Both the position numbers and the translations under genes were made by a program. Shown here one piece after another: positions 1 through 64,000 of a DNA stretch of 64,000 nt. Source of the DNA: Parapedobacter koreensis. Its GTDB lineage: Bacteria > Bacteroidota > Bacteroidia > Sphingobacteriales > Sphingobacteriaceae. The stretch lies in assembly GCF_900109365.1 (NCBI RefSeq), contig NZ_FNZR01000004.1, positions 310,001 through 374,000 of the forward strand, in the 5' to 3' direction. Under the pieces are notes generated by a model that saw nothing but the letters and a program-made list of their open reading frames with translations, searched no databases and was not told where the DNA came from. How positions within the stretch are numbered: position 1 is the stretch's first letter; every line of letters begins with the position of its first letter.

Positions 1-1
1 G

Positions 2-1390
2 GGGTCCAACACGAAGATGCTGTTCATCACAGCGGGAATGGGGGGCGGTACCGGAACAGGTGCAAGCCCGGTGTTGGCCAAAGCAGCGAAAGAACTCGGG
101 ATTCTTACGGTAGCCATTGTGACTACCCCCTTTGCTTTTGAAGGTAAAAGACGGCGCGTCCAAGCCGAGGAAGGATTAGGTGAATTGCAGAAATATGTCG
201 ATTCCTATTTGGTGATTTCAAATGATCGGCTGCGCGATATTTTCGGCAACCTCACCATGACGGCAGCCTTTGCCAAGGCTGACGATATCCTTACTACTGC
301 GGCAAAAGGTATCGCCGAAATCATTACCATACCCGGCTACGTCAACGTTGATTTTAAAGATGTGCGTACGGTAATGAACGATAGTGGCGTGGCTATTATG
401 GGCAATGCCATAGCCGAAGGTGAGCAACGTGCGCTACGTGCAGTCGAAGGGGCGCTTGCTTCCCCGTTGCTTAAAGACAATGAAATTGAAGGGGCACGTT
501 ATATTTTGCTCAATATCACATCGGGCAAGCAGGAGGTGACCATGGATGAAGTCACCGTTATCACGGATTACATCCAGGAGAAAGCCGGATTGTCCGCTGA
601 TTTGATTTGGGGCAATTGCATCAATGAATCACTGGAAAATGAATTATCGGTAACCATTATTGCTACCGGATTCCAGACCTCTGAAGAACGCAAAAAGGAA
701 AAAGAAAACGAGCGTATTGAGATACCGCTTACGCCGGAAGAGCCCAAGGCGCCTTACGTCAGGCCTATCAACCAATTTGTTCAGAAAGAAAAAAGTGTGG
801 CAGACGCCGAGCCGGTGACCGTGGTCAAACCCGCAACGGAAGAACCCAGCATACGGCCCGTTGCCCAGCAGGCAGACTTGTTCAGTGCGCCTTCTTCATC
901 AAAACCTCAATTGCGGAACACTACCCCTGATAATGATGGGATTATCCGCCATACGTTGACTCCCCAAGAAGCGCAACAGCAACCCCAAGAAGATCGGGCC
1001 GAAGATGGATTCGAGGTGAAAGTGACGGCTTCGCCGTTCCACTTTGAATTGCCCGCTGCTGGCAGTGAAATTCGCCAAGAGGAGAAAGAGCCAGAGGAAG
1101 TCGAAAAAGTTGGCAACACCAGCGATCATAGGACACCGGAGGAAGTGGAGAAAGAATTACTGACGGTCAAGGATCGCATTTTCAGGCTCAAGCAATTGAG
1201 CCTGAAACTGAAATCGGCCAATGGCCTTCAGGAGTTGGAGACGGAGCCCGCATACAGACGCAAACAGCTGGCCTTGGATGACGTGCCGCACTCTTCTGAA
1301 TCCCAAGTTTCCAGGTTTACCCTTTCCACGGAGGAAGGCATTACTGAAATCAGACCAAACAATTCATTTCTACATGATAATGTAGATTAG
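2..1390 (+). CDS. ftsZ: Cell division protein FtsZ (5' end outside window)
   Basis: Tubulin-like GTPase that polymerises into the cytokinetic Z-ring. The reading frame is open from base 2, so the gene starts upstream of the window and only the GTP-binding N-terminus is missing. The first visible residues include the tubulin signature GGGTGTG, followed by the T5-T7 region (NDRLRDIFGNLTM) and the C-terminal GTPase-activating domain. After about residue 235 of the visible part comes a long charged, Pro/Glu-rich linker typical of Bacteroidota FtsZ, ending in a conserved tail (YRRKQLALDDVP) that normally docks membrane tethers such as FtsA. The family assignment is secure. It is the last gene of what is presumably the dcw cluster. 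Confidence 0.97.
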   Translation, partial: GSNTKMLFITAGMGGGTGTGASPVLAKAAKELGILTVAIVTTPFAFEGKRRRVQAEEGLGELQKYVDSYLVISNDRLRDIFGNLTMTAAFAKADDILTTAAKGIAEIITIPGYVNVDFKDVRTVMNDSGVAIMGNAIAEGEQRALRAVEGALASPLLKDNEIEGARYILLNITSGKQEVTMDEVTVITDYIQEKAGLSADLIWGNCINESLENELSVTIIATGFQTSEERKKEKENERIEIPLTPEEPKAPYVRPINQFVQKEKSVADAEPVTVVKPATEEPSIRPVAQQADLFSAPSSSKPQLRNTTPDNDGIIRHTLTPQEAQQQPQEDRAEDGFEVKVTASPFHFELPAAGSEIRQEEKEPEEVEKVGNTSDHRTPEEVEKELLTVKDRIFRLKQLSLKLKSANGLQELETEPAYRRKQLALDDVPHSSESQVSRFTLSTEEGITEIRPNNSFLHDNVD

Positions 1391-1540
1391 CGCATTCTCG
1401 TCTGCCTATTTAATATGTACAACTGTTTGGTGAGGATTCAGTAGAATCGTGAGCCAAGCAGTTTTTATGTTTATGTAGGAAGCCCAGCGACCAAGTCCGG
1501 TAAATAGCCAGAGCGAGTTGGTAGCATTTGATTTAAAGTT

Positions 1541-1548
1541 TATCTTTG
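1541..1548 (+). promoter_or_regulatory. -7 promoter box (TATCTTTG) of the serine palmitoyltransferase gene
   Basis: Exact match to the Bacteroidota -7 consensus TAnnTTTG, 34 bases before the start codon at 1583. A TTG lies about 20 bases upstream as a candidate -33 element. It implies that the gene is transcribed separately from ftsZ, which ends 150 bases earlier. Confidence 0.6.
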
Positions 1549-1582
1549 CAACAATTTTTGTACAATTTATTAAGCAACAGCA

Positions 1583-2827
1583 TTGGACTTATTTGATAAA
1601 ATTGCGAAAAATCTTGGGCCAATCGGCCAGCACTATGAATGGTCACACGGTTATTTTTCCTTCCCTAAATTGGAGGGCGAAATTGCACCCCGTATGTTAT
1701 TCAACGGAAAGGAACATTTGGTTTGGAGCCTCAACAACTATTTAGGGTTGGCCAACCATCCTGAAGTCAGGGAAGTGGATGCCAAGGCTGCGGCAGACTT
1801 TGGTATGGCATATCCCATGGGTGCCCGAATGATGTCTGGAAATAGTGTGTATCATGAAGAGTTGGAGCAAGAGCTCGCCACGTTTGTAGGCAAGGAGGAC
1901 GCTTTTTTGCTCAATTACGGATACCAGGGGATGATATCAATTGTCGATGCATTGCTGGACCGTAATGATGTAGTGGTTTATGATGCAGAATCCCATGCCT
2001 GCATTGTAGATGGTGTGCGGTTGCATATGGGTAAGCGGTTTGTATATCGGCATAACGATATTGAAAGCTGTGAAAAACAATTGATGAGAGCTTCCAAGCT
2101 GACCCGTGCAAATGGCGGATCGATATTGCTGATTACTGAGGGGGTATTTGGCATGTCCGGCGTCCAGGGACAACTAAAGGAGATTGCTGCGTTGAAGAAG
2201 CAATATGGATTCAGAATGCTGGTTGACGATGCGCATGGCTTTGGTACGATGGGGCCTACGGGAGCAGGAACACATGAAGAGCAGGATTGCATCGAAGATG
2301 TCGACATCTATTTTGGGACGTTTGCTAAATCAATGGCCGGAATAGGTGCATTTGTCGCTGCTACAAAAGAAGTAATTACCTACCTCCGCTACAACATGCG
2401 CTCGCAGACCTTTGCCAAATCGTTACCTATGCCCATGGTATTGGGATTGAAGAAGCGCTTTGAATTATTAAAAAACAGCCCCGAGCTAAGGGAAAGGTTA
2501 TGGGATGTTGCACGTGCATTGCAGAATGGATTACGTGAACGAGGATTTGATATCGGTACTACCAATACCATGGTAACCCCTGTGTTTCTCAAGGGCGACC
2601 TTAATGAAGCTACTTCCCTCACCCGGGATCTGCGCGAAACACACGGGATATTTTGTTCCATTGTCGTATATCCCGTTATTCCCAAAGGATTGATTGAATT
2701 AAGGCTAATACCCACCGCGGCACATACCCGTGAAGACGTTGACTATACGTTGGATGCGTTTACTGCCGTGAGCGAAAAGCTGCAAGCAGGCTATTATAAA
2801 CAAGCTGTTTCTTTACAATCGGAATAG
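1583..2827 (+). CDS. spt: Serine palmitoyltransferase (alpha-oxoamine synthase family)
   Basis: PLP-dependent enzyme of the alpha-oxoamine synthase family. It most resembles bacterial serine palmitoyltransferase, which condenses serine with an acyl-thioester in the first step of sphingolipid synthesis, a pathway widespread in Bacteroidota. Visible features are the substrate loop NNYLGLANHP (51-60), the PLP-stacking His in ESHAC (about 138), the DDAHG motif (215-219) and the Schiff-base Lys in TFAKSMAG (249). Length 414 aa fits the family. The start is a TTG: an in-frame TAA lies 12 bases upstream and no ATG precedes the conserved N-terminus. KBL (glycine C-acetyltransferase) and BioF are close relatives, so substrate is inferred from family resemblance and taxon. 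Confidence 0.85.
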   Translation: MDLFDKIAKNLGPIGQHYEWSHGYFSFPKLEGEIAPRMLFNGKEHLVWSLNNYLGLANHPEVREVDAKAAADFGMAYPMGARMMSGNSVYHEELEQELATFVGKEDAFLLNYGYQGMISIVDALLDRNDVVVYDAESHACIVDGVRLHMGKRFVYRHNDIESCEKQLMRASKLTRANGGSILLITEGVFGMSGVQGQLKEIAALKKQYGFRMLVDDAHGFGTMGPTGAGTHEEQDCIEDVDIYFGTFAKSMAGIGAFVAATKEVITYLRYNMRSQTFAKSLPMPMVLGLKKRFELLKNSPELRERLWDVARALQNGLRERGFDIGTTNTMVTPVFLKGDLNEATSLTRDLRETHGIFCSIVVYPVIPKGLIELRLIPTAAHTREDVDYTLDAFTAVSEKLQAGYYKQAVSLQSE

Positions 2828-2849
2828 AACTCCAATAACAATTAGATTT

Positions 2850-2895
2850 AAAAAGCCAAAAAGTGCACAGAAAAGGGCGTTTTTTGGCTTTTTTG
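2850..2895 (+). terminator. Intrinsic terminator after serine palmitoyltransferase
   Basis: AAAAGCCAAAAA is matched downstream by TTTTTTGGCTTTT, making an A/T-rich stem followed by a T tract. The remaining about 220 bases before the H1 gene are strongly A/T rich and hold no gene that I can support. Confidence 0.7.
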
Positions 2896-3116
2896 TTTTA
2901 TATTACCCTTCATATACTATCTGTTTGATTGTCAGCTGAATATATATTTCAGGCTTGAGGTGTTTGTTTGAACATCTTATGGATTGTGGAAAAAAAAGCG
3001 TGTTTATAGCCTGCCTTGGGTGTTTTAATGTTTTTTTTTCCAAAAAAAGATTCTACTTTTAACGCACTGTAGATTATTTAACTTAATTAAATTTAAAACT
3101 TAAAGGAGTATTTATT

Positions 3117-3302
3117 ATGGCAAGTATTCAAAAATTTAACGAGCTGAAGAGCTTAATCGACGGGCTGGAGGGGGACGCTGACAAATTTTTCAATAAAGGC
3201 AACAGCGCTGCAGGTACCCGCGTGAGGAAAGGCCTACAAGAGGTTAAAAACTTGGCCCAAGAAATCCGCTTGGAGATTCAAGATGCAAAAAATGCAAAAT
3301 AA
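3117..3302 (+). CDS. Histone H1-like nucleoid protein (Hc1 family)
   Basis: Small basic helical protein of 61 aa matching the Bacteroidota histone H1 family. These proteins resemble the C-terminal part of eukaryotic H1 and chlamydial Hc1 and are thought to bind and compact DNA. The conserved core NSAAGTRVRKGLQE (about 29-42) and the Lys-rich end are present, flanked by Glu-rich helix. An unusually good Shine-Dalgarno for this phylum, AAGGAG at 3103-3108, sits 8 bases before the ATG, suggesting high translation. It is monocistronic, between two terminators. Role is inferred from the family. Confidence 0.85.
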   Translation: MASIQKFNELKSLIDGLEGDADKFFNKGNSAAGTRVRKGLQEVKNLAQEIRLEIQDAKNAK

Positions 3303-3333
3303 GCAGACCTATTAATATGCATTAAACGCTTAC

Positions 3334-3365
3334 AAGCCCTGAATGTTCAGGGCTTTTTTATTTTT
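3334..3365 (+). terminator. Terminator after the H1-like gene
   Basis: AGCCCTGAA and TTCAGGGCT form a 9-bp stem followed immediately by a T-rich run (TTTTTATTTTT), a typical rho-independent terminator. Confidence 0.85.
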
Positions 3366-3389
3366 CAGGCAAGTTATTTAACTTAGGTG

Positions 3390-4850
3390 ATGCGATATAC
3401 CGCTACATACTTTTTTGGAATAAGCTGCTTGGTTTTATCATTGTTGTCTTCCGTTGAGGGGTGGGCGCAGTGCGGATCCGTGGGTGACCCGATTGTCAAC
3501 ATTACGTTTGGCACCCGGTTGAATCCCGATTTTGGTGGCGGTACCACTACCTATCACCGGAATGAACAGGGCGAATTGAACGATGGTGAATATAAACTTG
3601 GCAGCAATGGTAACCAAGGAAGAGAATCATGGCATAATCTTCGGGATCATACCCATCCAAATGAGGAAGGCATGATGCTCCTTGTCAATGCAAGTTATGA
3701 CACCGGTGAATTCTATCGCATACGGGTTTCGGGGCTGTGCCAAGATACCCGGTTTCGCTTCAGCGCATGGATAGCCAATGTCAATAACATCGCGGAATGC
3801 GATAGCAATGCCCTGTCTCCGAATGTACGCTTTGTTATTGAAGACCTGAACGGCAATGCCGTCAGCTTACCCTATGTGACAGGCAATATCCCCCCTTCGG
3901 CAACACCACAATGGCAACCTTATGGCTTTGAATTTGATACCGGCAATCAAACCGAATTTTACCTCGTGCTTATCAATGAAAATCCCGGTGGCTGTGGTAA
4001 TGACCTGGCCATTGACGACATTCAGTTTAGGCCCTGCGGCCCAGAAATTACATTGGATGCAGCATTGACGAGGGGCACAGATACCATTTTCTTCTGTGAA
4101 GAATCGGCAAGTCCAATAGCAATAACCAGCGCCATGGAAGCCAGTGAAGCATATGCCACTGCCCCCGCTTTCCAATGGCAAACCCGGTATGAAGGGCAAA
4201 CGGAGTGGCAGGATATACCGGGAGAAACGGGAGCGAGCCTTACGATCAGGCCTGTACATTATCAATGGTATCGGGTCACTGCTGCGGCAAGCAAAGCCAA
4301 TCTCGATAACCGGCTTTGCAGGGTTGTATCGGATTCGCTGGTCGTCATACGCGACACTGTTCACCTCGCCCCCATGGAGGATTTAGTCATCTCGCCCGGC
4401 CAACAGATCAGTCTGCATCCCCAGACGAATGGTACGCAATTCCACTGGCATCCTGCGGTCGGCTTAAGCAATGCTACAGTACGCAATCCTGTGGCTTACC
4501 CTACGGAAACAACGACCTACCAACTGATGGTCAGCAATACGCAGGGGTGCTACAATGTCGCTTTGGTGACCGTACGCGTATTACCGGAACTTATTTTGCC
4601 CAATACGTTTACGCCAAATGGCGACGGCATCAACGATACCTGGGTGATTGCTGGCTTGGATGAATACCCAAGTGCCTCGGTACAAGTATTCAACCGGTGG
4701 GGAGCGCTGGTATTTTCGTCCGAAGGGTACCAAGCACCTTGGGATGGCCAATCCAACGGTGCCCAACTGCCCACGGGAACATACTATTACATCATCTCTT
4801 CCAAGTTATTGACGCGGCCGTTGACCGGATCGGTGACGATGTTAAAATAA
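3390..4850 (+). CDS. Secreted protein with T9SS type-B C-terminal sorting domain
   Basis: Extracellular protein of about 486 aa. It has a Sec signal peptide (hydrophobic stretch ending near VEGWAQ), a carbohydrate-binding-like beta-sandwich region (residues 30-220), an Ig/PKD-like region (about 225-400) and a C-terminal gliding-motility-associated domain starting near LPNTFTPNGDGINDTW. That last motif is the hallmark of the type-B (CHU_C) sorting domain, which directs export by the type IX secretion system. No catalytic motif is seen, so it may be an adhesin or gliding-related surface protein. A GTG three bases earlier is an alternative start; I prefer the ATG. Confidence 0.85.
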   Translation: MRYTATYFFGISCLVLSLLSSVEGWAQCGSVGDPIVNITFGTRLNPDFGGGTTTYHRNEQGELNDGEYKLGSNGNQGRESWHNLRDHTHPNEEGMMLLVNASYDTGEFYRIRVSGLCQDTRFRFSAWIANVNNIAECDSNALSPNVRFVIEDLNGNAVSLPYVTGNIPPSATPQWQPYGFEFDTGNQTEFYLVLINENPGGCGNDLAIDDIQFRPCGPEITLDAALTRGTDTIFFCEESASPIAITSAMEASEAYATAPAFQWQTRYEGQTEWQDIPGETGASLTIRPVHYQWYRVTAAASKANLDNRLCRVVSDSLVVIRDTVHLAPMEDLVISPGQQISLHPQTNGTQFHWHPAVGLSNATVRNPVAYPTETTTYQLMVSNTQGCYNVALVTVRVLPELILPNTFTPNGDGINDTWVIAGLDEYPSASVQVFNRWGALVFSSEGYQAPWDGQSNGAQLPTGTYYYIISSKLLTRPLTGSVTMLK

Positions 4851-4919
4851 AGCTACAGCGGGCGCGCTTTATTGTTTCTGCTTTTTTTTGTATTATCGCT
4901 GCAAAGAAATGATTCTATT

Positions 4920-6059
4920 ATGGGCGGCAAATTAAATAATCCAATTTGGATAATGAGTTCAGCATTTGACCAGTTGACGTTGAGAGAATTGATTTCAACG
5001 GCTCAATATGTTGGTGTACAGGGGATTGATTTGTGTGTTTTCCGCCTTGATGGCACTCGGCAAGACCATACAGCCACTCATTTGGATTATGACCACTTCA
5101 CGCTGGACACGGCCAAACAGCTTATCGAAGATTTCAATGCCGCAAGCCTGGGGTTATCATTAGGTGCTTTCGAGAACATGATTGGTGGAGATCCGGCGGA
5201 GCGAATCAAAAACCAAAACCACCTGCTGAAGCTAATCCGGATTGCGTACCTGCTGGGGGGGGATGCCAATGATGTGAAGGTAGGCACATTTGTCGGGTAT
5301 AACCATGAGCTTGGTGCCGAAGAAGGTGGTTTTCAGAAAAACCTCGACGAATATAAACGGGTGTTTGGCCCGATCATCAAGTACGCGGAAGATATGGGTG
5401 TGACGATATTGTATGAAAATTGCCCGATGGAAGGATGGCGATCGGCTTCATTTACGACCACCTTCAATAATTTGGCGGGAGTTCTGGCTGCACGCAAATT
5501 GATGTATGCGTTGATTCCCAGTAGGGCACATGGCGAAATTTATGACCCGTCGCATGATATCTGGCAGCATACGGATCCCGTGGATGTCATTGCACAAAGT
5601 GATATTTCACGAATCCAGCGTATTCATGTAAAAACCACCCGCAATCTCAAAACCAAAGCCCGGGTAGATTGGGGTGGTATGTATCCCATGCAAACTGTGG
5701 ATAAAGATTTGGCTGCTGAAGCAGGGGTAGCCATTCCGGCGCATGATTGGGATAGGCATCATTATGAAGCTATGCTGCCTGGATTTGGCGGATCTGATAG
5801 TATGGACTGGCGGGCATTTGCAGATTTGCTTACCGCGAAAGGTTTTGATGGGCCATATGAAATCGAAAATGAGGCTAAAAACTCAAAAGATACAGGCAAT
5901 ATTTCGGCCATCGTGCAGGGGTACCAAGCTACTGTTGGTTTTTTGTCGCCCATGCTGTGGAACTTGGATGAATCGGCAGGCTATAAGTATAGAAATTCCC
6001 AGTCATTCATGTATTCCGAGATGCATGATGTGCCGGTAAGGACAATTGATCAATTGTAA
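4920..6059 (+). CDS. Sugar phosphate isomerase/epimerase family TIM-barrel protein
   Basis: Xylose-isomerase-like TIM barrel (AP endonuclease 2 superfamily), about 379 aa. Characteristic pieces are the GVQGIDLCVF strand, the metal-ligand Glu regions YENCPMEGW and PYEIENEA, and the His-containing HVKTTRN strand. Such enzymes bind a divalent metal and isomerise or epimerise sugars, inositols or keto-acids; the substrate cannot be read from the sequence. The frame is open 48 bases further upstream, but those residues look like untranslated sequence, so I start at MGGKLNN. Monocistronic, convergent with the response regulator. Confidence 0.75.
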   Translation: MGGKLNNPIWIMSSAFDQLTLRELISTAQYVGVQGIDLCVFRLDGTRQDHTATHLDYDHFTLDTAKQLIEDFNAASLGLSLGAFENMIGGDPAERIKNQNHLLKLIRIAYLLGGDANDVKVGTFVGYNHELGAEEGGFQKNLDEYKRVFGPIIKYAEDMGVTILYENCPMEGWRSASFTTTFNNLAGVLAARKLMYALIPSRAHGEIYDPSHDIWQHTDPVDVIAQSDISRIQRIHVKTTRNLKTKARVDWGGMYPMQTVDKDLAAEAGVAIPAHDWDRHHYEAMLPGFGGSDSMDWRAFADLLTAKGFDGPYEIENEAKNSKDTGNISAIVQGYQATVGFLSPMLWNLDESAGYKYRNSQSFMYSEMHDVPVRTIDQL

Positions 6060-6079
6060 GATGGACGGGCAACTTAGGA

Positions 6080-6721
6080 TTAAACACCGGAATGTAAGCG
6101 GAATTTTTCAATGAGTTCGGCGATATTGTCTACTTGCAATTTCTCAAAAATACGTGTTTTGTAAGTGCTTACCGTGGACGTGCTGAGGTTGAGTGCCTTG
6201 GATACTTCCATGATACCCAGCCCCTGTACCAGGTATTTGGCCACATCTACTTCCCTGTTGGAAAGTTTATTCAACGGATTATCGGCTTTCAGTACCGATT
6301 TTCCCATCGTGAGGGTATTATAGTACAATTCCCTTACCTCCGGGCTCATGTATTTTCCCCGCTGGATGACGGCCAGAAGCGCCTCTTTTAGATCGGCTTT
6401 CGACGTGTTTTTGTTGAGGTAACCCGCAGCGCCCGCTTGTAGATAGCGTAATGCATAAAGTGTCTCATCATAGGATGAGAAAACCAAGATTTTAATATTG
6501 GGCTGTGCCGTCAATACTTTTTCAACCATCTTGATGTTATTCCCCCCCGGCATGTTGATGTCAAGCAGCAAGAGATCATATTGTTTTTCCAGTAATAATT
6601 TGATCATTTCATCAAAATCTTCAGCTTGGGTGACCTTTGCCAAGGGCAGTGTCTCTTTTACCACGATTGATGTACCCAGCCTAACGATACCGTGATCATC
6701 TGCTATTAATATCTCTGTCAT
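6080..6721 (-). CDS. LuxR/NarL-family response regulator
   Basis: Two-component response regulator, 213 aa. The receiver domain (1-120) has the acidic pair DD near residues 8-9, the phosphoacceptor Asp in LLLLDINMPG (about 54) and the Lys of the switch region (LNKNTSK). The C-terminal LuxR-type helix-turn-helix (about 148-210) reads LSNREVDVAKYLVQG...VSKALNLSTSTVSTYK. No histidine kinase is adjacent, so it is an orphan here. Its promoter region carries a cluster of GGTTAA motifs that may be its own target. Confidence 0.92.
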   Translation of the reverse strand: MTEILIADDHGIVRLGTSIVVKETLPLAKVTQAEDFDEMIKLLLEKQYDLLLLDINMPGGNNIKMVEKVLTAQPNIKILVFSSYDETLYALRYLQAGAAGYLNKNTSKADLKEALLAVIQRGKYMSPEVRELYYNTLTMGKSVLKADNPLNKLSNREVDVAKYLVQGLGIMEVSKALNLSTSTVSTYKTRIFEKLQVDNIAELIEKFRLHSGV

Positions 6722-6804
6722 GTGAAATTAACGTTTGTCATAGAGGCGCCACACGGATGACGCTTGGTTATTTCATAAGTAAGGATGCCAACTTGCGAAC
6801 AATG

Positions 6805-7000
6805 CAAATATAAGGTTAAAATATTAATTGCATTAACCTTCCAGGTTAAATTTGATGGATTGGGGGTAAAAATATATGCTAGGTGGTTAATTTTTCGATC
6901 ATCCTTTGTCGGTGCTAAATTATCAATTTAAAAAAAAATTTGATTACTTGCTAAAAATACTCATTTTAGGGTTAAGAAAAAAAATAAAACAAATTAACCT
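6805..7000. promoter_or_regulatory. Divergent regulatory region with six GGTTAA motifs
   Basis: The 287-base gap between the response regulator (minus) and mscL (plus) contains a minus-strand -7 box TATATTTG (6812 to 6805). It also holds six GGTTAA/TTAACC hexamers: 6814-6819, 6833-6838, 6844-6849, 6885-6890, 6970-6975 and 6994-6999. Two form a perfect inverted repeat TTAACCT-TCC-AGGTTAA at 6833-6849. The density is far above the roughly 0.1 expected in this A/T-rich stretch. Likely a regulator-binding array; the binding protein is unknown. Confidence 0.5.
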
Positions 7001-7008
7001 TTTTATTT

Positions 7009-7419
7009 ATGGGCATTTTGAAAGAATTCAAGGAGTTTGCCATGCGTGGAAGCGTGGTAGACCTTGCAGTTGGTGTAATCATCGGTGGAGCCTTTGGCAA
7101 AATCGTCACCTCCTTAGTCAATGACATTATCATGCCGCCGATTGGATTCCTAACAGGAGGAATTGATTTTTCAGAGATGAAATATGTTATTCAGCCGGGG
7201 GATGAAGCAAATGGGGTGACCGAAACAGCGATTAACTACGGCAACTTCATCAACATTGTCATTGAATTTATCATCATTGCATTTTGCATTTTTATCGTTA
7301 TCAAGGGACTTAACTCCTTGAAACGTAAAAAGGACGAGGTGCCTGCGGCACCACCCGAACCGCCCAAAGAAGAGCTATTGTTGACCGAAATCAGGGATTT
7401 GCTGAAGGCAAAGCAATAG
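7009..7419 (+). CDS. mscL: Large-conductance mechanosensitive channel MscL
   Basis: Homopentameric inner-membrane channel that opens on membrane tension and releases solutes during hypo-osmotic shock. The 136-aa protein has the amphipathic N-terminal helix ([14 protein letters not shown]), the highly conserved pore helix TM1 ([20 protein letters not shown], 16-35), a periplasmic loop, TM2 (about 77-100, [14 protein letters not shown]) and the cytoplasmic bundle helix ([13 protein letters not shown]). Length and motifs match the family fully. Confidence 0.97.
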
Positions 7420-7423
7420 GGAT

Positions 7424-7466
7424 GATGACACGTGCGCCGTTCAGCGCACGTGTCATCGAATTTTTT
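7424..7466. terminator. Bidirectional terminator between mscL and the ChaN-like gene
   Basis: A perfect 14-bp stem, GATGACACGTGCGC / GCGCACGTGTCATC, with a 6-base loop, followed on the plus strand by a T run that runs into the stop codon of the convergent gene. It probably serves mscL mainly. Confidence 0.85.
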
Positions 7467-8343
7467 AGAATGTTTTGGCTACGGTCGGATCGGTTAGGAT
7501 CACAAAATCACCTAAACGGCTAAACGTATCCCAATCCGGTTGAGCGATGCTTTCATCCGGAAAACAAGAAATGTTTAAAACCGAGAGCTTAGGTGCATAT
7601 TTCCGCAGGTGGGCAACCGTTCCCAATTGCTCATCGCTGTGAAACCGGCCATTAAGATGCAGAATTTTTTTTACGGGCTTCTTTTTTGCCAATCGGCTGA
7701 TCCGGTAAGCCATCGTTGCATCCCATAGGTTTTGGCTTTGGTATATTTTCAGGTTTCCCATCCCTTCATGTCCGCCCATCAGGCCGGCAAATTTATCGTA
7801 ATAGGCGCCCGTAAGGGTGTCTACGGGAAGCGGTGCGAGCAGGGCCCTGGCCGTTTTATCCAGGGCTTTTAGGCTTTCCAGCCCCTCACGGGTCACCCTG
7901 TTGGTATAACGACTTGGCGCGTTTGCCGCTAATACGGGCAGGTGGTGTTCCTTGGCATACTCCACCATCGGGCGATAGTCCTTGTAATTGTTCCACAATA
8001 CAGCATCTTTATCCAGGTTGCGCTCCGTAATGAGTCCCGAAAGGTATTCATCCAGCACCAGTTGATCGTCACTCACAAACATTTCCATGGAAAGCGCAAC
8101 GCCACTGTATTGGTCGGTCAGTGCGCGCAAGAGCTCATACTGCAGTACATGGGCTATCGAATCGTTGTGCTCCTCACCGAAAAAGACCACATCAGCACGC
8201 TGGAGCGCCGCCGCCAAATCGGGTAATCCGATTTCCCGTTGCGCATGGGTGTCGTATATCCGATAATGGATACTATCCTGTTGCATGGAAAACGCGGCAA
8301 ATGGCAGGAGGCCTGTCAAATAGCAAAGCATCAATTTTATCAT
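7465..8343 (-). CDS. ChaN-family haem-binding-like protein
   Basis: Protein of 292 aa with a Sec-type N-terminus (hydrophobic, ending near FAAFSMQ) and a ChaN/DUF399 domain. Conserved elements are VVFFGEEHNDSIAHVLQ (about 51-67), the SMEMF motif, the DYRPMVEYAKEHHLPVLAANAP stretch and HLNGRFHSDEQLGT near the C-terminus. Characterised ChaN (Campylobacter) is an iron-regulated haem-binding lipoprotein; the general fold is related to EreA/TraB proteins. The exact role here is unknown. On the minus strand, TATATTCG at 8354-8347 is a near-consensus -7 box just before the start. Confidence 0.8.
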   Translation of the reverse strand: MIKLMLCYLTGLLPFAAFSMQQDSIHYRIYDTHAQREIGLPDLAAALQRADVVFFGEEHNDSIAHVLQYELLRALTDQYSGVALSMEMFVSDDQLVLDEYLSGLITERNLDKDAVLWNNYKDYRPMVEYAKEHHLPVLAANAPSRYTNRVTREGLESLKALDKTARALLAPLPVDTLTGAYYDKFAGLMGGHEGMGNLKIYQSQNLWDATMAYRISRLAKKKPVKKILHLNGRFHSDEQLGTVAHLRKYAPKLSVLNISCFPDESIAQPDWDTFSRLGDFVILTDPTVAKTF

Positions 8344-8423
8344 GTTGCGAATATACGGCTTTCCACCGACCCATGATATGGAAAAAAATGTGGGATAAAT
8401 TTGATATTTATCCTATTAACCCG

Positions 8424-8431
8424 TACATTTG
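8424..8431 (+). promoter_or_regulatory. -7 box (TACATTTG) of rpmH
   Basis: Exact TAnnTTTG match 43 bases upstream of the rpmH ATG, in the expected position for the rpmH-rnpA-yidD operon promoter. Confidence 0.6.
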
Positions 8432-8474
8432 CGCTCTCGTTTTGGGGATATAAAAAAAATAGATATTAAGCGTC

Positions 8475-8633
8475 ATGAAGAGAACATTTCAGCCGTCGCT
8501 ACGGAAAAAAAGGAATAAGCATGGATTCAGGGAGCGCATGGCTACTGCCAATGGCCGTCGCGTTTTGGCCGCAAGGCGTGCGAAGGGAAGAAAACGCCTT
8601 ACCGTATCAGACGGAGGCCGTCACAAAGCCTAA
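8475..8633 (+). CDS. rpmH: 50S ribosomal protein L34
   Basis: Fifty-two-residue, very basic protein starting MKRTFQPS and containing the signature [23 protein letters not shown], with the [10 protein letters not shown] end. It is a structural protein of the large ribosomal subunit. The gene lies directly upstream of rnpA, the universal arrangement near oriC or gyrB in bacteria. It is slightly longer than the 44-46 aa of E. coli because of a short C-terminal tail (GGRHKA), common in Bacteroidota. Confidence 0.97.
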
Positions 8634-8698
8634 TCACGATATTGCCGGTGACTGCTTGCGTCCGGAGCCATCAACCGGTTTCGCGTAAGCCATCGAGC

Positions 8699-9106
8699 AT
8701 GAAAGAATATAGATTTCCTAAAGAAGAACGATTGTGCAGCAAAAGGTTGATTGATGACCTTTTCCGCCGTGGTTCTTCTTTTTTTATCCATCCCTATCGC
8801 GTTGTATTTCTACGGACAGCCGGACTCACACCGAAAATACAGGTGATGCTGTCGGTTCCTAAACGCCGTTTTCCATTGGCCGTACACAGGAACCTGCTTA
8901 AACGACGCATGCGCGAGGCATATCGCCTGCAAAAAGGACAAGTATTGTACCCATCGCTTGAAAGCCAGCCTTATGGCTTGGTGATGGCCATCCAATATGT
9001 GGGTAAGGAGGTAATGGACTATCCGGTGATGCATCGGCGCATGGCGGAAGTATTGGTGAGACTCCGGGATGCACATTTATCGGATTGCAACACGCAAAGG
9101 CCATGA
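8699..9106 (+). CDS. rnpA: Ribonuclease P protein component
   Basis: Protein subunit of RNase P, which helps the catalytic RNA mature tRNA 5' ends. The 135-aa protein carries the RNR signature in [15 protein letters not shown] and the central-cleft start [18 protein letters not shown] start at MKEYRF; the longer frame from a TTG at 8642 adds 19 residues not typical for the family. It lies 65 bases after rpmH and overlaps yidD by 4 bases (ATGA). Confidence 0.95.
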
Positions 9107-9357
9107 AGGTAGTTCACTTTATTTGGGAAAAGGTTATCAAAGCCGCACTCGGAAGCATTTTCTTGGTGCTGATTAAGGCCTACCAATTATTGTTGTCGCC
9201 AATGTTGGGCGCTTCCTGCCGTTACTCGCCTACATGCTCACAGTATGCCGTGGAGGCGATACGGAAATATGGCCCGTTCAAAGGCGGGTGGCTTGCCGTA
9301 AAACGGATAGCCCGCTGCCATCCCTGGGGTGGACACGGGCATGACCCCGTACCCTAA
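9103..9357 (+). CDS. yidD: Membrane protein insertion efficiency factor YidD
   Basis: Small membrane-associated protein (84 aa) that assists YidC-dependent insertion. Recognised from the hydrophobic N-terminus ([13 protein letters not shown]) and the Cys-rich signature [18 protein letters not shown] followed by [19 protein letters not shown]. The start ATG overlaps the rnpA stop, so translation is coupled. yidC, often next in Firmicutes and Proteobacteria, does not follow here. Confidence 0.96.
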
Positions 9358-9411
9358 CTGTTGGTTGATTGCCCATAGCCACCAAAAAAATCATTAACTT
9401 CGCGGCTAAAT

Positions 9412-10113
9412 ATGCCAAAGCATTTTATCCTGCAAATTGAAACGGCAACACAGGTGTGTTCTGTGGCCATATCCGTTGACGGACGTACGCTGGCGTTCCG
9501 TGATGTCGACGAACCCAACGTACATGCGTCCCGGCTGACGTTGCTGGTGGAGGAACTCATGCATGAAACTGGCTTGTCATTTGCCGACTTGGCAGCAATT
9601 GCCGTAAGCAAAGGCCCGGGATCCTATACCGGATTGCGCATAGGCGTTTCCACGGCGAAAGGGCTATGCTATGCGACAGCACTTCCCTTGATTGGCATTG
9701 ATACCCTTACGGCCATGGCTGCGGGATTTGTAGCCGAGCAATCGCATCCCATTCACGCAGGCACCTACTTATATCCCATGGTAGATGCCCGTCGAATGGA
9801 GGTGTATACGGGGACTTATGACCATCGGCTTAATCCGCTGAAGCCCGCTGCCGCCCTCATTGTTGATGCCCACTCATTCAGCGATTTGGATACCAACCAG
9901 CAGGTCACGCTCTTTGGGAATGGGGCAGATAAGTTCGAGGATCTGTTTGCCGCCAATGAACACGTGGTCGTGATTTCCCATTTCAAAAATTCGGCAAGGC
10001 ACTTAAGTGGGCCCGCGTACCGGGCTTTTCTGGATAATCAGTTTGAAAATGTTGCTTATTTTGAGCCTTACTACCTGAAGGATTTTGTAGCGACAACGCC
10101 GAAACAACGGTAA
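9412..10113 (+). CDS. tsaB: tRNA t6A biosynthesis protein TsaB
   Basis: ASKHA-fold partner of TsaD, needed for threonylcarbamoyl-adenosine formation at position 37 of ANN-decoding tRNAs. The N-terminal IETATQVCSVAIS strand pair and the conserved KGPGSYTGLRIGVSTAKGL (about 67-85) are diagnostic. Length 233 aa fits. A TAACTTCG sequence about 20 bases before the ATG resembles a -7 box with one mismatch, so it may have its own promoter rather than reading through from yidD. Confidence 0.95.
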   Translation: MPKHFILQIETATQVCSVAISVDGRTLAFRDVDEPNVHASRLTLLVEELMHETGLSFADLAAIAVSKGPGSYTGLRIGVSTAKGLCYATALPLIGIDTLTAMAAGFVAEQSHPIHAGTYLYPMVDARRMEVYTGTYDHRLNPLKPAAALIVDAHSFSDLDTNQQVTLFGNGADKFEDLFAANEHVVVISHFKNSARHLSGPAYRAFLDNQFENVAYFEPYYLKDFVATTPKQR

Positions 10114-10220
10114 GCAACCCAACCCAAGGTGCTCCCGCTTACCGCTCCGATGCTAATCCCGTACTGCTGTTCGCACAGAACCTCCGTATGACGAAAGTTG
10201 CCGCATAGAAGACAAAAACT

Positions 10221-11123
10221 TCACAACCACCCCTTCCGCTTAAACCAAAAATAGATAGCGACGGAAATGCCAACCATAAGCAGCATGGCCGCCGGGTAGC
10301 CATAATGCCACTCCAATTCGGGCATAAACCTGAAATTCATCCCGTAGATACCCACGATAAAAGTAAGTGGCATGAAGAACACTGAAAAAATGGTCAGCAC
10401 GCGCATGATTTCATTGGTACGTTTGGAGGATATTGAAAAATAAACCGACAGTAGCTGGCCAGTGTTTTCAGAAAGGTTGTCGAAAATGGTCTGTGTGCGG
10501 ATATAGAGATCGCGTAGGTCACGGGTATATGCATCACGTTGCCCTATCGAATCAATATTGTCCACGATTTCATAGGAGAGGAGCATCAGCCTCCGTATGA
10601 CATCTATCTGGCGTTTTACAAAATACAAGTTTCGCAGTATCGGCGAGTTCGGCTGCTTCAAAAACACCTGTTCTTCGTAATAGTCCAGCAATTCGGACAA
10701 TTTTAAGCCCGGTTGCTCAAACGTGAGTATCGATTCCCGGATCAACGCGTTCAGCAAGTGCAATGTTGAATCACATGCGCCAGTGTCGATGCGTTTGGTT
10801 TTGACCGAGTTTATCACGTTGTATTCGGCACGGTGCACGGTAATGAGGTGATCGCCGGTGAAGAATAAGGCGATCTTATTGGTCAGTTCTTGAATTGTAT
10901 CCGCCTCATCCCCCAGGTTAGGGGCAAACACCCTGAAGATAATAAACGTATAATGATCAAATAATTCATATTTTGGCAAGTGGTCGGGCTGCATGCAGTC
11001 CTTGATGGAAGCTTCATGCAGCTTGTACTGTTTGGCTACCTGCCGGATTTCATCATCGGTAGGGGCCGATAGGTCTACCCAATCGAAGCCAGTTGAATCT
11101 TTGGATGTCAGTAATTGGATCAC
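10221..11123 (-). CDS. corA: CorA-family magnesium/divalent cation transporter
   Basis: Inner-membrane Mg2+/Co2+ channel of the CorA family, 300 aa. A large N-terminal cytoplasmic domain (1-235) is followed by two transmembrane helices. TM1 ends in the signature YGMNF, then the periplasmic loop MPELEWHYG, then TM2 (AAMLLMVGISVAIYFWF) and a basic tail. It is monocistronic. CorA relatives may also move Co2+, Ni2+ or Zn2+; ion preference cannot be read here. Confidence 0.94.
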   Translation of the reverse strand: MIQLLTSKDSTGFDWVDLSAPTDDEIRQVAKQYKLHEASIKDCMQPDHLPKYELFDHYTFIIFRVFAPNLGDEADTIQELTNKIALFFTGDHLITVHRAEYNVINSVKTKRIDTGACDSTLHLLNALIRESILTFEQPGLKLSELLDYYEEQVFLKQPNSPILRNLYFVKRQIDVIRRLMLLSYEIVDNIDSIGQRDAYTRDLRDLYIRTQTIFDNLSENTGQLLSVYFSISSKRTNEIMRVLTIFSVFFMPLTFIVGIYGMNFRFMPELEWHYGYPAAMLLMVGISVAIYFWFKRKGWL

Positions 11124-11226
11124 GTATTCGAATGTCTAAAAAAAACTTGGTTTTTGTGTTTTTTTTTCTGACAAAAATGCTTTTTTTGTTGTTATACAAC
11201 ACGAGAGTCGCTATAACAGAAAACAC

Positions 11227-12723
11227 ATGCCAGTAACAGTAAGCAGAAAAGAGAAGATATTCGAACCGGATTCCAGCCGTGTCATCGCCCGATTCCTTTT
11301 TGCAGGCGAAGAGCGGGCAAAGCGATTGATTATGGCGTTGACGGCGCTTAGCAATGGACAGCAACGGGATCTGCTCAGCGAGGTATTGCGTAAGTATTCC
11401 AAGCGCCACCGTAGCCTGAAAAAGATATTTGCCAACCATTTCAAGCGGTTGATTCCAGTGATGGAACTGATGGAAATCGACCATGCGAAGCTGCCGGATC
11501 ATTTGAAGCAGCTTATCGGCTCGTATTTCACGATGGAATATTCCATTGAGGCTGCCGCATTTTTCAATCCTTCCATCATTGAACACCCCGACCAGACCTC
11601 GCTTGCGCGGGGCCAGAAGCGGGTCATCATCAGTTTCAGGGCTACGGGGGAGGGGCATATTTCATCGATTGTTTTCAGGCAAGGTGTATTGGACACGAAT
11701 ATGGATATCGACGTAGAGCCTCCGGGAAAAATGCTTGAGGTACCCGAGCAGGTAAAGAACCACACCTACCATAAAAAATCTTTCCTCCGCAAGTTACGAG
11801 AAATGTGGAGTGACAGTGGTTACCGCAACGATGAGGCCTATGAAATTATCAGCGACCAGTTGGACGATACCTTTACCTACGAAGAGCTTAAGCAGGCACT
11901 CAAAGAAGTACAGGTAAAGCTGGAGCCCCGGCAGGAAAACCTGGCATTCCTGCAGGAAGTGCGATGGCTGGCATCTTCCCATTATGAAATGACATTTTCC
12001 GTAGACACATCGGTGTGCGAGCGGGTTATTTTTCCCATTGCCGATACGGAGAAAAACGGGATAGAAGACGCCCGGTTTGTCCGATACATCGGTGAAAAGG
12101 GAGCGGTCACGTACTATGCCACCTATACCGCGTATGACGGGATATCCATCCTTCCTAAGCTGCTTATGACCAAAGATTTCCGGCATTTCCAGGTAATGCC
12201 TATGCACGGATATATCGCACAGAACAAAGGCATGGCGTTGTTTCCGCGCAAGGTTAATGGGCAATACGCTATGCTGTGCCGCATCGATGGGGTTAATAAT
12301 TACATCGCGTATTCCGATCGCGTCAATGTGTGGCGTGAAGCCAAGCTGATACAGACACCCCGTGAACCCTGGGAGCTGGTACAGATGGGCAACTGCGGCT
12401 CCCCGTTGGAGACTAAGGAAGGGTGGCTTGTGCTCACACATGGCGTAGGGCCTATGCGCGAATATGTTTTAGGTGCTTTGCTGCTTGATTTGGAACATCC
12501 CGAACACGAAATCGGCCGTCTGAAAGATCCACTGCTCATCCCCAACCGGAAAGAACGCGAGGGCTATGTGCCCAATGTGGTGTATTCCTGCGGGGCCTAC
12601 ATCCACCAAGACAAACTGGTTATTCCGTATGCCATGTCGGATTATGCATCCACGTATGCGGTAGTGGATGTAGCGGAATTATTGGCAAAACTACTTAATA
12701 ATAACGGCAAATCAGACCGCTAA
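11227..12723 (+). CDS. Glycoside hydrolase family 130 (mannoside phosphorylase-like)
   Basis: Cytoplasmic five-bladed beta-propeller enzyme, 498 aa, no signal peptide. The GH130 hallmark GIEDARFV with its catalytic Asp sits near residue 279, followed by the YYATYTAYDG, PMHGYIAQNKGMALFPRK and VLTHGVGPMREY motifs. GH130 enzymes cleave or phosphorolyse beta-mannosides. This is a long form with an about 180-residue helical N-terminal extension. Its 3' end overlaps the convergent GT4 gene by 12 bases, and the GH130 / GT4 / toroid trio looks like one glycan module. Substrate unknown. Confidence 0.85.
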   Translation: MPVTVSRKEKIFEPDSSRVIARFLFAGEERAKRLIMALTALSNGQQRDLLSEVLRKYSKRHRSLKKIFANHFKRLIPVMELMEIDHAKLPDHLKQLIGSYFTMEYSIEAAAFFNPSIIEHPDQTSLARGQKRVIISFRATGEGHISSIVFRQGVLDTNMDIDVEPPGKMLEVPEQVKNHTYHKKSFLRKLREMWSDSGYRNDEAYEIISDQLDDTFTYEELKQALKEVQVKLEPRQENLAFLQEVRWLASSHYEMTFSVDTSVCERVIFPIADTEKNGIEDARFVRYIGEKGAVTYYATYTAYDGISILPKLLMTKDFRHFQVMPMHGYIAQNKGMALFPRKVNGQYAMLCRIDGVNNYIAYSDRVNVWREAKLIQTPREPWELVQMGNCGSPLETKEGWLVLTHGVGPMREYVLGALLLDLEHPEHEIGRLKDPLLIPNRKEREGYVPNVVYSCGAYIHQDKLVIPYAMSDYASTYAVVDVAELLAKLLNNNGKSDR

Positions 12724-13722
12724 GATATGGCGGTAAACGTCAACGTAGCTATCCACCATCTTTTTCCTTGAAAACATGGTCTGTGCCCATCGAGCGCAAT
12801 CTTGCCGGGATAATCCGGAGAGATTGGCGACGGCCGATACCGCTTCTTCCGTGTTGGATACCAGGAATCCGGTTTTGCCGTCTACCACCAGCTCCGGCAT
12901 GGAACCCCTATTGATGGCAATGACCGGCGTGCCGCACAGCATAGCCTCGGCCACACTCAGCCCGAAAGGCTCATCAAAACCAATCAGGTGCAGCAGCGCA
13001 GCGGCGTTGCCCAATAAGTGGTTTCGATCATCCGGTCCTACATTGCCTACATATTGGATCTGGTGGCCATCAATACGGGGCGATACCGCTGTGGCAAAGT
13101 AACGTTCATCCTGCACCAATCCCGCCATGATGAGGCGGCGCCCCGTTCGTTGGGCCACCTCAATAGCGAGATGTGCCCCTTTTTCCGGATGTATCCGCCC
13201 GAAATACAGCAGGTAGTCGTCCGGTTGTTTGACGAAGTCAAACAGCGATGTGTCCATCCCGTTGTACACCGTGGCTGCGTAGTCCAGCTCGGGCGACCGA
13301 TCCGCATTGCTAATGGAAATGTAGGTGCTGGTGCGGTTATATCGCTTATATACCGGTAGAATCTTCGGGGAGGAAAAACCATGGATGGTGGTCACCATGG
13401 GCGTGCTGATCAACCTGGAATAAGTAAGCGGAAGAAAGTCGAAATGATTGTGGATGATATCAAACTCAGCCGCCGCTTCCATCGCCTGGGCGATGTGCAG
13501 GCATTCTTCCACCTTGGGGTCCAACGTCTGATCCTCGGCATACCCCCTGGGTGTGGTGTAGCGGAGCCTTGCCCGGGTGATGGAATCTGCTGTGGCAAAC
13601 AAGGTCACATCCAGCCCCTTGTTGACCAACCCTTCGGCGAGCGCCGAGGCGATTTGTTCCCAAGGTCCGTATTTACGGGGCGGTGTCCGCCAGGCTATGG
13701 GGGCCAGTATTGCTATCTTCAT
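12712..13722 (-). CDS. Glycosyltransferase family 4 (GT-B fold)
   Basis: Retaining glycosyltransferase of the GT4 type, 336 aa. It has an N-terminal Rossmann domain with the glycine-rich donor-side start (APIAWRTPPRKYGPWEQIASAL), HNHFDFLPL and TIHGFSSPK. The C-terminal donor-binding domain begins near VYNGMDTSLF, with YFGRIHPEKGAHLAIEVA and the E-x7-E motif EPFGLSVAEAMLCGTPVIA. The start codon lies 50 bases inside the end of the upstream gene, so the two are co-transcribed. Donor sugar unknown; a mannosyl or glucosyl donor would fit the GH130 neighbour (inference). Confidence 0.9.
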   Translation of the reverse strand: MKIAILAPIAWRTPPRKYGPWEQIASALAEGLVNKGLDVTLFATADSITRARLRYTTPRGYAEDQTLDPKVEECLHIAQAMEAAAEFDIIHNHFDFLPLTYSRLISTPMVTTIHGFSSPKILPVYKRYNRTSTYISISNADRSPELDYAATVYNGMDTSLFDFVKQPDDYLLYFGRIHPEKGAHLAIEVAQRTGRRLIMAGLVQDERYFATAVSPRIDGHQIQYVGNVGPDDRNHLLGNAAALLHLIGFDEPFGLSVAEAMLCGTPVIAINRGSMPELVVDGKTGFLVSNTEEAVSAVANLSGLSRQDCARWAQTMFSRKKMVDSYVDVYRHILAV

Positions 13723-14806
13723 CGGTTTCCTTGGAACGTGTACGATTCATTGGTTTTTCAACCGCTTGCTGCAAGGCAAGGTGTGCAATCAAGTAGGCGA
13801 GTGTACTTTCTGCCCCTTGGTTCCGGTTTATACCGTCTTTCTCCAGCCCATCGCAGCAACCGCCAGTCTCGGCGTCATAGAGGCTCATGCGCAGATCATT
13901 TTCGCCTAAAAACCACCTAAAAGCCGTATATGCTAATTGCAAGTAATGCGGATCGCCGGTATGGTTGTGCGCCTGGAGGAACAGCAATACCGTAGCCATG
14001 GCGTCCACGGGCTGCTGGTCGAATCGGGAGCACACGCCATCGCGCCTAAACCATGCTTCATTGCCCACCAAGCTCAGGTATCCTTTGTGCATGGTATGTT
14101 TTTCGAGGAAAGCCATGCTCTCGAAGCCGACCTGGCGGAAAGCATCATCGTTGAGCAGCTCGCCCGCCTGCATCATCGAGAGAGGCAGCAAAGCATTATC
14201 ATAGGCCAACAGTGACTCGTACCAATGCCAATCATCCCGTCGGTGGGTGATGTATTCCCGATGAAGCCGGAGGGCAAGTTTATGGGTTAATTCCATCATC
14301 CCATCATCCGTAGGGAGGCCCTTTAGACAGTGGTATAAGCCGAGGATGATGTTGGCAATGCTGCGGATGGATTGCAATCGCTCAAAATGAGGCACCGCTT
14401 TGAAGAACACCTTACGGGCAACCTGGAAATAGGCATCCTTCGGTGCGTGCGCCATGGCGTAGCCGATGGCCCAAACGGCACGGCCAAATGCATCCTCTGA
14501 TCCCACGTGGTCCAGGAAATTGCGGTTGAAGCCCATGAAATTACGGAATGTCCCGTCGTCGTTTTGCGCGTAATGGATATAAGCGAGGTATGTGGGAATG
14601 TTGTGCAGGGCTGTTTCATCCTTGGTTTGCCGATAGGCCATGAGTGCCATCAACAGTGCACGGGCATTGTCATCCAAGCAATACCCTTCATGATAATTGG
14701 GAATGCCATACGTGGCATGCTGGAAAATGCCCGTACTGTCTGTGAGCCTTGTCACGTGGTCGAGCCGCAGCGGCGGTAAAATGTACTTACGCTTAGCCAT
14801 CTTCAT
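13673..14806 (-). CDS. Uncharacterised helical (alpha/alpha)-toroid glycan-related protein
   Basis: Cytoplasmic 377-aa protein without signal peptide. Repeated amphipathic helices, acidic aromatic patches (GYCLDDNARAL, about 42-52; NDDGTFRNFMGF, about 80-91; RDDWHWYESLLAYDNALLP, about 195-213) and the spacing of helical hairpins resemble an (alpha/alpha)6 barrel of the kind used by many glycosidases, epimerases and GH88/GH105-like enzymes. It is the first gene of a minus-strand pair with the GT4 gene, overlapping it by 50 bases. Related genes are commonly annotated as glycosidase- or glycosyltransferase-associated. I do not assign an activity. Confidence 0.6.
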   Translation of the reverse strand: MKMAKRKYILPPLRLDHVTRLTDSTGIFQHATYGIPNYHEGYCLDDNARALLMALMAYRQTKDETALHNIPTYLAYIHYAQNDDGTFRNFMGFNRNFLDHVGSEDAFGRAVWAIGYAMAHAPKDAYFQVARKVFFKAVPHFERLQSIRSIANIILGLYHCLKGLPTDDGMMELTHKLALRLHREYITHRRDDWHWYESLLAYDNALLPLSMMQAGELLNDDAFRQVGFESMAFLEKHTMHKGYLSLVGNEAWFRRDGVCSRFDQQPVDAMATVLLFLQAHNHTGDPHYLQLAYTAFRWFLGENDLRMSLYDAETGGCCDGLEKDGINRNQGAESTLAYLIAHLALQQAVEKPMNRTRSKETDEDSNTGPHSLADTAP

Positions 14807-14919
14807 TGTGTTTCCGTTGTAGTAAAACTCTTTCGTTACAAGGTAACGTTTGTTTTTCTAAAACTTATAAAACGCCAATTAGTTTTTTGGTTGGTAGCAA
14901 TGTGCTTTCCAAAGGGCAA

Positions 14920-14947
14920 AAAATAAGGCTGCCGAAATGGGCAGCCT
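14920..14947 (-). terminator. Terminator of the OmpH-like gene
   Basis: On the minus strand AGGCTGCC / GGCAGCCT form a stem with a 6-base loop, followed by TTATTTTTTG. It lies about 45 bases past the OmpH-like stop codon. Confidence 0.75.
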
Positions 14948-14989
14948 CAGGATATTTTTATTTAAGTATGTTGCGGCGTTCCGCGCGAT

Positions 14990-17682
<2,693 letters not shown>

Positions 17683-17687
17683 GTAGC

Positions 17688-17732
17688 TATCGTTATCAGC
17701 AGCCGGTTATCAACCGACTGCTGATAACGATA
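17688..17732. repeat. Long near-perfect hairpin after gyrB
   Basis: A 21-base inverted repeat with a single C-A mismatch and a 3-base loop (arms 17688-17708 and 17712-17732). It lies between the convergent gyrB and AraC genes. There is no T tract on either side, so it is not a textbook intrinsic terminator. It may still stop transcription or protect 3' ends. Confidence 0.8.
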
Positions 17733-17755
17733 ATCAGTAGCAGGCTGTACATATC

Positions 17756-18643
17756 CTAAACCCCAACGGCGACCTTGCTGTACAAATACCTTTTTTTGTA
17801 CTCCAGCGGCGTCATATCCGTCACCTTCTTGAAATGCCTGTAAAAATTGGAAACGTTGTTAAATCCACATTCAAAACAAACGATTTCGGTGGGCAAAATA
17901 TCCTCTACCAATAGCCGGCATGCATGGCTAATGCGTATTTCAATAAGGAAATCATAATACGTCTTCTTGGTCATCAGCTTGAAATACCGGCAAAAGGAGG
18001 TGACACTCAAGTTGGCAATTGACGCAATTTCTTCTAAGCTGATTTCCTTTTTATAGTTGCTTAAGGTGTATGTGCAGACTTTATTGATGCGCACGGCATC
18101 CATTTCATTGGATTTGTAAAAGGCATGCGCGGAGGCAATCGATACATATTCTTCCGATTCAGCGATGGTTTTGAGGATAGACAGGAGAATAATGAGCCGT
18201 TCCATATCGGTAGCTACCGTTGCCTTGTGCATCAGGTCGATCAGCCTGACCCGGCTCCTCCCGCTAAATTTCATTCCTTTCCGGGCTTTCTCAAACAGTT
18301 TCGGTACCAGGTACGTTTCCGGTAAGTTGAGGAAATCCCTACCAAAGCAGTCGGGAAGGAAATGGATCACAATTGCCTCCACTTTCCTGTCCGGATGGTT
18401 TTGGTAGTATTCCTCGTTGCACTGCCACATATGTGGCAGGTTGCTGCCCAACAGCAACACTTCGCCTTCCGAAAAGTTGCCGATATTATCACCGATGAAC
18501 CGCACGCCTTTACCCCGGATGACATGGTGGAGCTCCAATTCCGGGTGATAATGCCACAGTGATCCGAAGTTTGCCTGGACATCATGCCGTGCACTGAATG
18601 ACGATTGGATTTGCGTCGGTACTTTGTGGAAAAGTGGCTTCAT
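17756..18643 (-). CDS. AraC-family transcriptional regulator of the carbohydrate locus
   Basis: 295-aa regulator. The N-terminal cupin sugar-sensing domain (about 20-110) has HYHPELELHHVIRGKG and EGEVLLLGSNLPHMW. The C-terminal double helix-turn-helix (about 185-290) has ISLEEIASIANLSVTSFCRYFK and the second-HTH signature CFECGFNNVSNFYRHFKKVTDMTPLEYKK. It is divergent from the isomerase-kinase operon across a 256-base gap, the usual geometry for a local activator. The inducer is probably a free monosaccharide of the pathway (inference). Confidence 0.93.
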   Translation of the reverse strand: MKPLFHKVPTQIQSSFSARHDVQANFGSLWHYHPELELHHVIRGKGVRFIGDNIGNFSEGEVLLLGSNLPHMWQCNEEYYQNHPDRKVEAIVIHFLPDCFGRDFLNLPETYLVPKLFEKARKGMKFSGRSRVRLIDLMHKATVATDMERLIILLSILKTIAESEEYVSIASAHAFYKSNEMDAVRINKVCTYTLSNYKKEISLEEIASIANLSVTSFCRYFKLMTKKTYYDFLIEIRISHACRLLVEDILPTEIVCFECGFNNVSNFYRHFKKVTDMTPLEYKKRYLYSKVAVGV

Positions 18644-18899
18644 ATCTCATAATCGTTGTTTTCCATTTCCCTGGTGCCGGGAAAAAGAACGGTTTATAAC
18701 CTTTGTGTTTCAGCAGGGGATGTATCATCACCCTATCCTGTGTACTAAATTATGGAATAGAAATCCGATTTCCAAAGAAATGACAAGATCGTACAATAAG
18801 AGGGCAATAAATTCCAATAATCCCCGGTGCTTTCGCTACACTTTTGTACGGTGCTGATTCCGTATAGCGGGCATCAACTTTTGATAAACCAATTTGACC
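18644..18899. promoter_or_regulatory. Divergent control region, AraC regulator / isomerase operon
   Basis: This 256-base gap holds no gene. At 18836-18850 is the 15-mer CTACACTTTTGTACG, which recurs at 45086-45100 ahead of the DUF3748 gene. The two copies lie 49 and 44 bases from their start codons. Its CACTTTTG core is one mismatch from the -7 consensus. A second GTAC element (GTACAATAAG) is at 18791. These are candidate promoter and AraC-operator elements; no binding data. Confidence 0.4.
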
Positions 18900-20525
18900 A
18901 TGGATAAAACCAATAAAAAAGAAGTCTGGCTTGTCGCAAGCGGCGATTTGCGACTGGCGGCAAATCAACTGTGCTGGAAGGCACAGGAAACCATGGAGGC
19001 GCAATTGAGCGCGGCCATTGAGCGGCAGGGATGGCGCCTGAAACGGGCACATGGCTACCATACCGAAAAGCAGCATGGTTTTATCGATTCTCAGCGGATG
19101 GGCATCGATGTATTCAAGGCCGTCCCTCCCGATGTCCCGCTGATTGTTGCCGAGAGCGTGTGGCAATACACACACCATGTATTGGCAGGGCTTACTACAC
19201 ATCGTGGGCCCATCCTCACCGTGGCCAATTGGAGTGGACAATGGCCCGGACTGGTCGGTATGCTCAACCTCAATGGGTCGCTTACCAAAGCAGGTGTGGC
19301 TTACAGCACACTATGGAGTAACGATTTTACCGATGATTTTTTCGATCAAGGTCTTGCCGAATGGCTGGAAAAAGGAATGATCAAGCATGATCTCCGACAT
19401 GTAATGCCCTTCGATTTGGTGAAGATCCCCAAGGCAGATGAGCAGGTCGGCCGATCGTTCGCCCAACGAATGCGTCGTGGAAAAGCAATTATGGGCGTTT
19501 TTGACGAGGGCTGCATGGGTATGTATAATGCCATTGTCCCCGACGATCTGCTTCATGCTATCGGTATATTCAAAGAACGGCTCAGCCAATCGGCCCTCTA
19601 CGCCCGTATGCGTACCGTAGGTAACGCCGAGGCGGAGACCGTGCTGCAATGGTTGCTCGACAAGGGCATGACATTCAATTGGGGCAATGATGAAGGTACC
19701 GAACTCACCCGAAGGCAAACGCTTGAACAATGCAAGATGTATGTTGCCGCTGTTCGCATCGCCGCCGAGTTTGGGTGCGATACCATCGGTATCCAATACC
19801 AGCAAGGCTTGAAGGACCTGACCGTAGCAAGTGATCTGGTTGAAGGCTTACTCAATAATCAAGAGCGCCCGCCCGTCTATTCCGAGGACGGCATCGAATA
19901 CTTTGCCGGAGAGGCGATACCCCATTTCAATGAAGTGGATGAATGCGCAGGTATCGATGCGTTGGTAACTTACCACCTGTGGAAGGAACTAGGCATGAAT
20001 GGTGCGAATACGCTGCACGATATCCGCTGGGGCGAGTACTACAAAGGTGGCGACATTGACGATTTTGTATGGGTGTTCCTCATCTCGGGTGCGGTGCCTG
20101 CCGCCCACTTTGCGGGTGGGTATGCTTCCGCGAGCAGCTGGCGGCAATCGCCCATGTATTTCCGGTTGGGCGGGGGAACACTGCGCGGTATCAGCAGACC
20201 GGGCCCAATCGTATGGAGCCGTATTTATGTGCGAGAAGGAGCGTTGCTGGCGGATCTTGGCGTGGGAAGGGTCGTGAACTTACCCGAAGCAGAAACGCAG
20301 CGGCGATGGCAGGCTACATCACCCGAGTGGCCCATCATGCATGCCGTGCTTGATGGCGTGGGTCGTGACCAGCTCATGGCACGCCATCAAGCCAACCACA
20401 TCCATGTGGTATATGCGACTGATGAGCCAGCGGCGCATCGCGCGTGCCGCATCAAGGCCGCAGCGTTGGACGAACTGGGTATCAAGGTACATTTCTGTGG
20501 TAACGTGAAAATCTCCGGGCAATGA
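18900..20525 (+). CDS. L-fucose/D-arabinose isomerase-family protein
   Basis: Cytoplasmic aldose-ketose isomerase of the fucose isomerase superfamily, 541 aa. It has the N-terminal Rossmann-like domains (WLVASGDLRL; VANWSGQWPGLVGMLNL), the central active-site region with candidate metal ligands (GVFDEGCMGMYNAIVPDD, about 197-214; GNDEGTEL) and a C-terminal beta-barrel domain (FRLGGGTLRGISRPGPIVWSR). FucI-type enzymes also convert D-arabinose to D-ribulose. The ATG at 18900 is preferred over a TTG 6 bases upstream. It overlaps the downstream ribulokinase by 4 bases, so its ketose product is almost certainly that kinase's substrate. Confidence 0.75.
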   Translation: MDKTNKKEVWLVASGDLRLAANQLCWKAQETMEAQLSAAIERQGWRLKRAHGYHTEKQHGFIDSQRMGIDVFKAVPPDVPLIVAESVWQYTHHVLAGLTTHRGPILTVANWSGQWPGLVGMLNLNGSLTKAGVAYSTLWSNDFTDDFFDQGLAEWLEKGMIKHDLRHVMPFDLVKIPKADEQVGRSFAQRMRRGKAIMGVFDEGCMGMYNAIVPDDLLHAIGIFKERLSQSALYARMRTVGNAEAETVLQWLLDKGMTFNWGNDEGTELTRRQTLEQCKMYVAAVRIAAEFGCDTIGIQYQQGLKDLTVASDLVEGLLNNQERPPVYSEDGIEYFAGEAIPHFNEVDECAGIDALVTYHLWKELGMNGANTLHDIRWGEYYKGGDIDDFVWVFLISGAVPAAHFAGGYASASSWRQSPMYFRLGGGTLRGISRPGPIVWSRIYVREGALLADLGVGRVVNLPEAETQRRWQATSPEWPIMHAVLDGVGRDQLMARHQANHIHVVYATDEPAAHRACRIKAAALDELGIKVHFCGNVKISGQ

Positions 20526-22153
20526 AAGCGGGAGAAAACGTTGTGATGGGCCTGGATTTCGGTACGGATTCCGTACGCGCGCTACTGGTGGATGCGGCTA
20601 CCGGTGACGAATTGGCGAGTGCTGTGCGGATGTACCCCCGGTGGAGTGAGGGTCTTTACTGCGATAGCGGGCGATCGCAGTTCCGACAGCATCCGCTGGA
20701 CCACATCGAAGCGATGGAAGCTGTCATCCGCGAGGTGCTTTCCGGAATTTCAGCCGATACGGTGAGCCGGATCAAGGGATTATCCGTGGATACTACAGGG
20801 TCTACGCCCGCCGCCGTGGATAGCCATGGCACGCCACTCGCTCTACTTCCCGAATTTGCGGACAATCCCAATGCCATGTTTGTGCTGTGGAAAGACCATA
20901 CGGCCATTGCCGAAGCGGAAGAGATCAATCAGCTCGCCCACAGTTGGGAAACAGATTATACCAAGTATTCCGGGGGTAGCTATTCCTCCGAATGGTTTTG
21001 GGCCAAGATGCTCCATATCCTCCGTGCCGATCCAGCCGTAGCCGAAAGCGCCTATTCCTGGTTGGAACATTGTGACTGGATTCCCCATATGCTCTGTGGC
21101 CATCGTGATGTGCTATCGATGCAGCGTAGCCGCTGCGCTGCAGGCCATAAGGCCATGTGGCATGAAGTATTTGGGGGCCTTCCTGCTGAAGCTTTCCTGA
21201 CGGCATTAGATCCAAGGCTTACCGGCATCCGTAATCGCCTGTACGACCAAACCCACACATCGGATACGGCTATCGGCACACTATCCCCCGAATGGGCAGA
21301 TCGGACAGGATTGCCTGAAAGCCTGGTCATCGGCATAGGGGCGCTAGATGCACACATGGGCGCTGTAGGCGCTGCTATTAAGCCCTATTCATTAGTGAAA
21401 GTCATCGGTACGTCCACCTGCGACATATTGGTGGCGCCGACCGCTAGGCACCGTGGCCAGTTTGTAGATGGAATTTGCGGACAAGTCGACGGTTCTGTTA
21501 TTCCCGGCATGCTCGGGTTTGAAGCCGGGCAGTCCGCTTTTGGCGACCTATACCAGTGGTTTGCCCGTTTGGTGACTTATCAGCAGGAACAGCATGCGAT
21601 TATCGGTCGCATTCTGGAGGCATTGAATCAGGAAGCCGCAGCTTTGCCGATCACGGAGACCGACGAGGTAGCACTCGATTGGGTAAACGGAAGGCGTACG
21701 CCAGACGTCAATCCCGCATTGAACGGTTGGCTCACAGGCATCCGGTTGGGCACGGATGCACCAAGGCTATTCAAGGCGCTGGTAGAAGCTACGGCGTTTG
21801 GCTCGAAAGCCATCGTGGATCGCTTTGAAAAGGAAGGCGTCCCTGTCAACGAAATCATTGCCACCGGAGGCATTGCCAAAAAATCGCCCTATGTGATGCA
21901 AGTGCTGGCAGATGTGTTAGGTCGGCCTATTAAGACGGTGAATACCGAGCAGTCTTGTGCGCTGGGATCAGCGATGTGCGCTGCGGTAGCGGCTGGCTTA
22001 TACCCGACGGTCAATGCGGCGCAGGAGGCCATGTCTTCCGGATTTGATCGGGAATATCGGCCGCATCCCGACCGTATTGGCATATACGAAATACTGTATC
22101 AACGGTATCAGGCATTGGGCGCGCTGCAAGCTTCTATTTTAAATGACCGCTGA
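20522..22153 (+). CDS. araB: Ribulokinase (FGGY carbohydrate kinase)
   Basis: 543-aa FGGY-family kinase that closely follows E. coli AraB. It starts with GLDFGTDSVRALLVD and continues with VDTTGSTPAAVD, FADNPNAMFVLWKDHTA, YSSEWFWAKMLH, RCAAGHKAMWHE, LDAHMGAVGA, VIGTSTCDILVA and GICGQVDGSVIPG. The FGGY ATP-side signature ATGGIAKKSPYVMQVLADVLG is near the C-terminus. AraB phosphorylates both L- and D-ribulose, so enantiomer is not fixed. No AraA, AraD or xylulose kinase is nearby, arguing against an ordinary L-arabinose operon. Its start codon overlaps the isomerase stop (ATGA). Confidence 0.92.
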   Translation: MKAGENVVMGLDFGTDSVRALLVDAATGDELASAVRMYPRWSEGLYCDSGRSQFRQHPLDHIEAMEAVIREVLSGISADTVSRIKGLSVDTTGSTPAAVDSHGTPLALLPEFADNPNAMFVLWKDHTAIAEAEEINQLAHSWETDYTKYSGGSYSSEWFWAKMLHILRADPAVAESAYSWLEHCDWIPHMLCGHRDVLSMQRSRCAAGHKAMWHEVFGGLPAEAFLTALDPRLTGIRNRLYDQTHTSDTAIGTLSPEWADRTGLPESLVIGIGALDAHMGAVGAAIKPYSLVKVIGTSTCDILVAPTARHRGQFVDGICGQVDGSVIPGMLGFEAGQSAFGDLYQWFARLVTYQQEQHAIIGRILEALNQEAAALPITETDEVALDWVNGRRTPDVNPALNGWLTGIRLGTDAPRLFKALVEATAFGSKAIVDRFEKEGVPVNEIIATGGIAKKSPYVMQVLADVLGRPIKTVNTEQSCALGSAMCAAVAAGLYPTVNAAQEAMSSGFDREYRPHPDRIGIYEILYQRYQALGALQASILNDR

Positions 22154-22247
22154 TGTCCATGCATTGCTGGAGTAATCCAAATAATCACTCGCTAACATCC
22201 TACAATACCCCGCCAATTTGCTACAGAACAGGGATACCTAGGCTACC

Positions 22248-22255
22248 TACCTTTG
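22248..22255 (+). promoter_or_regulatory. -7 box (TACCTTTG) of the aldolase gene
   Basis: Exact TAnnTTTG match 40 bases upstream of the aldolase ATG, with a TTTG about 32 bases further upstream. It makes the aldolase-symporter segment a second transcription unit. Confidence 0.55.
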
Positions 22256-22294
22256 GAGGTATCAATTATAAGTTAGACAATTACCCTGATATCA

Positions 22295-23224
22295 ATGAGC
22301 AAAAAGAACAAAGGATTTATTCCTGTTATGTTGACTCCCTTCAATGCGGACGGAACAATAGATTATGATGGATTAACCAGGTTAACCGAACTGTACCTCC
22401 ACGCGGGTGCATCAGGCCTGTTTGCCAATTGCCTTTCCAGTGAAATGTTTGAACTGCATGACGAAGAACGACTGGCGGTGACCAGGCATGTCGTAGCGGT
22501 GGCAGATGGAGCAGTCCCTGTGGTAGCAACGGCTACATTCGGGGGAACCGTCCAACAACAATCCGATTTTGTAAAACGCATGTACGACACGGGCATTGAG
22601 GCGGCCATCGTGATTACCAATATGTTGGCGGACGAGTACGAACCGAACGAACTGTTTGAGGAAAACGTTTTCCAATTATTGGATGCCACACCTGGGATTC
22701 CGCTGGGTTTTTATGAATGCCCCGATCCGTTCAAGCGGGTGCTTGCTGCGGAGCAGCTAAAGCGGTTTGTGGATACCGGAAGGGTAATTTATCACAAGGA
22801 CACGTGTTTGGATATCGATCTGGTGAAAGCAAAACTGGCGGTGACCGAAGACGTTCCCTCCTTTGGTCTATATGATGCTTACATGGTACATGCCGTGGAG
22901 TCGCTGAAAGCTGGATCAGCCGGACTCTCTTGCATCCAAGGGAATTATTACCCGGAATTGGTCGTATGGTTGTGTGACAACTATGACAACGCCGACCTGG
23001 CCGAAGAAGTAGCGCGTGTCCAACAGTTTTTCATCGACAACATGGACGTCATGCATACGGTTTATCCGCTGGTAGCAAAATATTTTTTACAGCAGCGTGG
23101 CCTCCCGATATCCACATTTACAAGGCGGGATGTCGGCATGTTTGATGACGAGGTTAAAGCCCAGGTGGACGCATTATATGCGCGGTATCTCGAATACCTC
23201 AGTGTGCTGAACGTAATAAAATAG
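22295..23224 (+). CDS. DHDPS/N-acetylneuraminate lyase-family pyruvate aldolase
   Basis: Class I aldolase TIM barrel, 309 aa. The Schiff-base Lys is in VIYHKDTCLD (about 168) and the catalytic Tyr in LGFYECPDPF (about 145). These enzymes form an enamine with pyruvate and make or cleave 2-keto acids. The usual carboxylate loop G-[ST]-[ST]-G-E is replaced by NCLSSE (about 47-52), pointing to a non-canonical subgroup. Neither NanE nor a ManNAc kinase is present, so N-acetylneuraminate is an unlikely substrate. Kdo, giving pyruvate plus D-arabinose, fits the neighbouring isomerase and kinase (inference). Confidence 0.85.
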   Translation: MSKKNKGFIPVMLTPFNADGTIDYDGLTRLTELYLHAGASGLFANCLSSEMFELHDEERLAVTRHVVAVADGAVPVVATATFGGTVQQQSDFVKRMYDTGIEAAIVITNMLADEYEPNELFEENVFQLLDATPGIPLGFYECPDPFKRVLAAEQLKRFVDTGRVIYHKDTCLDIDLVKAKLAVTEDVPSFGLYDAYMVHAVESLKAGSAGLSCIQGNYYPELVVWLCDNYDNADLAEEVARVQQFFIDNMDVMHTVYPLVAKYFLQQRGLPISTFTRRDVGMFDDEVKAQVDALYARYLEYLSVLNVIK

Positions 23225-23310
23225 TGCGCAATGTCTTGGATACGGAAGGATACAATCTGCTTTTTATTGTTATTTTACGGCACTGATTTATAAACTTACA
23301 TTCGATTATC

Positions 23311-24870
23311 ATGAATAATCTTCCAGTATTGGACCTTGCTGTCATTTTCATATACCTGCTTGCGATGGTATTTGTGGGTGTATGGTTTTCCCGAAGAAAC
23401 AAAAGTGCCGATCAGTTTACCAAAGCTTCGGGAATGATTCCCGGCTGGGCGGTGGGCATTTCCTTGTATGCGACGTTCCTGAGTAGCAATACGTTTCTTG
23501 GCGTTCCGGGCAAAGCATTTGGCAGCAATTGGAATTCGTTTGTGTTTAGTTTGTCGATGCCATTAGCAGCGTGGATTTCGGTGAAGTATTTTGTGCCTTT
23601 TTACAGAACGTTTGGGGGGATATCGGCCTATAGCAACCTGGAAGAGCGGTTTGGCCCATGGGCAAGGACGTATTCCGTTTTTTGTTTCTTGCTAATCCAA
23701 ATCGCACGGATGGGATCCATTTTCTTCGGCATAGCGCTCAGCCTTCAGGCACTCACGGGATATAGCATGATCAGCATCATGTTGGTCATGGGTATCTGTA
23801 TCGTGATTTACACCGTGATGGGGGGGATGGAAGCCGTGATATGGACCGAAGTCGTCCAAGGCGTACTCAAAACGTTTGGTGGACTGCTCATTCTGTATCT
23901 CGTTGTCCAAAACATTGATGGGGGCATTGGAAAAATCGCGGATATTGCGATACGCGATGATAAATTCAGTTTGGGGAGTTTTGACCTGAATTTTACGGAA
24001 CCCACATTTTGGGTCATATTTCTATATGGCCTATTCATGAACCTGAAAGCCTTTGGCTTCGACCAAAACTATGTTCAGCGCTACCATACGGCTAGTTCGC
24101 TCAAAGAAGCTGGAAAATCAGTCTGGCTTTGCATCAAGCTTTATGTCCCGATATCACTGGTTTTTTTCATCATCGGGACAGCGCTGTATGCCTACTACGA
24201 TCAGCACCCCGCACTCGCGGAAGCCATCAAAATACAGGCAGCGGCCGATAGGTTGCCGCTTGGCGCTAATACTGCCGAAATCGAACAGTTGGCTAAGACC
24301 TTGGGACCCGAGGACTATGGCGACAAGGTGATGCCACACTTCATGGTTCAGATGATTCCTGCCGGATTATTGGGGCTGATCATTTCGGCAATTTTAGCGG
24401 CAGCGATGAGCACCATCAGCTCCAGCATGAACGCCTCGGCGACAGTCTTTATTGAAGACATCTACAAGCGGTATTTCAGTCCGGGTATGGATGACAAGAA
24501 AAAGTTGCGGTTATTATTTATCGGGACTGCTTTTTTTGGCCTTTTGGGAATGTTTGCTGGCGTGGCGATGATTGGGGTCAAAAGTATCCTGGATACGTGG
24601 TGGGAGCTTTCAGGGATTTTTGCCGGTGGAATGTTCGGACTTTTTCTGCTCAGTATTATCAGCAAAAAGACGGGAAATAATCAAGCATTGGTGGCTGTGA
24701 TTGCCGGGATATTGGTCATTTTATGGATGACTTTTTCGTATTTGATCCCTGATCAATATGCCTTCTTAAGAAATACATTACATGCCAACATGGTGATTGT
24801 GGTGGGAACGCTGGTGATTTTTCTGACCGGTGTTTTGCTCACGTTTCTGAAAAGGCGGATAGCCGGATAA
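23311..24870 (+). CDS. Sodium:solute symporter (SSS family)
   Basis: Inner-membrane Na+-coupled transporter, 519 aa. About 13 hydrophobic segments are visible, beginning LDLAVIFIYLLAMVFVGVWFS. The early SSS motif GMIPGWAVGISLYATFLSSNTFLG is present, and the sodium-site region AILAAAMSTISSSMNASATVFIEDIYKRY lies near residues 353-390. The family carries sugars, sialic acids, myo-inositol and other solutes. Lying between the aldolase and susC, it probably imports the monosaccharide released in the periplasm. TACATTCG shortly before the ATG is a near-match to a -7 box. Confidence 0.92.
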   Translation: MNNLPVLDLAVIFIYLLAMVFVGVWFSRRNKSADQFTKASGMIPGWAVGISLYATFLSSNTFLGVPGKAFGSNWNSFVFSLSMPLAAWISVKYFVPFYRTFGGISAYSNLEERFGPWARTYSVFCFLLIQIARMGSIFFGIALSLQALTGYSMISIMLVMGICIVIYTVMGGMEAVIWTEVVQGVLKTFGGLLILYLVVQNIDGGIGKIADIAIRDDKFSLGSFDLNFTEPTFWVIFLYGLFMNLKAFGFDQNYVQRYHTASSLKEAGKSVWLCIKLYVPISLVFFIIGTALYAYYDQHPALAEAIKIQAAADRLPLGANTAEIEQLAKTLGPEDYGDKVMPHFMVQMIPAGLLGLIISAILAAAMSTISSSMNASATVFIEDIYKRYFSPGMDDKKKLRLLFIGTAFFGLLGMFAGVAMIGVKSILDTWWELSGIFAGGMFGLFLLSIISKKTGNNQALVAVIAGILVILWMTFSYLIPDQYAFLRNTLHANMVIVVGTLVIFLTGVLLTFLKRRIAG

Positions 24871-25040
24871 CCGATTGGAAATACGCCTTGTACGGTATGG
24901 CAATATTGTACAAAGAGTAGTAAACATGTAATATAAAAGCGCCCCCCTCATTACTGAACTTTGTAAAGTCGCTGTAATGCTTAGATAGGATAAGGGTTGC
25001 GCGGCAACTGATTATAACAATAGTAATAAACCTAATTTAT
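24871..25040. promoter_or_regulatory. Upstream region of susC with paired TTGTAC motifs
   Basis: CTTGTACGGT (24888-24897) and TTGTACAAAGAGTAG (24906-24920) place two GTAC cores 18 bases apart. The first shares TTGTACGGT with the isomerase promoter region (18845-18853). The second is close to the reverse complement of the 15-mer found there. The spacing would suit an AraC-family dimer. GAACTTTG near 24956 is a one-mismatch -7 box. Confidence 0.35.
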
Positions 25041-28000
25041 ATGAGAAAGCAATTAACAAACTACTTGGTGGTATTCTGTGCTTTAATTTGGGTTCAGCAA
25101 GCAAGGGCACAAATTACGGTTACAGGAAGGGTCATTGACTCACTGACGGGAGAGGCATTGGGCGGTGCGACGGTGAGCTTGCTCCAATCTTCCCTGAGTA
25201 CGACAACGAATGAAACCGGCAATTATTCAATTTCCGTTCCGGTTGGCAATTCCACGTTGGCGATTTCCTATATCGGATATCAGTCCACTACCGTTGAAGT
25301 TGGAAATAGGACGACCGTTGATGTCGTTTTGGTGAAAGCGGATGCGGCACTGGATGAGGTTGTCGTTGTCGGATACGGCACGACAAAAGAAGTGAATCTG
25401 ACCGGCTCGGTATCCGTCGTCAATAACAAGGATATCAATTGGAAACAGGTTGGGCAAACGTCCATGGCATTGCAGGGGGTAGCCCCGGGCGTGACGATTA
25501 CCCAGGGTTCGGGGCAACCGGGTAATGATGCCGGTACGATTCGCATACGGGGCTTAGGTACACTGGGGGCGGCTGGCCAAGATCCGTTGGTGCTTGTCGA
25601 TGGCGTTGAAATGGGATTGAATAATATCGACCCCAATGACATCGAAACGATCTCGGTGTTGAAAGATGCTGCATCTGCGGCGATTTATGGCTCACGGGCT
25701 GCAAATGGCGTCATCTTGGTGACAACAAAAAGAGCGCGATCGAATAAAATCGCTGTGAATTACAACACCTACGCAGGCTGGCAAAAACCCACGAACTTGC
25801 CTAAACTCGTTAGTGGATTGGACCATATGTTGCTGTTGAATGAGGCTAACCAAAACGTGAATCAATCCCCTACATTCCAAGAGAGCTATATTGAAGCTTA
25901 TCGGGAGAATGCGCCGAGTGACTTATATCCGAATACAGATTGGCAAACGCTTACCCTTACCTCATCGGGGTTCATGCATAATCATTCGCTGGATATATCG
26001 GGTGGTTCGGATTTCATTAAGGTACGTGCTTCTTTCAATCATTTGAATCAAGGCGGGCTTATTCCCAACACCGGCTACAGACGAAGCTCGCTTCGCGTCA
26101 ATACGGACTTGAAGGCGTCAGACAAATTGGGCTTTAAATTGGACATCCGTGGCAATGATGCGTTTGTTTTTGAACCGGGCATTGCCCCTGCACATATTTT
26201 CTTTTTGATGAATGGGCGGATCCCCGCCAATCAAGAAGGATTGCTATCCGACGGCCGGTATGGACAAGGCTGGTTGGGTGAAAATCCAATGGCCGCTGCC
26301 AATGCATCCGGACGGTCAGATGAGCGGACCTATTCGGCCATTATTAATTTGCAGGCCGACTGGAAACCGATAGACGGTATGAATATTAACGTCATGTATT
26401 CTCCGGAAGTATCAAGCGGAATGAATAAGTTATTCAGGAAAACTTACCAAACATTCTATGGTGATGGGCGATTGGCTTATTCCTACCCTGCGATTAATTC
26501 ATTGACGCAAACCAATCCATTTAACAGACAGGATAACTTCCGGGTGTTGCTTGACTATGCCCGGGGAGTTCAACAGCACAATTTTAAGGTGCTGGGCGGT
26601 TTCGAGCTTATAGACTCGTATGCGGAATCATTCAACGCGCGGCGGGAGAATTTTGTGCTTCAAGACTATCCTGTATTAAACGCGGGGTCTCGGGAAAACC
26701 AACAAGCCAACGGAGCGGGCGGCACGGAATATGGTCTGATGTCGTTTTTCGGAAGATTGAATTACGACTATGCGGAAAAAATCCTTTTTGAGGCCAACCT
26801 GCGGTACGATGGTTCTTCGCGATTTGCCAAAGGGAATCGCTTTGGGCTGTTTCCTTCATTTTCAGCGGGCTGGCGATTGTCTGAAGAACCCTTTTTGCAA
26901 GATGTGGATATTATTGACAACTTAAAAGTGAGGGCATCATGGGGGCAGCTGGGCAACCAAAATATCGGAGACTACCCCTTTGTCTCGGCAGTTGATCTAT
27001 CGCAAAGCTATATTTTTAACGAGTCGGCCGTACAGGCAGCAGCCCTTACACAGTTGGGCAACAACCTGATATCCTGGGAGACGACCGAGATGCTCAATGT
27101 CGGCTTAGATGCCACCCTTTTTAATAAGCTGTCGCTCACTGCGGAATATTATGTCCGGAATACGAAGGACATCTTGCTGGAATTGCCTATACCCGGTGCC
27201 GTAGGGTTGGGAGCGCCCTATCAGAATGCCGGAAAAGTGCGAAACAAAGGGTGGGATATCAGTTTAAACCATTTTAATACCATTGGTGATTTTAACTATA
27301 ATGTCAGGCTAACCCTGTCGGACGTAAAAAATGAGATCGTTGATTTAGAGGGAACAGGCCCGTACATCTCGGGGAGTACGATACGGATGGAAGGATACCC
27401 CATCGATGCTTTTTTTGGATACCAATCGCAGGGGCTATTCCAAACAGCTGAAGAAGTCGCAGCGCATGCGGCATTGTCAAGTGGTGCCTCTGCGCCCGGA
27501 GACATTAAATATGTGGACCAAAACGGAGATCATGTAATCAATGCAGACGATAGGGTGGTCTTGGGTTCTAATATCCCTCGGTATACGTATAGTGCAGACC
27601 TGACGGCATCCTTCAAGGGGTTTGACTTGAATGTGTTTCTACAGGGCGTCGGCAAAGTGGAGGGTTACCTACAAGGTTCGGGTGTATGGGCGTTTGACAC
27701 GGGAGGCACGGCATACATGCACCATTTGGATCGGTGGACACCGGAAAACCCCAATGCATCCTACCCAAGGTTGACTTTCGGCCTTACCAATAATTACCAG
27801 CACTCGGATTATTGGATGATAAACGGGGCGTACCTTCGGGTGAAAAATATCCAATTAGGATATACCTTACCACAGCGGATACTCGGAAATGGCTTTATTA
27901 AAAACTTCCGGATTACGGCCAGCGGGCAAAACCTACTTACGTTCGATAACTTTTTGGATGGTTTTGACGTGGAAATCCCACGCGGAAGTATTGAACGTTA

Positions 28001-28046
28001 TCCGATAGTTAAGATATATTCTTTTGGCCTCAACGTAAATTTTTAA
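25041..28046 (+). CDS. susC: SusC-family TonB-dependent outer-membrane glycan transporter
   Basis: 1001-aa TonB-linked transporter that imports oligosaccharides through the outer membrane. The signal peptide ends near QQARAQ. A carboxypeptidase-regulatory-like domain follows (about 25-100, ITVTGRVIDSLTGEALGGATV). Next come the TonB-box region and plug (DEVVVVGYGTTKEVNLTGSV...; VLKDAASAAIYGSRAANGVILV) and a 22-stranded barrel ending in the aromatic-rich IYSFGLNVNF. It is followed after 10 bases by susD. The cargo is the glycan processed by the downstream beta-propeller enzymes. Confidence 0.97.
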   Translation: MRKQLTNYLVVFCALIWVQQARAQITVTGRVIDSLTGEALGGATVSLLQSSLSTTTNETGNYSISVPVGNSTLAISYIGYQSTTVEVGNRTTVDVVLVKADAALDEVVVVGYGTTKEVNLTGSVSVVNNKDINWKQVGQTSMALQGVAPGVTITQGSGQPGNDAGTIRIRGLGTLGAAGQDPLVLVDGVEMGLNNIDPNDIETISVLKDAASAAIYGSRAANGVILVTTKRARSNKIAVNYNTYAGWQKPTNLPKLVSGLDHMLLLNEANQNVNQSPTFQESYIEAYRENAPSDLYPNTDWQTLTLTSSGFMHNHSLDISGGSDFIKVRASFNHLNQGGLIPNTGYRRSSLRVNTDLKASDKLGFKLDIRGNDAFVFEPGIAPAHIFFLMNGRIPANQEGLLSDGRYGQGWLGENPMAAANASGRSDERTYSAIINLQADWKPIDGMNINVMYSPEVSSGMNKLFRKTYQTFYGDGRLAYSYPAINSLTQTNPFNRQDNFRVLLDYARGVQQHNFKVLGGFELIDSYAESFNARRENFVLQDYPVLNAGSRENQQANGAGGTEYGLMSFFGRLNYDYAEKILFEANLRYDGSSRFAKGNRFGLFPSFSAGWRLSEEPFLQDVDIIDNLKVRASWGQLGNQNIGDYPFVSAVDLSQSYIFNESAVQAAALTQLGNNLISWETTEMLNVGLDATLFNKLSLTAEYYVRNTKDILLELPIPGAVGLGAPYQNAGKVRNKGWDISLNHFNTIGDFNYNVRLTLSDVKNEIVDLEGTGPYISGSTIRMEGYPIDAFFGYQSQGLFQTAEEVAAHAALSSGASAPGDIKYVDQNGDHVINADDRVVLGSNIPRYTYSADLTASFKGFDLNVFLQGVGKVEGYLQGSGVWAFDTGGTAYMHHLDRWTPENPNASYPRLTFGLTNNYQHSDYWMINGAYLRVKNIQLGYTLPQRILGNGFIKNFRITASGQNLLTFDNFLDGFDVEIPRGSIERYPIVKIYSFGLNVNF

Positions 28047-28056
28047 CACCATAGTT

Positions 28057-29730
28057 ATGAAAAGATATAGTAAACTATTAAGCATATTTACTTTGTGGAC
28101 GATGATGTCTTGTAGTGACATTTTGAACAAAGTGCCTTTGGATGGGCCGGCAGACATCACCTTTTTACAATCGACAGCCGAATTGAGTCTTGCCGTAAAT
28201 GGCGTTTACCGGAATCTTTGGTACAATTCGCTCAGCGCTTCCGGCCAATGGGAATATGTACTCGACCATTCCTCCGATATCGGATGGGATCGGAATCTGA
28301 GTGTATTTACATTTGCCGGAAACGGCAGCCACAGTGCTGCCGAAGCATCGTTTAGTTCCATTTGGGATCATTTGTACGCCGGAATAGGCCGCGCCAATTA
28401 CATATTAGCCAACTTGGATCGGGTAGCCGACGCTTCGCAGGAAACGCTGGATCTTGCTGACGGGCAAGTTCGTTTCTTAAGGAGCTACTGGTATAGCCAA
28501 TTGATTACACTATGGGGGGATGTGCCATTGGTATTGGAGCCGCTTGACATCGATGACAATAAACTTCCCCGTACCGCAAAGATGGAAATCGTTGATTTGC
28601 TGCTTGCCGATCTGGATATCGCAGCGGATAAGTTGCCGGAAACCTGGGGCACTGCTGATAGAGGAAGAGCAACGAAGGGTGCGGCGTTGGCGTTGAAATC
28701 CAGGATTGCATTGATTGGTGAACGGTATGACGTAGCGGCAGCAGCGGCAAACGAAGTCATACAAAGTGGCGTGTATGCGTTGTATCCCGACTACGAAAAA
28801 CTCTTTTCTTATGAAGGGGAGAGCTCTTCCGAAGTGATATTTGAGATCATGTTCCAATATGGAATTTATGATCACCGGATGCCTATTTCCACCTTTTCAA
28901 GAAACGCACAGGGCAACAGTACGAAGGTGCCCACGCAATCGTTGGTGGATTCATACGAATGTATTGATGGCCTGACGATTGATCAGTCGCCCCTTTATGA
29001 CCCCGCCAAGCCTTTCGAAAACAGAGACCCCCGACTGAGGCAGACCATTGCGGTACCGGGAGACGTGTTTTTGGGTTTCCAGTTTGAGACCCATAAGGAT
29101 AGCATTACGTGCTGGAATTACAATGTTTCCCCTGCTACCCGGATTCCCAATCAGGATGCAACCAATGCATATGCCAGTTTTTCCGGGTATTGCTGGAGAA
29201 AGACTACGGATCCCCAGGATGGGGGAGCATTACGGAACAATTCTTCGTTGAATTTTATGGTATTGCGTTTAGGGGAGGTTCTGCTGAACTATGCCGAAGC
29301 CAAAATTGAGCTCAACGAGCTGGATGCATCTTGTTTGGAGGCAATTAATCGCATCAGGGGACGGGAAAGTGTCCAGATGCCATCCATCCCAGCAGGGAAG
29401 TCCCAAGCGGAGATGAGGGCCATTGTACGTCGGGAACGGAAGGTGGAATTGGCGTTGGAGGGGCTTCGTTTGCAAGATATCCGGCGATGGAAAATTGCCG
29501 AGAAAGTCATGCCGGGGCCGTTATACGGGAGACCCCAAAAGCCATACAATTATGAAGATCAGGGTGTACCCGTTCTTGATCAGGACGGTGTGCTGGATTA
29601 TACCGCATATGCCGATAAATTGAGCGTAATCGAGCAACGCGCATTTAACCCCCAGCGCGATTACCTTTGGCCAATCCCGCAAAGTGAAATGGATATTAAT
29701 CCCAACCTTATTCAGAATCCAAATTATTAA
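28057..29730 (+). CDS. susD: SusD/RagB-family surface glycan-binding lipoprotein
   Basis: 557-aa lipoprotein that caps the SusC barrel and binds glycan at the cell surface. A lipobox Cys sits in WTMMSCSD (about residue 19). The SusD N-terminal TPR-like region includes SLAVNGVYRNLW. The C-terminal RagB domain has RLGEVLLNYAEAKIELNE, INRIRGR and VRRERKVELALEGLRLQDIRRWK, ending RDYLWPIPQSEMDINPNLIQNPNY. These are diagnostic family blocks. It pairs with susC and is followed 15 bases later by the first propeller gene. Confidence 0.97.
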   Translation: MKRYSKLLSIFTLWTMMSCSDILNKVPLDGPADITFLQSTAELSLAVNGVYRNLWYNSLSASGQWEYVLDHSSDIGWDRNLSVFTFAGNGSHSAAEASFSSIWDHLYAGIGRANYILANLDRVADASQETLDLADGQVRFLRSYWYSQLITLWGDVPLVLEPLDIDDNKLPRTAKMEIVDLLLADLDIAADKLPETWGTADRGRATKGAALALKSRIALIGERYDVAAAAANEVIQSGVYALYPDYEKLFSYEGESSSEVIFEIMFQYGIYDHRMPISTFSRNAQGNSTKVPTQSLVDSYECIDGLTIDQSPLYDPAKPFENRDPRLRQTIAVPGDVFLGFQFETHKDSITCWNYNVSPATRIPNQDATNAYASFSGYCWRKTTDPQDGGALRNNSSLNFMVLRLGEVLLNYAEAKIELNELDASCLEAINRIRGRESVQMPSIPAGKSQAEMRAIVRRERKVELALEGLRLQDIRRWKIAEKVMPGPLYGRPQKPYNYEDQGVPVLDQDGVLDYTAYADKLSVIEQRAFNPQRDYLWPIPQSEMDINPNLIQNPNY

Positions 29731-29745
29731 AACGGAAAAATTAAC

Positions 29746-30909
29746 ATGAATAAACGAACTATTGTGATGAAAAAAAGTGTTGTATTGCTGCTAGTCTGCG
29801 GGATGTTTATCTCATCATTTACCGCATATGGCCAGACCCATGTAAAAGTAATGTACGAGCAGGGGAAATATGGAGGTTGGCCGGCAAACTGGGGCATGTG
29901 GAACTGGGGAAATGAAATTCTCGTCGGCTACTCTTATGCCAATCATAAAGACATCAGTGGACACGGCCACTCCTATGATCCAGCAAGTAGCCTGACGAAG
30001 TTTTCGCGAAGCGTAGACGGCGGGCTTACGTGGACCATGGAGGATGCGTACGAAAACGGTATCACAGAATCAACATGGGAAAACAACCTTGGTGAACGGT
30101 CAAAGAAGGCGACTAAATTAGCCGAACAAATCGACTTTTTAAAAGCGGATTTCGCCATGACGTTTCGGATGCGCGGAGAATTATTTGGAGGCACGTCGTT
30201 TTATTACACCTATGATCGGGGCCGTCATTGGGAAGGCCCGTATGAGCTGACTGTTCCTTTTTCAGGACCAGCGCCAACGGGCATCGTGTCCAGAAGTGAT
30301 TATATCATTGAAGGCAAGCATTCGATGACTGCCTTTTTGACCGTTGGGTTCGGAGATGACGAAAAGAATTGGCGGCAAGTCGCTTGTGTGCGTACAGACG
30401 ATGGGGGAAAAACATGGCAGCATCTGTCTTGGATCGGACCCGAAGGGATTAATTCGATCATGCCGTCATCGGTGAAATTAGGTGCTGGCAAATTGTTGAC
30501 GATCATCAGACGCACCAAGCCCGCTATGATGGTAACCTTTCTCTCTGAGGACAATGGAAAGACATGGACGCAATTAAATGATCCGGTCAAAGTAGACGCC
30601 AATGGACACCCACCGGCTTTGTTGAAACTAAAGGATGGAAGGTTGTGTTTGGTTTATGGCATCCGGGAAGCTACTACCATGGATGATGGCATCGGCATGT
30701 ACGTCACCTTTAGCAGCGATGAAGGAAAGCACTGGAGCAAGCCTGAATTGCTCCGGGGCAAGGATGGTGCGGCTTGGGACATCGGCTATCCCAGGGCCAT
30801 TGAGCTACCGGATGGAAAAGTTGTGGCGACGTATTATTATAACAATGTCAACTGGGGCGATAAATACCGGTACATCAGTGCAACGATTTTTGACCCAAAA
30901 CAAAAATGA
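29746..30909 (+). CDS. Sialidase-fold beta-propeller protein, secreted copy 1
   Basis: 387-aa protein with a cleavable Sec signal (FISSFTAYGQ). The rest is a sialidase-superfamily six-bladed propeller with five Asp-box-like turns: SVDGGLTW (89-96), TYDRGRHW, TDDGGKTW, SEDNGKTW and SSDEGKHW. Candidate pocket residues lie in FRMRGEL and IIRRTKPAM, but the classical GH33 arginine-triad FRIP motif is not obvious. It is about 60 % identical by eye to the next gene, a tandem duplicate. Probably releases a terminal acidic sugar in the periplasm; family and substrate are uncertain. MKKSVV at 29767 is an alternative start. Confidence 0.7.
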   Translation: MNKRTIVMKKSVVLLLVCGMFISSFTAYGQTHVKVMYEQGKYGGWPANWGMWNWGNEILVGYSYANHKDISGHGHSYDPASSLTKFSRSVDGGLTWTMEDAYENGITESTWENNLGERSKKATKLAEQIDFLKADFAMTFRMRGELFGGTSFYYTYDRGRHWEGPYELTVPFSGPAPTGIVSRSDYIIEGKHSMTAFLTVGFGDDEKNWRQVACVRTDDGGKTWQHLSWIGPEGINSIMPSSVKLGAGKLLTIIRRTKPAMMVTFLSEDNGKTWTQLNDPVKVDANGHPPALLKLKDGRLCLVYGIREATTMDDGIGMYVTFSSDEGKHWSKPELLRGKDGAAWDIGYPRAIELPDGKVVATYYYNNVNWGDKYRYISATIFDPKQK

Positions 30910-32087
30910 TGATGAAAAATATATTCAATGAGTGCGGCCTATTGGTGCTTGTCGCTTCACTGACCATTTTCGGTTGTGAAAATGCACCAAAGCAGGAAAA
31001 TACCACGGTGGCTGACAGTATCTATCACACCAAGGTATATTATGAGGAAGGCAAATATGGCGGTTGGCCTGCCAACTGGGGCATGTGGAATTGGGGCGAT
31101 GAAATCTTGGTTGGCTTTACGAAGGCCGATCACGAAGATCGGCAGGGCCATACATTTAACCAAGCCTCATCCGTTACGATGTTTTCGAGGAGCAAGGACG
31201 GTGGGCATACATGGACGATGGAAGATGCCTTTAGCCAGGGAATTACGGAAGCCACCGTTGAGCATAATGTCGGCGAACAATCCAAATCGGCAACACCGCT
31301 CGATACGCCTATTGATTTTACGCAGCCTGATTTCGCGCTGACATTCCGCATGACCCATATGCTTGATGGCCCTACATCTTTTTATTTTACAACGGATCGC
31401 GGCAAAACGTGGAATGGAGCCTATCAACTCCAGGTGGATTTTCCGGCACCAAAACCTGTGGGCATAGTATCCCGTACGGCATATCTTATCGAAGGGAAAC
31501 ACGAAATGACCGCGTTCTTAACCGTGGGATTCCGGAAAGCGGATAGTGACTGGCGGGAGGTGGCTTGTGTGCGGACGACGGATGGAGGCATTACCTGGAA
31601 ATTTCTGTCTTGGATAGGCGAACATGCGATCAACTCCATTATGCCCGCGGCAGTGAGGCTGGGGCCTCAAAAATTGCTCGCACTGATCCGCCGTACAAAA
31701 CCAGCGGAGATGGCCGCATTTATCTCAGAAGATAACGGGTTGAGCTGGACCAAAATAGCTGATCCGGTAAAAGTAGATGCAAATGGACATCCACCTGCAT
31801 TGTTGAAACTCAAAGACGGCCGTCTTTGTTTGGTATACGGAATCAGGCACCCCGAAACAATGCCTGACGGACGTGGCATGTACGTCGTCTATAGCAGCGA
31901 TGATGGGCAAACGTGGACCACTCCGCGGCAAATCCGGGGTGGAGATGGGTCTAATGGCGATATTGGATATCCGAGATCCGTGGAGCTGCCCAATGGACAG
32001 GTGGTAGCGACTTATTATTACAATAATGCGGAAGCGGGCGATAAATACCGGTATATCGCGGCAACTATTTTTGATCCGCAATCGTAA
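30906..32087 (+). CDS. Sialidase-fold beta-propeller lipoprotein, copy 2
   Basis: 393-aa paralogue of the preceding gene, sharing the KYGGWPANWGMWNWG opening, Asp-box turns (SKDGGHTW, TTDRGKTW, TTDGGITW, SEDNGLSW, SSDDGQTW) and the end block GDKYRYIAATIFDP. The N-terminus has a probable lipobox Cys (LTIFGCEN), so unlike copy 1 it is likely anchored in the outer membrane, possibly at the surface. The start codon overlaps the previous stop by 4 bases. Two compartments for one activity would suit surface trimming followed by periplasmic completion (inference). Confidence 0.7.
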   Translation: MMMKNIFNECGLLVLVASLTIFGCENAPKQENTTVADSIYHTKVYYEEGKYGGWPANWGMWNWGDEILVGFTKADHEDRQGHTFNQASSVTMFSRSKDGGHTWTMEDAFSQGITEATVEHNVGEQSKSATPLDTPIDFTQPDFALTFRMTHMLDGPTSFYFTTDRGKTWNGAYQLQVDFPAPKPVGIVSRTAYLIEGKHEMTAFLTVGFRKADSDWREVACVRTTDGGITWKFLSWIGEHAINSIMPAAVRLGPQKLLALIRRTKPAEMAAFISEDNGLSWTKIADPVKVDANGHPPALLKLKDGRLCLVYGIRHPETMPDGRGMYVVYSSDDGQTWTTPRQIRGGDGSNGDIGYPRSVELPNGQVVATYYYNNAEAGDKYRYIAATIFDPQS

Positions 32088-32102
32088 AAACGCTGAACGG
32101 CT

Positions 32103-33503
32103 ATGAAAAATAACCAACATGAAAGTAATACGTTTGACGTCATTGTTTGCGGGGGTGGTCCTTCCGGGGTGGCGGCTGCGCTTTCAGCAGCAAGACGTGG
32201 AGCGAAAACGCTTCTTGTGGAGCGCTATGGATTTTGCGGTGGGATGGCCACCGCCGCCTTAGTAAATCCTTGGTGCGGGCACGAATTTACTGACCAGGCA
32301 ACGGGTAGAAATGGCGCAATCATTGGCGGTGTTTTTAAGGAAGTGGTTTCGGCGATGCATGAAAAAGGAGGATACGGTTCGGAATTGTCTCCGGCGGCGT
32401 TTGACGATGAATTGCTGAAGCACGTATATGACACGATGTTGCTGGAGGCAGGTGTAGTCCTCCGGTACCATTCCTTTTTGAAAGCCGTCCATATGCGTGG
32501 CGATACCATCACCTCCATTGACGTGTTTTCGAAAGGAGGGGGCGAAACGCTGTTTGCAAAGCAATTTATCGATTGTTCGGGCGATGCGGATTTAGCAGCG
32601 ATGGCAGGCATGCCCTTTGATGTTGGCCGGCCCGAAGATGGCTTAACGCAGGCGATGACCGTAAGTTTCAGGATGGCCAATGTAGACAAGGCCGACATGT
32701 TGGCTACGCGCAACCTACGGAAAGCGCGGGCACTTGTTGAACCTTATTTTCAACAAGCACTTGCCGACGGCAGCCTTTACTATCCTTATCGCCCGTTTGT
32801 GCATTTCTACGATTATCCCCGACCGGGGATACTCCATTTCAACATGACGCGTATCAATGAAGTTTCCGGATTGTCAGCCATTGATTTGACGAAGGCCGAA
32901 ATTGAAGGGCGGCGCCAGGCCTATGTAATAGGGGAGTGGCTCATCAAGAACGTGCCCTGGTTTAAGCATGCCTTCGTGGAAAAGGTGGCCTGTCAGGTAG
33001 GCGTGCGGGAGACCCGTCATATCCATGGCCTTTATAAGCTAACACAGGACGATATTGTAAATGCCACAAAGTTCAGCGATGGGATTGCCCGGTCACGGTA
33101 TTTCATTGACATCCATAATCCGAAAGGTGCTCACGATGTACAGCAGAAGCCCGGTGAACAAGGGGCTGTACGCAGAGATTTTGGTCCGCCGGAAGGGGAT
33201 TATTACGAAGTACCGTTTCGCTCCCTGATAACGGAAAACTTCCCCAACTTGATTGTCGCATGCCGTGGATTGTCAGCCACACACGAAGCCTCCGCTGCGG
33301 TACGGGTGATGGCCACGATGCATGCCATTGGCGAAGCAGCGGGCATTGCCGGGGCAACGGCCGCTCGGGAGGATAAACGTGTGCAGGATATCGATGGGAA
33401 GTGGTTGAGGCACCAAATTCCTTTTATGCAGGAGCCACCTGATTTTGGTGCGCTTTGGAAAGCCGCCAATGGATATCCATGGACATTGATCGCTTCGGTC
33501 TGA
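32103..33503 (+). CDS. FAD-dependent oxidoreductase (FAD_oxidored family)
   Basis: 466-aa flavoprotein without signal peptide, so cytoplasmic. The dinucleotide-binding motif GGGPSGVAAALSAARRGAKTLLVE begins near residue 16, followed by the FCGGMAT motif. The second FAD block QFIDCSGDADLAAMAGMPF is near 153-171 and the C-terminal flavin contact CRGLSATHEASAAVRVMATMHAIGEAAG is near 408-435. This family occurs in many Bacteroidota polysaccharide loci but has no settled activity. Oxidation or reduction of a sugar hydroxyl or sugar acid is the usual guess. Confidence 0.75.
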   Translation: MKNNQHESNTFDVIVCGGGPSGVAAALSAARRGAKTLLVERYGFCGGMATAALVNPWCGHEFTDQATGRNGAIIGGVFKEVVSAMHEKGGYGSELSPAAFDDELLKHVYDTMLLEAGVVLRYHSFLKAVHMRGDTITSIDVFSKGGGETLFAKQFIDCSGDADLAAMAGMPFDVGRPEDGLTQAMTVSFRMANVDKADMLATRNLRKARALVEPYFQQALADGSLYYPYRPFVHFYDYPRPGILHFNMTRINEVSGLSAIDLTKAEIEGRRQAYVIGEWLIKNVPWFKHAFVEKVACQVGVRETRHIHGLYKLTQDDIVNATKFSDGIARSRYFIDIHNPKGAHDVQQKPGEQGAVRRDFGPPEGDYYEVPFRSLITENFPNLIVACRGLSATHEASAAVRVMATMHAIGEAAGIAGATAAREDKRVQDIDGKWLRHQIPFMQEPPDFGALWKAANGYPWTLIASV

Positions 33504-33521
33504 AAGAAGAAGATTTTGAGG

Positions 33522-36344
33522 ATGAAAAGGATGATTTTTTTCTTTATTGCGCTATTCGTATCGGCTTCGGCACATGGACGGCCGGAGCCCACGCTTAGTC
33601 GCACCGGTATTATCTTGGACACCGACGCAAATAATGAATTGGATGACCAGCATGCGCTTGCCTATCTGCTTTTAAATACCCAAGCGTTCAATGTGCTTGG
33701 TGTCACGGTGAATGCTACACATGGGGGCGGTGCCATCGAACGGCACTATGACGAAGCATACCGGGTATTGCAATTATGTGGGGCGGAGCAGCAAACACCG
33801 CTTTTAAAAGGGGCTAATGCTGACTTTGTAAGTATCCTGCCCATGATTGGAAAGGATTCGTATGATGGGAAGGAAGCGGTGGAATTCATTATCAACAAAG
33901 CTAAGCAGGCGACTACCGCAGACAAACTGACCATCATTGCCGTTGGGAAACTTACAAATATTGCGTTAGCGCTGAAAAGCGATCCAGCGGTTGCTTCAAA
34001 CATGAGGGTCGTTTGGCTTGGGGGAAATTATCCCCAAGAGGGTGAGTATAATTTAAAGGCGGATACAGCTGCATTGAATTATGTGCTGAAAAATACCGTT
34101 GAGTTTGAGATGGTAACCGTGCGGTACGGTAAGGACTCCGGATCGGATGCAGTACGGATTAAACAAGCTACCATTCAATCGGAGATGCCAGGTAAAGGGC
34201 CAACGGTACCATTTGATGTTATTGGTCGGCATGGGGGCAAATTTAGGACCTTTGGGGATTATTCGGTGAGTTTATTTGAGCACATCAGTTATAAGGATAA
34301 ACAGCGAACAAGGGCATTATTTGACGTAGTGCCCCTTGCCATCGTAAAAAATCCAACATGGGGGAAAAGCCGTTTGATACCAAGTCCGTTATATATTGAT
34401 GGCCAATGGGTCGAACAGGCGCACAGCAACAGGTATATCACACTTTGGGAACATTTCGATGGTGAGGCGATTGTGCAAGATTTTTTATCGTGCTTCCAGC
34501 ATGCAGCTCCGGCAACCGACGGCTTTTTGGCGGACAGATGGAGCTTCGAAGATACCGCAATCCCCTTGGCCAACAGCGCCCGTACGCAGCGCGACACCAG
34601 TAAAGGGATTCAAAAACGGGGCGATATTTCTTTTTCCGACGGCTTAGCTGAATTAGCTGCCGGGACAGGGCGGGATGATGCGCTTGAGGGACGAAGTGGT
34701 GCAATCAACCAGAAAGAATTTACTGTTTGGATGAGACTCAAGCTTTCCAGCGATTCGCTATCTCCTACTGGCCAGGATGGAAAGTCTGAATTTCTCCAAG
34801 TAGGAGGCATAAAACTGTATTATCTTACGGATAAGGGAGCGGGGAAAGGCACGTTTTATGGTTTGGATGGCAATCTGGTAGCCAAGGAGCGATTGGTGGA
34901 GCTATCACCTCCGGCCAAAATAAACATCGACTTTGATTCCTGGATTCAAGTGGCATTGACCAAGAAAAATGAACAGGGATTCGATAACTATCGGGTTTAT
35001 TGCCGCATAGAGAATGCAAATAAAAATCTGGTAAACTGGGTTTATTTGGGGCATTTACAAGGGCTTGCGGGGGATAATGGTGATGGGTTAGCGATAGGTA
35101 ACTTATCCACGGAATACCCACTGACACGCGGGCTCCTTATCGACGAATTGCGCTGTTACGAAAGGTGCCTGAACGATCAGGAATTGTTGGATATATGGCC
35201 TTCCCTCACCGGGTTCGGTAGCTATCCTGAAAAGCCCTATGGTACGATTATCGATTACAGCCCTGCGAAGACTGGCCGGTATATCGCCGGTTCGCCATCT
35301 ATTGCCGTATTGGATGATGGTAGCTACTTGGCGAAAGGGGATGATTATGGGCCGGCGGTGGGTGTCAGTGAGCTTGCCCGGATCTATAAATCAGTGGACA
35401 ACGGTGCATCATGGAAACCAATCAGTGAAGTTGAAGGGATTACGTGGGCAACACTTTTTACCCACCGTGGGGCGGTCTACCTAATAGGAACCAGCGCAGG
35501 CCACGGTTTGGGGCATGCCATTATCATGAAGTCAAATGACGGTGGAGTCACTTGGACACAGCCGATAGATGCCGACAATGGACTGCTTTTTTCAGACCTT
35601 TCTTACCATACGGCACCAGTCCCCGTCATTATCCATAACGGCAGAATATGGCGCGCCATGGAGGATGAAAAAGGAGAAGGCGGTTGGGGTAAAAATTTCA
35701 GGGCCTTGATGCTGAGTGCTCCTGTTGATGCAGACTTAATGAAGGCCTCGAATTGGACGGTTTCTGAGCCATTGGGCTATAATGCTCAATGGTTAGATCG
35801 GCAGTTCAACGGTTGGCTGGAAGGAAATGCCGTGGTTTCACCCCAAGGCAACATCGTCAATATGTTGCGGGTAAGCATGACCCAGGGTGGTGGAAAAGCG
35901 GCCATTATCAGATATGATGCATACGGGAAGAAGCCGAACTTCGATCCTCAGCAAGATTTTATCGATTTTCCCGGCGGAAGTACCAAATTTCATGTCTTGT
36001 TTGATTCAGTTTCGAATAGATATTGGGCACTGTCCAATGCCGTGTTAAAAAAACATGAAAATGAGCGTCATACGCAAGGGATGATCAGAAACACACTCGT
36101 GCTTATGTGTTCTGCCGACTTAGCACATTGGGAGATCATTGATACCGTTTTGTACCATCCAGATGTGGCCAAACATGGCTTTCAGTATCCGGCTTTTGCA
36201 GTTGATGGTGAAGATATTGTACTGGTTTCAAGGACAGCTTATCACGATGACTTTGGAGGGGCATTTAGGCAGCACGATGTTAACTACTTCACTTTCCATC
36301 GCATAAGACAATTTAGAAAGTTACTGCCAAGAAAGGAGGAATAG
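33522..36344 (+). CDS. Secreted nucleoside hydrolase-like / LamG-like / sialidase-fold fusion
   Basis: Large 940-aa exported protein. A Sec signal (MKRMIFFFIALFVSASAHG) precedes an inosine-uridine nucleoside hydrolase-like domain (about 25-330) with a calcium-binding acidic cluster D33-x-D35 ... D41-D42. That cluster has a two-residue insertion relative to classical IUNH enzymes. A LamG/concanavalin-like beta-sandwich follows (about 345-560, ending LLIDELRCYERCL). A propeller with Asp-box turns (SVDNGASW, SNDGGVTW) occupies about 565-900. IUNH domains break N-glycosidic bonds of ribosides, and an exported copy fused to a propeller is unusual. Start set at ATG 33522 rather than TTG 33516. Confidence 0.7.
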   Translation: MKRMIFFFIALFVSASAHGRPEPTLSRTGIILDTDANNELDDQHALAYLLLNTQAFNVLGVTVNATHGGGAIERHYDEAYRVLQLCGAEQQTPLLKGANADFVSILPMIGKDSYDGKEAVEFIINKAKQATTADKLTIIAVGKLTNIALALKSDPAVASNMRVVWLGGNYPQEGEYNLKADTAALNYVLKNTVEFEMVTVRYGKDSGSDAVRIKQATIQSEMPGKGPTVPFDVIGRHGGKFRTFGDYSVSLFEHISYKDKQRTRALFDVVPLAIVKNPTWGKSRLIPSPLYIDGQWVEQAHSNRYITLWEHFDGEAIVQDFLSCFQHAAPATDGFLADRWSFEDTAIPLANSARTQRDTSKGIQKRGDISFSDGLAELAAGTGRDDALEGRSGAINQKEFTVWMRLKLSSDSLSPTGQDGKSEFLQVGGIKLYYLTDKGAGKGTFYGLDGNLVAKERLVELSPPAKINIDFDSWIQVALTKKNEQGFDNYRVYCRIENANKNLVNWVYLGHLQGLAGDNGDGLAIGNLSTEYPLTRGLLIDELRCYERCLNDQELLDIWPSLTGFGSYPEKPYGTIIDYSPAKTGRYIAGSPSIAVLDDGSYLAKGDDYGPAVGVSELARIYKSVDNGASWKPISEVEGITWATLFTHRGAVYLIGTSAGHGLGHAIIMKSNDGGVTWTQPIDADNGLLFSDLSYHTAPVPVIIHNGRIWRAMEDEKGEGGWGKNFRALMLSAPVDADLMKASNWTVSEPLGYNAQWLDRQFNGWLEGNAVVSPQGNIVNMLRVSMTQGGGKAAIIRYDAYGKKPNFDPQQDFIDFPGGSTKFHVLFDSVSNRYWALSNAVLKKHENERHTQGMIRNTLVLMCSADLAHWEIIDTVLYHPDVAKHGFQYPAFAVDGEDIVLVSRTAYHDDFGGAFRQHDVNYFTFHRIRQFRKLLPRKEE

Positions 36345-36426
36345 CTGTAAAATAGCATCCAGCAATCGGGATTACCGAAATGAGCCTTATATTAGCTTGC
36401 TCAATGGGGATACAGAAAAAAATGTT

Positions 36427-37557
36427 ATGGAAAAGTTAGTAAACGCATTGCTATTAGCCCTATCCTCTTGTTGCTTAGCCTGTCAATCAATCGACAGCGG
36501 TAACATCGACAAATCCGACCTTCCAGAATTGGCCGAGCCGGGTGTGGGTGCTTATCTAAAAGGCCAGTTGGTTTATCCCTTGGACAACAAACCGACACCA
36601 CAATGCCATGCGTCCACTATCGTGGAAACACCAGAAGGGCTGGTTGCTGCGTTTTTTGCAGGTACGGAGGAAGGGGATCCCGATGTCGGTATTTGGATTT
36701 CGCGCTTGGTGGACAGTACGTGGATGCGGCCTATAGCAGTTGTGGATGGCGTGGTCAATGACACGTTGCGGTATCCGTGCTGGAATCCGGTTTTGTTCCA
36801 TCCCGATGGTGGAGACCTGATGCTCTTTTATAAGGTTGGCCCCAGTCCGCAGACTTGGTGGGGAATGCTGATGACTTCGGTTGATAATGGTGAAACGTGG
36901 TCTGCACCGAGAAAGCTGGGTGAGGATCCAAAAATCGGGCATCTACTGGGGCCAATAAAAAATAAACCCATACAGCTTGGCAACGGCACCATCATCAGCC
37001 CAACCAGTATTGAATATCCGAAGGGTGACGGTGAAGACCAGGATTGGCGCGTCTATTTCGAAGTCAGCAGGGACTTGGGACAGACATGGGAAGTCGTTGG
37101 CCCCATCAATGATGGTGTCGAATTTGACGCTATCCAGCCGAGCGTGCTGACGTATCCCGACGGGAGGTTACAGGTAATTTGCCGCACACGGCAGGATGTA
37201 TTGGCCGAAAGCTGGTCAGAAGATAATGGCCATACGTGGAGCAAGATGATAGCGATGCCGCTGCCCAACCCAAATTCCGGCACGGATGCGGTGACCTTAA
37301 AAGATGGACGTCAACTGCTGGTTTATAATCATTCCACGAGGAAAGGCGAGGAGCCGAAAGGACGTAATGTACTGAACCTGGCCCTATCGGATGATGGAAA
37401 GGACTGGAAGCCAATAATGACATTGGAAAACGAACCCATTGAAGATGGCTATGCTTATCCGGCTGTTATTCAATCGTCAGATGGTTTGGTGCATATCACT
37501 TACACTTACAACAGGCGATCGGTAAAATACGTGGTCGTCGATCCGGAGGCTATGTAA
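36427..37557 (+). CDS. BNR_2-type sialidase-fold lipoprotein
   Basis: 376-aa exported lipoprotein (signal LALSSCCLACQS with lipobox Cys). Sialidase-superfamily propeller of the BNR_2 subtype: CHASTIVETPEGLVAAFFAGTEEGDPDVGIWISR, YPCWNPVLFH, DNGETWS, RDLGQTWE, EDNGHTWSK and GYAYPAVIQSSDGLVHITYTYNRRSVKYV. It is clearly a different subfamily from the tandem pair at 29.7-32.1 kb, so the locus carries two kinds of exo-acting propeller plus the fusion protein. BNR_2 proteins are often labelled exo-alpha-sialidase without biochemical proof. Confidence 0.72.
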   Translation: MEKLVNALLLALSSCCLACQSIDSGNIDKSDLPELAEPGVGAYLKGQLVYPLDNKPTPQCHASTIVETPEGLVAAFFAGTEEGDPDVGIWISRLVDSTWMRPIAVVDGVVNDTLRYPCWNPVLFHPDGGDLMLFYKVGPSPQTWWGMLMTSVDNGETWSAPRKLGEDPKIGHLLGPIKNKPIQLGNGTIISPTSIEYPKGDGEDQDWRVYFEVSRDLGQTWEVVGPINDGVEFDAIQPSVLTYPDGRLQVICRTRQDVLAESWSEDNGHTWSKMIAMPLPNPNSGTDAVTLKDGRQLLVYNHSTRKGEEPKGRNVLNLALSDDGKDWKPIMTLENEPIEDGYAYPAVIQSSDGLVHITYTYNRRSVKYVVVDPEAM

Positions 37558-37590
37558 AAATACCTACTTTTGTGCTGTGAAACCAATAAC

Positions 37591-37971
37591 ATGAAAGATT
37601 ATAAAGCATATTTTATCATACCGGCTCCGCCGGAACTGGTTTTTTTGGCACTTACCACCGCGGAGACTATCCGGCTGTGGACGGGCGACGAGGCGGTAAT
37701 GGTTGCCGAGCCAGGCAGCGAGTTTTCGCTTTGGGACGGGGCGATAGTGGGCAAAAACCTGTCGTTTGAGCCCGGCAGGCAAATCGAACAGCAATGGTAT
37801 TTCGGCGAGCAGGAACAGCCTTCCATCGTGGTCATCAAACTGCACGATCATAAACACGGGACGTCAATGGAGATACGGCAAAGCAATATCCCCGATGAGG
37901 AATACGATGACCTTGTGGAGGGGTGGCGCACCGAATATGCGGGAGCGCTCATCGACTTCTATACGGAGTGA
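37591..37971 (+). CDS. START-like/SRPBCC domain protein
   Basis: 126-aa single-domain protein of the Bacteroidota START-like (SRPBCC, Aha1-related) family. Conserved blocks are YFIIPAPPELVFLALTT, TIRLWTGDEAVM, EFSLWDGAIVGKNLSFEPG, QQWYFGEQEQPSIVVIKLH and EYDDLVEGWRTEY. The fold encloses a hydrophobic ligand cavity, but the ligand is not known. The ORF reaches back to a GTG at 37570; the ATG matches family starts. It is found widely as a single-copy conserved gene, so it may be unrelated to the glycan locus. Confidence 0.85.
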   Translation: MKDYKAYFIIPAPPELVFLALTTAETIRLWTGDEAVMVAEPGSEFSLWDGAIVGKNLSFEPGRQIEQQWYFGEQEQPSIVVIKLHDHKHGTSMEIRQSNIPDEEYDDLVEGWRTEYAGALIDFYTE

Positions 37972-37999
37972 AATTTCACCACGTCTTTAACGTCAATTT

Positions 38000-39112
38000 A
38001 TGGCTCAGTATACAAATAGTGATGCAACGGGGCGCGGGCAATCACGGCAACGCCTGGTGTCGTTGGATGCCTTCCGCGGATTTACCGTGGCTGCGATGAT
38101 TATTGTGAACACGCCAGCGAGCTGGAATCACGTGTTTCCACCATTGCTGCATGCGACTTGGCATGGGATTACACCTACGGACTGTGTTTTCCCGTTTTTC
38201 ATTTTTATTGTGGGGATCGCCATCACCTTGTCCTACGACAAGCTTAAGGCAACAGGGGCCTCCACGAAACAAGTGGTATGGAAAACCCTTAAGCGCGCTT
38301 CCGTCATTTTTCTCTTAGGCATATTTTTAGGCTTGTTTCCCGAGTTCAATTTTTCCGAAATCCGCGTTGCTGGTGTGCTGCAACGCATCGCGCTTGTGTT
38401 TTTGGCATGTGCGTTCTTGTTTTGGTACACCAACTGGAAACAGCAGGCGCTGATTGGCGCCGTTGTGCTGGTGGTTTATTGGATGGCGATGGTGTGCATT
38501 CCGGTTCCGGGTGTAGGAATGGGCTTGCTGGAGCCGGGTAAAAACCTTGCCGCCTGGGTGGATAATATGCTAATGCCCGGCAGGATGTGGCAGGGCACAT
38601 GGGATCCGGAAGGCCTGCTTAGCACGCTTCCAGCCGTAGCAACCGGGATTTCGGGCATGTTAATCGGCAGGCTTATCGCGAATCCCAATGTATCAAGAGA
38701 ACAAAAGGTGGCTTGGATGTATTTGCTGGGATTATCAGCTTTTGTCCTGGGCTCGGTATGGGGGTGGGTTTTTCCGATCAACAAAAACTTATGGACAAGC
38801 CCGTATGTCCTCTATACGTCCGGATTGGCTTCCATGGTATTGGCTTCGTTATTTTTTGTTATTGAAGTATTAGGCGTGAAAAAATGGGCGACTGTTGGCG
38901 TGATCTTCGGGAGTAACGCCATCGTGGCCTATGTGCTGGGAAGTATCATACCCAGTGTGCTTGCACCATTGAATAACTGGTATGTTATGAACGTGGTGGA
39001 AGGTAGGAACTGGGCTGAATTGGCATCACTGCTGTGGGCCGTAGGGGTATGCTTCTTGTGCTATATTCCCATTTACCTGCTTTACCGGAAAAAAATATTC
39101 GTCAGAATTTAA
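38000..39112 (+). CDS. Heparan-glucosaminide N-acetyltransferase-like membrane protein (DUF5009/NagX type)
   Basis: 370-aa polytopic inner-membrane protein, about ten helices. Family signatures are RLVSLDAFRGFTVAAMIIVNTPASW with the candidate catalytic His in HATWHGITPTDCVFPFFIFIVG, then RIALVFLACAFLF and GTWDPEGLLSTLPAVATGISGML. Relatives include eukaryotic HGSNAT, which moves acetyl groups across a membrane onto amino sugars, and NagX of Bacteroidota GlcNAc loci. It may acetylate a sugar or help its uptake. An acetyl esterase gene follows after 24 bases. Confidence 0.8.
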   Translation: MAQYTNSDATGRGQSRQRLVSLDAFRGFTVAAMIIVNTPASWNHVFPPLLHATWHGITPTDCVFPFFIFIVGIAITLSYDKLKATGASTKQVVWKTLKRASVIFLLGIFLGLFPEFNFSEIRVAGVLQRIALVFLACAFLFWYTNWKQQALIGAVVLVVYWMAMVCIPVPGVGMGLLEPGKNLAAWVDNMLMPGRMWQGTWDPEGLLSTLPAVATGISGMLIGRLIANPNVSREQKVAWMYLLGLSAFVLGSVWGWVFPINKNLWTSPYVLYTSGLASMVLASLFFVIEVLGVKKWATVGVIFGSNAIVAYVLGSIIPSVLAPLNNWYVMNVVEGRNWAELASLLWAVGVCFLCYIPIYLLYRKKIFVRI

Positions 39113-39136
39113 TAACTTACGAAACCTTATAAACTT

Positions 39137-40453
39137 ATGAACAGATTATCCCTTATCCGTGCCTTCGCGTTGGCTTATGGTCTGCTCTTGCTATCCGTCC
39201 AGATCACCACTGCCCAAACCCGATCCAATCAACTTATCCAAGTGGTGGTATCGCCGGAAAAGCCCGATTGGACATATGCAGTGGGAGAGGAAATAAATTT
39301 TTTCGTGACGGTGCTCCGGCATCAGGCTTTGATGGAAAATGCCGAGGTGACCTACACCATCAGTTTGGAAAAAATGGCTCCGTTGCAATCGGGTAAGGTC
39401 CCGCTGAAGATTGGCACCGCCGTGGTGGGCAAGACGTTGAAACTTGATGAACCGGGTTTCTTGCGCTGTGAGGCACGCATCACCGTGGACGGCGTGGAAT
39501 ACCGGGGTATTGGTACGGCGGCTGTAGCGCCGGAAAGCGTACAGCCTACGCAGCAGTTGCCCGATGATTTCTGGGAGTTTTGGAATGGCGCAAAAGCCGA
39601 AGCGGCCAAGGTGCCCTTGGATGCCAAGCTGACGCTGCTTCCTGAGCGGTGCACGGAGAAGGCCGATGTATACCAGGTAAACATGCAAAACTATGAAACG
39701 GGTGCCCGCCTTTACGGCATATTGGCCAAGCCCAAGATAGCTGGAAAGTACCCGGCAGTCCTGCAGGTGCCCGGTGCGGGCATCCGGCCATATGCAGGCA
39801 TTGTGGATTTGGCCGAGAAAGGCATCATTACACTGCAAATCGGCATCCATGGGATTCCGGTCACCTACGAAACAGGCTTATATGACGATCTGCGTGCAGC
39901 TCCTTTGAAAAACTACCAGTTTTTCAATATGGACGATCGGGACCAGTACTACTATAAGCGGGTATACTTGGGCTGTGTACGGGCGATTGATTACCTCTAT
40001 TCGTTACCTGAATTTGATGGCCAGACGCTGGCGGTATGGGGTGGAAGCCAAGGCGGGGCATTGTCCATTGTCACCGCGGCGCTGGACGATCGGGTAGACT
40101 ACCTCGTGTCGTTGTATCCGGCACTGTGTGATTTAACCGGTTATTTACATGGCCGTGCCGGCGGCTGGCCCCACATGTTCAACGAGGCAAATGCGCCGTT
40201 CATGGCCAAAGAGGAAAAAATCAAGGTGTCCGCCTATTACGATGTGGTTAATTTTGCCCGTAACGTAAAGATACCCGGTTTTTATACCTGGGGGTACAAC
40301 GACGAAACCTGCCCGCCTACGTCCTTTTACACGGCTTACAACCAAATAGGTGCACCGAAGGAGTTGTTTCTCGTGCAGGAAACCGGCCATTGGACATTCC
40401 CGGAGCAGCAGGCGAAAATTCAGGAATGGCTGCTGGCGAAGCTGAAGCCATAG
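39137..40453 (+). CDS. Acetyl xylan esterase-like enzyme (CE7, alpha/beta hydrolase)
   Basis: 438-aa exported alpha/beta hydrolase with a Sec signal (LLLSVQITTAQT), an N-terminal beta-sandwich (about 30-135, VVSPEKPDWTYAVGEEI) and a catalytic CE7 domain (AXE1 / cephalosporin-C deacetylase). The nucleophile Ser is in WGGSQGGALS, the acid Asp in WGYNDETCPPTS and the His in ETGHWTFPEQQ. It removes acetyl groups from sugars or oligosaccharides. Last gene of the plus-strand carbohydrate run, convergent with the GT2 gene. Confidence 0.88.
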   Translation: MNRLSLIRAFALAYGLLLLSVQITTAQTRSNQLIQVVVSPEKPDWTYAVGEEINFFVTVLRHQALMENAEVTYTISLEKMAPLQSGKVPLKIGTAVVGKTLKLDEPGFLRCEARITVDGVEYRGIGTAAVAPESVQPTQQLPDDFWEFWNGAKAEAAKVPLDAKLTLLPERCTEKADVYQVNMQNYETGARLYGILAKPKIAGKYPAVLQVPGAGIRPYAGIVDLAEKGIITLQIGIHGIPVTYETGLYDDLRAAPLKNYQFFNMDDRDQYYYKRVYLGCVRAIDYLYSLPEFDGQTLAVWGGSQGGALSIVTAALDDRVDYLVSLYPALCDLTGYLHGRAGGWPHMFNEANAPFMAKEEKIKVSAYYDVVNFARNVKIPGFYTWGYNDETCPPTSFYTAYNQIGAPKELFLVQETGHWTFPEQQAKIQEWLLAKLKP

Positions 40454-40463
40454 CGCATTTTGC

Positions 40464-41261
40464 TTAGTCGTTCATCAGCAACAGCATGGTGTCCTTGAGC
40501 ATCCGGTATTTCAGGAATAACGATCGGGCGACGGGGTTGTTCCGGAGTTTCTGGAATTTGCGCTTGTCCAGACGCACTTGACCGGGTTCATCCTGGGTGT
40601 TTTGATGTTCGAATAGCTCCCCGTGCTGCTCGTAGTAGAGGCCCCGACCCTTATTTCTCAGGAAAGAACGGCACATTTTCATCTCGGTAATGTCGCCGCT
40701 CAACGTTTCGAAATACCTGCCGAATTTTTGCGGGAAGGTAGCCCGTTTTAAATGCGGATGGTCGCTGTAGCAAAAGAATTTACGGTGGTCCGTATACCAC
40801 GGTGCCAAGTGGAACTTCATCTCGGAGAATCCATTCCGGTAAGGCTTGAGGTAAGGGTAATCTGCCCATGGAAACGCGTAAAACCGGACAATATCCCATG
40901 CTTTTTCGTTTTCCATGATTTCAAAGCCATCTTTTATGGCGGTCTTGATTTGGTGCTTGGGGACGAAGTCTTCCTGGATGTACAAGATGTAAGGCGTGGT
41001 TGCCCGATCCTGGCCTACATTGATGCTGTTGCCCAAGCCCTTATTGACGGGGGTCGTCAGCAGCGTAAATTCGGTATGCTTTTTTAGCCCTTCGATATAT
41101 TGCAGATGGTCAAACTCACTGCCGCCGTCAGACACGATGATCTCGTGGAAGGAGATGCCGATTTCCTTTAATTTGAGCAAGAGCCTTTCCAGCGATTTGC
41201 TACGGTTGAAATGAGTGACCAACAAACTTATCTTTTCGAAATGTATATTTTTTTCTGCCAT
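40464..41261 (-). CDS. Glycosyltransferase family 2
   Basis: 265-aa GT-A enzyme. The N-terminal donor-binding fold has ISLLVTHFNRSKSLERLLLKL, the acidic IIVSDGGSEFDHLQ, TPVNKGLGNSINVGQDRATTPYILYIQEDF (DxD-like acidic pair in QED) and a C-terminal acceptor region with basic patches. It lies 12 bases after the ABC exporter gene in the same operon, suggesting that both serve assembly or export of a surface glycan. Donor and acceptor unknown. Confidence 0.85.
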   Translation of the reverse strand: MAEKNIHFEKISLLVTHFNRSKSLERLLLKLKEIGISFHEIIVSDGGSEFDHLQYIEGLKKHTEFTLLTTPVNKGLGNSINVGQDRATTPYILYIQEDFVPKHQIKTAIKDGFEIMENEKAWDIVRFYAFPWADYPYLKPYRNGFSEMKFHLAPWYTDHRKFFCYSDHPHLKRATFPQKFGRYFETLSGDITEMKMCRSFLRNKGRGLYYEQHGELFEHQNTQDEPGQVRLDKRKFQKLRNNPVARSLFLKYRMLKDTMLLLMND

Positions 41262-41273
41262 ATGATGGGATTG

Positions 41274-43073
41274 TTAAAGCTTCTGTAGCTCAATCATGCG
41301 TTTGAATTTTTCGGACGAGCTCTCTAGGTCAGCAAACGAATTGCTGACGTTGATGATCTGCCCTTGGTCCAAAAGCACGATTTTGTCAGCGTTCTTGATC
41401 GTCGCGAGCCTGTGGGCGACGATTAGGATGGTAATGCTCCCTTTCAGTAGATCGATACTTTCCTGGATATTTTTTTCGATTTCGGAGTCCAACGAAGAGG
41501 TGGCCTCATCCAGCACCAATAGATCGATGTCTTTATAGAGCTCCCGGGCGATAGAGATGCGTTGTTTTTGTCCGCCGCTGATGTTTATGCCGTTGTTGCC
41601 CAGCAAGGTTTGCTCCTGTAGAGGCAATCCTGCAATAAACTGGTGGAGCGAGGCTTGCCGAATGACTTCAGCAAATTTCGTCCGGTTTTCTTCCGTGGGG
41701 GCATCCCAGAGCGTGATGTTGTTGAATATCGTATCGTTAAAAATGGCAGGCTCCTGTGCGATATAGCCGATGCGCTTTCGGTAAGACGCTACGTCGATGT
41801 TGTCCATCTTATTGCCGTCAACCGTGATTTGGCCTTCGTCTGGCGATAGTAAGCCCGTAATCAGGTTGATCAGTGTGGTCTTGCCGCTGCCGCTTTCCCC
41901 TACAAAAGCGATGGTCTCATTCCTATTGATGGTCAGGCTTACATCTTTAATGATGGGCTGATTGGAATAGCCAAACTTGATGTGGCTGAGCGACAAGCTA
42001 TGCTTAAAGCTGTCGAATGGCATTCCGTGGCGATTTTCCTTATTTTCATTCAATTCACCTTCAAACGATATGATATTATCGACCGAACCGGAGAGCGAAA
42101 GAAACTGGTTGTATGACGATTGCATTTGCACCAGCGAGGTCAATGCCCGGTAGAAAAACAGCAAGCTCAGGATGATGGTGCCCAGAACACCATCAAAGAG
42201 GTACACATGCAGGTAAATCACGAGGCAAAGCACCAATATCAATACCGGCTCCCGGGCCGCACCGATAAACGCATGTAATTTCCCCATGATGAGGTTGTCG
42301 CGCTCGATGGTTTGGATGGCCTTCTTCAACAAAGCCATCATCCGGTTGTAGGTGCCGGTAGCCTTCAAGTATTTGAAGTTGGCCGAAAACTGGATAATAA
42401 GCCCTTGGTAGGCATGCGATGTCGAAGTAACCTGTTTCGATAGTGACTTTGTTGTTTTGAAAATACGGGTGAACAGGAAATTCGTCAGGATACCTCCGGC
42501 CGTTATCAGCAATGCGAAGCGGAGGTCTACGTAAAAAGCCAGCCCCAGGTATACACAGATGAGGATGATCTGTTGGATAGCCTCGAAATAGGCCGCATAA
42601 GCATCGGAAAGTTTATTGACTTCCCCTGTGGTCGTATTCTGGATTTTCCCAACATCCGAAGAGACGAAATGCTTAAAGGAAAGCTGGCTTAAGTCAGTGG
42701 TAAGCCGTAGCCGTACTTTTCGGATGAATTGCTCTTTGATGACGGTTTTATAGGCCTGATTAATGTAGAGCACAACGCCCTTCATCAGGAAAAACGAAGC
42801 CATTACAACTAAGATGCTTTTTAGGTTTAGTTCGATACCTAAGGAAGTAAGACCCCTCATGAGAAACGAAAAATTTCCGAAATCTGCCGAGTCGAGGGCT
42901 TCCTTGCTGTCAATCAGCTGGAACATGGGCATGAACATGGCCAAACCGAAGCTGTCCAATACACCGACGGTAATGCTTATCAGCATGCTTAAGAAGATCC
43001 GATACCCCAAGTAGGAATAAAAGTATACAAATGGCCGGAATGAATTTTTGAGTATACTTTTAATTTTTCCCAT
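41274..43073 (-). CDS. ABC exporter, fused permease and ATPase (MsbA/lipid-flippase type)
   Basis: 599-aa half-transporter: six transmembrane helices (about 15-320) followed by an ATPase domain. Visible motifs are Walker A GESGSGKTT, Q-loop YIAQEPAIFND, signature ISGGQKQR, Walker B LLVLDEAT with catalytic Glu, D-loop SSLDSE and H-loop VAHRLATI. Family members move lipids, lipid-linked sugars or peptides. The downstream glycosyltransferase suggests a glycolipid substrate. Confidence 0.93.
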   Translation of the reverse strand: MGKIKSILKNSFRPFVYFYSYLGYRIFLSMLISITVGVLDSFGLAMFMPMFQLIDSKEALDSADFGNFSFLMRGLTSLGIELNLKSILVVMASFFLMKGVVLYINQAYKTVIKEQFIRKVRLRLTTDLSQLSFKHFVSSDVGKIQNTTTGEVNKLSDAYAAYFEAIQQIILICVYLGLAFYVDLRFALLITAGGILTNFLFTRIFKTTKSLSKQVTSTSHAYQGLIIQFSANFKYLKATGTYNRMMALLKKAIQTIERDNLIMGKLHAFIGAAREPVLILVLCLVIYLHVYLFDGVLGTIILSLLFFYRALTSLVQMQSSYNQFLSLSGSVDNIISFEGELNENKENRHGMPFDSFKHSLSLSHIKFGYSNQPIIKDVSLTINRNETIAFVGESGSGKTTLINLITGLLSPDEGQITVDGNKMDNIDVASYRKRIGYIAQEPAIFNDTIFNNITLWDAPTEENRTKFAEVIRQASLHQFIAGLPLQEQTLLGNNGINISGGQKQRISIARELYKDIDLLVLDEATSSLDSEIEKNIQESIDLLKGSITILIVAHRLATIKNADKIVLLDQGQIINVSNSFADLESSSEKFKRMIELQKL

Positions 43074-43211
43074 AGATGTTGGACGACATATTCACGTTTC
43101 GATATTAAAGATGAGCGAAGTCGCACAAATTTAAACTATCGGGGGTTGATAGTCTTGTTTTTCCATCTATATTATTTCAGTTTGTCACTTTTAAACGACA
43201 AGGACACCAAA

Positions 43212-43250
43212 AAAATAGCCCAAGTGTCCTTTTTTCACTTGGGCTATTTT
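43212..43250. terminator. Terminator after the M28 peptidase gene
   Basis: AAAATAGCCCAAGTG and CACTTGGGCTATTTT form a perfect 15-bp stem around a 9-base loop, with A/T runs at both ends, so it can work on either strand. Placed 24 bases past the minus-strand peptidase stop. Confidence 0.85.
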
Positions 43251-43273
43251 CCATGAGTTGGGCTAATTTCCCA

Positions 43274-44881
43274 TTAGTAACCTACGCCCGTACGCCTGGG
43301 CTGGCGGATAGTGGGCCATTGTCCGGGCTGCCCATCCAAGCCCAGGGGCAGTACCCGTTTTTCCCTATTCACCAGCCCGGGCTCTTCGCTGGCCTTATAA
43401 GCAAGTGTAGCGATGAGGATGACATTGGATTTCAAATCGTCAAAAATCAACTTGTCATACGTATCCAGGTTGGTATGCCAGGTGATGGTGCTATAGCCCC
43501 AGGATAGGGAGCTCATCATGAAGGCCGGTATGCCCGCCGCCACGAAAGAGGCATGGTCAGATCCGCCGCCGCCGGGAGAACCCGGATAATCGGTCTGGAT
43601 ATCACGCGTAATCTCCCGTGGTGCTGAAGCCATCCATCGGCCCATGAAATCATAAGCATTCAGGAAACCCGATCCATTGAGGTTGGCTACCCGGCCGGTA
43701 CCGTTATCCTGGTTGAATACGGCTTGGGTTTTCTCCACGATGTCGGAATGATCCAGCACGAATGCCCTTGAGCCGTTCAGCCCTTGCTCTTCACTCCCCC
43801 AATGGCCAATCAAAATGGTACGCTTCGGATTGGGGTACACTTTTTTGAGGATACGGGCCACTTCCATCATCGTAATTGTGCCCGTACCGTTGTCGGTAGC
43901 GCCGGATCCACCTTCCCAAGAGTCAAAGTGCGCCGATAGGATGACATACTCATCGGGTTTTTCCGTGCCCTTGATCTCAGCGATGGTGTTGAAGGTGGGC
44001 ACGGTGCCCAAATCCTTGGAATCCGTCTCCACCTTGATGCGCGGTTTGTGGCCGTTTTCCGCGAGGCGGTACAGGATGCCATAGTCTTCCAGCGAAATAT
44101 CCAACGAAGGCACTTTGGTGGTACGTGATCCGAAAATCTTGTTGGAGCCAAATTCGCGTGACCAATAGCTGGACAGGATACCCGCAGCACCAGCATCTTC
44201 GAGGATGCGCGGTAGTGAATTGGCCGAAATGCCTATCGCCTGGATGTTGCGGTTCCAGGCGGCCGTTAGCGAGTCGCGTTCGCCCTTCATCTTTTCGACC
44301 GATTCGGGCTTCCCGAATTGTTCCCAGTTGTAGTCTGGCCGACCTGTGGGCTGTGGCATGGATATCATGACGTATTTGCCTTTTACATTGGGCAACCAAG
44401 CCTTGAAGGCCACGGAATCTTTCACTTCGGGCAATGTGATGACCTCGCCTTCCACCGCCTTGCCACCCGTAGTGGGGCTCCAGGCCAATTGCGTGCCTGC
44501 GAGGGTCTTCACACGGGGATATACCATGTCGATGTGGGAGATGCCGCGTTCCCATCCCCGCCATTCACCAAATTCCTCATAGCGGGCCTCAATGCCCCAC
44601 CCTTTGTACTTGGCAACCGCCCAGTCATGCGCGTTCTTCATTTGGGGAGTGCCAACCAACCGGGGGCCTACTACGTCCAGCAATTCGTGGGCAAGCTGTT
44701 CCAACTCGGAGTTGCCCTTGGCTTCTTTGACGATTTGTTGTACCACCGGTTCGAGTTTCTGCTCCTGCATCATCCACTGGGGCTGTGCAGTCGCAGCCAT
44801 AGCGCCAAGCCCCAACAACAGGGACAGGGCTATCGGCTTGATTGTGGTGTGCGGTTTTTGTAGCTTGTTTATGTGTATCAT
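43274..44881 (-). CDS. Secreted M28-family zinc aminopeptidase
   Basis: 535-aa exported metallopeptidase. The signal peptide is LSLLLGLGAMAATAQ, followed by a PA-type insert (about 140-260, TLAGTQLAWSPTTGGK...). The M28 catalytic domain has the di-zinc ligands in LSAHFDSWEGGSGATDNGTG, the catalytic Glu in WGSEEQGLNGS, a ligand Asp in NQDNGTG and the final His in GGGGSDHASF. It is a carboxypeptidase Q-like or leucyl aminopeptidase-like enzyme that trims peptides in the periplasm. I start at MIHINK (44881); a longer frame to 45061 lacks signal-like character. Confidence 0.9.
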   Translation of the reverse strand: MIHINKLQKPHTTIKPIALSLLLGLGAMAATAQPQWMMQEQKLEPVVQQIVKEAKGNSELEQLAHELLDVVGPRLVGTPQMKNAHDWAVAKYKGWGIEARYEEFGEWRGWERGISHIDMVYPRVKTLAGTQLAWSPTTGGKAVEGEVITLPEVKDSVAFKAWLPNVKGKYVMISMPQPTGRPDYNWEQFGKPESVEKMKGERDSLTAAWNRNIQAIGISANSLPRILEDAGAAGILSSYWSREFGSNKIFGSRTTKVPSLDISLEDYGILYRLAENGHKPRIKVETDSKDLGTVPTFNTIAEIKGTEKPDEYVILSAHFDSWEGGSGATDNGTGTITMMEVARILKKVYPNPKRTILIGHWGSEEQGLNGSRAFVLDHSDIVEKTQAVFNQDNGTGRVANLNGSGFLNAYDFMGRWMASAPREITRDIQTDYPGSPGGGGSDHASFVAAGIPAFMMSSLSWGYSTITWHTNLDTYDKLIFDDLKSNVILIATLAYKASEEPGLVNREKRVLPLGLDGQPGQWPTIRQPRRTGVGY

Positions 44882-45144
44882 ACCATCTTGTTTTGGGGTT
44901 AAATAAAATTGACCATTTATAAAAAAGGGGTATATCCATGCTTGCCCGCGGTAAGGCTGGTAAGCTGTTATTGCCATTACAACAGGCGATTCTAACGAAA
45001 ATAGTTGAAAAAAAGATTGTATGGCAGAAATTTTACGAATATTATCGGCATGTTGGCGCATTTTGCTTTAAATTAAGCCAAAATACTACACTTTTGTACG
45101 AATATATTACAATAAGTGCAATACCCGGGAAGGTATTTTTGCAT
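44882..45144. promoter_or_regulatory. Divergent intergenic region, M28 peptidase / DUF3748 protein
   Basis: 263 bases without a gene. At 45086-45100 lies CTACACTTTTGTACG, identical to the 15-mer upstream of the isomerase operon and at nearly the same distance from its start codon (44 against 49 bases). This suggests a shared promoter or operator element. Confidence 0.4.
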
Positions 45145-46473
45145 ATGGACATGCCGATGAAAATTAATGAGCTTCAGCTTACCAATGCCCGCCAGGGCCA
45201 TACTATCCACAATACCGAGGTGTTTTCCAAAGACGGCCGGTGGATTGTGTATGACACACGCAATGATGATACACAAATCGGTAGTACGGGCACGATAGCC
45301 ATGGTCAATGTACATACCGGGGAAACGCGGACACTGTATCAAACAGTGGGCCAGTCAGCTTACGGGCCGGGAGTGGGCGCAGCAACGTTTTCGCCCGTGG
45401 CCGATCGGGTATTGTTCATCCACGGTATCCGCAATGCTGATGCATCCCGGCCGTATGGTATGACCCGTCGTACCGGTGTGGCTATTGATATTGATCATCC
45501 GGGGCATCCCATTTTCATGGATGCACGGGACATCACGCCCCCATTTACCAAAGGTGCCTTACGGGGTGGCACGCATGCACACTCGTGGAGTAGCGACGGG
45601 CAGTGGATCAGCTTTACCTATAATGATTATGTGATGGAACAACTGGCTCGAACAGATTCCACCGTTGCGGATTTGCGCATGGTCGGCGTGATGGTGCCGG
45701 GCCAGGTAGTGGTCACTGATGGTGGATCAATGGAAAATAATAGCGGCGAATACTTTTCAGTGGCGGTGACCACGGTGACCGAATCCCCTACGCTCGGCAG
45801 TAACGAGGTTGATAAGGCTTTTGACGAATGTTGGATAGGCATCGATGGTTATTTCAGGCCGGACGGCAGTAAGCAGCGGCGAGCTATCGCGTTCCAGGGG
45901 AATGTGCGTGATACCGAGGGTAGGACGGTCACGGAGATTTTTGTGGCGGATCTGCCGGATGATCTGACGAAGGAACAGGATGGGCAACCCTTGGCCGGAA
46001 CAGCCACTACGCGCCCCCATGTGCCTGTTGGCGTGGTTCAACGACGGATTACTCACTCCATGGCAGGCGTGGAAGGGCCGCGGCATTGGCTGCGCACAAT
46101 ACCTGATGGGAGTATGATTCTTTATTTAGCGAAAGATAACCGAGGGATCGTGCAATTGTTTGGCGTGTCGCCCAATGGAGAGGAACCACGGCAAGTTACC
46201 GCCAATCCCTTTCCGGTGCAGGGGCCGTTCAATAGCTCCCCGGATGGGCAGTGGGTGGCTTACCCAGCGGACAATAGCATACTGATTACCGAAATCGCCA
46301 CAGGCAATACCCATCGCATTACACAACGGTTTGAAGAGGTGAATAAACCCGTCGGCGCACCGAATTGGTCGCCAGACGGGAAGACTATCGCTTACAACCG
46401 GTATGTGAGCGAAGAGGATGAGCGATTTTTACAGGTGTTTTTGCTGACTACTAATGCAAAAATAGTTTGGTAA
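45145..46473 (+). CDS. DUF3748 / YidR-like beta-propeller protein
   Basis: 442-aa protein matching the DUF3748 family (E. coli YidR). It starts with INELQLTNARQGHTIHNTEVFSKDGRWIVYDTRNDDTQIG and contains TolB/PD40-like repeats (SSDGQWISF; SPDGQWVAYPADNSILI; WSPDGKTIAYNRY). No signal peptide is evident, so probably cytoplasmic. The function of the family is not known. The frame is open to 44938, but residues before MDMPMK look non-coding. Convergent with the TonB-linked barrel gene. Confidence 0.75.
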   Translation: MDMPMKINELQLTNARQGHTIHNTEVFSKDGRWIVYDTRNDDTQIGSTGTIAMVNVHTGETRTLYQTVGQSAYGPGVGAATFSPVADRVLFIHGIRNADASRPYGMTRRTGVAIDIDHPGHPIFMDARDITPPFTKGALRGGTHAHSWSSDGQWISFTYNDYVMEQLARTDSTVADLRMVGVMVPGQVVVTDGGSMENNSGEYFSVAVTTVTESPTLGSNEVDKAFDECWIGIDGYFRPDGSKQRRAIAFQGNVRDTEGRTVTEIFVADLPDDLTKEQDGQPLAGTATTRPHVPVGVVQRRITHSMAGVEGPRHWLRTIPDGSMILYLAKDNRGIVQLFGVSPNGEEPRQVTANPFPVQGPFNSSPDGQWVAYPADNSILITEIATGNTHRITQRFEEVNKPVGAPNWSPDGKTIAYNRYVSEEDERFLQVFLLTTNAKIVW

Positions 46474-46486
46474 CTCGATGGCAATA

Positions 46487-49219
46487 TTAATTATACATCT
46501 TCTCGTAATCATCGATGGTCGTTCCCTTGGCAAAATACCGGATATTATACGTAAAGCTCAACATAAAATACCGTTGCAATACATTCGATTGGGAGTCCTG
46601 TATGTAGGTCTCGGTAATGTCCCGCCGGATGTTGTTGTTCTGGCCGAACAGGTCATACACATTGACACTTACTTCAGCACGCTCGTTTCTGAGTAGTTTT
46701 TTCCCGATGGACATGTTGGCCAGCAAAATGCTGTTGTCATAACCTTCGGATAACCCCGTATTGAGCTGGTGATTGACGTCCAGCCGATAGACCAGGTTCT
46801 GCCAAAGGATCCAATTAAAATTAATCCGGGTAGTCTGGTTGAAATAGTTGTTGTTGAGCGTGGGACGCAGGGAATTTTGGACGGTATTGTATGATGAACG
46901 TGTCCAGATGTTGAAATCCATGCGGTCACTGATGTTGCTGCTCAATGAAATGCCCCCATTGTACCGGGTGGTTTTGACCGCGTTGACCTGGTCATTGATC
47001 ATCCCCGGGCTATTGGTATAGGAGATGCCACCATGGAAGTTAAAATTAGAGGGTAAGAAATGTACGGGCAGGCCATAATGGAAAAATGAGCGTAAATCCC
47101 AGTAGCCATCAAGGTTGACCGGACGTGTAAGCTGCGAACCCCGCTCCAGGATGATACCGTCTGCCAATTCAATGGGCGCTTCAGCAATGGTGGTACTGGT
47201 GACTACATTGTTGGACGTGACGGTAGATCGCACCATAGCAAAAAAGGTGCGTTGCGTTTCCGAATTATAACTCCGGTAGCGCAGATTGAACCGATTGCTG
47301 TACGACTGATCAAGGTCCGGATTTCCGGTGCGGAGGTGCAGGGGGTTTGAGTTGTCGATGACCGATTGCAGGTCGCCGATGCCGGGGGCATTGGTGCGTG
47401 CATCGTAGTCAAATTCCAGGTTTTTTGAGTCTGTAAACTTATAGTCCAACCGCAAGGAGGGCATGACGCTACGAAACGTACGCTGCAATGCGAACACGGA
47501 GGGAAACTCCTGATCATTTTTTAGCTGGGCGTGCTGAAACTCGGCTTCCACCTGAACGCGCAGTTTTTCCAAGGAATACTGATAGCCTATCTCGGCCTCC
47601 TGCGTGAGGTAGTCACTGTTGAAGGTGTTGCTGAGCGCGGTGTCCAGACGTACCTGATTGCCCATATTGTCCGTGTCATACGTCAGTTGGTCGGAGTCAT
47701 TGGTACGGGTACCAATTTGGTATTCAAATTCGACTATACCGTTCTTGCCGAACGGCTCGGTATAGGCGGCGTTTGCCTGCCAGTTAAATCCTTTACGTAC
47801 ACGCACAATTTGCTGGCTGATATTTTCCACGCGCTCGGCGGGATCGAAAAATATATTCTCGGCTTGTCGGTTGGCGTCGTCATCATTCTTTTGATTTCCA
47901 GTCACCAATCCCACGCGCAGGCTACGCCCTTTTTTGGCAAAGCGTCGGCTGTAAAATAGGCGGCTATTGAAGTTGAGGTCCGAATTGTCGGCCAGCCGCT
48001 GGTTTCCAGTTTGGTTCAATGGGCCGGAATCCGTCAAGGTATTTCCATTGAAAAAGCTGTTTTCGTTGTCCGACTGGGTGGAAAAATTTGGTCGGAAGAG
48101 GATGCGGTTGTTGCTGTCTATTTGGTACTCGAAGCGCATATTGAACCGATGGGCTGCGTTGCGGCGGGTATTCGTGCTCGACTCAGTATAGCGCTGCCCG
48201 TCGCTGTCAGGGAGCACATATTCGCGTAAAAGTGAAGATTCACCGAAGTTTTTGCGGTGATTGAATAAGTAGCTGGCGTTGACTTCAATTTTTTCACCCC
48301 AGTTATCGGTGTAGTTCAATCCAATGCGATTGGTATTAATGATACCATTCTGTGGGCGCGCTTCGCCCTGGCTGTTCGGATCTGCTGAAAAGTCTACCGC
48401 ATTGATGTTGTTGGTCAATCCAGTGATGGTGAGCCGTTGGCCTTCGTTGAAGGCATTTACACTGGCTCCCACCATGTAGCGTTCGCTGTCGCCGTATCCG
48501 GCTGACGATTTGCCAAAAAGCCCCTTCCGGCTATTGGGCTTGGTAATGATATTGATGGTTTTCAGGCGTTCGCCATCATCAAATCCGCTGGCCTCGGCTT
48601 CATCACTTAACTTATCAAACACCTGAATGCTTTGGATAATCTCCGCGGGCAAGTTCTGTAGTGCGGCTTTTACATCCGTGCCGAAAAACGGTTTGCCATC
48701 CACAAGGATCTGCGTGATATTTTCACCTTGAGCCTGGAGGTTGCCGTCCTCATTGCCCATGCCTGGCATTTTTTCGATAAGGTTTTGCGCAGAGGCGTCT
48801 TTCATGGTCTGGAATGCGCCGGCATTGAATTCAGTGGTGTCTCCCCGCTGTTTTCCTACCGGGGGACGGCCGGTGATGGTGATTTCGTCCAGCAACCGGG
48901 CTCCTTCATGGAGATACAAGGTGCCGACATCGATATCGTCATCGATTTCGATGGGTTTGTCGGTATTGTCGTAGCCAAGGTATTGCACGCGGATGAGGTA
49001 ATCCCCCTCTTCGACCTCATCCAGTTCAAAGGAACCGTTCGATTGGGTAACCGTTTCCCGGACGACCAATGAGTCCTGTGCATGGAGTAGGGAGACGGTG
49101 ACGTTTGGAAATGGGATGCTATCGCTGGCTGAGCGTACGTCCCCCTTGATGGTGTGCTGTTGTGCCAAAGCGGATTGTATAAATAGGCATGACAGCACGG
49201 CATAAAGTAAATATTTCAT
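46487..49219 (-). CDS. TonB-dependent receptor-like outer-membrane barrel protein
   Basis: 910-aa outer-membrane protein of the OMP_b-brl_3 group. The signal peptide is KYLLYAVLSCLFIQSALAQ. A carboxypeptidase-regulatory-like domain follows (about 25-95, IKGDVRSASDSIPFPNVTVSL), then the plug (about 110-230; LDEITITGRPPVGKQRGDT, QILVDGKPFFGTDVKAALQNLP) and a large C-terminal barrel. It has no SusD partner and so is not a glycan-locus SusC. Such receptors are usually linked to peptide, metal or unknown cargo, or to signalling. MKYLLY is chosen over an upstream in-frame Met. Confidence 0.9.
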   Translation of the reverse strand: MKYLLYAVLSCLFIQSALAQQHTIKGDVRSASDSIPFPNVTVSLLHAQDSLVVRETVTQSNGSFELDEVEEGDYLIRVQYLGYDNTDKPIEIDDDIDVGTLYLHEGARLLDEITITGRPPVGKQRGDTTEFNAGAFQTMKDASAQNLIEKMPGMGNEDGNLQAQGENITQILVDGKPFFGTDVKAALQNLPAEIIQSIQVFDKLSDEAEASGFDDGERLKTINIITKPNSRKGLFGKSSAGYGDSERYMVGASVNAFNEGQRLTITGLTNNINAVDFSADPNSQGEARPQNGIINTNRIGLNYTDNWGEKIEVNASYLFNHRKNFGESSLLREYVLPDSDGQRYTESSTNTRRNAAHRFNMRFEYQIDSNNRILFRPNFSTQSDNENSFFNGNTLTDSGPLNQTGNQRLADNSDLNFNSRLFYSRRFAKKGRSLRVGLVTGNQKNDDDANRQAENIFFDPAERVENISQQIVRVRKGFNWQANAAYTEPFGKNGIVEFEYQIGTRTNDSDQLTYDTDNMGNQVRLDTALSNTFNSDYLTQEAEIGYQYSLEKLRVQVEAEFQHAQLKNDQEFPSVFALQRTFRSVMPSLRLDYKFTDSKNLEFDYDARTNAPGIGDLQSVIDNSNPLHLRTGNPDLDQSYSNRFNLRYRSYNSETQRTFFAMVRSTVTSNNVVTSTTIAEAPIELADGIILERGSQLTRPVNLDGYWDLRSFFHYGLPVHFLPSNFNFHGGISYTNSPGMINDQVNAVKTTRYNGGISLSSNISDRMDFNIWTRSSYNTVQNSLRPTLNNNYFNQTTRINFNWILWQNLVYRLDVNHQLNTGLSEGYDNSILLANMSIGKKLLRNERAEVSVNVYDLFGQNNNIRRDITETYIQDSQSNVLQRYFMLSFTYNIRYFAKGTTIDDYEKMYN

Positions 49220-49440
49220 TAATGAATGTATTGTTTTAGTATCTGCGCGGAACTGCACAAATATCAGACCGTCATCGGCGGAATCGGCCGTTAAGTCAGC
49301 CTTGTCACGTGTTCGTTATGTAAAATAACTGTTAAGGTACCGTTGCTAAGAAGATGCCACAACTGTCATCGGCTGGTTAGTTTTGCTTCCCTTATCCCGC
49401 GACGGCAAGTACTTCCCGGTGAGATAACAAAAATTACTTG

Positions 49441-49448
49441 TACCTTTG
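49441..49448 (+). promoter_or_regulatory. -7 box (TACCTTTG) abutting the sufS start
   Basis: Exact TAnnTTTG match ending only 7 bases before the sufS ATG at 49455. With a start site 4-8 bases downstream of the box, the transcript would begin at or next to the start codon. Confidence 0.6.
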
Positions 49449-49454
49449 TATCCT

Positions 49455-50696
49455 ATGGAACGGACAGCAGTATTGGAGCGGTTTGACGTCAGGCGGATAA
49501 GGAAAGATTTTCCTATTCTCACCCGTACGGTGAATGGAAAACCCTTGGTATACCTTGACAATGGGGCCACTACGCAAAAACCTCAACAAGTGATCGATGC
49601 GATTGTAAACTACTATACGCAATTGAACAGCAACGTGCACCGAGGTGTACATCACTTGAGCCAACTGGCCACGGATGCCTTTGAGGTGACGCGACGCAAA
49701 TTGCAACCTTTTATCCATGCAGCCCATGAGCACGAAATCATTCTCACCAAGGGGACGACGGAAAGCATCAACTTGGTAGCCAGTTGCTACGGCAAAGCAT
49801 TCATAAGTGCCGGGGACGAAATCATCATCTCTGCTATGGAACATCATTCGAACATTGTCCCTTGGCAGATCGTTTGTGAGGAACGTGGTGCGTTGCTCAA
49901 AGTCGTGCCCATCAACGATGCGGGAGAATTGGACATGGAAATGTACCGATCAATGCTTAACGATCGGACCAGGCTGGTAGCGATTACTTATGTGTCTAAT
50001 GCGTTGGGAACCATCAATCCGGTGAAAACGATCATTGAGTTGGCCCATGCAGCAGGGGCACCTGTATTGCTCGATGCAGCCCAAGCCATACAGCACCTGA
50101 CCATCGATGTGCAGGAGTTGGATGTGGATTTTCTGGTGTTTTCCGGGCACAAAATGTATGGACCAACCGGCATCGGCGTGCTTTACGGAAAGGAAAAATG
50201 GCTAAATGCCATGCCTCCTTATCAAAGTGGGGGCGAGATGATCAAGGAAGTGACCTTTGCCCAAACGACCTACAACGAACTGCCATTCAAGTTTGAGGCA
50301 GGCACGCCCAATATCGAGGCGGGTATCTGCTTGGGCCATGCGATTGACTACATCAACGATATCGGGATGGCTGCCATCGCGCAATATGAACATGAATTGC
50401 TGGATTATACCACCCAACGTTTGCTGGATATTCCTGGGCTGCGCATCATCGGCACCGCGAAGGAAAAATCTAGCGTCGTATCTTTCTTGCTGGATGGGGC
50501 ACATCCGTATGATGTGGGGGTTATCCTTGACAAACTGGGTGTCGCCGTAAGGACAGGGCATCATTGTACGCAGCCGCTAATGGACCGCTACGGCATTCCC
50601 GGTACGGTAAGGGCTTCTATTGCGATGTATAACACGAAGGAAGATATTGACATATTGGTAGCAGGCGTGGAAAAAGCGGCAGCGATGTTGTTGTAG
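49455..50696 (+). CDS. sufS: Cysteine desulfurase SufS
   Basis: PLP enzyme (413 aa, group II) that strips sulfur from cysteine as an enzyme-bound persulfide for Fe-S cluster assembly. The N-terminal block IRKDFPILTRTVNGKPLVYLDNGATTQKP is followed by the stacking His in AMEHHSN, the PLP Lys in FSGHKMYGPTG and the active-site Cys in RTGHHCTQPLMDRYG. The partner gene sufE lies 65 bases downstream. The other suf genes (sufBCD) are not in this window. Confidence 0.96.
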   Translation: MERTAVLERFDVRRIRKDFPILTRTVNGKPLVYLDNGATTQKPQQVIDAIVNYYTQLNSNVHRGVHHLSQLATDAFEVTRRKLQPFIHAAHEHEIILTKGTTESINLVASCYGKAFISAGDEIIISAMEHHSNIVPWQIVCEERGALLKVVPINDAGELDMEMYRSMLNDRTRLVAITYVSNALGTINPVKTIIELAHAAGAPVLLDAAQAIQHLTIDVQELDVDFLVFSGHKMYGPTGIGVLYGKEKWLNAMPPYQSGGEMIKEVTFAQTTYNELPFKFEAGTPNIEAGICLGHAIDYINDIGMAAIAQYEHELLDYTTQRLLDIPGLRIIGTAKEKSSVVSFLLDGAHPYDVGVILDKLGVAVRTGHHCTQPLMDRYGIPGTVRASIAMYNTKEDIDILVAGVEKAAAMLL

Positions 50697-50761
50697 TCCG
50701 GAGTCGGAAGACAGGAGTCCATAAGTCTCATGTCTATTGTCTCATGTCTCAAATCTCAAAA
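50697..50761. repeat. Degenerate short-unit repeat, sufS-sufE spacer
   Basis: Low-complexity stretch built from variants of GAGTC / GTCTC and ATGTCTAT units. It shares the 13-mer ATGTCTATTGTCT (50730-50742) with the spacer before the thuA-like gene (62581-62593). Confidence 0.45.
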
Positions 50762-51181
50762 ATGACCATAAACGAAATACAAGACGAACTTATTGACGAT
50801 TTTGCATTCTTTGATGATTGGATGGCCAAATACGAATACATCATTCAACTCGGAAAAGAATTGCCACTGATTGATGAGCAGTACAAAAAAGACGAATACC
50901 TCATCAAAGGTTGCCAATCGAAGGTTTGGTTGCATGCCGACCACCAAGGTGGCAAGGTCATATTCACAGCGGATAGCGACGCCATCATTACGAAAGGATT
51001 GGTGGGATTGATGATAAAAGTGTTATCAAACCATACGCCACGGGAAATCGCCAATAGTGAACTTTATTTCATTGACCAAATTGGACTGAAGGAACACCTT
51101 TCGCCTACCCGTGCGAATGGCTTGCTATCTATGGTAAAGCAGATGAAACTGTATGCTGTGGCGTTGAACGCTAAAATTTGA
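50762..51181 (+). CDS. sufE: SufE-family sulfur acceptor
   Basis: 139-aa protein that takes the persulfide from SufS and passes it to the SufBCD scaffold. It is recognised by the N-terminal DELIDDFAFFDDWMAKYEYIIQLG helix, the acceptor Cys in LIKGCQSKVWLHA (about 53) and the DIGL-like block YFIDQIGLKEHLSPTRANGL. An ATG 18 bases earlier is possible, but MTINEIQ fits homologues. It pairs with sufS; together they form a minimal mobilisation module. Confidence 0.95.
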   Translation: MTINEIQDELIDDFAFFDDWMAKYEYIIQLGKELPLIDEQYKKDEYLIKGCQSKVWLHADHQGGKVIFTADSDAIITKGLVGLMIKVLSNHTPREIANSELYFIDQIGLKEHLSPTRANGLLSMVKQMKLYAVALNAKI

Positions 51182-51265
51182 TTAAGGAACAAGGATTTAA
51201 CGAGCAAGGATACTAACGTCCTTCATCTTTGCTCCTTGTTCTTTAATCCTTATTCCAACTTCCAA
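51182..51265. repeat. Imperfect inverted repeat between sufE and lysS
   Basis: GATTAAGGAACAAGGA at the left and CTCCTTGTTCTTTAATCC at the right form an imperfect hairpin between the two convergent genes. Its purine-rich AAGGA units give it a low-complexity look. It may act as a shared terminator, although no clear T tract follows. Confidence 0.4.
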
Positions 51266-52984
51266 CTACTCAAACCACCTCAGCACCTCATCCTTCGTAG
51301 GCATAGGGATTTCAAGCTTCATTTTCTTGCGCAGGCCACCCAAATCATTGAACACCTTATTGGGGTTGGCTGCCTTCAGGGCGTCGATGGTGTTTAATCC
51401 CATTTTTTGCAATACCGGTATCCATTCTTCCGGTATGCCCTGTGCCGTGTAATCACCCGTGCCGGCTTGTTTCAATACCTTCTCCGGGCGCATTTGTGGG
51501 AAGAACAATACATCCTGTATACTCTGCTGGTTGGTCATGAGCATCGCCAATCGGTCGATACCAATACCGATGCCCGATGTGGGTGGCATGCCGTATTCCA
51601 ATGCCCGCAGGAAGTCATAGTCGATAAACATCGCTTCGTCGTCGCCGCGCTCCATGAGTTTGAGCTGTTCTTCGAAGCGTATCCGTTGATCGATGGGGTC
51701 ATTCAGCTCACTGTAGGCGTTGGCCAGTTCCTTGCCGTTGATCATCAGCTCAAAACGCTCCACCAAGCCGGGTTTACTGCGGTGTTTTTTGGTGAGCGGG
51801 CTCATCTCTACGGGATAGTCGATGATAAAGGTTGGTTGGATATAGTGGTGCTCGCATTTTTCACCGAAAATCTCATCGATCAACTTCCCTTTACCCATGC
51901 TTTCGTCCGTGGGAATACCCAGTTGCTTGCAGACCTCGCGGAGGCCTGATTCATCCAATCCATCCACTTCGAATCCGGTATGTTCCTTGATGGCGTCGTA
52001 GATGCTCACCCGTGGGTAGGGTGCGGTGAAATTAATCTCCTTGTCACCCACCTGCAGCTTAGCAGTACCATTGGTTTCAATAGCCACATGCTCGAAAAGT
52101 TTCTCGGTGATATCCATCATCCAGAGGTAGTCTTTATAGGCGGTATAAAACTCCAGCACGGTAAATTCGGGGTTGTGCGTGCGATCCATCCCCTCGTTGC
52201 GGAAATTCCGGCTAAATTCATAGACCCAATCATACCCACCCACGATGAGGCGTTTGAGGTACAGCTCGTTGGCAATGCGAAGGTACAGCGGTATGTCCAG
52301 TGCATTATGATGCGTGATGAAAGGGCGAGCTGCTGCACCGCCCGGTATGCTTTGTAATACAGGCGTATCCACTTCCAGCGCGCCGCGCTCATTGAGGAAA
52401 TTCCGGATAGCGGTTTTCACTTTGGATACTTTGACAAAGGTCTCGCGCACTTGCGGATTGACCACCAGGTCTACATAGCGCTGGCGGTAGCGAAATTCAG
52501 GGTCGGTGACGGCATCGAAGGTCTTGCCATCGGCAGATTTGACCACGGGCAATGGCTTCAGCGATTTCGACAACAACGTGAGTTGCTGCACGTGTACAGA
52601 AATTTCTCCGGTATTCGTGGTAAACACAAACCCCTTGATGCCGAGGAAATCGCCGATATCCAATAATTTCTTGAATACCGTATTGTATAGCGTCTTGTCT
52701 TCCTCGGGGCAGAGGTCGTCACGTTTTAAGTAGGCTTGGATACGTCCGGTAGCGTCCTGCAATTCGATAAACGAGGCATTGCCCATCACGCGGCGGCCCA
52801 TCATCCGTCCTGCGATACTGATATTTTTATAGTTTAGCTTGTCGCGTTCATAATTTTCCAGGATATCCTTGGCAGTGACATTGACCTCGAATGCTTCAGC
52901 AGGGTAGGGATCGATACCCAATGCCGCTAATTTGGCTAACGCATCCCTGCGTTGCAGTTCCTGTTCAGATAGTGTGGTACTCAT
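51266..52984 (-). CDS. lysS: Lysyl-tRNA synthetase (class II)
   Basis: Charges tRNA-Lys. The 572-aa enzyme has the OB-fold anticodon-binding domain (about 55-150, ISIAGRMMGRRVMGNASFIELQD) and the class II catalytic core. Motif 2 has FRNEGMDRTHNPEFTVLEFY and motif 3 has GIGIGIDRLAMLMTN near residue 485, followed by QDVLFFPQMRPE. A C-terminal about 65-residue extension after that is typical of Bacteroidota LysS. Monocistronic, with a minus-strand -7 box TAAGTTTG just upstream. Confidence 0.97.
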   Translation of the reverse strand: MSTTLSEQELQRRDALAKLAALGIDPYPAEAFEVNVTAKDILENYERDKLNYKNISIAGRMMGRRVMGNASFIELQDATGRIQAYLKRDDLCPEEDKTLYNTVFKKLLDIGDFLGIKGFVFTTNTGEISVHVQQLTLLSKSLKPLPVVKSADGKTFDAVTDPEFRYRQRYVDLVVNPQVRETFVKVSKVKTAIRNFLNERGALEVDTPVLQSIPGGAAARPFITHHNALDIPLYLRIANELYLKRLIVGGYDWVYEFSRNFRNEGMDRTHNPEFTVLEFYTAYKDYLWMMDITEKLFEHVAIETNGTAKLQVGDKEINFTAPYPRVSIYDAIKEHTGFEVDGLDESGLREVCKQLGIPTDESMGKGKLIDEIFGEKCEHHYIQPTFIIDYPVEMSPLTKKHRSKPGLVERFELMINGKELANAYSELNDPIDQRIRFEEQLKLMERGDDEAMFIDYDFLRALEYGMPPTSGIGIGIDRLAMLMTNQQSIQDVLFFPQMRPEKVLKQAGTGDYTAQGIPEEWIPVLQKMGLNTIDALKAANPNKVFNDLGGLRKKMKLEIPMPTKDEVLRWFE

Positions 52985-53003
52985 CCAATGTTGAATTATG
53001 CGG

Positions 53004-53011
53004 CAAACTTA
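53004..53011 (-). promoter_or_regulatory. -7 box (TAAGTTTG) of lysS
   Basis: Exact TAnnTTTG on the minus strand, 19 bases before the lysS start codon. The 288-base gap up to the sigma-factor gene holds no further feature that I can support apart from the plus-strand box at 53222-53229. Confidence 0.6.
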
Positions 53012-53221
53012 GCTAAAATGCATTTTAATTGCAACGATGGTTGCCAACCTGTAGCATTTCCTTGCAGGTATCCGTCTTACCCAAAAATAACGTAATATTA
53101 GGCTTATGACGCATGGTTTTAGGGCTGGCTACATACTCCCGATAGATTGAAAAAAGTATTTGTTGGGTTCGTTTTAGCGGCAGGCAGGTAATGAGCATTT
53201 GAATTTGAAAGTGGGTTTATC

Positions 53222-53229
53222 TAAGTTTG
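53222..53229 (+). promoter_or_regulatory. -7 box (TAAGTTTG) of the ECF sigma factor gene
   Basis: Exact TAnnTTTG on the plus strand, 43 bases before the GTG start of the sigma factor. It suggests that the sigma/anti-sigma pair is read by the housekeeping sigma factor, with any autoregulated promoter not recognised. Confidence 0.5.
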
Positions 53230-53272
53230 CATATCGAATTAACGAGCTGATTAATTGTAGCGTAGCCGCATA

Positions 53273-53878
53273 GTGAGTTTTAACATCCGATACTCGAAGA
53301 GGAAACATGCGTTGTCATTGGAGGACGCGGTGAAGGGGTGTGTGCAAAATGGAGACGAACGGAGTAAAGAATTGATATACAAAAGCTGTTACGGCTATGT
53401 GCGTGCGATTACCATGCGATACGTCAAGAATGAATTTGATGCCGAGGAGCTGACCAATGAGAGTTTTATTCGGGCGTTTAGCAAAATTGCAACGTTTAAC
53501 AGCGGGGAATCGGGCGATCGGTTTGAAAAGTCATTCCGCGCTTGGCTGGCCCGTATCGCGGTAAATATATCCATTGATTTTTTGCGTGCTCAGAAGCAAC
53601 TGCTGGCGTTGGATGATGTCAGCGAGAGCGAAATAGAGCAGCAACGTGTAGAAGTATCCGGAAATTTGCATGTAGAAGACATCATGAAATTATTGTTTCA
53701 GCTGCCAGAAATTCAACGGACAATTTTTAACCTGTATGAGGTGGAAGGGTATTCCCACGAGGAAGTTTCAGCATTGTTGGCCATTCCTGAAAGCACATCC
53801 CGGACCTACCTCACACGCGCAAAGAAAAAATTACGGCAGCTTTATCTGGCATCAACAAACATTACGGCTAGGTTTTAA
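53273..53878 (+). CDS. ECF RNA polymerase sigma factor (Das-like partner)
   Basis: 201-aa sigma-70 family ECF factor. Region 2 (about 30-115) has the core-binding DAEELTNESFIRAF and the -10-recognition segment FRAWLARIAVNISIDFLRAQ. Region 4 (about 140-195) has LLFQLPEIQRTIFNLYEVEGYSHEEVSALLAIPESTSRTYLTRAKKKLRQ. The start is a GTG: an in-frame TAG lies 15 bases upstream and the next Met is deep inside region 2. The gene 12 bases downstream encodes its likely anti-sigma factor, so it should be held at the inner membrane until an envelope signal releases it. Confidence 0.93.
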   Translation: MSFNIRYSKRKHALSLEDAVKGCVQNGDERSKELIYKSCYGYVRAITMRYVKNEFDAEELTNESFIRAFSKIATFNSGESGDRFEKSFRAWLARIAVNISIDFLRAQKQLLALDDVSESEIEQQRVEVSGNLHVEDIMKLLFQLPEIQRTIFNLYEVEGYSHEEVSALLAIPESTSRTYLTRAKKKLRQLYLASTNITARF

Positions 53879-53890
53879 TGATAGGTTGAA

Positions 53891-55213
53891 ATGAACGAAA
53901 GTGAAGAAAATAAGGAACTGATTCAACGGATGGCAGCGGCCCTGCGCAACCATGAGGAATCCTACCGGGAGGGGGCATGGGAACGTTTTTCGGCTGTGCA
54001 CGGTAAGCCGAAGCCGAAGGTACTGCGATGGCCCTATTGGAGTGCCGCTGCGGTGGTGCTACTGGCAACGGGCTTGTTTTGGTTCAATTGGAAGGCCAGT
54101 GGTCCCGATGGAATAGCTACTGACAGTGAGATACAGCAAACACTGGCCCAGCGCCCTTTGGAAAAACAGCAAATGACAACAGCCGAATTATCGGACGAAA
54201 CGGAGGGGGCTGCTCAGGTAGCAGTGCAACCATCGAACCGGAATGTGCACATTGCGCCTGTAAGTGTACGCGCTACGCCTATTCCCGATGCGGTATCCGT
54301 ACCGGGAGTTGATCCGGTCCAATTGGCCGCTGTGGAAGAGGAAGTTTCCGATGACAAACACATTTCAAGTGCTGAAGCAACGGGTCAGCTATCAGACACA
54401 CCGGCGCAGCGCCTCGCTGCCGTCGGAGAGCAGGATGCCCCTGATCGCATGTTGGGACGGGAAGCAGCAAGCCATGAGGCGTCGCCAAGCGCAGCATATG
54501 CCACAACCGCGGGCGAAGTTGCGAGCGACGGCACGCGGAAATGGAATCTTGGCGTGATGGTCGCACCATCACTCACCAGTGAGAAGGTCAATTGGGGGGG
54601 GGGGATAGCTATCGCTTATCAGCTATCGGACAAATTCTCGGTGGGATCTGGTGTGTCGATCGGCCAGTTGGGTGTCAGTGAAAATCCGAATTATGAACCG
54701 CGGTCGCCGCAGACCGCCGCTACTCCGAACATGCCATCCAGTACGGACGGCCACGGATACCAGGGTTTTGTAAACAATAGCGAGCAGTATAAGGAGGGGA
54801 TCTCGGTGACCAGCAGTGTAGTGACACTGGATATTCCGATCGATCTGCGATACGAAGTAGCGCGGGGTTTCTACACTTCGGTAGGTGTGTCGTATGTGGC
54901 TGTATTGAATGAGCAGCGTACCAGCCACTTCGTCGGCCAACTCAATGAACGCACATTTGGGGAAAGCAACTCCACTCACAAGAATTTGGCCACTTCTATG
55001 GAAGTCGTGTCCATGTCCGAACGGACGAACGAACAGCCCCTCGAAGGAAAGGGGTATGCAGGTTTTATGAATTTTTCTATCGGGCGCAAGGTGCCACTAT
55101 CCAAAAAGCTGTCGCTCTCAGTGGAGCCTTATTTTAAGCTTCCCATTGGGCGGCTTTCCAAGGAGGAAATGAACTTTACCAATGGCGGAATACGTATCGT
55201 AACCGGGTTTTGA
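53891..55213 (+). CDS. Dual-membrane-spanning anti-sigma factor candidate (Dma-like)
   Basis: 440-aa protein with four zones. Residues 1-47 are a charged helical cytoplasmic segment containing ESYREGAWERF, which resembles Bacteroidota anti-sigma N-termini. One transmembrane helix (48-67) reads PYWSAAAVVLLATGLFWFNW. Residues 68-215 form an Ala/Glu/Gln/Pro-rich low-complexity linker. From about 217 come alternating amphipathic strands of an outer-membrane beta-barrel, ending in a C-terminal Phe (IVTGF). One chain would thus cross the inner membrane, span the periplasm and insert in the outer membrane. This matches the Dma proteins described in Bacteroides, encoded next to their sigma factors (Das). 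The family match is by architecture, not by alignment. Confidence 0.75.
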   Translation: MNESEENKELIQRMAAALRNHEESYREGAWERFSAVHGKPKPKVLRWPYWSAAAVVLLATGLFWFNWKASGPDGIATDSEIQQTLAQRPLEKQQMTTAELSDETEGAAQVAVQPSNRNVHIAPVSVRATPIPDAVSVPGVDPVQLAAVEEEVSDDKHISSAEATGQLSDTPAQRLAAVGEQDAPDRMLGREAASHEASPSAAYATTAGEVASDGTRKWNLGVMVAPSLTSEKVNWGGGIAIAYQLSDKFSVGSGVSIGQLGVSENPNYEPRSPQTAATPNMPSSTDGHGYQGFVNNSEQYKEGISVTSSVVTLDIPIDLRYEVARGFYTSVGVSYVAVLNEQRTSHFVGQLNERTFGESNSTHKNLATSMEVVSMSERTNEQPLEGKGYAGFMNFSIGRKVPLSKKLSLSVEPYFKLPIGRLSKEEMNFTNGGIRIVTGF

Positions 55214-55274
55214 CCCTTCCCCGGGGTTAATAATTATTTAATAGCTAACGTTTTGATTAGTTAGCAAAATCTAT

Positions 55275-55282
55275 TACATTTG
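55275..55282 (+). promoter_or_regulatory. -7 box (TACATTTG) upstream of the TPR histidine kinase
   Basis: Exact TAnnTTTG; it would give a leader of about 160 bases before the kinase start. No riboswitch-like fold was recognised in that leader. Confidence 0.4.
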
Positions 55283-55445
55283 ATGCGTACCTTTTTAGCT
55301 ACAGCGTGAGCGGATGGCAAAAAAAGGCAGCTGACTCATCTACCTTTTTGTGTTTTTGATTGCCAAGGGCATGCTTCATATAAGGTGAGCCGGGTTTTGG
55401 GTATGAGGTTTGTGCTTCACGTGGCAATAGTTTTACAAACGGATA

Positions 55446-57380
55446 ATGATGAAACATAGTCACGCGTGTTTTTACTTGATACCCCTTCTACTGGTCATCC
55501 ATGGTTTCTCCAACCATGTATGCGCATCGTTTGTGTTTCAATCCCGTAATGATACAGCTATTATCAATGATTGGTATCGGGAGGCTTTCCGGTCCATGGA
55601 CGGCAACCTGAAAAAATCGGATGATCTCATCAACAAGGCATGGAAAATGTCCATTGACATTGCTTATGACCAGGGCATTGCCGACGGCTATTATTATACC
55701 GGATGTGTATACGAGCAGAAAGCTGCACTGAATATTGCCCGTCGGTATTTCGAAAAGGCAGTTTCGTTGTATACACAGGGTCAGTTTTTGGCTAAACTTC
55801 CCGATTGTTATAAGCGGTTGGGCGAGATTTACATGAAAGAGGATCGGTATTATACCGCGTTGCAACATTTTTTGAATGGGCTGCGTGTAGCAGACGAGGA
55901 AGGCGATCACGTGGCCCAAATCGAGTTGAGTATCCAGCTCGCCAACTACCACAATACCGTTTCAAGGGATTACAAAGAGGCGATTGCGATGCTGAGCGCG
56001 GCGGAACGTCGCGCAAAGACGGCTAACTATCCTTCGGCGTTGGCCACCATTTATTTGCAATACGGCATGAGCTATGCCAATCAACGGGATTATGTGCAGG
56101 CCTTGCATTACACACAACTGGCTAGGCAAGCGTTTGATAAGCTGTCAAATGCGGAAGATTTATTGAAAACTTTACTCGTTGAGGGAGATATCCATAGCAA
56201 GACCCATGAAGAGGATCGGTTAGCTACCGTGCTCAGCGAAGCCAAGCCTTTGATCAATTCGGTGAAAAGCAAGCAATTACAGGAAGCATACCAATTATTG
56301 CATGCCACTGAGTTGTATTTTTTAGGTGATTACAACTCCGCGTTGACCATTTGTGAAACGTTATATGCCCAACTGGATGGTAATAAGCAACAGGAAGAGT
56401 GGCGAGAGGCCCGTTCTTTGCATTTCAAGGTGTTATATGCATTGGGCGATGTCCGGCAAGCGGATAGCCTGTTTGATAATTACGAATACATCAAAGATAG
56501 CCTTTATACCGCCCAATATATCGGGCAGGGCATGGAAATGAGCGAAAACTATAAGCTGGAAAAATTTGAGCGCCAAATCAGGGAGCAGGAATTGCAGCTG
56601 TCCAATACCAATTATCAACGCTATGGTTTTATTGCGGGCATTGTCGTGTTGCTGACCATATTAATCATCCTTTATTTCCACTTTAGGGAAAAAGACAAAC
56701 TGGCCCATCGGGTAGCCATAAAAAATGCAGAGGTTTCCGTCCAGAATGAAATATTGAAACAAGCCAACCGGCAAAATGAAATGCTGTTGCGTGAAATCCA
56801 TCACCGGGTAAAGAATAACCTCCAAATCATCAATAGCCTGCTCAACCTTCAATCCAGAAAGACGACCAACCAGGAAGTCATGGCCATGATGCAGGAAAGT
56901 AGCAGCCGGATAAATTCCATTGCGCTGATCCATAATAAGCTGTATCAGCAACAAAGTCTCAACCGGTTGAATATCCAGGAGTATATTGAACAATTGGGGG
57001 CCCATTTGCTGAGCATCTACAATGTCGGCAAAAAGAGCGTACGCTTCAAGGTGGAGGCCAATAACGTTTCACTGGATATTGATACCGCTATACCCATCGG
57101 ATTGATACTGACGGAACTGATGACCAATTCATTGAAATATGCTTTTGTCGACCGCGAAGAGGGCGAAATCTACGTACACGTAAAGCATGAAGGGGAGAAA
57201 GACTACGAACTGATTTTCAAGGATAACGGTGTTGGCATTCCCGAGACAAAGTTTGCGCAGACCAATGAAACCCTGGGTTTTCGTTTGATTAATTCCCTGA
57301 CCAGGCAACTGGCTGGAATTATTCAATATACTTTTGGGGAGTTTTCGATGTATAATATCCGCTTTAAGGGCCAAGCCTGA
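55446..57380 (+). CDS. TPR-sensor histidine kinase (HisKA_2 / LytS-like type)
   Basis: 644-aa membrane sensor kinase. A Sec signal (LLLVIHGFSNHVCASF) is followed by a periplasmic tetratricopeptide array (about 45-375). One transmembrane helix lies near 393-413 (FIAGIVVLLTILIILYF), then a short coiled coil. The HisKA_2 dimerisation box REIHHRVKNNLQIINSLLNLQ carries the phospho-acceptor His near 449, and the HATPase_c domain has the N-box ELMTNSLKYAF and G-box DNGVGIP. No response regulator is adjacent. The orphan LuxR regulator at 6.1-6.7 kb is one possible partner (inference). Confidence 0.92.
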   Translation: MMKHSHACFYLIPLLLVIHGFSNHVCASFVFQSRNDTAIINDWYREAFRSMDGNLKKSDDLINKAWKMSIDIAYDQGIADGYYYTGCVYEQKAALNIARRYFEKAVSLYTQGQFLAKLPDCYKRLGEIYMKEDRYYTALQHFLNGLRVADEEGDHVAQIELSIQLANYHNTVSRDYKEAIAMLSAAERRAKTANYPSALATIYLQYGMSYANQRDYVQALHYTQLARQAFDKLSNAEDLLKTLLVEGDIHSKTHEEDRLATVLSEAKPLINSVKSKQLQEAYQLLHATELYFLGDYNSALTICETLYAQLDGNKQQEEWREARSLHFKVLYALGDVRQADSLFDNYEYIKDSLYTAQYIGQGMEMSENYKLEKFERQIREQELQLSNTNYQRYGFIAGIVVLLTILIILYFHFREKDKLAHRVAIKNAEVSVQNEILKQANRQNEMLLREIHHRVKNNLQIINSLLNLQSRKTTNQEVMAMMQESSSRINSIALIHNKLYQQQSLNRLNIQEYIEQLGAHLLSIYNVGKKSVRFKVEANNVSLDIDTAIPIGLILTELMTNSLKYAFVDREEGEIYVHVKHEGEKDYELIFKDNGVGIPETKFAQTNETLGFRLINSLTRQLAGIIQYTFGEFSMYNIRFKGQA

Positions 57381-57439
57381 TTCGGTTGCTGGTGCATATT
57401 TAATCATTGTTAGTTTACGTTACCTTAATCTCACGGCGC

Positions 57440-57447
57440 TACTTTTG
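57440..57447 (+). promoter_or_regulatory. -7 box (TACTTTTG) of the alkaline phosphatase gene
   Basis: Exact TAnnTTTG match 38 bases before the phosphatase ATG. Confidence 0.5.
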
Positions 57448-57485
57448 AGGCATTTTAACAGCCGATCGTCAAAATTGCTTATTAA

Positions 57486-58904
57486 ATGAAACGTAGAGAT
57501 TTTTTTAGAAACGCAGCTTTAACAGCCGCTGGGGCAGCTGTATTATCCCCTTTTGAATCGATTGCGCGGGATGGCCGCCGTGTCGCAGTTACCCATTCCG
57601 TAGCCAAAACGGCTAAAAACATTATTTTCATGGTGAGTGATGGCATGAGTGTTGGTACGCTGAGCATGGCTAATATGCTCAATGAGCGGCGGGATGGCAA
57701 GTTGTGCAACTGGATGTCCTTATACCATGCTGGTGTAGCTAATAGAGGCCTCATGGACACGGCGTCAGCCAATAGCTTGGTCACCGATTCCTCTGCGGCG
57801 AGCTCTGCATGGGGTGGTGGTGTCCGCGTAAATAATGGGGTACTCAACGTCACACCGGACGGCAGTAAACCAACGCCCATTCTAAGGAAATTCAAAGCCG
57901 CAGGCAAAGCGGTAGGGTGCGTCACTACGGTACCGATCACCCATGCGACGCCTGCCGGATTTTGCGTGAATAGCAACAGCCGCAACGATCAACCCGGCAT
58001 CGCCTTGATGTATCATGACCTGCGGTTTGATGTCATGATGGGAGGCGGCACGGAATTTTTCAGTGCGGACAAGCGGGAAGATAAACAAGATGTCTTCGGG
58101 AAATTTGCTGCAAGTGGTTTTCAGGTAGCGAAAACAAGGGAGGAAATGCTGGCTATCGATGCTGCGGCAAAGGAAGCTCCCATATTGGGCGTATTTCATC
58201 AAGATGGCTTGCCCTATGCACTGGATAGGGAAAACGATGAGACATTGAAAAAAGCAACACCGTCGCTGGCAGAAATGGTCGGCACGGCTCTTCGTCACCT
58301 GAAGAAAAACCGCCAGGGGTTTGTATTGCAGGTAGAGGGCGGGAAGGTGGATTGGGGAGCCCATGCCAATGATGTAGGCGCGCTGTTATACGACCAGTTG
58401 GCGTTTGATGAAGCGCTGGCGGTGGCCATCGCATTTGCCGAAGCGGAAGGAGATACCTTGGTCATCGTCACGACCGACCATGGCAATGCCAATCCCGGCT
58501 TTTTCGGGGGCAATGCTAATTTTGAACGGATGTTCAACTTCAAACACACCAATGAATGGGTGTTGCAAGGCATCAATAGGGATTTTACAGCTGCGCAGGT
58601 GATTGAACGCCTGGAGCATGCACAAGGTATTGTCATCAAGGCCGATGAGGCGATGCGTTTACTGACCCACTATGTGACCGACCGTAACGAAGAAGGCCTG
58701 TATAATCCCTATCGGTTGCCTTTCGCGGAGTTGGCGCAGATTCAACAACATTATACTTCGGTAGGCTGGGGGAGTATGGATCATTCTGGTGACCACGTTG
58801 AGATAGCAGCTTATGGGCCGGGACGTGAGCTGCTGAAGCCCTTTGTACGCAATACCGATCTCCATAACCTGATGCTGGAGGCCACGGGCGTAACCGTAGG
58901 GTGA
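57486..58904 (+). CDS. Alkaline phosphatase (PhoA family) with Tat-type signal
   Basis: 472-aa phosphomonoesterase. The twin-arginine signal MKRRDFFRNAALTAAGAAV suggests folded export. Active-site parts are the metal Asp in MVSDGMS (about 50), the nucleophile Ser in VTDSSAASSAW (about 101), the metal Glu in QVEGGKVDWGAHANDV, the zinc ligands in VTTDHGNANPG and the last His in SMDHSGDHVEI. It releases phosphate from organic phosphates in the periplasm. No Pho regulon genes are nearby. Convergent with the HAD hydrolase. Confidence 0.92.
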   Translation: MKRRDFFRNAALTAAGAAVLSPFESIARDGRRVAVTHSVAKTAKNIIFMVSDGMSVGTLSMANMLNERRDGKLCNWMSLYHAGVANRGLMDTASANSLVTDSSAASSAWGGGVRVNNGVLNVTPDGSKPTPILRKFKAAGKAVGCVTTVPITHATPAGFCVNSNSRNDQPGIALMYHDLRFDVMMGGGTEFFSADKREDKQDVFGKFAASGFQVAKTREEMLAIDAAAKEAPILGVFHQDGLPYALDRENDETLKKATPSLAEMVGTALRHLKKNRQGFVLQVEGGKVDWGAHANDVGALLYDQLAFDEALAVAIAFAEAEGDTLVIVTTDHGNANPGFFGGNANFERMFNFKHTNEWVLQGINRDFTAAQVIERLEHAQGIVIKADEAMRLLTHYVTDRNEEGLYNPYRLPFAELAQIQQHYTSVGWGSMDHSGDHVEIAAYGPGRELLKPFVRNTDLHNLMLEATGVTVG

Positions 58905-58928
58905 TAGCACGGCAGCGGTGAGCGGATT

Positions 58929-59555
58929 TTAGATAATCTGGTCGATACGGATCCAATCCATGCCTGCGGCGATGGCACCCTGTACACCGGGGTTGCCATC
59001 TTCAAAGACCAAGCAGTCTTGAGGAGCAACGCCAAGTTGTTGAGCGGCCTTGAGAAACGGATCGGGGTAGGGCTTTCCCCTATCGGTATCATCGGCACAG
59101 ACGAGGGTTTCTATGGTGTCAATGAGGCCTATTACGGTGAGTGTGCGTGTCACGGTTCTGCGGCTCCCGCCGGAAACCACCCCAATGCGCACCTTGCCAA
59201 TATGGTTTTGCAGGTGGTGCACTACAAAATCGATGGGTAGGGTGTCTGACACATAACGATCAAGGAAGATGGTCGATTTGGCCGTCGCAAATTCGTGGGG
59301 CGGCACTTGTGTATGATACCTTTTGTTGATTTCTTCGGCAATAAGCACGGTAGGCCATCCGGCGAGCTCATCAATAATCGCAGCATCCAGCGTGATGCCG
59401 TATTGCGCCGCTGCTTCGCGGTATGCCATTTTGTGTGCGTGCATATTATCGGCAAGCGTGCCGTCACAATCGTATAAAAATGCTTTGTAGTCCTTTTTGC
59501 TGCTGAGCTGGGTAAGTAGCTCAAGTTTTTCGTGGATCAATGCATCAGCCGTCAT
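58929..59555 (-). CDS. HAD-family hydrolase (beta-phosphoglucomutase-like subgroup)
   Basis: 208-aa HAD phosphatase. Motif I is FLYDCDGTLADN, with nucleophile and acid Asp residues near 30-32; a four-helix cap follows. Motif II is GVVSGGS, the motif III Lys is in DRGKPYPDPF and motif IV is CLVFEDGNPGVQGAIAAG. The subgroup includes phosphoglycolate phosphatase, sugar-phosphatases and beta-PGM. It overlaps the upstream proline dehydrogenase gene by 4 bases, so the pair is translationally coupled; the metabolic link is unclear. Confidence 0.88.
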   Translation of the reverse strand: MTADALIHEKLELLTQLSSKKDYKAFLYDCDGTLADNMHAHKMAYREAAAQYGITLDAAIIDELAGWPTVLIAEEINKRYHTQVPPHEFATAKSTIFLDRYVSDTLPIDFVVHHLQNHIGKVRIGVVSGGSRRTVTRTLTVIGLIDTIETLVCADDTDRGKPYPDPFLKAAQQLGVAPQDCLVFEDGNPGVQGAIAAGMDWIRIDQII

Positions 59556-60748
59556 TTGCCTGATTTCCTCCTTCTTTTTTCTTTAGTGATGAGTGAGAGT
59601 TCCCGTCCGGTTTGTCCCGCTACAGATGTGTTTTCCTGAGCCCTACGGAAGAGGTAAGGCATTACGGCTTTCACCGGGCCGTAAGGCATGTATTTCACCA
59701 CGTTGTACCCCACTTCAGCAAGGTTGAAACTGAGGTTGTCACTCATTCCCAATAATTGGGCAAAGAAAATATGCGGATGGTTGTGTGGCAACTGCCGTTT
59801 GTCCATTTCTTCAGCCAGCAGCTTGCTGCTTGCCTCATTGTGCGTGCCGGCCATGAAACCAACCCGGTCGAGGTGGTCGAGGCAGAATAAGACAGCCAAG
59901 TTGTAATCCCGATCGGAGGCTTCTTTGTCTGGCTGGATGGGCGAAGGGTAGCCCATCTCCTTGGCCCGCGCCCGCTCAATTTCCATATAAGCACCGCGCA
60001 CCATTTTAGCACCCAAAAAGAACCCATCCGTTTCCGCCAGGTAGTAATCTGCCTGAAGCGACGCTAATTTGTCGTGCCGATAGAGTTGGTACGTGTTGTA
60101 GACCACTGGGGCGTTGCGATTGTACCGCCGCATCATGTCAAGTGCGATATCGTCAATGGCATCTTGTATCCATGAGTGCTCTGCATCGATAAGCACCTTC
60201 ACGCCGTTATCAAAGCAGGTCTGGCATATACGTTCCACGCGTTGCTTTACACGCTCGTATTCCGAGGTTTCCTCCGGGGTGAGTGGTTGCTTGGCATTGA
60301 CTTTTTCAAACAGATCAAAACGACCAAGCCCAGTGGGCTTGAATACGGAAAAGCTGATGTTCGGATTCGTTTTAGCGTAGGCAACCGTACGCAGGATTTC
60401 TTGGCATGTATCATCGAAAACCTGCTCGGTATCTTCGCCTTCCACGGAGTAATCGAGGATGGTACCGACCTGTTGATTGGCCAGCCGCTCAATGGCGGGG
60501 ACACAACCGTCGATGGTTTCCCCACCACAGAAATGGTTAAAAATCGTGCTGCGGATAAGGCCTTTTATCGGCAGTCCCGCTCGCAATGCGAAATTAGTGA
60601 CGGGTGGGCCAATATTTGTAAGAAAGTTGTTAGCGATAATTTTAAACAACCAATAAGCCTTGTTTAGATCGGCGTTGCTTTTACTTCTGAAAGCGATTTC
60701 CGTATTTTCGAACGAAAGGGCGCTTTGTTGCTGCGTTTGCTGGGACAT
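59552..60748 (-). CDS. putA: Proline dehydrogenase
   Basis: Monofunctional FAD-dependent proline dehydrogenase, about 398 aa, converting proline to pyrroline-5-carboxylate. The TIM-barrel blocks are FNHFCGGETIDG, SVEGEDTEQVFD, FSVFKPTGLGRF, VLIDAEHSWIQDAID, VYNTYQLYRHD, GAKMVRGAYMEIERARA and MAGTHNEASSKLLAEEM. The FAD-contact pair near FFAQLLGMSDNLSFNL is also present. There is no P5C dehydrogenase domain, as usual in Bacteroidota. I start at MSQQTQ, 24 bases inside the longer frame. Confidence 0.93.
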   Translation of the reverse strand: MSQQTQQQSALSFENTEIAFRSKSNADLNKAYWLFKIIANNFLTNIGPPVTNFALRAGLPIKGLIRSTIFNHFCGGETIDGCVPAIERLANQQVGTILDYSVEGEDTEQVFDDTCQEILRTVAYAKTNPNISFSVFKPTGLGRFDLFEKVNAKQPLTPEETSEYERVKQRVERICQTCFDNGVKVLIDAEHSWIQDAIDDIALDMMRRYNRNAPVVYNTYQLYRHDKLASLQADYYLAETDGFFLGAKMVRGAYMEIERARAKEMGYPSPIQPDKEASDRDYNLAVLFCLDHLDRVGFMAGTHNEASSKLLAEEMDKRQLPHNHPHIFFAQLLGMSDNLSFNLAEVGYNVVKYMPYGPVKAVMPYLFRRAQENTSVAGQTGRELSLITKEKRRRKSGK

Positions 60749-60821
60749 TAATTGAATGCGAATATGGGGCAATATTAATGATAATTGCTATTTTTCACAA
60801 GTTTTATACACAATTAAGCAT

Positions 60822-60829
60822 TACATTTG
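60822..60829 (+). promoter_or_regulatory. -7 box (TACATTTG) abutting the S4-protein start
   Basis: Exact TAnnTTTG ending 4 bases before the ATG at 60834, so the mRNA probably starts at or inside the first codon. Confidence 0.6.
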
Positions 60830-60833
60830 CACA

Positions 60834-61043
60834 ATGGTTACCTTTAAAATTGCAGGTGAGTATATCCAATTAATCCAATTGTTAAAAGTGCTCAACTGGG
60901 TGGAGCATGGTGGCGAAGCACAGGCAGTGGTCACGGCGGGATTGGTGCGGCATAATGGCCAGGTGGATTTCCGCAAACGGCTGAAAGTAAAGCCGGGCGA
61001 CACGGTTGAATTTAGGGGGAAACAGGTGCAAATAGTCGGATAA
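60834..61043 (+). CDS. Small S4-domain RNA-binding protein (YaaA/YbcJ type)
   Basis: 69-aa single S4 domain. IQLIQLLKVLNWVEHGGEAQAVVTAGLVRHNGQVDFRKRLKVKPGDTVEF contains the conserved helix-turn and the NG-x-V-x-x-R-x-x-x-x-x-G-D pattern. Such small S4 proteins bind structured RNA and are often ribosome-associated. A longer frame exists upstream, but the promoter box sits inside it, which supports this start. First of a tight run with the lipoprotein and aroB. Confidence 0.9.
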   Translation: MVTFKIAGEYIQLIQLLKVLNWVEHGGEAQAVVTAGLVRHNGQVDFRKRLKVKPGDTVEFRGKQVQIVG

Positions 61044-61046
61044 GTA

Positions 61047-61472
61047 ATGAAGAAACAAGGGACTATCTTACTACTCGCTTTGCTTGGTGCATGCCATGGT
61101 ACTGAAAAGAACGTCAGCAAGTCTTATGTTTTGGCGGTGGCCGTCGAGACTTATGAACGAAAAGGCTCGGATGCTATCATTGAAAAAACAGAAACGGATA
61201 CCGTGGAGGCATCTACTGCATTGGCGGCTTATTCCAAGGGTATCCAGAAATACGCCGCTGTGCTGATGCATATCCAACAGTTTCCTGACTCGGTAAAAGG
61301 CACGAAAGGCTTAAAAATATGGGATGGACAAGGCAATGATATTGTTCCTACTATTGCGCAAAGCCAGCGCGACAGTGTCATTATGAACTTTGTGCAGTTT
61401 GCAAGGCGCTCAAATATACCTTATTATGACCGCGTCAAAGATTTTGAACTTAAACTGATGACGGCAAGATAG
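61047..61472 (+). CDS. Small putative lipoprotein of unknown function
   Basis: 141-aa protein with a lipoprotein signal (ILLLALLGACHG, lipobox Cys at about 16). The mature part is mixed helix and strand with a VLAVAVETYERKG start and a DFELKLMTAR end; no domain was recognised. It lies 3 bases after the S4 gene and 7 bases before aroB, so it belongs to the operon. Confidence 0.7.
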   Translation: MKKQGTILLLALLGACHGTEKNVSKSYVLAVAVETYERKGSDAIIEKTETDTVEASTALAAYSKGIQKYAAVLMHIQQFPDSVKGTKGLKIWDGQGNDIVPTIAQSQRDSVIMNFVQFARRSNIPYYDRVKDFELKLMTAR

Positions 61473-61479
61473 CATATCG

Positions 61480-62547
61480 ATGAACCAATACATACCAAGC
61501 ACCGGCTACAACGTTTTCTTTGATAATACATTGGATGAATTGCAACAATTCATCCAAACCAATGCCTACTCGAAGGTATTGTTGCTGGTCGATCGGAACA
61601 CGAGCGAGCACTGTCTTCCAGTGCTGCAAGCCGCAATGCCTGCATTTGACGGCTACGACATTATTGAAATCGACCCCGGGGAAGAGAATAAGAACATTGA
61701 TTTCTGCATTGGTATTTGGAAAATGATGCTTGATTTTGGTGCTGATCGCCAAAGCCTGCTGATTAACCTGGGTGGGGGGGTCGTAACGGATATGGGTGGA
61801 TTCGCAGCCTCCACCTTCAAGCGGGGGATAGATTTCGTACAGGTGCCAACAACTTTATTGTCTCAAGTGGATGCGTCCGTAGGCGGGAAGACGGGGATCG
61901 ATATGGACAATGTGAAAAACATTATCGGAACATTCGCTCAACCCAAAGCCGTATTCATCGCAAACAGATTTTTGGATACCTTGGATAAGCGGCAATTGGT
62001 GTCGGGTTTTGCGGAGATCATCAAGCATGGCCTGATAGCCGATAAAGCGTTTTACGAGACGGTGAAAGGTATGGATGCCGCAGATCTTTCCTTGGAACAC
62101 ATTATGCACTCCGTGACCATCAAAAATGAGGTGGTCACCCAAGATCCTACTGAGCGGGGACTGCGCAAGATTTTGAATTTCGGCCATACCATAGGCCATG
62201 CTATTGAAGGCTATTCACTAGCCCATGATGGAAATCCGCTGCTCCACGGCGAAGCGATTGCCGTTGGCATGATTTGCGAAGGGTACCTGGCCCATCGAAA
62301 CAACGGGTTGTCCAAAGGGGCCTTGGATGATTTGATCCATACCTTCCGAACTCATTTTCCGGATTACACTTATCATCCCGGCAGCTACGACGAGTTGGTG
62401 GCGTTGATGAAAAACGACAAGAAAAATACGGGCGACCAGATTGGTTTTGCCTTAATCAGTGATATCGGGCAATGCAGTATCGATCAGTTTGTTGATGAAG
62501 CGTTGATTCGGGAAAGCCTTGATTTTTATCGGGAGATTGTTAGTTAG
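61480..62547 (+). CDS. aroB: 3-dehydroquinate synthase
   Basis: Second enzyme of the shikimate pathway, converting DAHP to 3-dehydroquinate with NAD and zinc. The 355-aa protein shows LINLGGGVVTDMGGFAASTFKRGIDF (NAD loop), VPTTLLSQVDASVGGKTGIDMDNVKNIIG, the zinc-ligand Glu in SGFAEIIKHG and the zinc-ligand His residues in LNFGHTIGHAIE and LLHGEAIAVGM. Length matches the family. Confidence 0.97.
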   Translation: MNQYIPSTGYNVFFDNTLDELQQFIQTNAYSKVLLLVDRNTSEHCLPVLQAAMPAFDGYDIIEIDPGEENKNIDFCIGIWKMMLDFGADRQSLLINLGGGVVTDMGGFAASTFKRGIDFVQVPTTLLSQVDASVGGKTGIDMDNVKNIIGTFAQPKAVFIANRFLDTLDKRQLVSGFAEIIKHGLIADKAFYETVKGMDAADLSLEHIMHSVTIKNEVVTQDPTERGLRKILNFGHTIGHAIEGYSLAHDGNPLLHGEAIAVGMICEGYLAHRNNGLSKGALDDLIHTFRTHFPDYTYHPGSYDELVALMKNDKKNTGDQIGFALISDIGQCSIDQFVDEALIRESLDFYREIVS

Positions 62548-62633
62548 TCGAGCGTCAGAAGCCCCAAAGTCTGTTATCTAATGTCTATTGTCTAACTAAT
62601 GTCTATTAACCAATTAAACTAAATTGAATAAAA
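62548..62633. repeat. Degenerate short-unit repeat, aroB-thuA spacer
   Basis: Contains ATGTCTATTGTCT (62581-62593) and a second ATGTCTATT (62599-62607). The first copy recurs in the sufS-sufE spacer. Otherwise A/T-rich and featureless. Confidence 0.45.
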
Positions 62634-63362
62634 ATGAAACATTTCAAAAAAGCAGTATGGTTTGCAGCTTTGATGCTGTTGGCCATGGCCAACGGGATGC
62701 GTGTGTATGGGCAAGCCCGAATTTTAGTGTTTTCCAAAACAACAGGGTTCCGGCACGACAACATTGAAAAAGGAGCGGAGACCATCAAGCAATTGGGAGC
62801 AAAACAAGGCTTTGCCGTAGATCATACCGAAGATGCATCGGCGTTTACGGACGAAAACCTAAAGCAATATCAAGCAGTTGTTTTCCTGAGCACTACGGGT
62901 ACGGTATTGGATGCCAACCAGAAGGCAGCTTTTATGCACTACATCCAAGCGGGAAATGGCTTTGTAGGGATCCATGCTGCCAGCGATACGGAGTATGAAT
63001 GGCCTTGGTACGGGAAGCTTGTAGGCGCCTATTTTTTAAGCCATCCGCAAGTACAGGATGCCGACATCCACGTGGTTGATAAGTCTCATCCGGCTACGGC
63101 ACACTTGCCTGACGTGTGGAACCGCAAGGATGAATGGTACGATTTCAAAGACCTAAATGATGAAGTGAAATTGCTGATGCGGTTGGATGAAAAATCCTAC
63201 AAAGGCGGTAAGATGGGCGACTACCACCCGATGTCATGGTATCACCAGTATGATGGTGGAAGGGCTTTTTACACTGCACTGGGGCACACCAAGGAAGCTT
63301 TTGATGAGCCAGCATTCCAACAGCATATCGTAGGCGCAATACGGTATGCCATTGGAGACTGA
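62634..63362 (+). CDS. Exported ThuA-domain protein
   Basis: 242-aa secreted protein with a Sec signal (LMLLAMANGMRVYGQ) and a ThuA (trehalose-utilisation-like, class I glutamine-amidotransferase-like) domain. Blocks are ILVFSKTTGFRHDNIEKGAE, VVFLSTTGTVLDANQKAAF, GFVGIHAASDTEYEWPWYGKLVGAYF, HPATAHLPDVWNRKDEWYDF, PMSWYHQYDGGRAFYTALGHTKEAF. ThuA relatives act in disaccharide 3-keto metabolism or as unknown sugar-modifying proteins; no partner is adjacent here. Confidence 0.9.
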   Translation: MKHFKKAVWFAALMLLAMANGMRVYGQARILVFSKTTGFRHDNIEKGAETIKQLGAKQGFAVDHTEDASAFTDENLKQYQAVVFLSTTGTVLDANQKAAFMHYIQAGNGFVGIHAASDTEYEWPWYGKLVGAYFLSHPQVQDADIHVVDKSHPATAHLPDVWNRKDEWYDFKDLNDEVKLLMRLDEKSYKGGKMGDYHPMSWYHQYDGGRAFYTALGHTKEAFDEPAFQQHIVGAIRYAIGD

Positions 63363-63383
63363 ATAAATTGGGTAGGGTTGGTA

Positions 63384-63914
63384 TTATCCCTGATTGGCAA
63401 CCAACCCATCAATTACGGCTAACATTTCCTTGAACTCTGCTTCATCAAATAGGCGGGTTAGGAAGACGATTTTGCCATCCCGATCGATGACCACATTGCG
63501 GGTGACCCCGCTTTTCTTGGCGGCAAAACGACTGTAAATATCCGCGTTGGGATCCAAGGCCAGGGGATAAGTGATATTTAGATCCGAGGCGAATTTCTGC
63601 ACGGTCGCCAGCGGTTCATCCCGGTCTACACCAATGAGTTTCACACCCCGGTTCTTGAAAGCCTGGTGTACATCTTGTTCCAAATGTGGCATCTCTTTGC
63701 GGCATACGCCGCACCAACTGGCCGTAAATTGGAGGACAACCACCTGACCACGCAGGGATTCAAGGTTTACGGTTTCCCCGGTATGCAAGACCAAATCAAA
63801 ATCGGTTGGCGCCACGTCACCGACCTTCACAACAAAACCGCGTTCATCCGGTTCTTTCTCGCCCGGGATGGACAGGAAATTTAGGGCCAAAAAGGCGAGG
63901 AATAAAGCTTTCAT
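63384..63914 (-). CDS. TlpA-like thiol-disulfide oxidoreductase
   Basis: 176-aa exported thioredoxin-fold protein. The short signal (LFLAFLALNFLS) is followed by an AhpC/TSA-like region (KVGDVAPTDFDLVLHTGETVNLESLRGQVVVLQF) and the redox motif FTASWCGVCRKEMP, with Cys residues about 70 and 73. The cis-Pro block near GVTRNVVIDRDGKIVF lacks the usual Pro at the expected TP position, a small oddity. It likely reduces disulfides in the periplasm. A palindrome lies 6 bases upstream of its start. Confidence 0.88.
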   Translation of the reverse strand: MKALFLAFLALNFLSIPGEKEPDERGFVVKVGDVAPTDFDLVLHTGETVNLESLRGQVVVLQFTASWCGVCRKEMPHLEQDVHQAFKNRGVKLIGVDRDEPLATVQKFASDLNITYPLALDPNADIYSRFAAKKSGVTRNVVIDRDGKIVFLTRLFDEAEFKEMLAVIDGLVANQG

Positions 63915-63919
63915 AATTA

Positions 63920-63944
63920 TCTACTAATTTAGTAGACAAAAATA
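63920..63944 (-). promoter_or_regulatory. Promoter with adjoining palindromic operator of the TlpA-like gene
   Basis: On the minus strand the -7 box TATTTTTG (63944 to 63937) runs directly into the perfect palindrome TCTACTAA-T-TTAGTAGA (63920-63936). The palindrome covers the expected start site and ends 6 bases before the start codon. This is the position of a repressor operator. The repressor is unknown; BlaI/CopY-type regulators often control TlpA genes in this phylum (inference). Confidence 0.6.
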
Positions 63945-64000
63945 GTGAAAGTTTTGGTCTGTGCAATAGGCTTGGGTTGATTTTGTTAGCGAAGGAACGT

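Follow-up and report, generated by a model that had tools for sequence, protein, structure and literature searches.

What does the operon beside an AraC-family gene in Parapedobacter koreensis consume, and why does it pair a pyruvate aldolase with a fucose-type isomerase and a ribulokinase? The window, the whole stretch of DNA analysed here, comprises 64,000 nt of contig NZ_FNZR01000004.1 (assembly GCF_900109365.1, positions 310,001-374,000, forward strand; coordinates below are window-based). Open frames and family matches place a tight 14-gene operon on the plus strand at 18894-40453, with the AraC gene divergent from it; the gaps from the isomerase gene through the CE7 esterase gene run from -4 to 170 bases, so, judging by gene spacing, a single operon is likely. 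All of the genes listed in the original prediction are open frames where it placed them, with profile scores that match the families it assigned; it had overlooked two genes, one for an AHSA1-domain protein (37570-37971) and one for a DUF3748 protein (44938-46473, plus strand). The features are as follows.

17756-18643, minus strand: AraC-family regulator, divergent from the operon (HTH_18, 67 bits)
18894-20525, plus strand: FucI-type aldose isomerase, proposed D-arabinose isomerase (Fucose_iso_C, 35.5 bits, cut-off 29.3)
20522-22153, plus strand: AraB-like kinase, proposed D-ribulokinase (NF003154, 730 bits, cut-off 428)
22295-23224, plus strand: DHDPS/NAL-superfamily aldolase, proposed Kdo aldolase (PF00701, 89.7 bits, cut-off 22.1)
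23311-24870, plus strand: sodium:solute symporter (SSF), proposed Kdo importer (TIGR00813, 231 bits)
25041-28046, plus strand: SusC-like TonB-dependent transporter (TIGR04056, 943 bits)
28057-29730, plus strand: SusD-like lipoprotein (PF07980, 172 bits)
29746-30909, plus strand: BNR_2 propeller protein, tandem copy 1 (PF13088, 64.9 bits)
30906-32087, plus strand: BNR_2 propeller protein, tandem copy 2 (PF13088, 71.4 bits)
32103-33503, plus strand: FAD-dependent oxidoreductase, FAD_oxidored (PF12831, 385 bits)
33516-36344, plus strand: IUNH domain (residues 32-280; PF01156, IU_nuc_hydro, 92.4 bits) with C-terminal propeller (residues 560-939)
36397-37557, plus strand: sialidase-fold lipoprotein (BNR_2), candidate Kdo-releasing enzyme (PF13088, 296 bits)
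37570-37971, plus strand: AHSA1-domain protein (PF08327, 62 bits)
38000-39112, plus strand: NagX/HGSNAT-like membrane acetyltransferase (NF046061, 228 bits, cut-off 480; HGSNAT_cat, 31 bits, cut-off 22)
39137-40453, plus strand: CE7-type acetyl esterase (AXE1, 147 bits)
44938-46473, plus strand: DUF3748 protein, outside the operon (PF12566, 128 bits)

The operon is probably, with considerable room for doubt, a polysaccharide-utilisation locus that includes its own pathway genes for breaking down Kdo (3-deoxy-D-manno-octulosonate); we infer every substrate from what was computed, namely the genes, the predicted folds of the isomerase and of the lipoprotein at 36397-37557, the conserved class I residues of the aldolase, gene linkage and placement in rhamnogalacturonan-II (RG-II) loci of relatives. 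The surface proteins (SusC/SusD, the esterase and the lipoprotein, a candidate for the releasing step) would free Kdo, and the symporter would import it. The class I aldolase would then cleave Kdo to pyruvate and D-arabinose, the FucI-type isomerase would convert D-arabinose to D-ribulose, and the AraB-like kinase would yield D-ribulose-5-phosphate, which would enter the pentose phosphate pathway without AraD. The catabolic half of the original prediction, from aldolase through isomerase and ribulokinase to D-ribulose-5-phosphate, is the better supported, by co-occurrence, fold, the missing araA and araD, a separate kinase branch and RG-II placement in relatives. Its depolymerising half, release of Kdo from RG-II, algal wall, LPS or capsule, finds no support at this locus: the tandem propeller pair appears nearly private to this genome, the IUNH gene shares only its propeller with relatives' loci, and GH137 gave no match in the genome at E 1e-40, a result that we count against the Kdo reading as a whole.

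The kinase family is common to this locus and to L-arabinose operons of the araB-araD-araA type, and the kinase passes the ribulokinase equivalog thresholds (TIGR01234, 634 bits, cut-off 583; NF003154, 730 vs 428). As the original prediction recognised, an araA/araD set elsewhere would make the locus an arabinose operon. A genome-wide search for AraA (PF02610) gave 0 matches, the same search being positive in 5 of 14 control genomes, and the sole PF00596 match in the genome sits inside a 710-codon frame, so that this search found no stand-alone AraD or FucA. The genome being without AraA and without a stand-alone AraD, an L-arabinose operon is ruled out; the isomerase fold, predicted to be nearer FucI, is a further difference. 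The AraB gene (20522-22153) is the sole match at E 1e-80 in its genome, and this single match, together with the lack of AraA and of a stand-alone AraD or FucA, fits a product that needs no epimerase. Those AraB genes that adjoin the isomerase are split from the 15 others by a branch with 100/100 support; two of the 15 were checked, and both stand in araB-araD-araA order.

The isomerase gene (18894-20525) probably starts at the ATG two codons inside its open frame. No PDB sequence matched the protein at E 0.01, by single query or by profile, and its fold was therefore predicted. In structure comparison the model reaches Z 36.2 to E. coli FucI and 35.4 to the D-arabinose isomerase 3a9r, with the best L-arabinose isomerase below both at 31.4; the VIA alignment with 1fui (Z 36.2, rmsd 2.5) spans 336 residues (180-541 of 543) with the N-terminal third outside it, and Foldseek gives 7.0e-22 against 3a9r at a TM of about 0.5 over the whole chain. 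As modelled, the fold is closer to L-fucose/D-arabinose isomerase (FucI) than to AraA, and FucI enzymes accept both L-fucose and D-arabinose. Because the genome holds 0 matches to the canonical domain Fucose_iso_N2 (PF07882), we place the isomerase, by sequence, on a divergent branch and not with canonical FucI. Residues E347, D376 and H502, candidates for the metal-binding Glu, Asp and His, are invariant in 21 aligned sequences.

The aldolase (22295-23224) reaches the cut-off of no equivalog model in the DHDPS family, and its scores with the N-acetylneuraminate lyase (NAL) models (TIGR00683, 30 of 382 bits; NF003164, 44 of 281 bits) argue against sialic acid catabolism as its role. Sialic acid (Nan) loci of Bacteroidota have in common with this locus sialidase-fold proteins, SusC/SusD, a symporter and a class I pyruvate aldolase of the DHDPS/NAL superfamily; the locus differs in an aldolase below the NAL cut-offs and in a FucI-type isomerase and ribulokinase where the amino-sugar enzymes would be. 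Residues S48, E50, Y140, K168, T170 and D194 are invariant in 22 aligned sequences; K168 and Y140 align with a Lys and a Tyr of YagE, and we take them to be the Schiff-base lysine and the active-site tyrosine. The proposed reaction matches that of Kdo aldolase, EC 4.1.2.23, for which no sequence was found to compare; an excerpt of a 2007 table of validated orphan activities ranks it as 'difficult' (PMC1940265). According to passages of another study, NALs run in reverse form Kdo from D-arabinose and pyruvate, slowly (PMC4016182).

Gene linkage ties the aldolase to the isomerase. Among 300 genomes of the order, the aldolase is present in 123, the isomerase in 95 and both in 94; 94 of the 95 isomerase-bearing genomes therefore also carry the aldolase. 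The two genes start within 6 kb of each other in 81 of the 94 pairs. Of the loci around the aldolase, 69 of the 80 named and 36 of the 40 unnamed ones also contain the symporter, and an AraC-related gene is near the aldolase in 57 of the 80 named loci. Counted against the Kdo reading, 29 of the 123 aldolase genomes have no isomerase at E 1e-80. Replacement by canonical FucI is ruled out, since just 4 of the 29 carry it (against 2 of 20 genomes without the aldolase and 0 of 11 with both genes), so it does not rescue the pathway in aldolase-only genomes. AP_endonuc_2-type genes, seen in L037, L221 and L222, would be candidates for a different D-arabinose isomerase. Across 395 genomes of the phylum, the isomerase occurs in 16, the aldolase in 9 and both in 4; isomerases without the aldolase in other classes, one of them beside a class II aldolase (locus L211) and one among ABC-transporter genes (locus L206), are likewise counted against.

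Genomes of the Pedobacter and Mucilaginibacter types carry the aldolase and symporter, in many cases together with the isomerase, in or near RG-II loci; between them these hold a GH137 relative of 5mt2/5muj (9e-130), GH141_M, BT_1020-like propeller and apiosidase domains, and GH95, GH28, GH78, GH2 and DUF3826. GH137 is found in 25 of 40 aldolase-positive vs 9 of 40 aldolase-negative genomes (p 0.0006, kinship ignored). Of the 25 genomes with both, 21 have GH137 no more than 70 kb from the aldolase, and in 10 the two lie within 10 kb. RG-II contains Kdo and Dha, as part of one source states (PMC12282258). RG-II loci (of the Bacteroides thetaiotaomicron type and the Pedobacter-type L234-L242) have the aldolase, symporter, isomerase and AraC genes in common with the window operon, and also hold a relative of its BNR_2 lipoprotein. 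The window operon differs in that a profile scan finds no RG-II glycosidase domain among its genes, in a genome lacking GH137 at the threshold above, and in having its own AraB, a gene absent, within the stretch read, from all 59 locus entries that show two or more RG-II-type genes. Kdo is also found in most LPS and in many capsules. A further protein, c12, is ruled out as a new Kdo/Dha hydrolase, being pectate-lyase-like (9buj, 1e-40); c8, a large protein near the aldolase, has no Pfam match and no solved relative at E 0.01.

Which protein would release Kdo is a separate matter. The tandem BNR_2 copies are 67% identical over residues 40-392, and a search with copy 2 at E 1e-30 found relatives only in the P. 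koreensis genome and in G206 among 300 genomes, the G206 copy lying on a different contig from the G206 aldolase; by this search the pair appears nearly private and is ruled out as a conserved Kdo-releasing unit. The best solved relative of copy 2 is Dfer_1899, labelled uncharacterized. The IUNH domain is ruled out as a conserved partner, since relatives' loci share only the C-terminal propeller (39-49% identity), itself a weak BNR_2 match (24.5 bits, below the cut-off of 31.4). In its predicted structure, the lipoprotein at 36397-37557 has the six-bladed sialidase fold (Z 37.0 to sialidases over 312-317 residues, rmsd 2.5, identity 16-19%), and relatives 51-53% identical lie inside two Pedobacter-type RG-II regions near a GH78-like gene, adjoining it in G272 and one gene away in G140. 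In HMMER alignments, its Q247, invariant in 11 aligned sequences, sits at the Glu column of anhydrosialidase, so the catalytic Glu of GH33 sialidases is absent at the aligned position, which we count against the Kdo reading; in GH33 sialidases this Glu works together with the Tyr nucleophile in catalysis. As for the three-Arg carboxylate clamp, R263 falls on the Arg of an LRT motif, and R323 and R373 are invariant; H71 is about at the place expected for a RIP Arg, in the N-terminal part that lies outside the HMMER alignments.

Could the same genes serve other sugars? The isomerase and kinase might act on L-fucose, L-galactose or D-arabinose freed by glycosidases, with the aldolase serving an unrelated acid and sharing only the regulator. 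FucI enzymes act on L-fucose as well as on D-arabinose, RG-II-type loci have GH95 close to the module, the isomerase of L211, a locus from another class, adjoins a class II aldolase and has a sulfatase-like gene two genes away, and 29 of the 123 aldolase genomes lack the isomerase. We nevertheless think this unlikely: the genome has no stand-alone FucA or AraD, the window operon has no fucosidase domain, the kinase scores as a ribulokinase and not as a fuculokinase (TIGR02628, 44.6 bits of the 470.9-bit cut-off), and within the order a single isomerase-bearing genome lacks the aldolase.

Somewhat less probable still is a 2-keto-3-deoxy-pentonate or -hexonate aldolase or dehydratase of an oxidative sugar route. 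The best solved relative of the aldolase, YagE, is labelled a probable 2-keto-3-deoxy-galactonate aldolase; in the Pedobacter locus L128 the aldolase is accompanied by genes for FAA hydrolase, aldehyde dehydrogenase and a D-galactarate/altronate-type (GD_AH) dehydratase, as in a pentonate route, which we count against the Kdo reading; and in L223 a 40% identical paralogue lies beside GD_AH and aldehyde dehydrogenase genes. However, no sugar-acid dehydratase is present in the window operon or, L128 and L223 excepted, among the scanned part of the neighbours in relatives' loci, and on such a route the isomerase and kinase would have nothing to do. We give a lower chance again to cleavage of another ulosonic acid (KDN, Dha or a bacterial nonulosonate) in place of Kdo. 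According to the passages cited above, RG-II also contains Dha (PMC12282258) and several aldoses are substrates of NALs in the superfamily (PMC4016182); a BT_1020-like propeller is among the domains of the RG-II loci described above. Chemically, though, KDN would yield mannose and Dha a four-carbon acid, and of the candidates named Kdo alone gives a pentose that a FucI-type isomerase and AraB could convert to D-ribulose-5-phosphate.

Among the matches listed in our literature search (titles and abstract openings, with few subscription papers covered), we found no description of a Kdo utilisation locus, of a sequenced Kdo aldolase or of genes for a dedicated Kdo-eating route. If true, the Kdo reading would name genes for an orphan aldolase activity, suggest how plant-polymer-degrading Bacteroidota dispose of pectin Kdo, explain what the divergent FucI-type isomerase and the distinct ribulokinase branch are for, and make a sialidase-fold family a candidate Kdo hydrolase. 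A bolder version strikes us as improbable: that EC 4.1.2.23 finds its missing gene in the aldolase subfamily, which would travel in a mobile cassette for Kdo breakdown and insert either into RG-II loci or, in the present case, into a locus for a Kdo-containing bacterial polysaccharide, with the IUNH domain a ribofuranosidase and CE7 a de-acetylase acting on a ribofuranose-Kdo capsule. Capsules of ribofuranose and Kdo exist, as does IUNH activity on O-ribosides.

A search of the relatives' loci, pooled, gave no match to the FAD oxidoreductase at E 1e-20; the AHSA1 gene has an 87% identical counterpart in locus L033 and the CE7 esterase a 77% identical one in L041. The DUF3748 protein probably belongs to the system though its gene lies outside the operon. 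Its open frame (44938-46473) is longer than those of its relatives; nine relatives' loci hold a counterpart with 58-64% identity, which in six of them directly adjoins the aldolase.

The aldolase (22295-23224, +) and isomerase (18894-20525, +) genes of the Parapedobacter koreensis operon are the core of a real module. A search of 300 genomes from the order detected the aldolase in 123 (E 1e-50) and the isomerase in 95 (E 1e-80): 94 genomes carry both, 29 the aldolase alone, 176 neither, and one (G043) the isomerase alone, there in two pieces (p 2e-50 by Fisher's test, uncorrected for kinship). The two genes start within 6 kb of each other in 81 of the 94 double-positive genomes, lie 13-31 kb apart in six, and are further apart or on separate contigs in seven. 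Two sets of loci, which share organisms and hence are not independent, show the companions of the aldolase: among the best 80 of at least 586 matching loci, the symporter occurs in 69, the AraC gene in 57, and the isomerase in 37, and among 40 loci picked across genera from the 123 aldolase genomes, in 36, 30, and 21, respectively.

The window, part of contig C16 of a 5.55 Mb genome, comes from a Parapedobacter-type member of the Sphingobacteriaceae. Open frames and domain matches in the window recover every gene listed in the original prediction, which had read the locus as one for complete catabolism of Kdo (3-deoxy-D-manno-octulosonate), and the isomerase through the CE7 esterase are 14 consecutive genes with intergenic gaps of -4 to 170 bases. 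Three further genes are:

15724-17682: gyrB-like gene, just upstream of the operon
37570-37971, +: AHSA1-domain gene, absent from the original list
44938-46473, +: DUF3748 gene, absent from the original list, 58-64% identical to genes in nine relatives' loci

Relatives of the DUF3748 gene directly adjoin the aldolase in six of the nine loci, are one gene away in L128 and 7.4 kb away in L041, and in L233 adjoin AraC-isomerase-kinase genes. In the window, a glycosyltransferase, an ABC transporter, and an M28 peptidase gene (other strand) separate it from the operon. The best equivalog-type model of the symporter (23311-24870) is NF007790, which we take to be the E. coli YidK family, and E. coli YidR is presumably a DUF3748 protein; the symporter-DUF3748 pairing may be old.

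The isomerase is predicted to be a divergent FucI-fold enzyme. Its C-terminal Pfam match is above cut-off and its N-terminal match below, and sequence searches against solved structures found no relative. From about residue 177 on, its predicted model (pLDDT 88.6) aligns to L-fucose/D-arabinose isomerases with Z 34.0-36.2 and to L-arabinose isomerases with Z 28.5-31.4; we infer a specificity for D-arabinose. In other classes, the isomerase adjoins a class II aldolase (L211) or, in L206, is surrounded by ABC-transporter genes and a distant FGGY kinase, settings that suit an enzyme with a general role on sugars of the L-fucose/D-arabinose type.

The kinase is the only AraB match in its genome (E 1e-80), and the predicted absence of AraA and AraD extends genome-wide: domain searches of the whole genome found no AraA and no stand-alone class II aldolase/epimerase of the AraD/FucA family. 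In a tree, a fully supported branch separates the AraB genes adjoining the isomerase from 15 other AraB genes, two of which were checked and are followed by AraD-type and AraA genes. The kinase occurs in 12 entries of the two locus sets taken together (11 distinct, L192 and L055 counting once, as both lie on contigs of 124,533 bases), never without the isomerase. None of these 12 has more than one of GH95, GH28, GH137, GH78, DUF3826, and the GH2b type (kinase-bearing L041 has a GH2 of a different type), and 59 entries without the kinase do. We infer that degraders of rhamnogalacturonan-II (RG-II) make use of the AraB encoded in their arabinose operon, and that organisms without such an operon carry their own.

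The aldolase falls in the DHDPS/NAL superfamily, reaching no specific equivalog, and its nearest solved structures are YagE and DHDPS; the Schiff-base lysine, the active-site tyrosine, and one pocket serine are invariant in 22 sequences, and a second serine is present in 21. Kdo cleaves to pyruvate and D-arabinose. A class I aldolase would perform this cleavage, and the FucI-type isomerase and ribulokinase would take over the aldehyde product and yield D-ribulose-5-phosphate; this handover, with the known chemistry, points to Kdo as the aldolase substrate. NALs running in reverse with D-arabinose reach 1-1.5% of the ManNAc rate (excerpt of PMC4016182). Kdo aldolase, EC 4.1.2.23, was tabulated in 2007 among the validated orphan activities (excerpt of PMC1940265), and our literature search, with subscription journals mostly outside it, found no gene assigned to it.

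Several points count against a Kdo route. Only four of the 29 aldolase genomes that lack the isomerase carry a canonical FucI; the corresponding figures are 2 of 20 where the aldolase is absent and 0 of 11 where both genes are present. Locus L128 also carries pentonate-type route enzymes, and in L223 a 40% identical aldolase paralogue is linked to such enzymes. Outside the order, co-occurrence is rare: of 395 genomes of the phylum, 16 have the isomerase, nine the aldolase, and four both. The 12 with the isomerase but no aldolase all belong to other classes, and the five with the aldolase but no isomerase to the class of Parapedobacter itself. Finally, the P. koreensis genome has no GH137 match. 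Kdo conversion to D-ribulose-5-phosphate is the best available reading, and a moderately probable one.

The loci of relatives resemble RG-II loci. A recurrent order in Pedobacter is GH28-GH95-GH2-symporter-aldolase-AraC-isomerase-DUF3826-SusC-SusD; in Mucilaginibacter, the genes at the start give way to GH78-GH137-GH2, and the isomerase is frequently absent from the stretch. The GH137-like protein matches solved entries 5mt2/5muj (9e-130), which we take to be BT0996, presumably a GH137 carrier. Two Pedobacter-type regions were read, in genomes G272 (100 kb) and G140 (80 kb); in the former, 16 of 60 open frames were scanned against Pfam, and the matches include GH141, a BT_1020-like propeller (presumably GH143), an apiosidase, which belongs to RG-II, and CoA-transferases. 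Enzymes of the GH137, GH141, and GH143 group are associated with RG-II (excerpt of PMC7922503). GH137 occurs in 25 of 40 aldolase-positive genomes (39 random ones and P. koreensis) and 9 of 40 random aldolase-negative ones (p 0.0006, not corrected for kinship); in 21 of those 25, no more than 70 kb separate it from the aldolase. Kdo is the acid of RG-II chain C. Chains C and D hold Kdo and Dha, and rhamnose terminates chain C (excerpt of PMC12282258). A Rha-Kdo chain would need a rhamnosidase and a sialidase-fold enzyme, the pair seen in G272 and G140, where a relative of the BNR_2 lipoprotein at 36397-37557 (51-53% identity) directly adjoins a GH78-like gene or is one gene off, respectively, the GH78 labels reflecting 32-34% BLAST identity to Pfam-verified GH78. 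In one Pedobacter-type RG-II region (L234:2431-8216), GH137-GH2 is followed by CoA-transferase family III and solute-binding-protein-like genes, which in Flavobacterium (L130:14390-20107) come after the isomerase; a route for another RG-II acid, for example, aceric acid, is possible.

Relatives of the gyrB-like gene, 93-97% identical, adjoin the AraC gene of the system in L033, L034, L114, L117, L230, and L231 (L034 and L117 being the same species). The genes that follow are GH28-GH95, RG-II-like, in L034, L114, and L117, BNR_2 and NagX-like in L033, and isomerase-kinase-symporter in L230 and L231. The same flank with differing downstream genes speaks for a single system of regulator and aldolase whose depolymerising genes can be exchanged. 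Immediately ahead of the aldolase, other Parapedobacter loci (L113:542-9897) have GFO/IDH, 3-keto-disaccharide hydrolase, HUMPS-family, ADH, SDR, TIM-barrel isomerase-like, PfkB, MFS, and SGL genes, a probable extra sugar route. A protein of 725-755 aa without a Pfam match lies near the aldolase in L054 (1412-3622), L033, L037, L056, L061, and L071, accompanied by metallophosphatase-like and mostly also NagX-like genes.

The model predicted for the lipoprotein at 36397-37557 (pLDDT 84.6) has a sialidase fold (Z 37.0). An invariant glutamine occupies the glutamate column of the sialidase alignment, which makes the protein sialidase-like rather than a typical GH33 enzyme. Relatives of the tandem pair at 29746-32087 occur in only 2 of the 300 genomes, and the C-terminal propeller of the IUNH gene (33516-36344) is the sole part of it common to relatives' loci.
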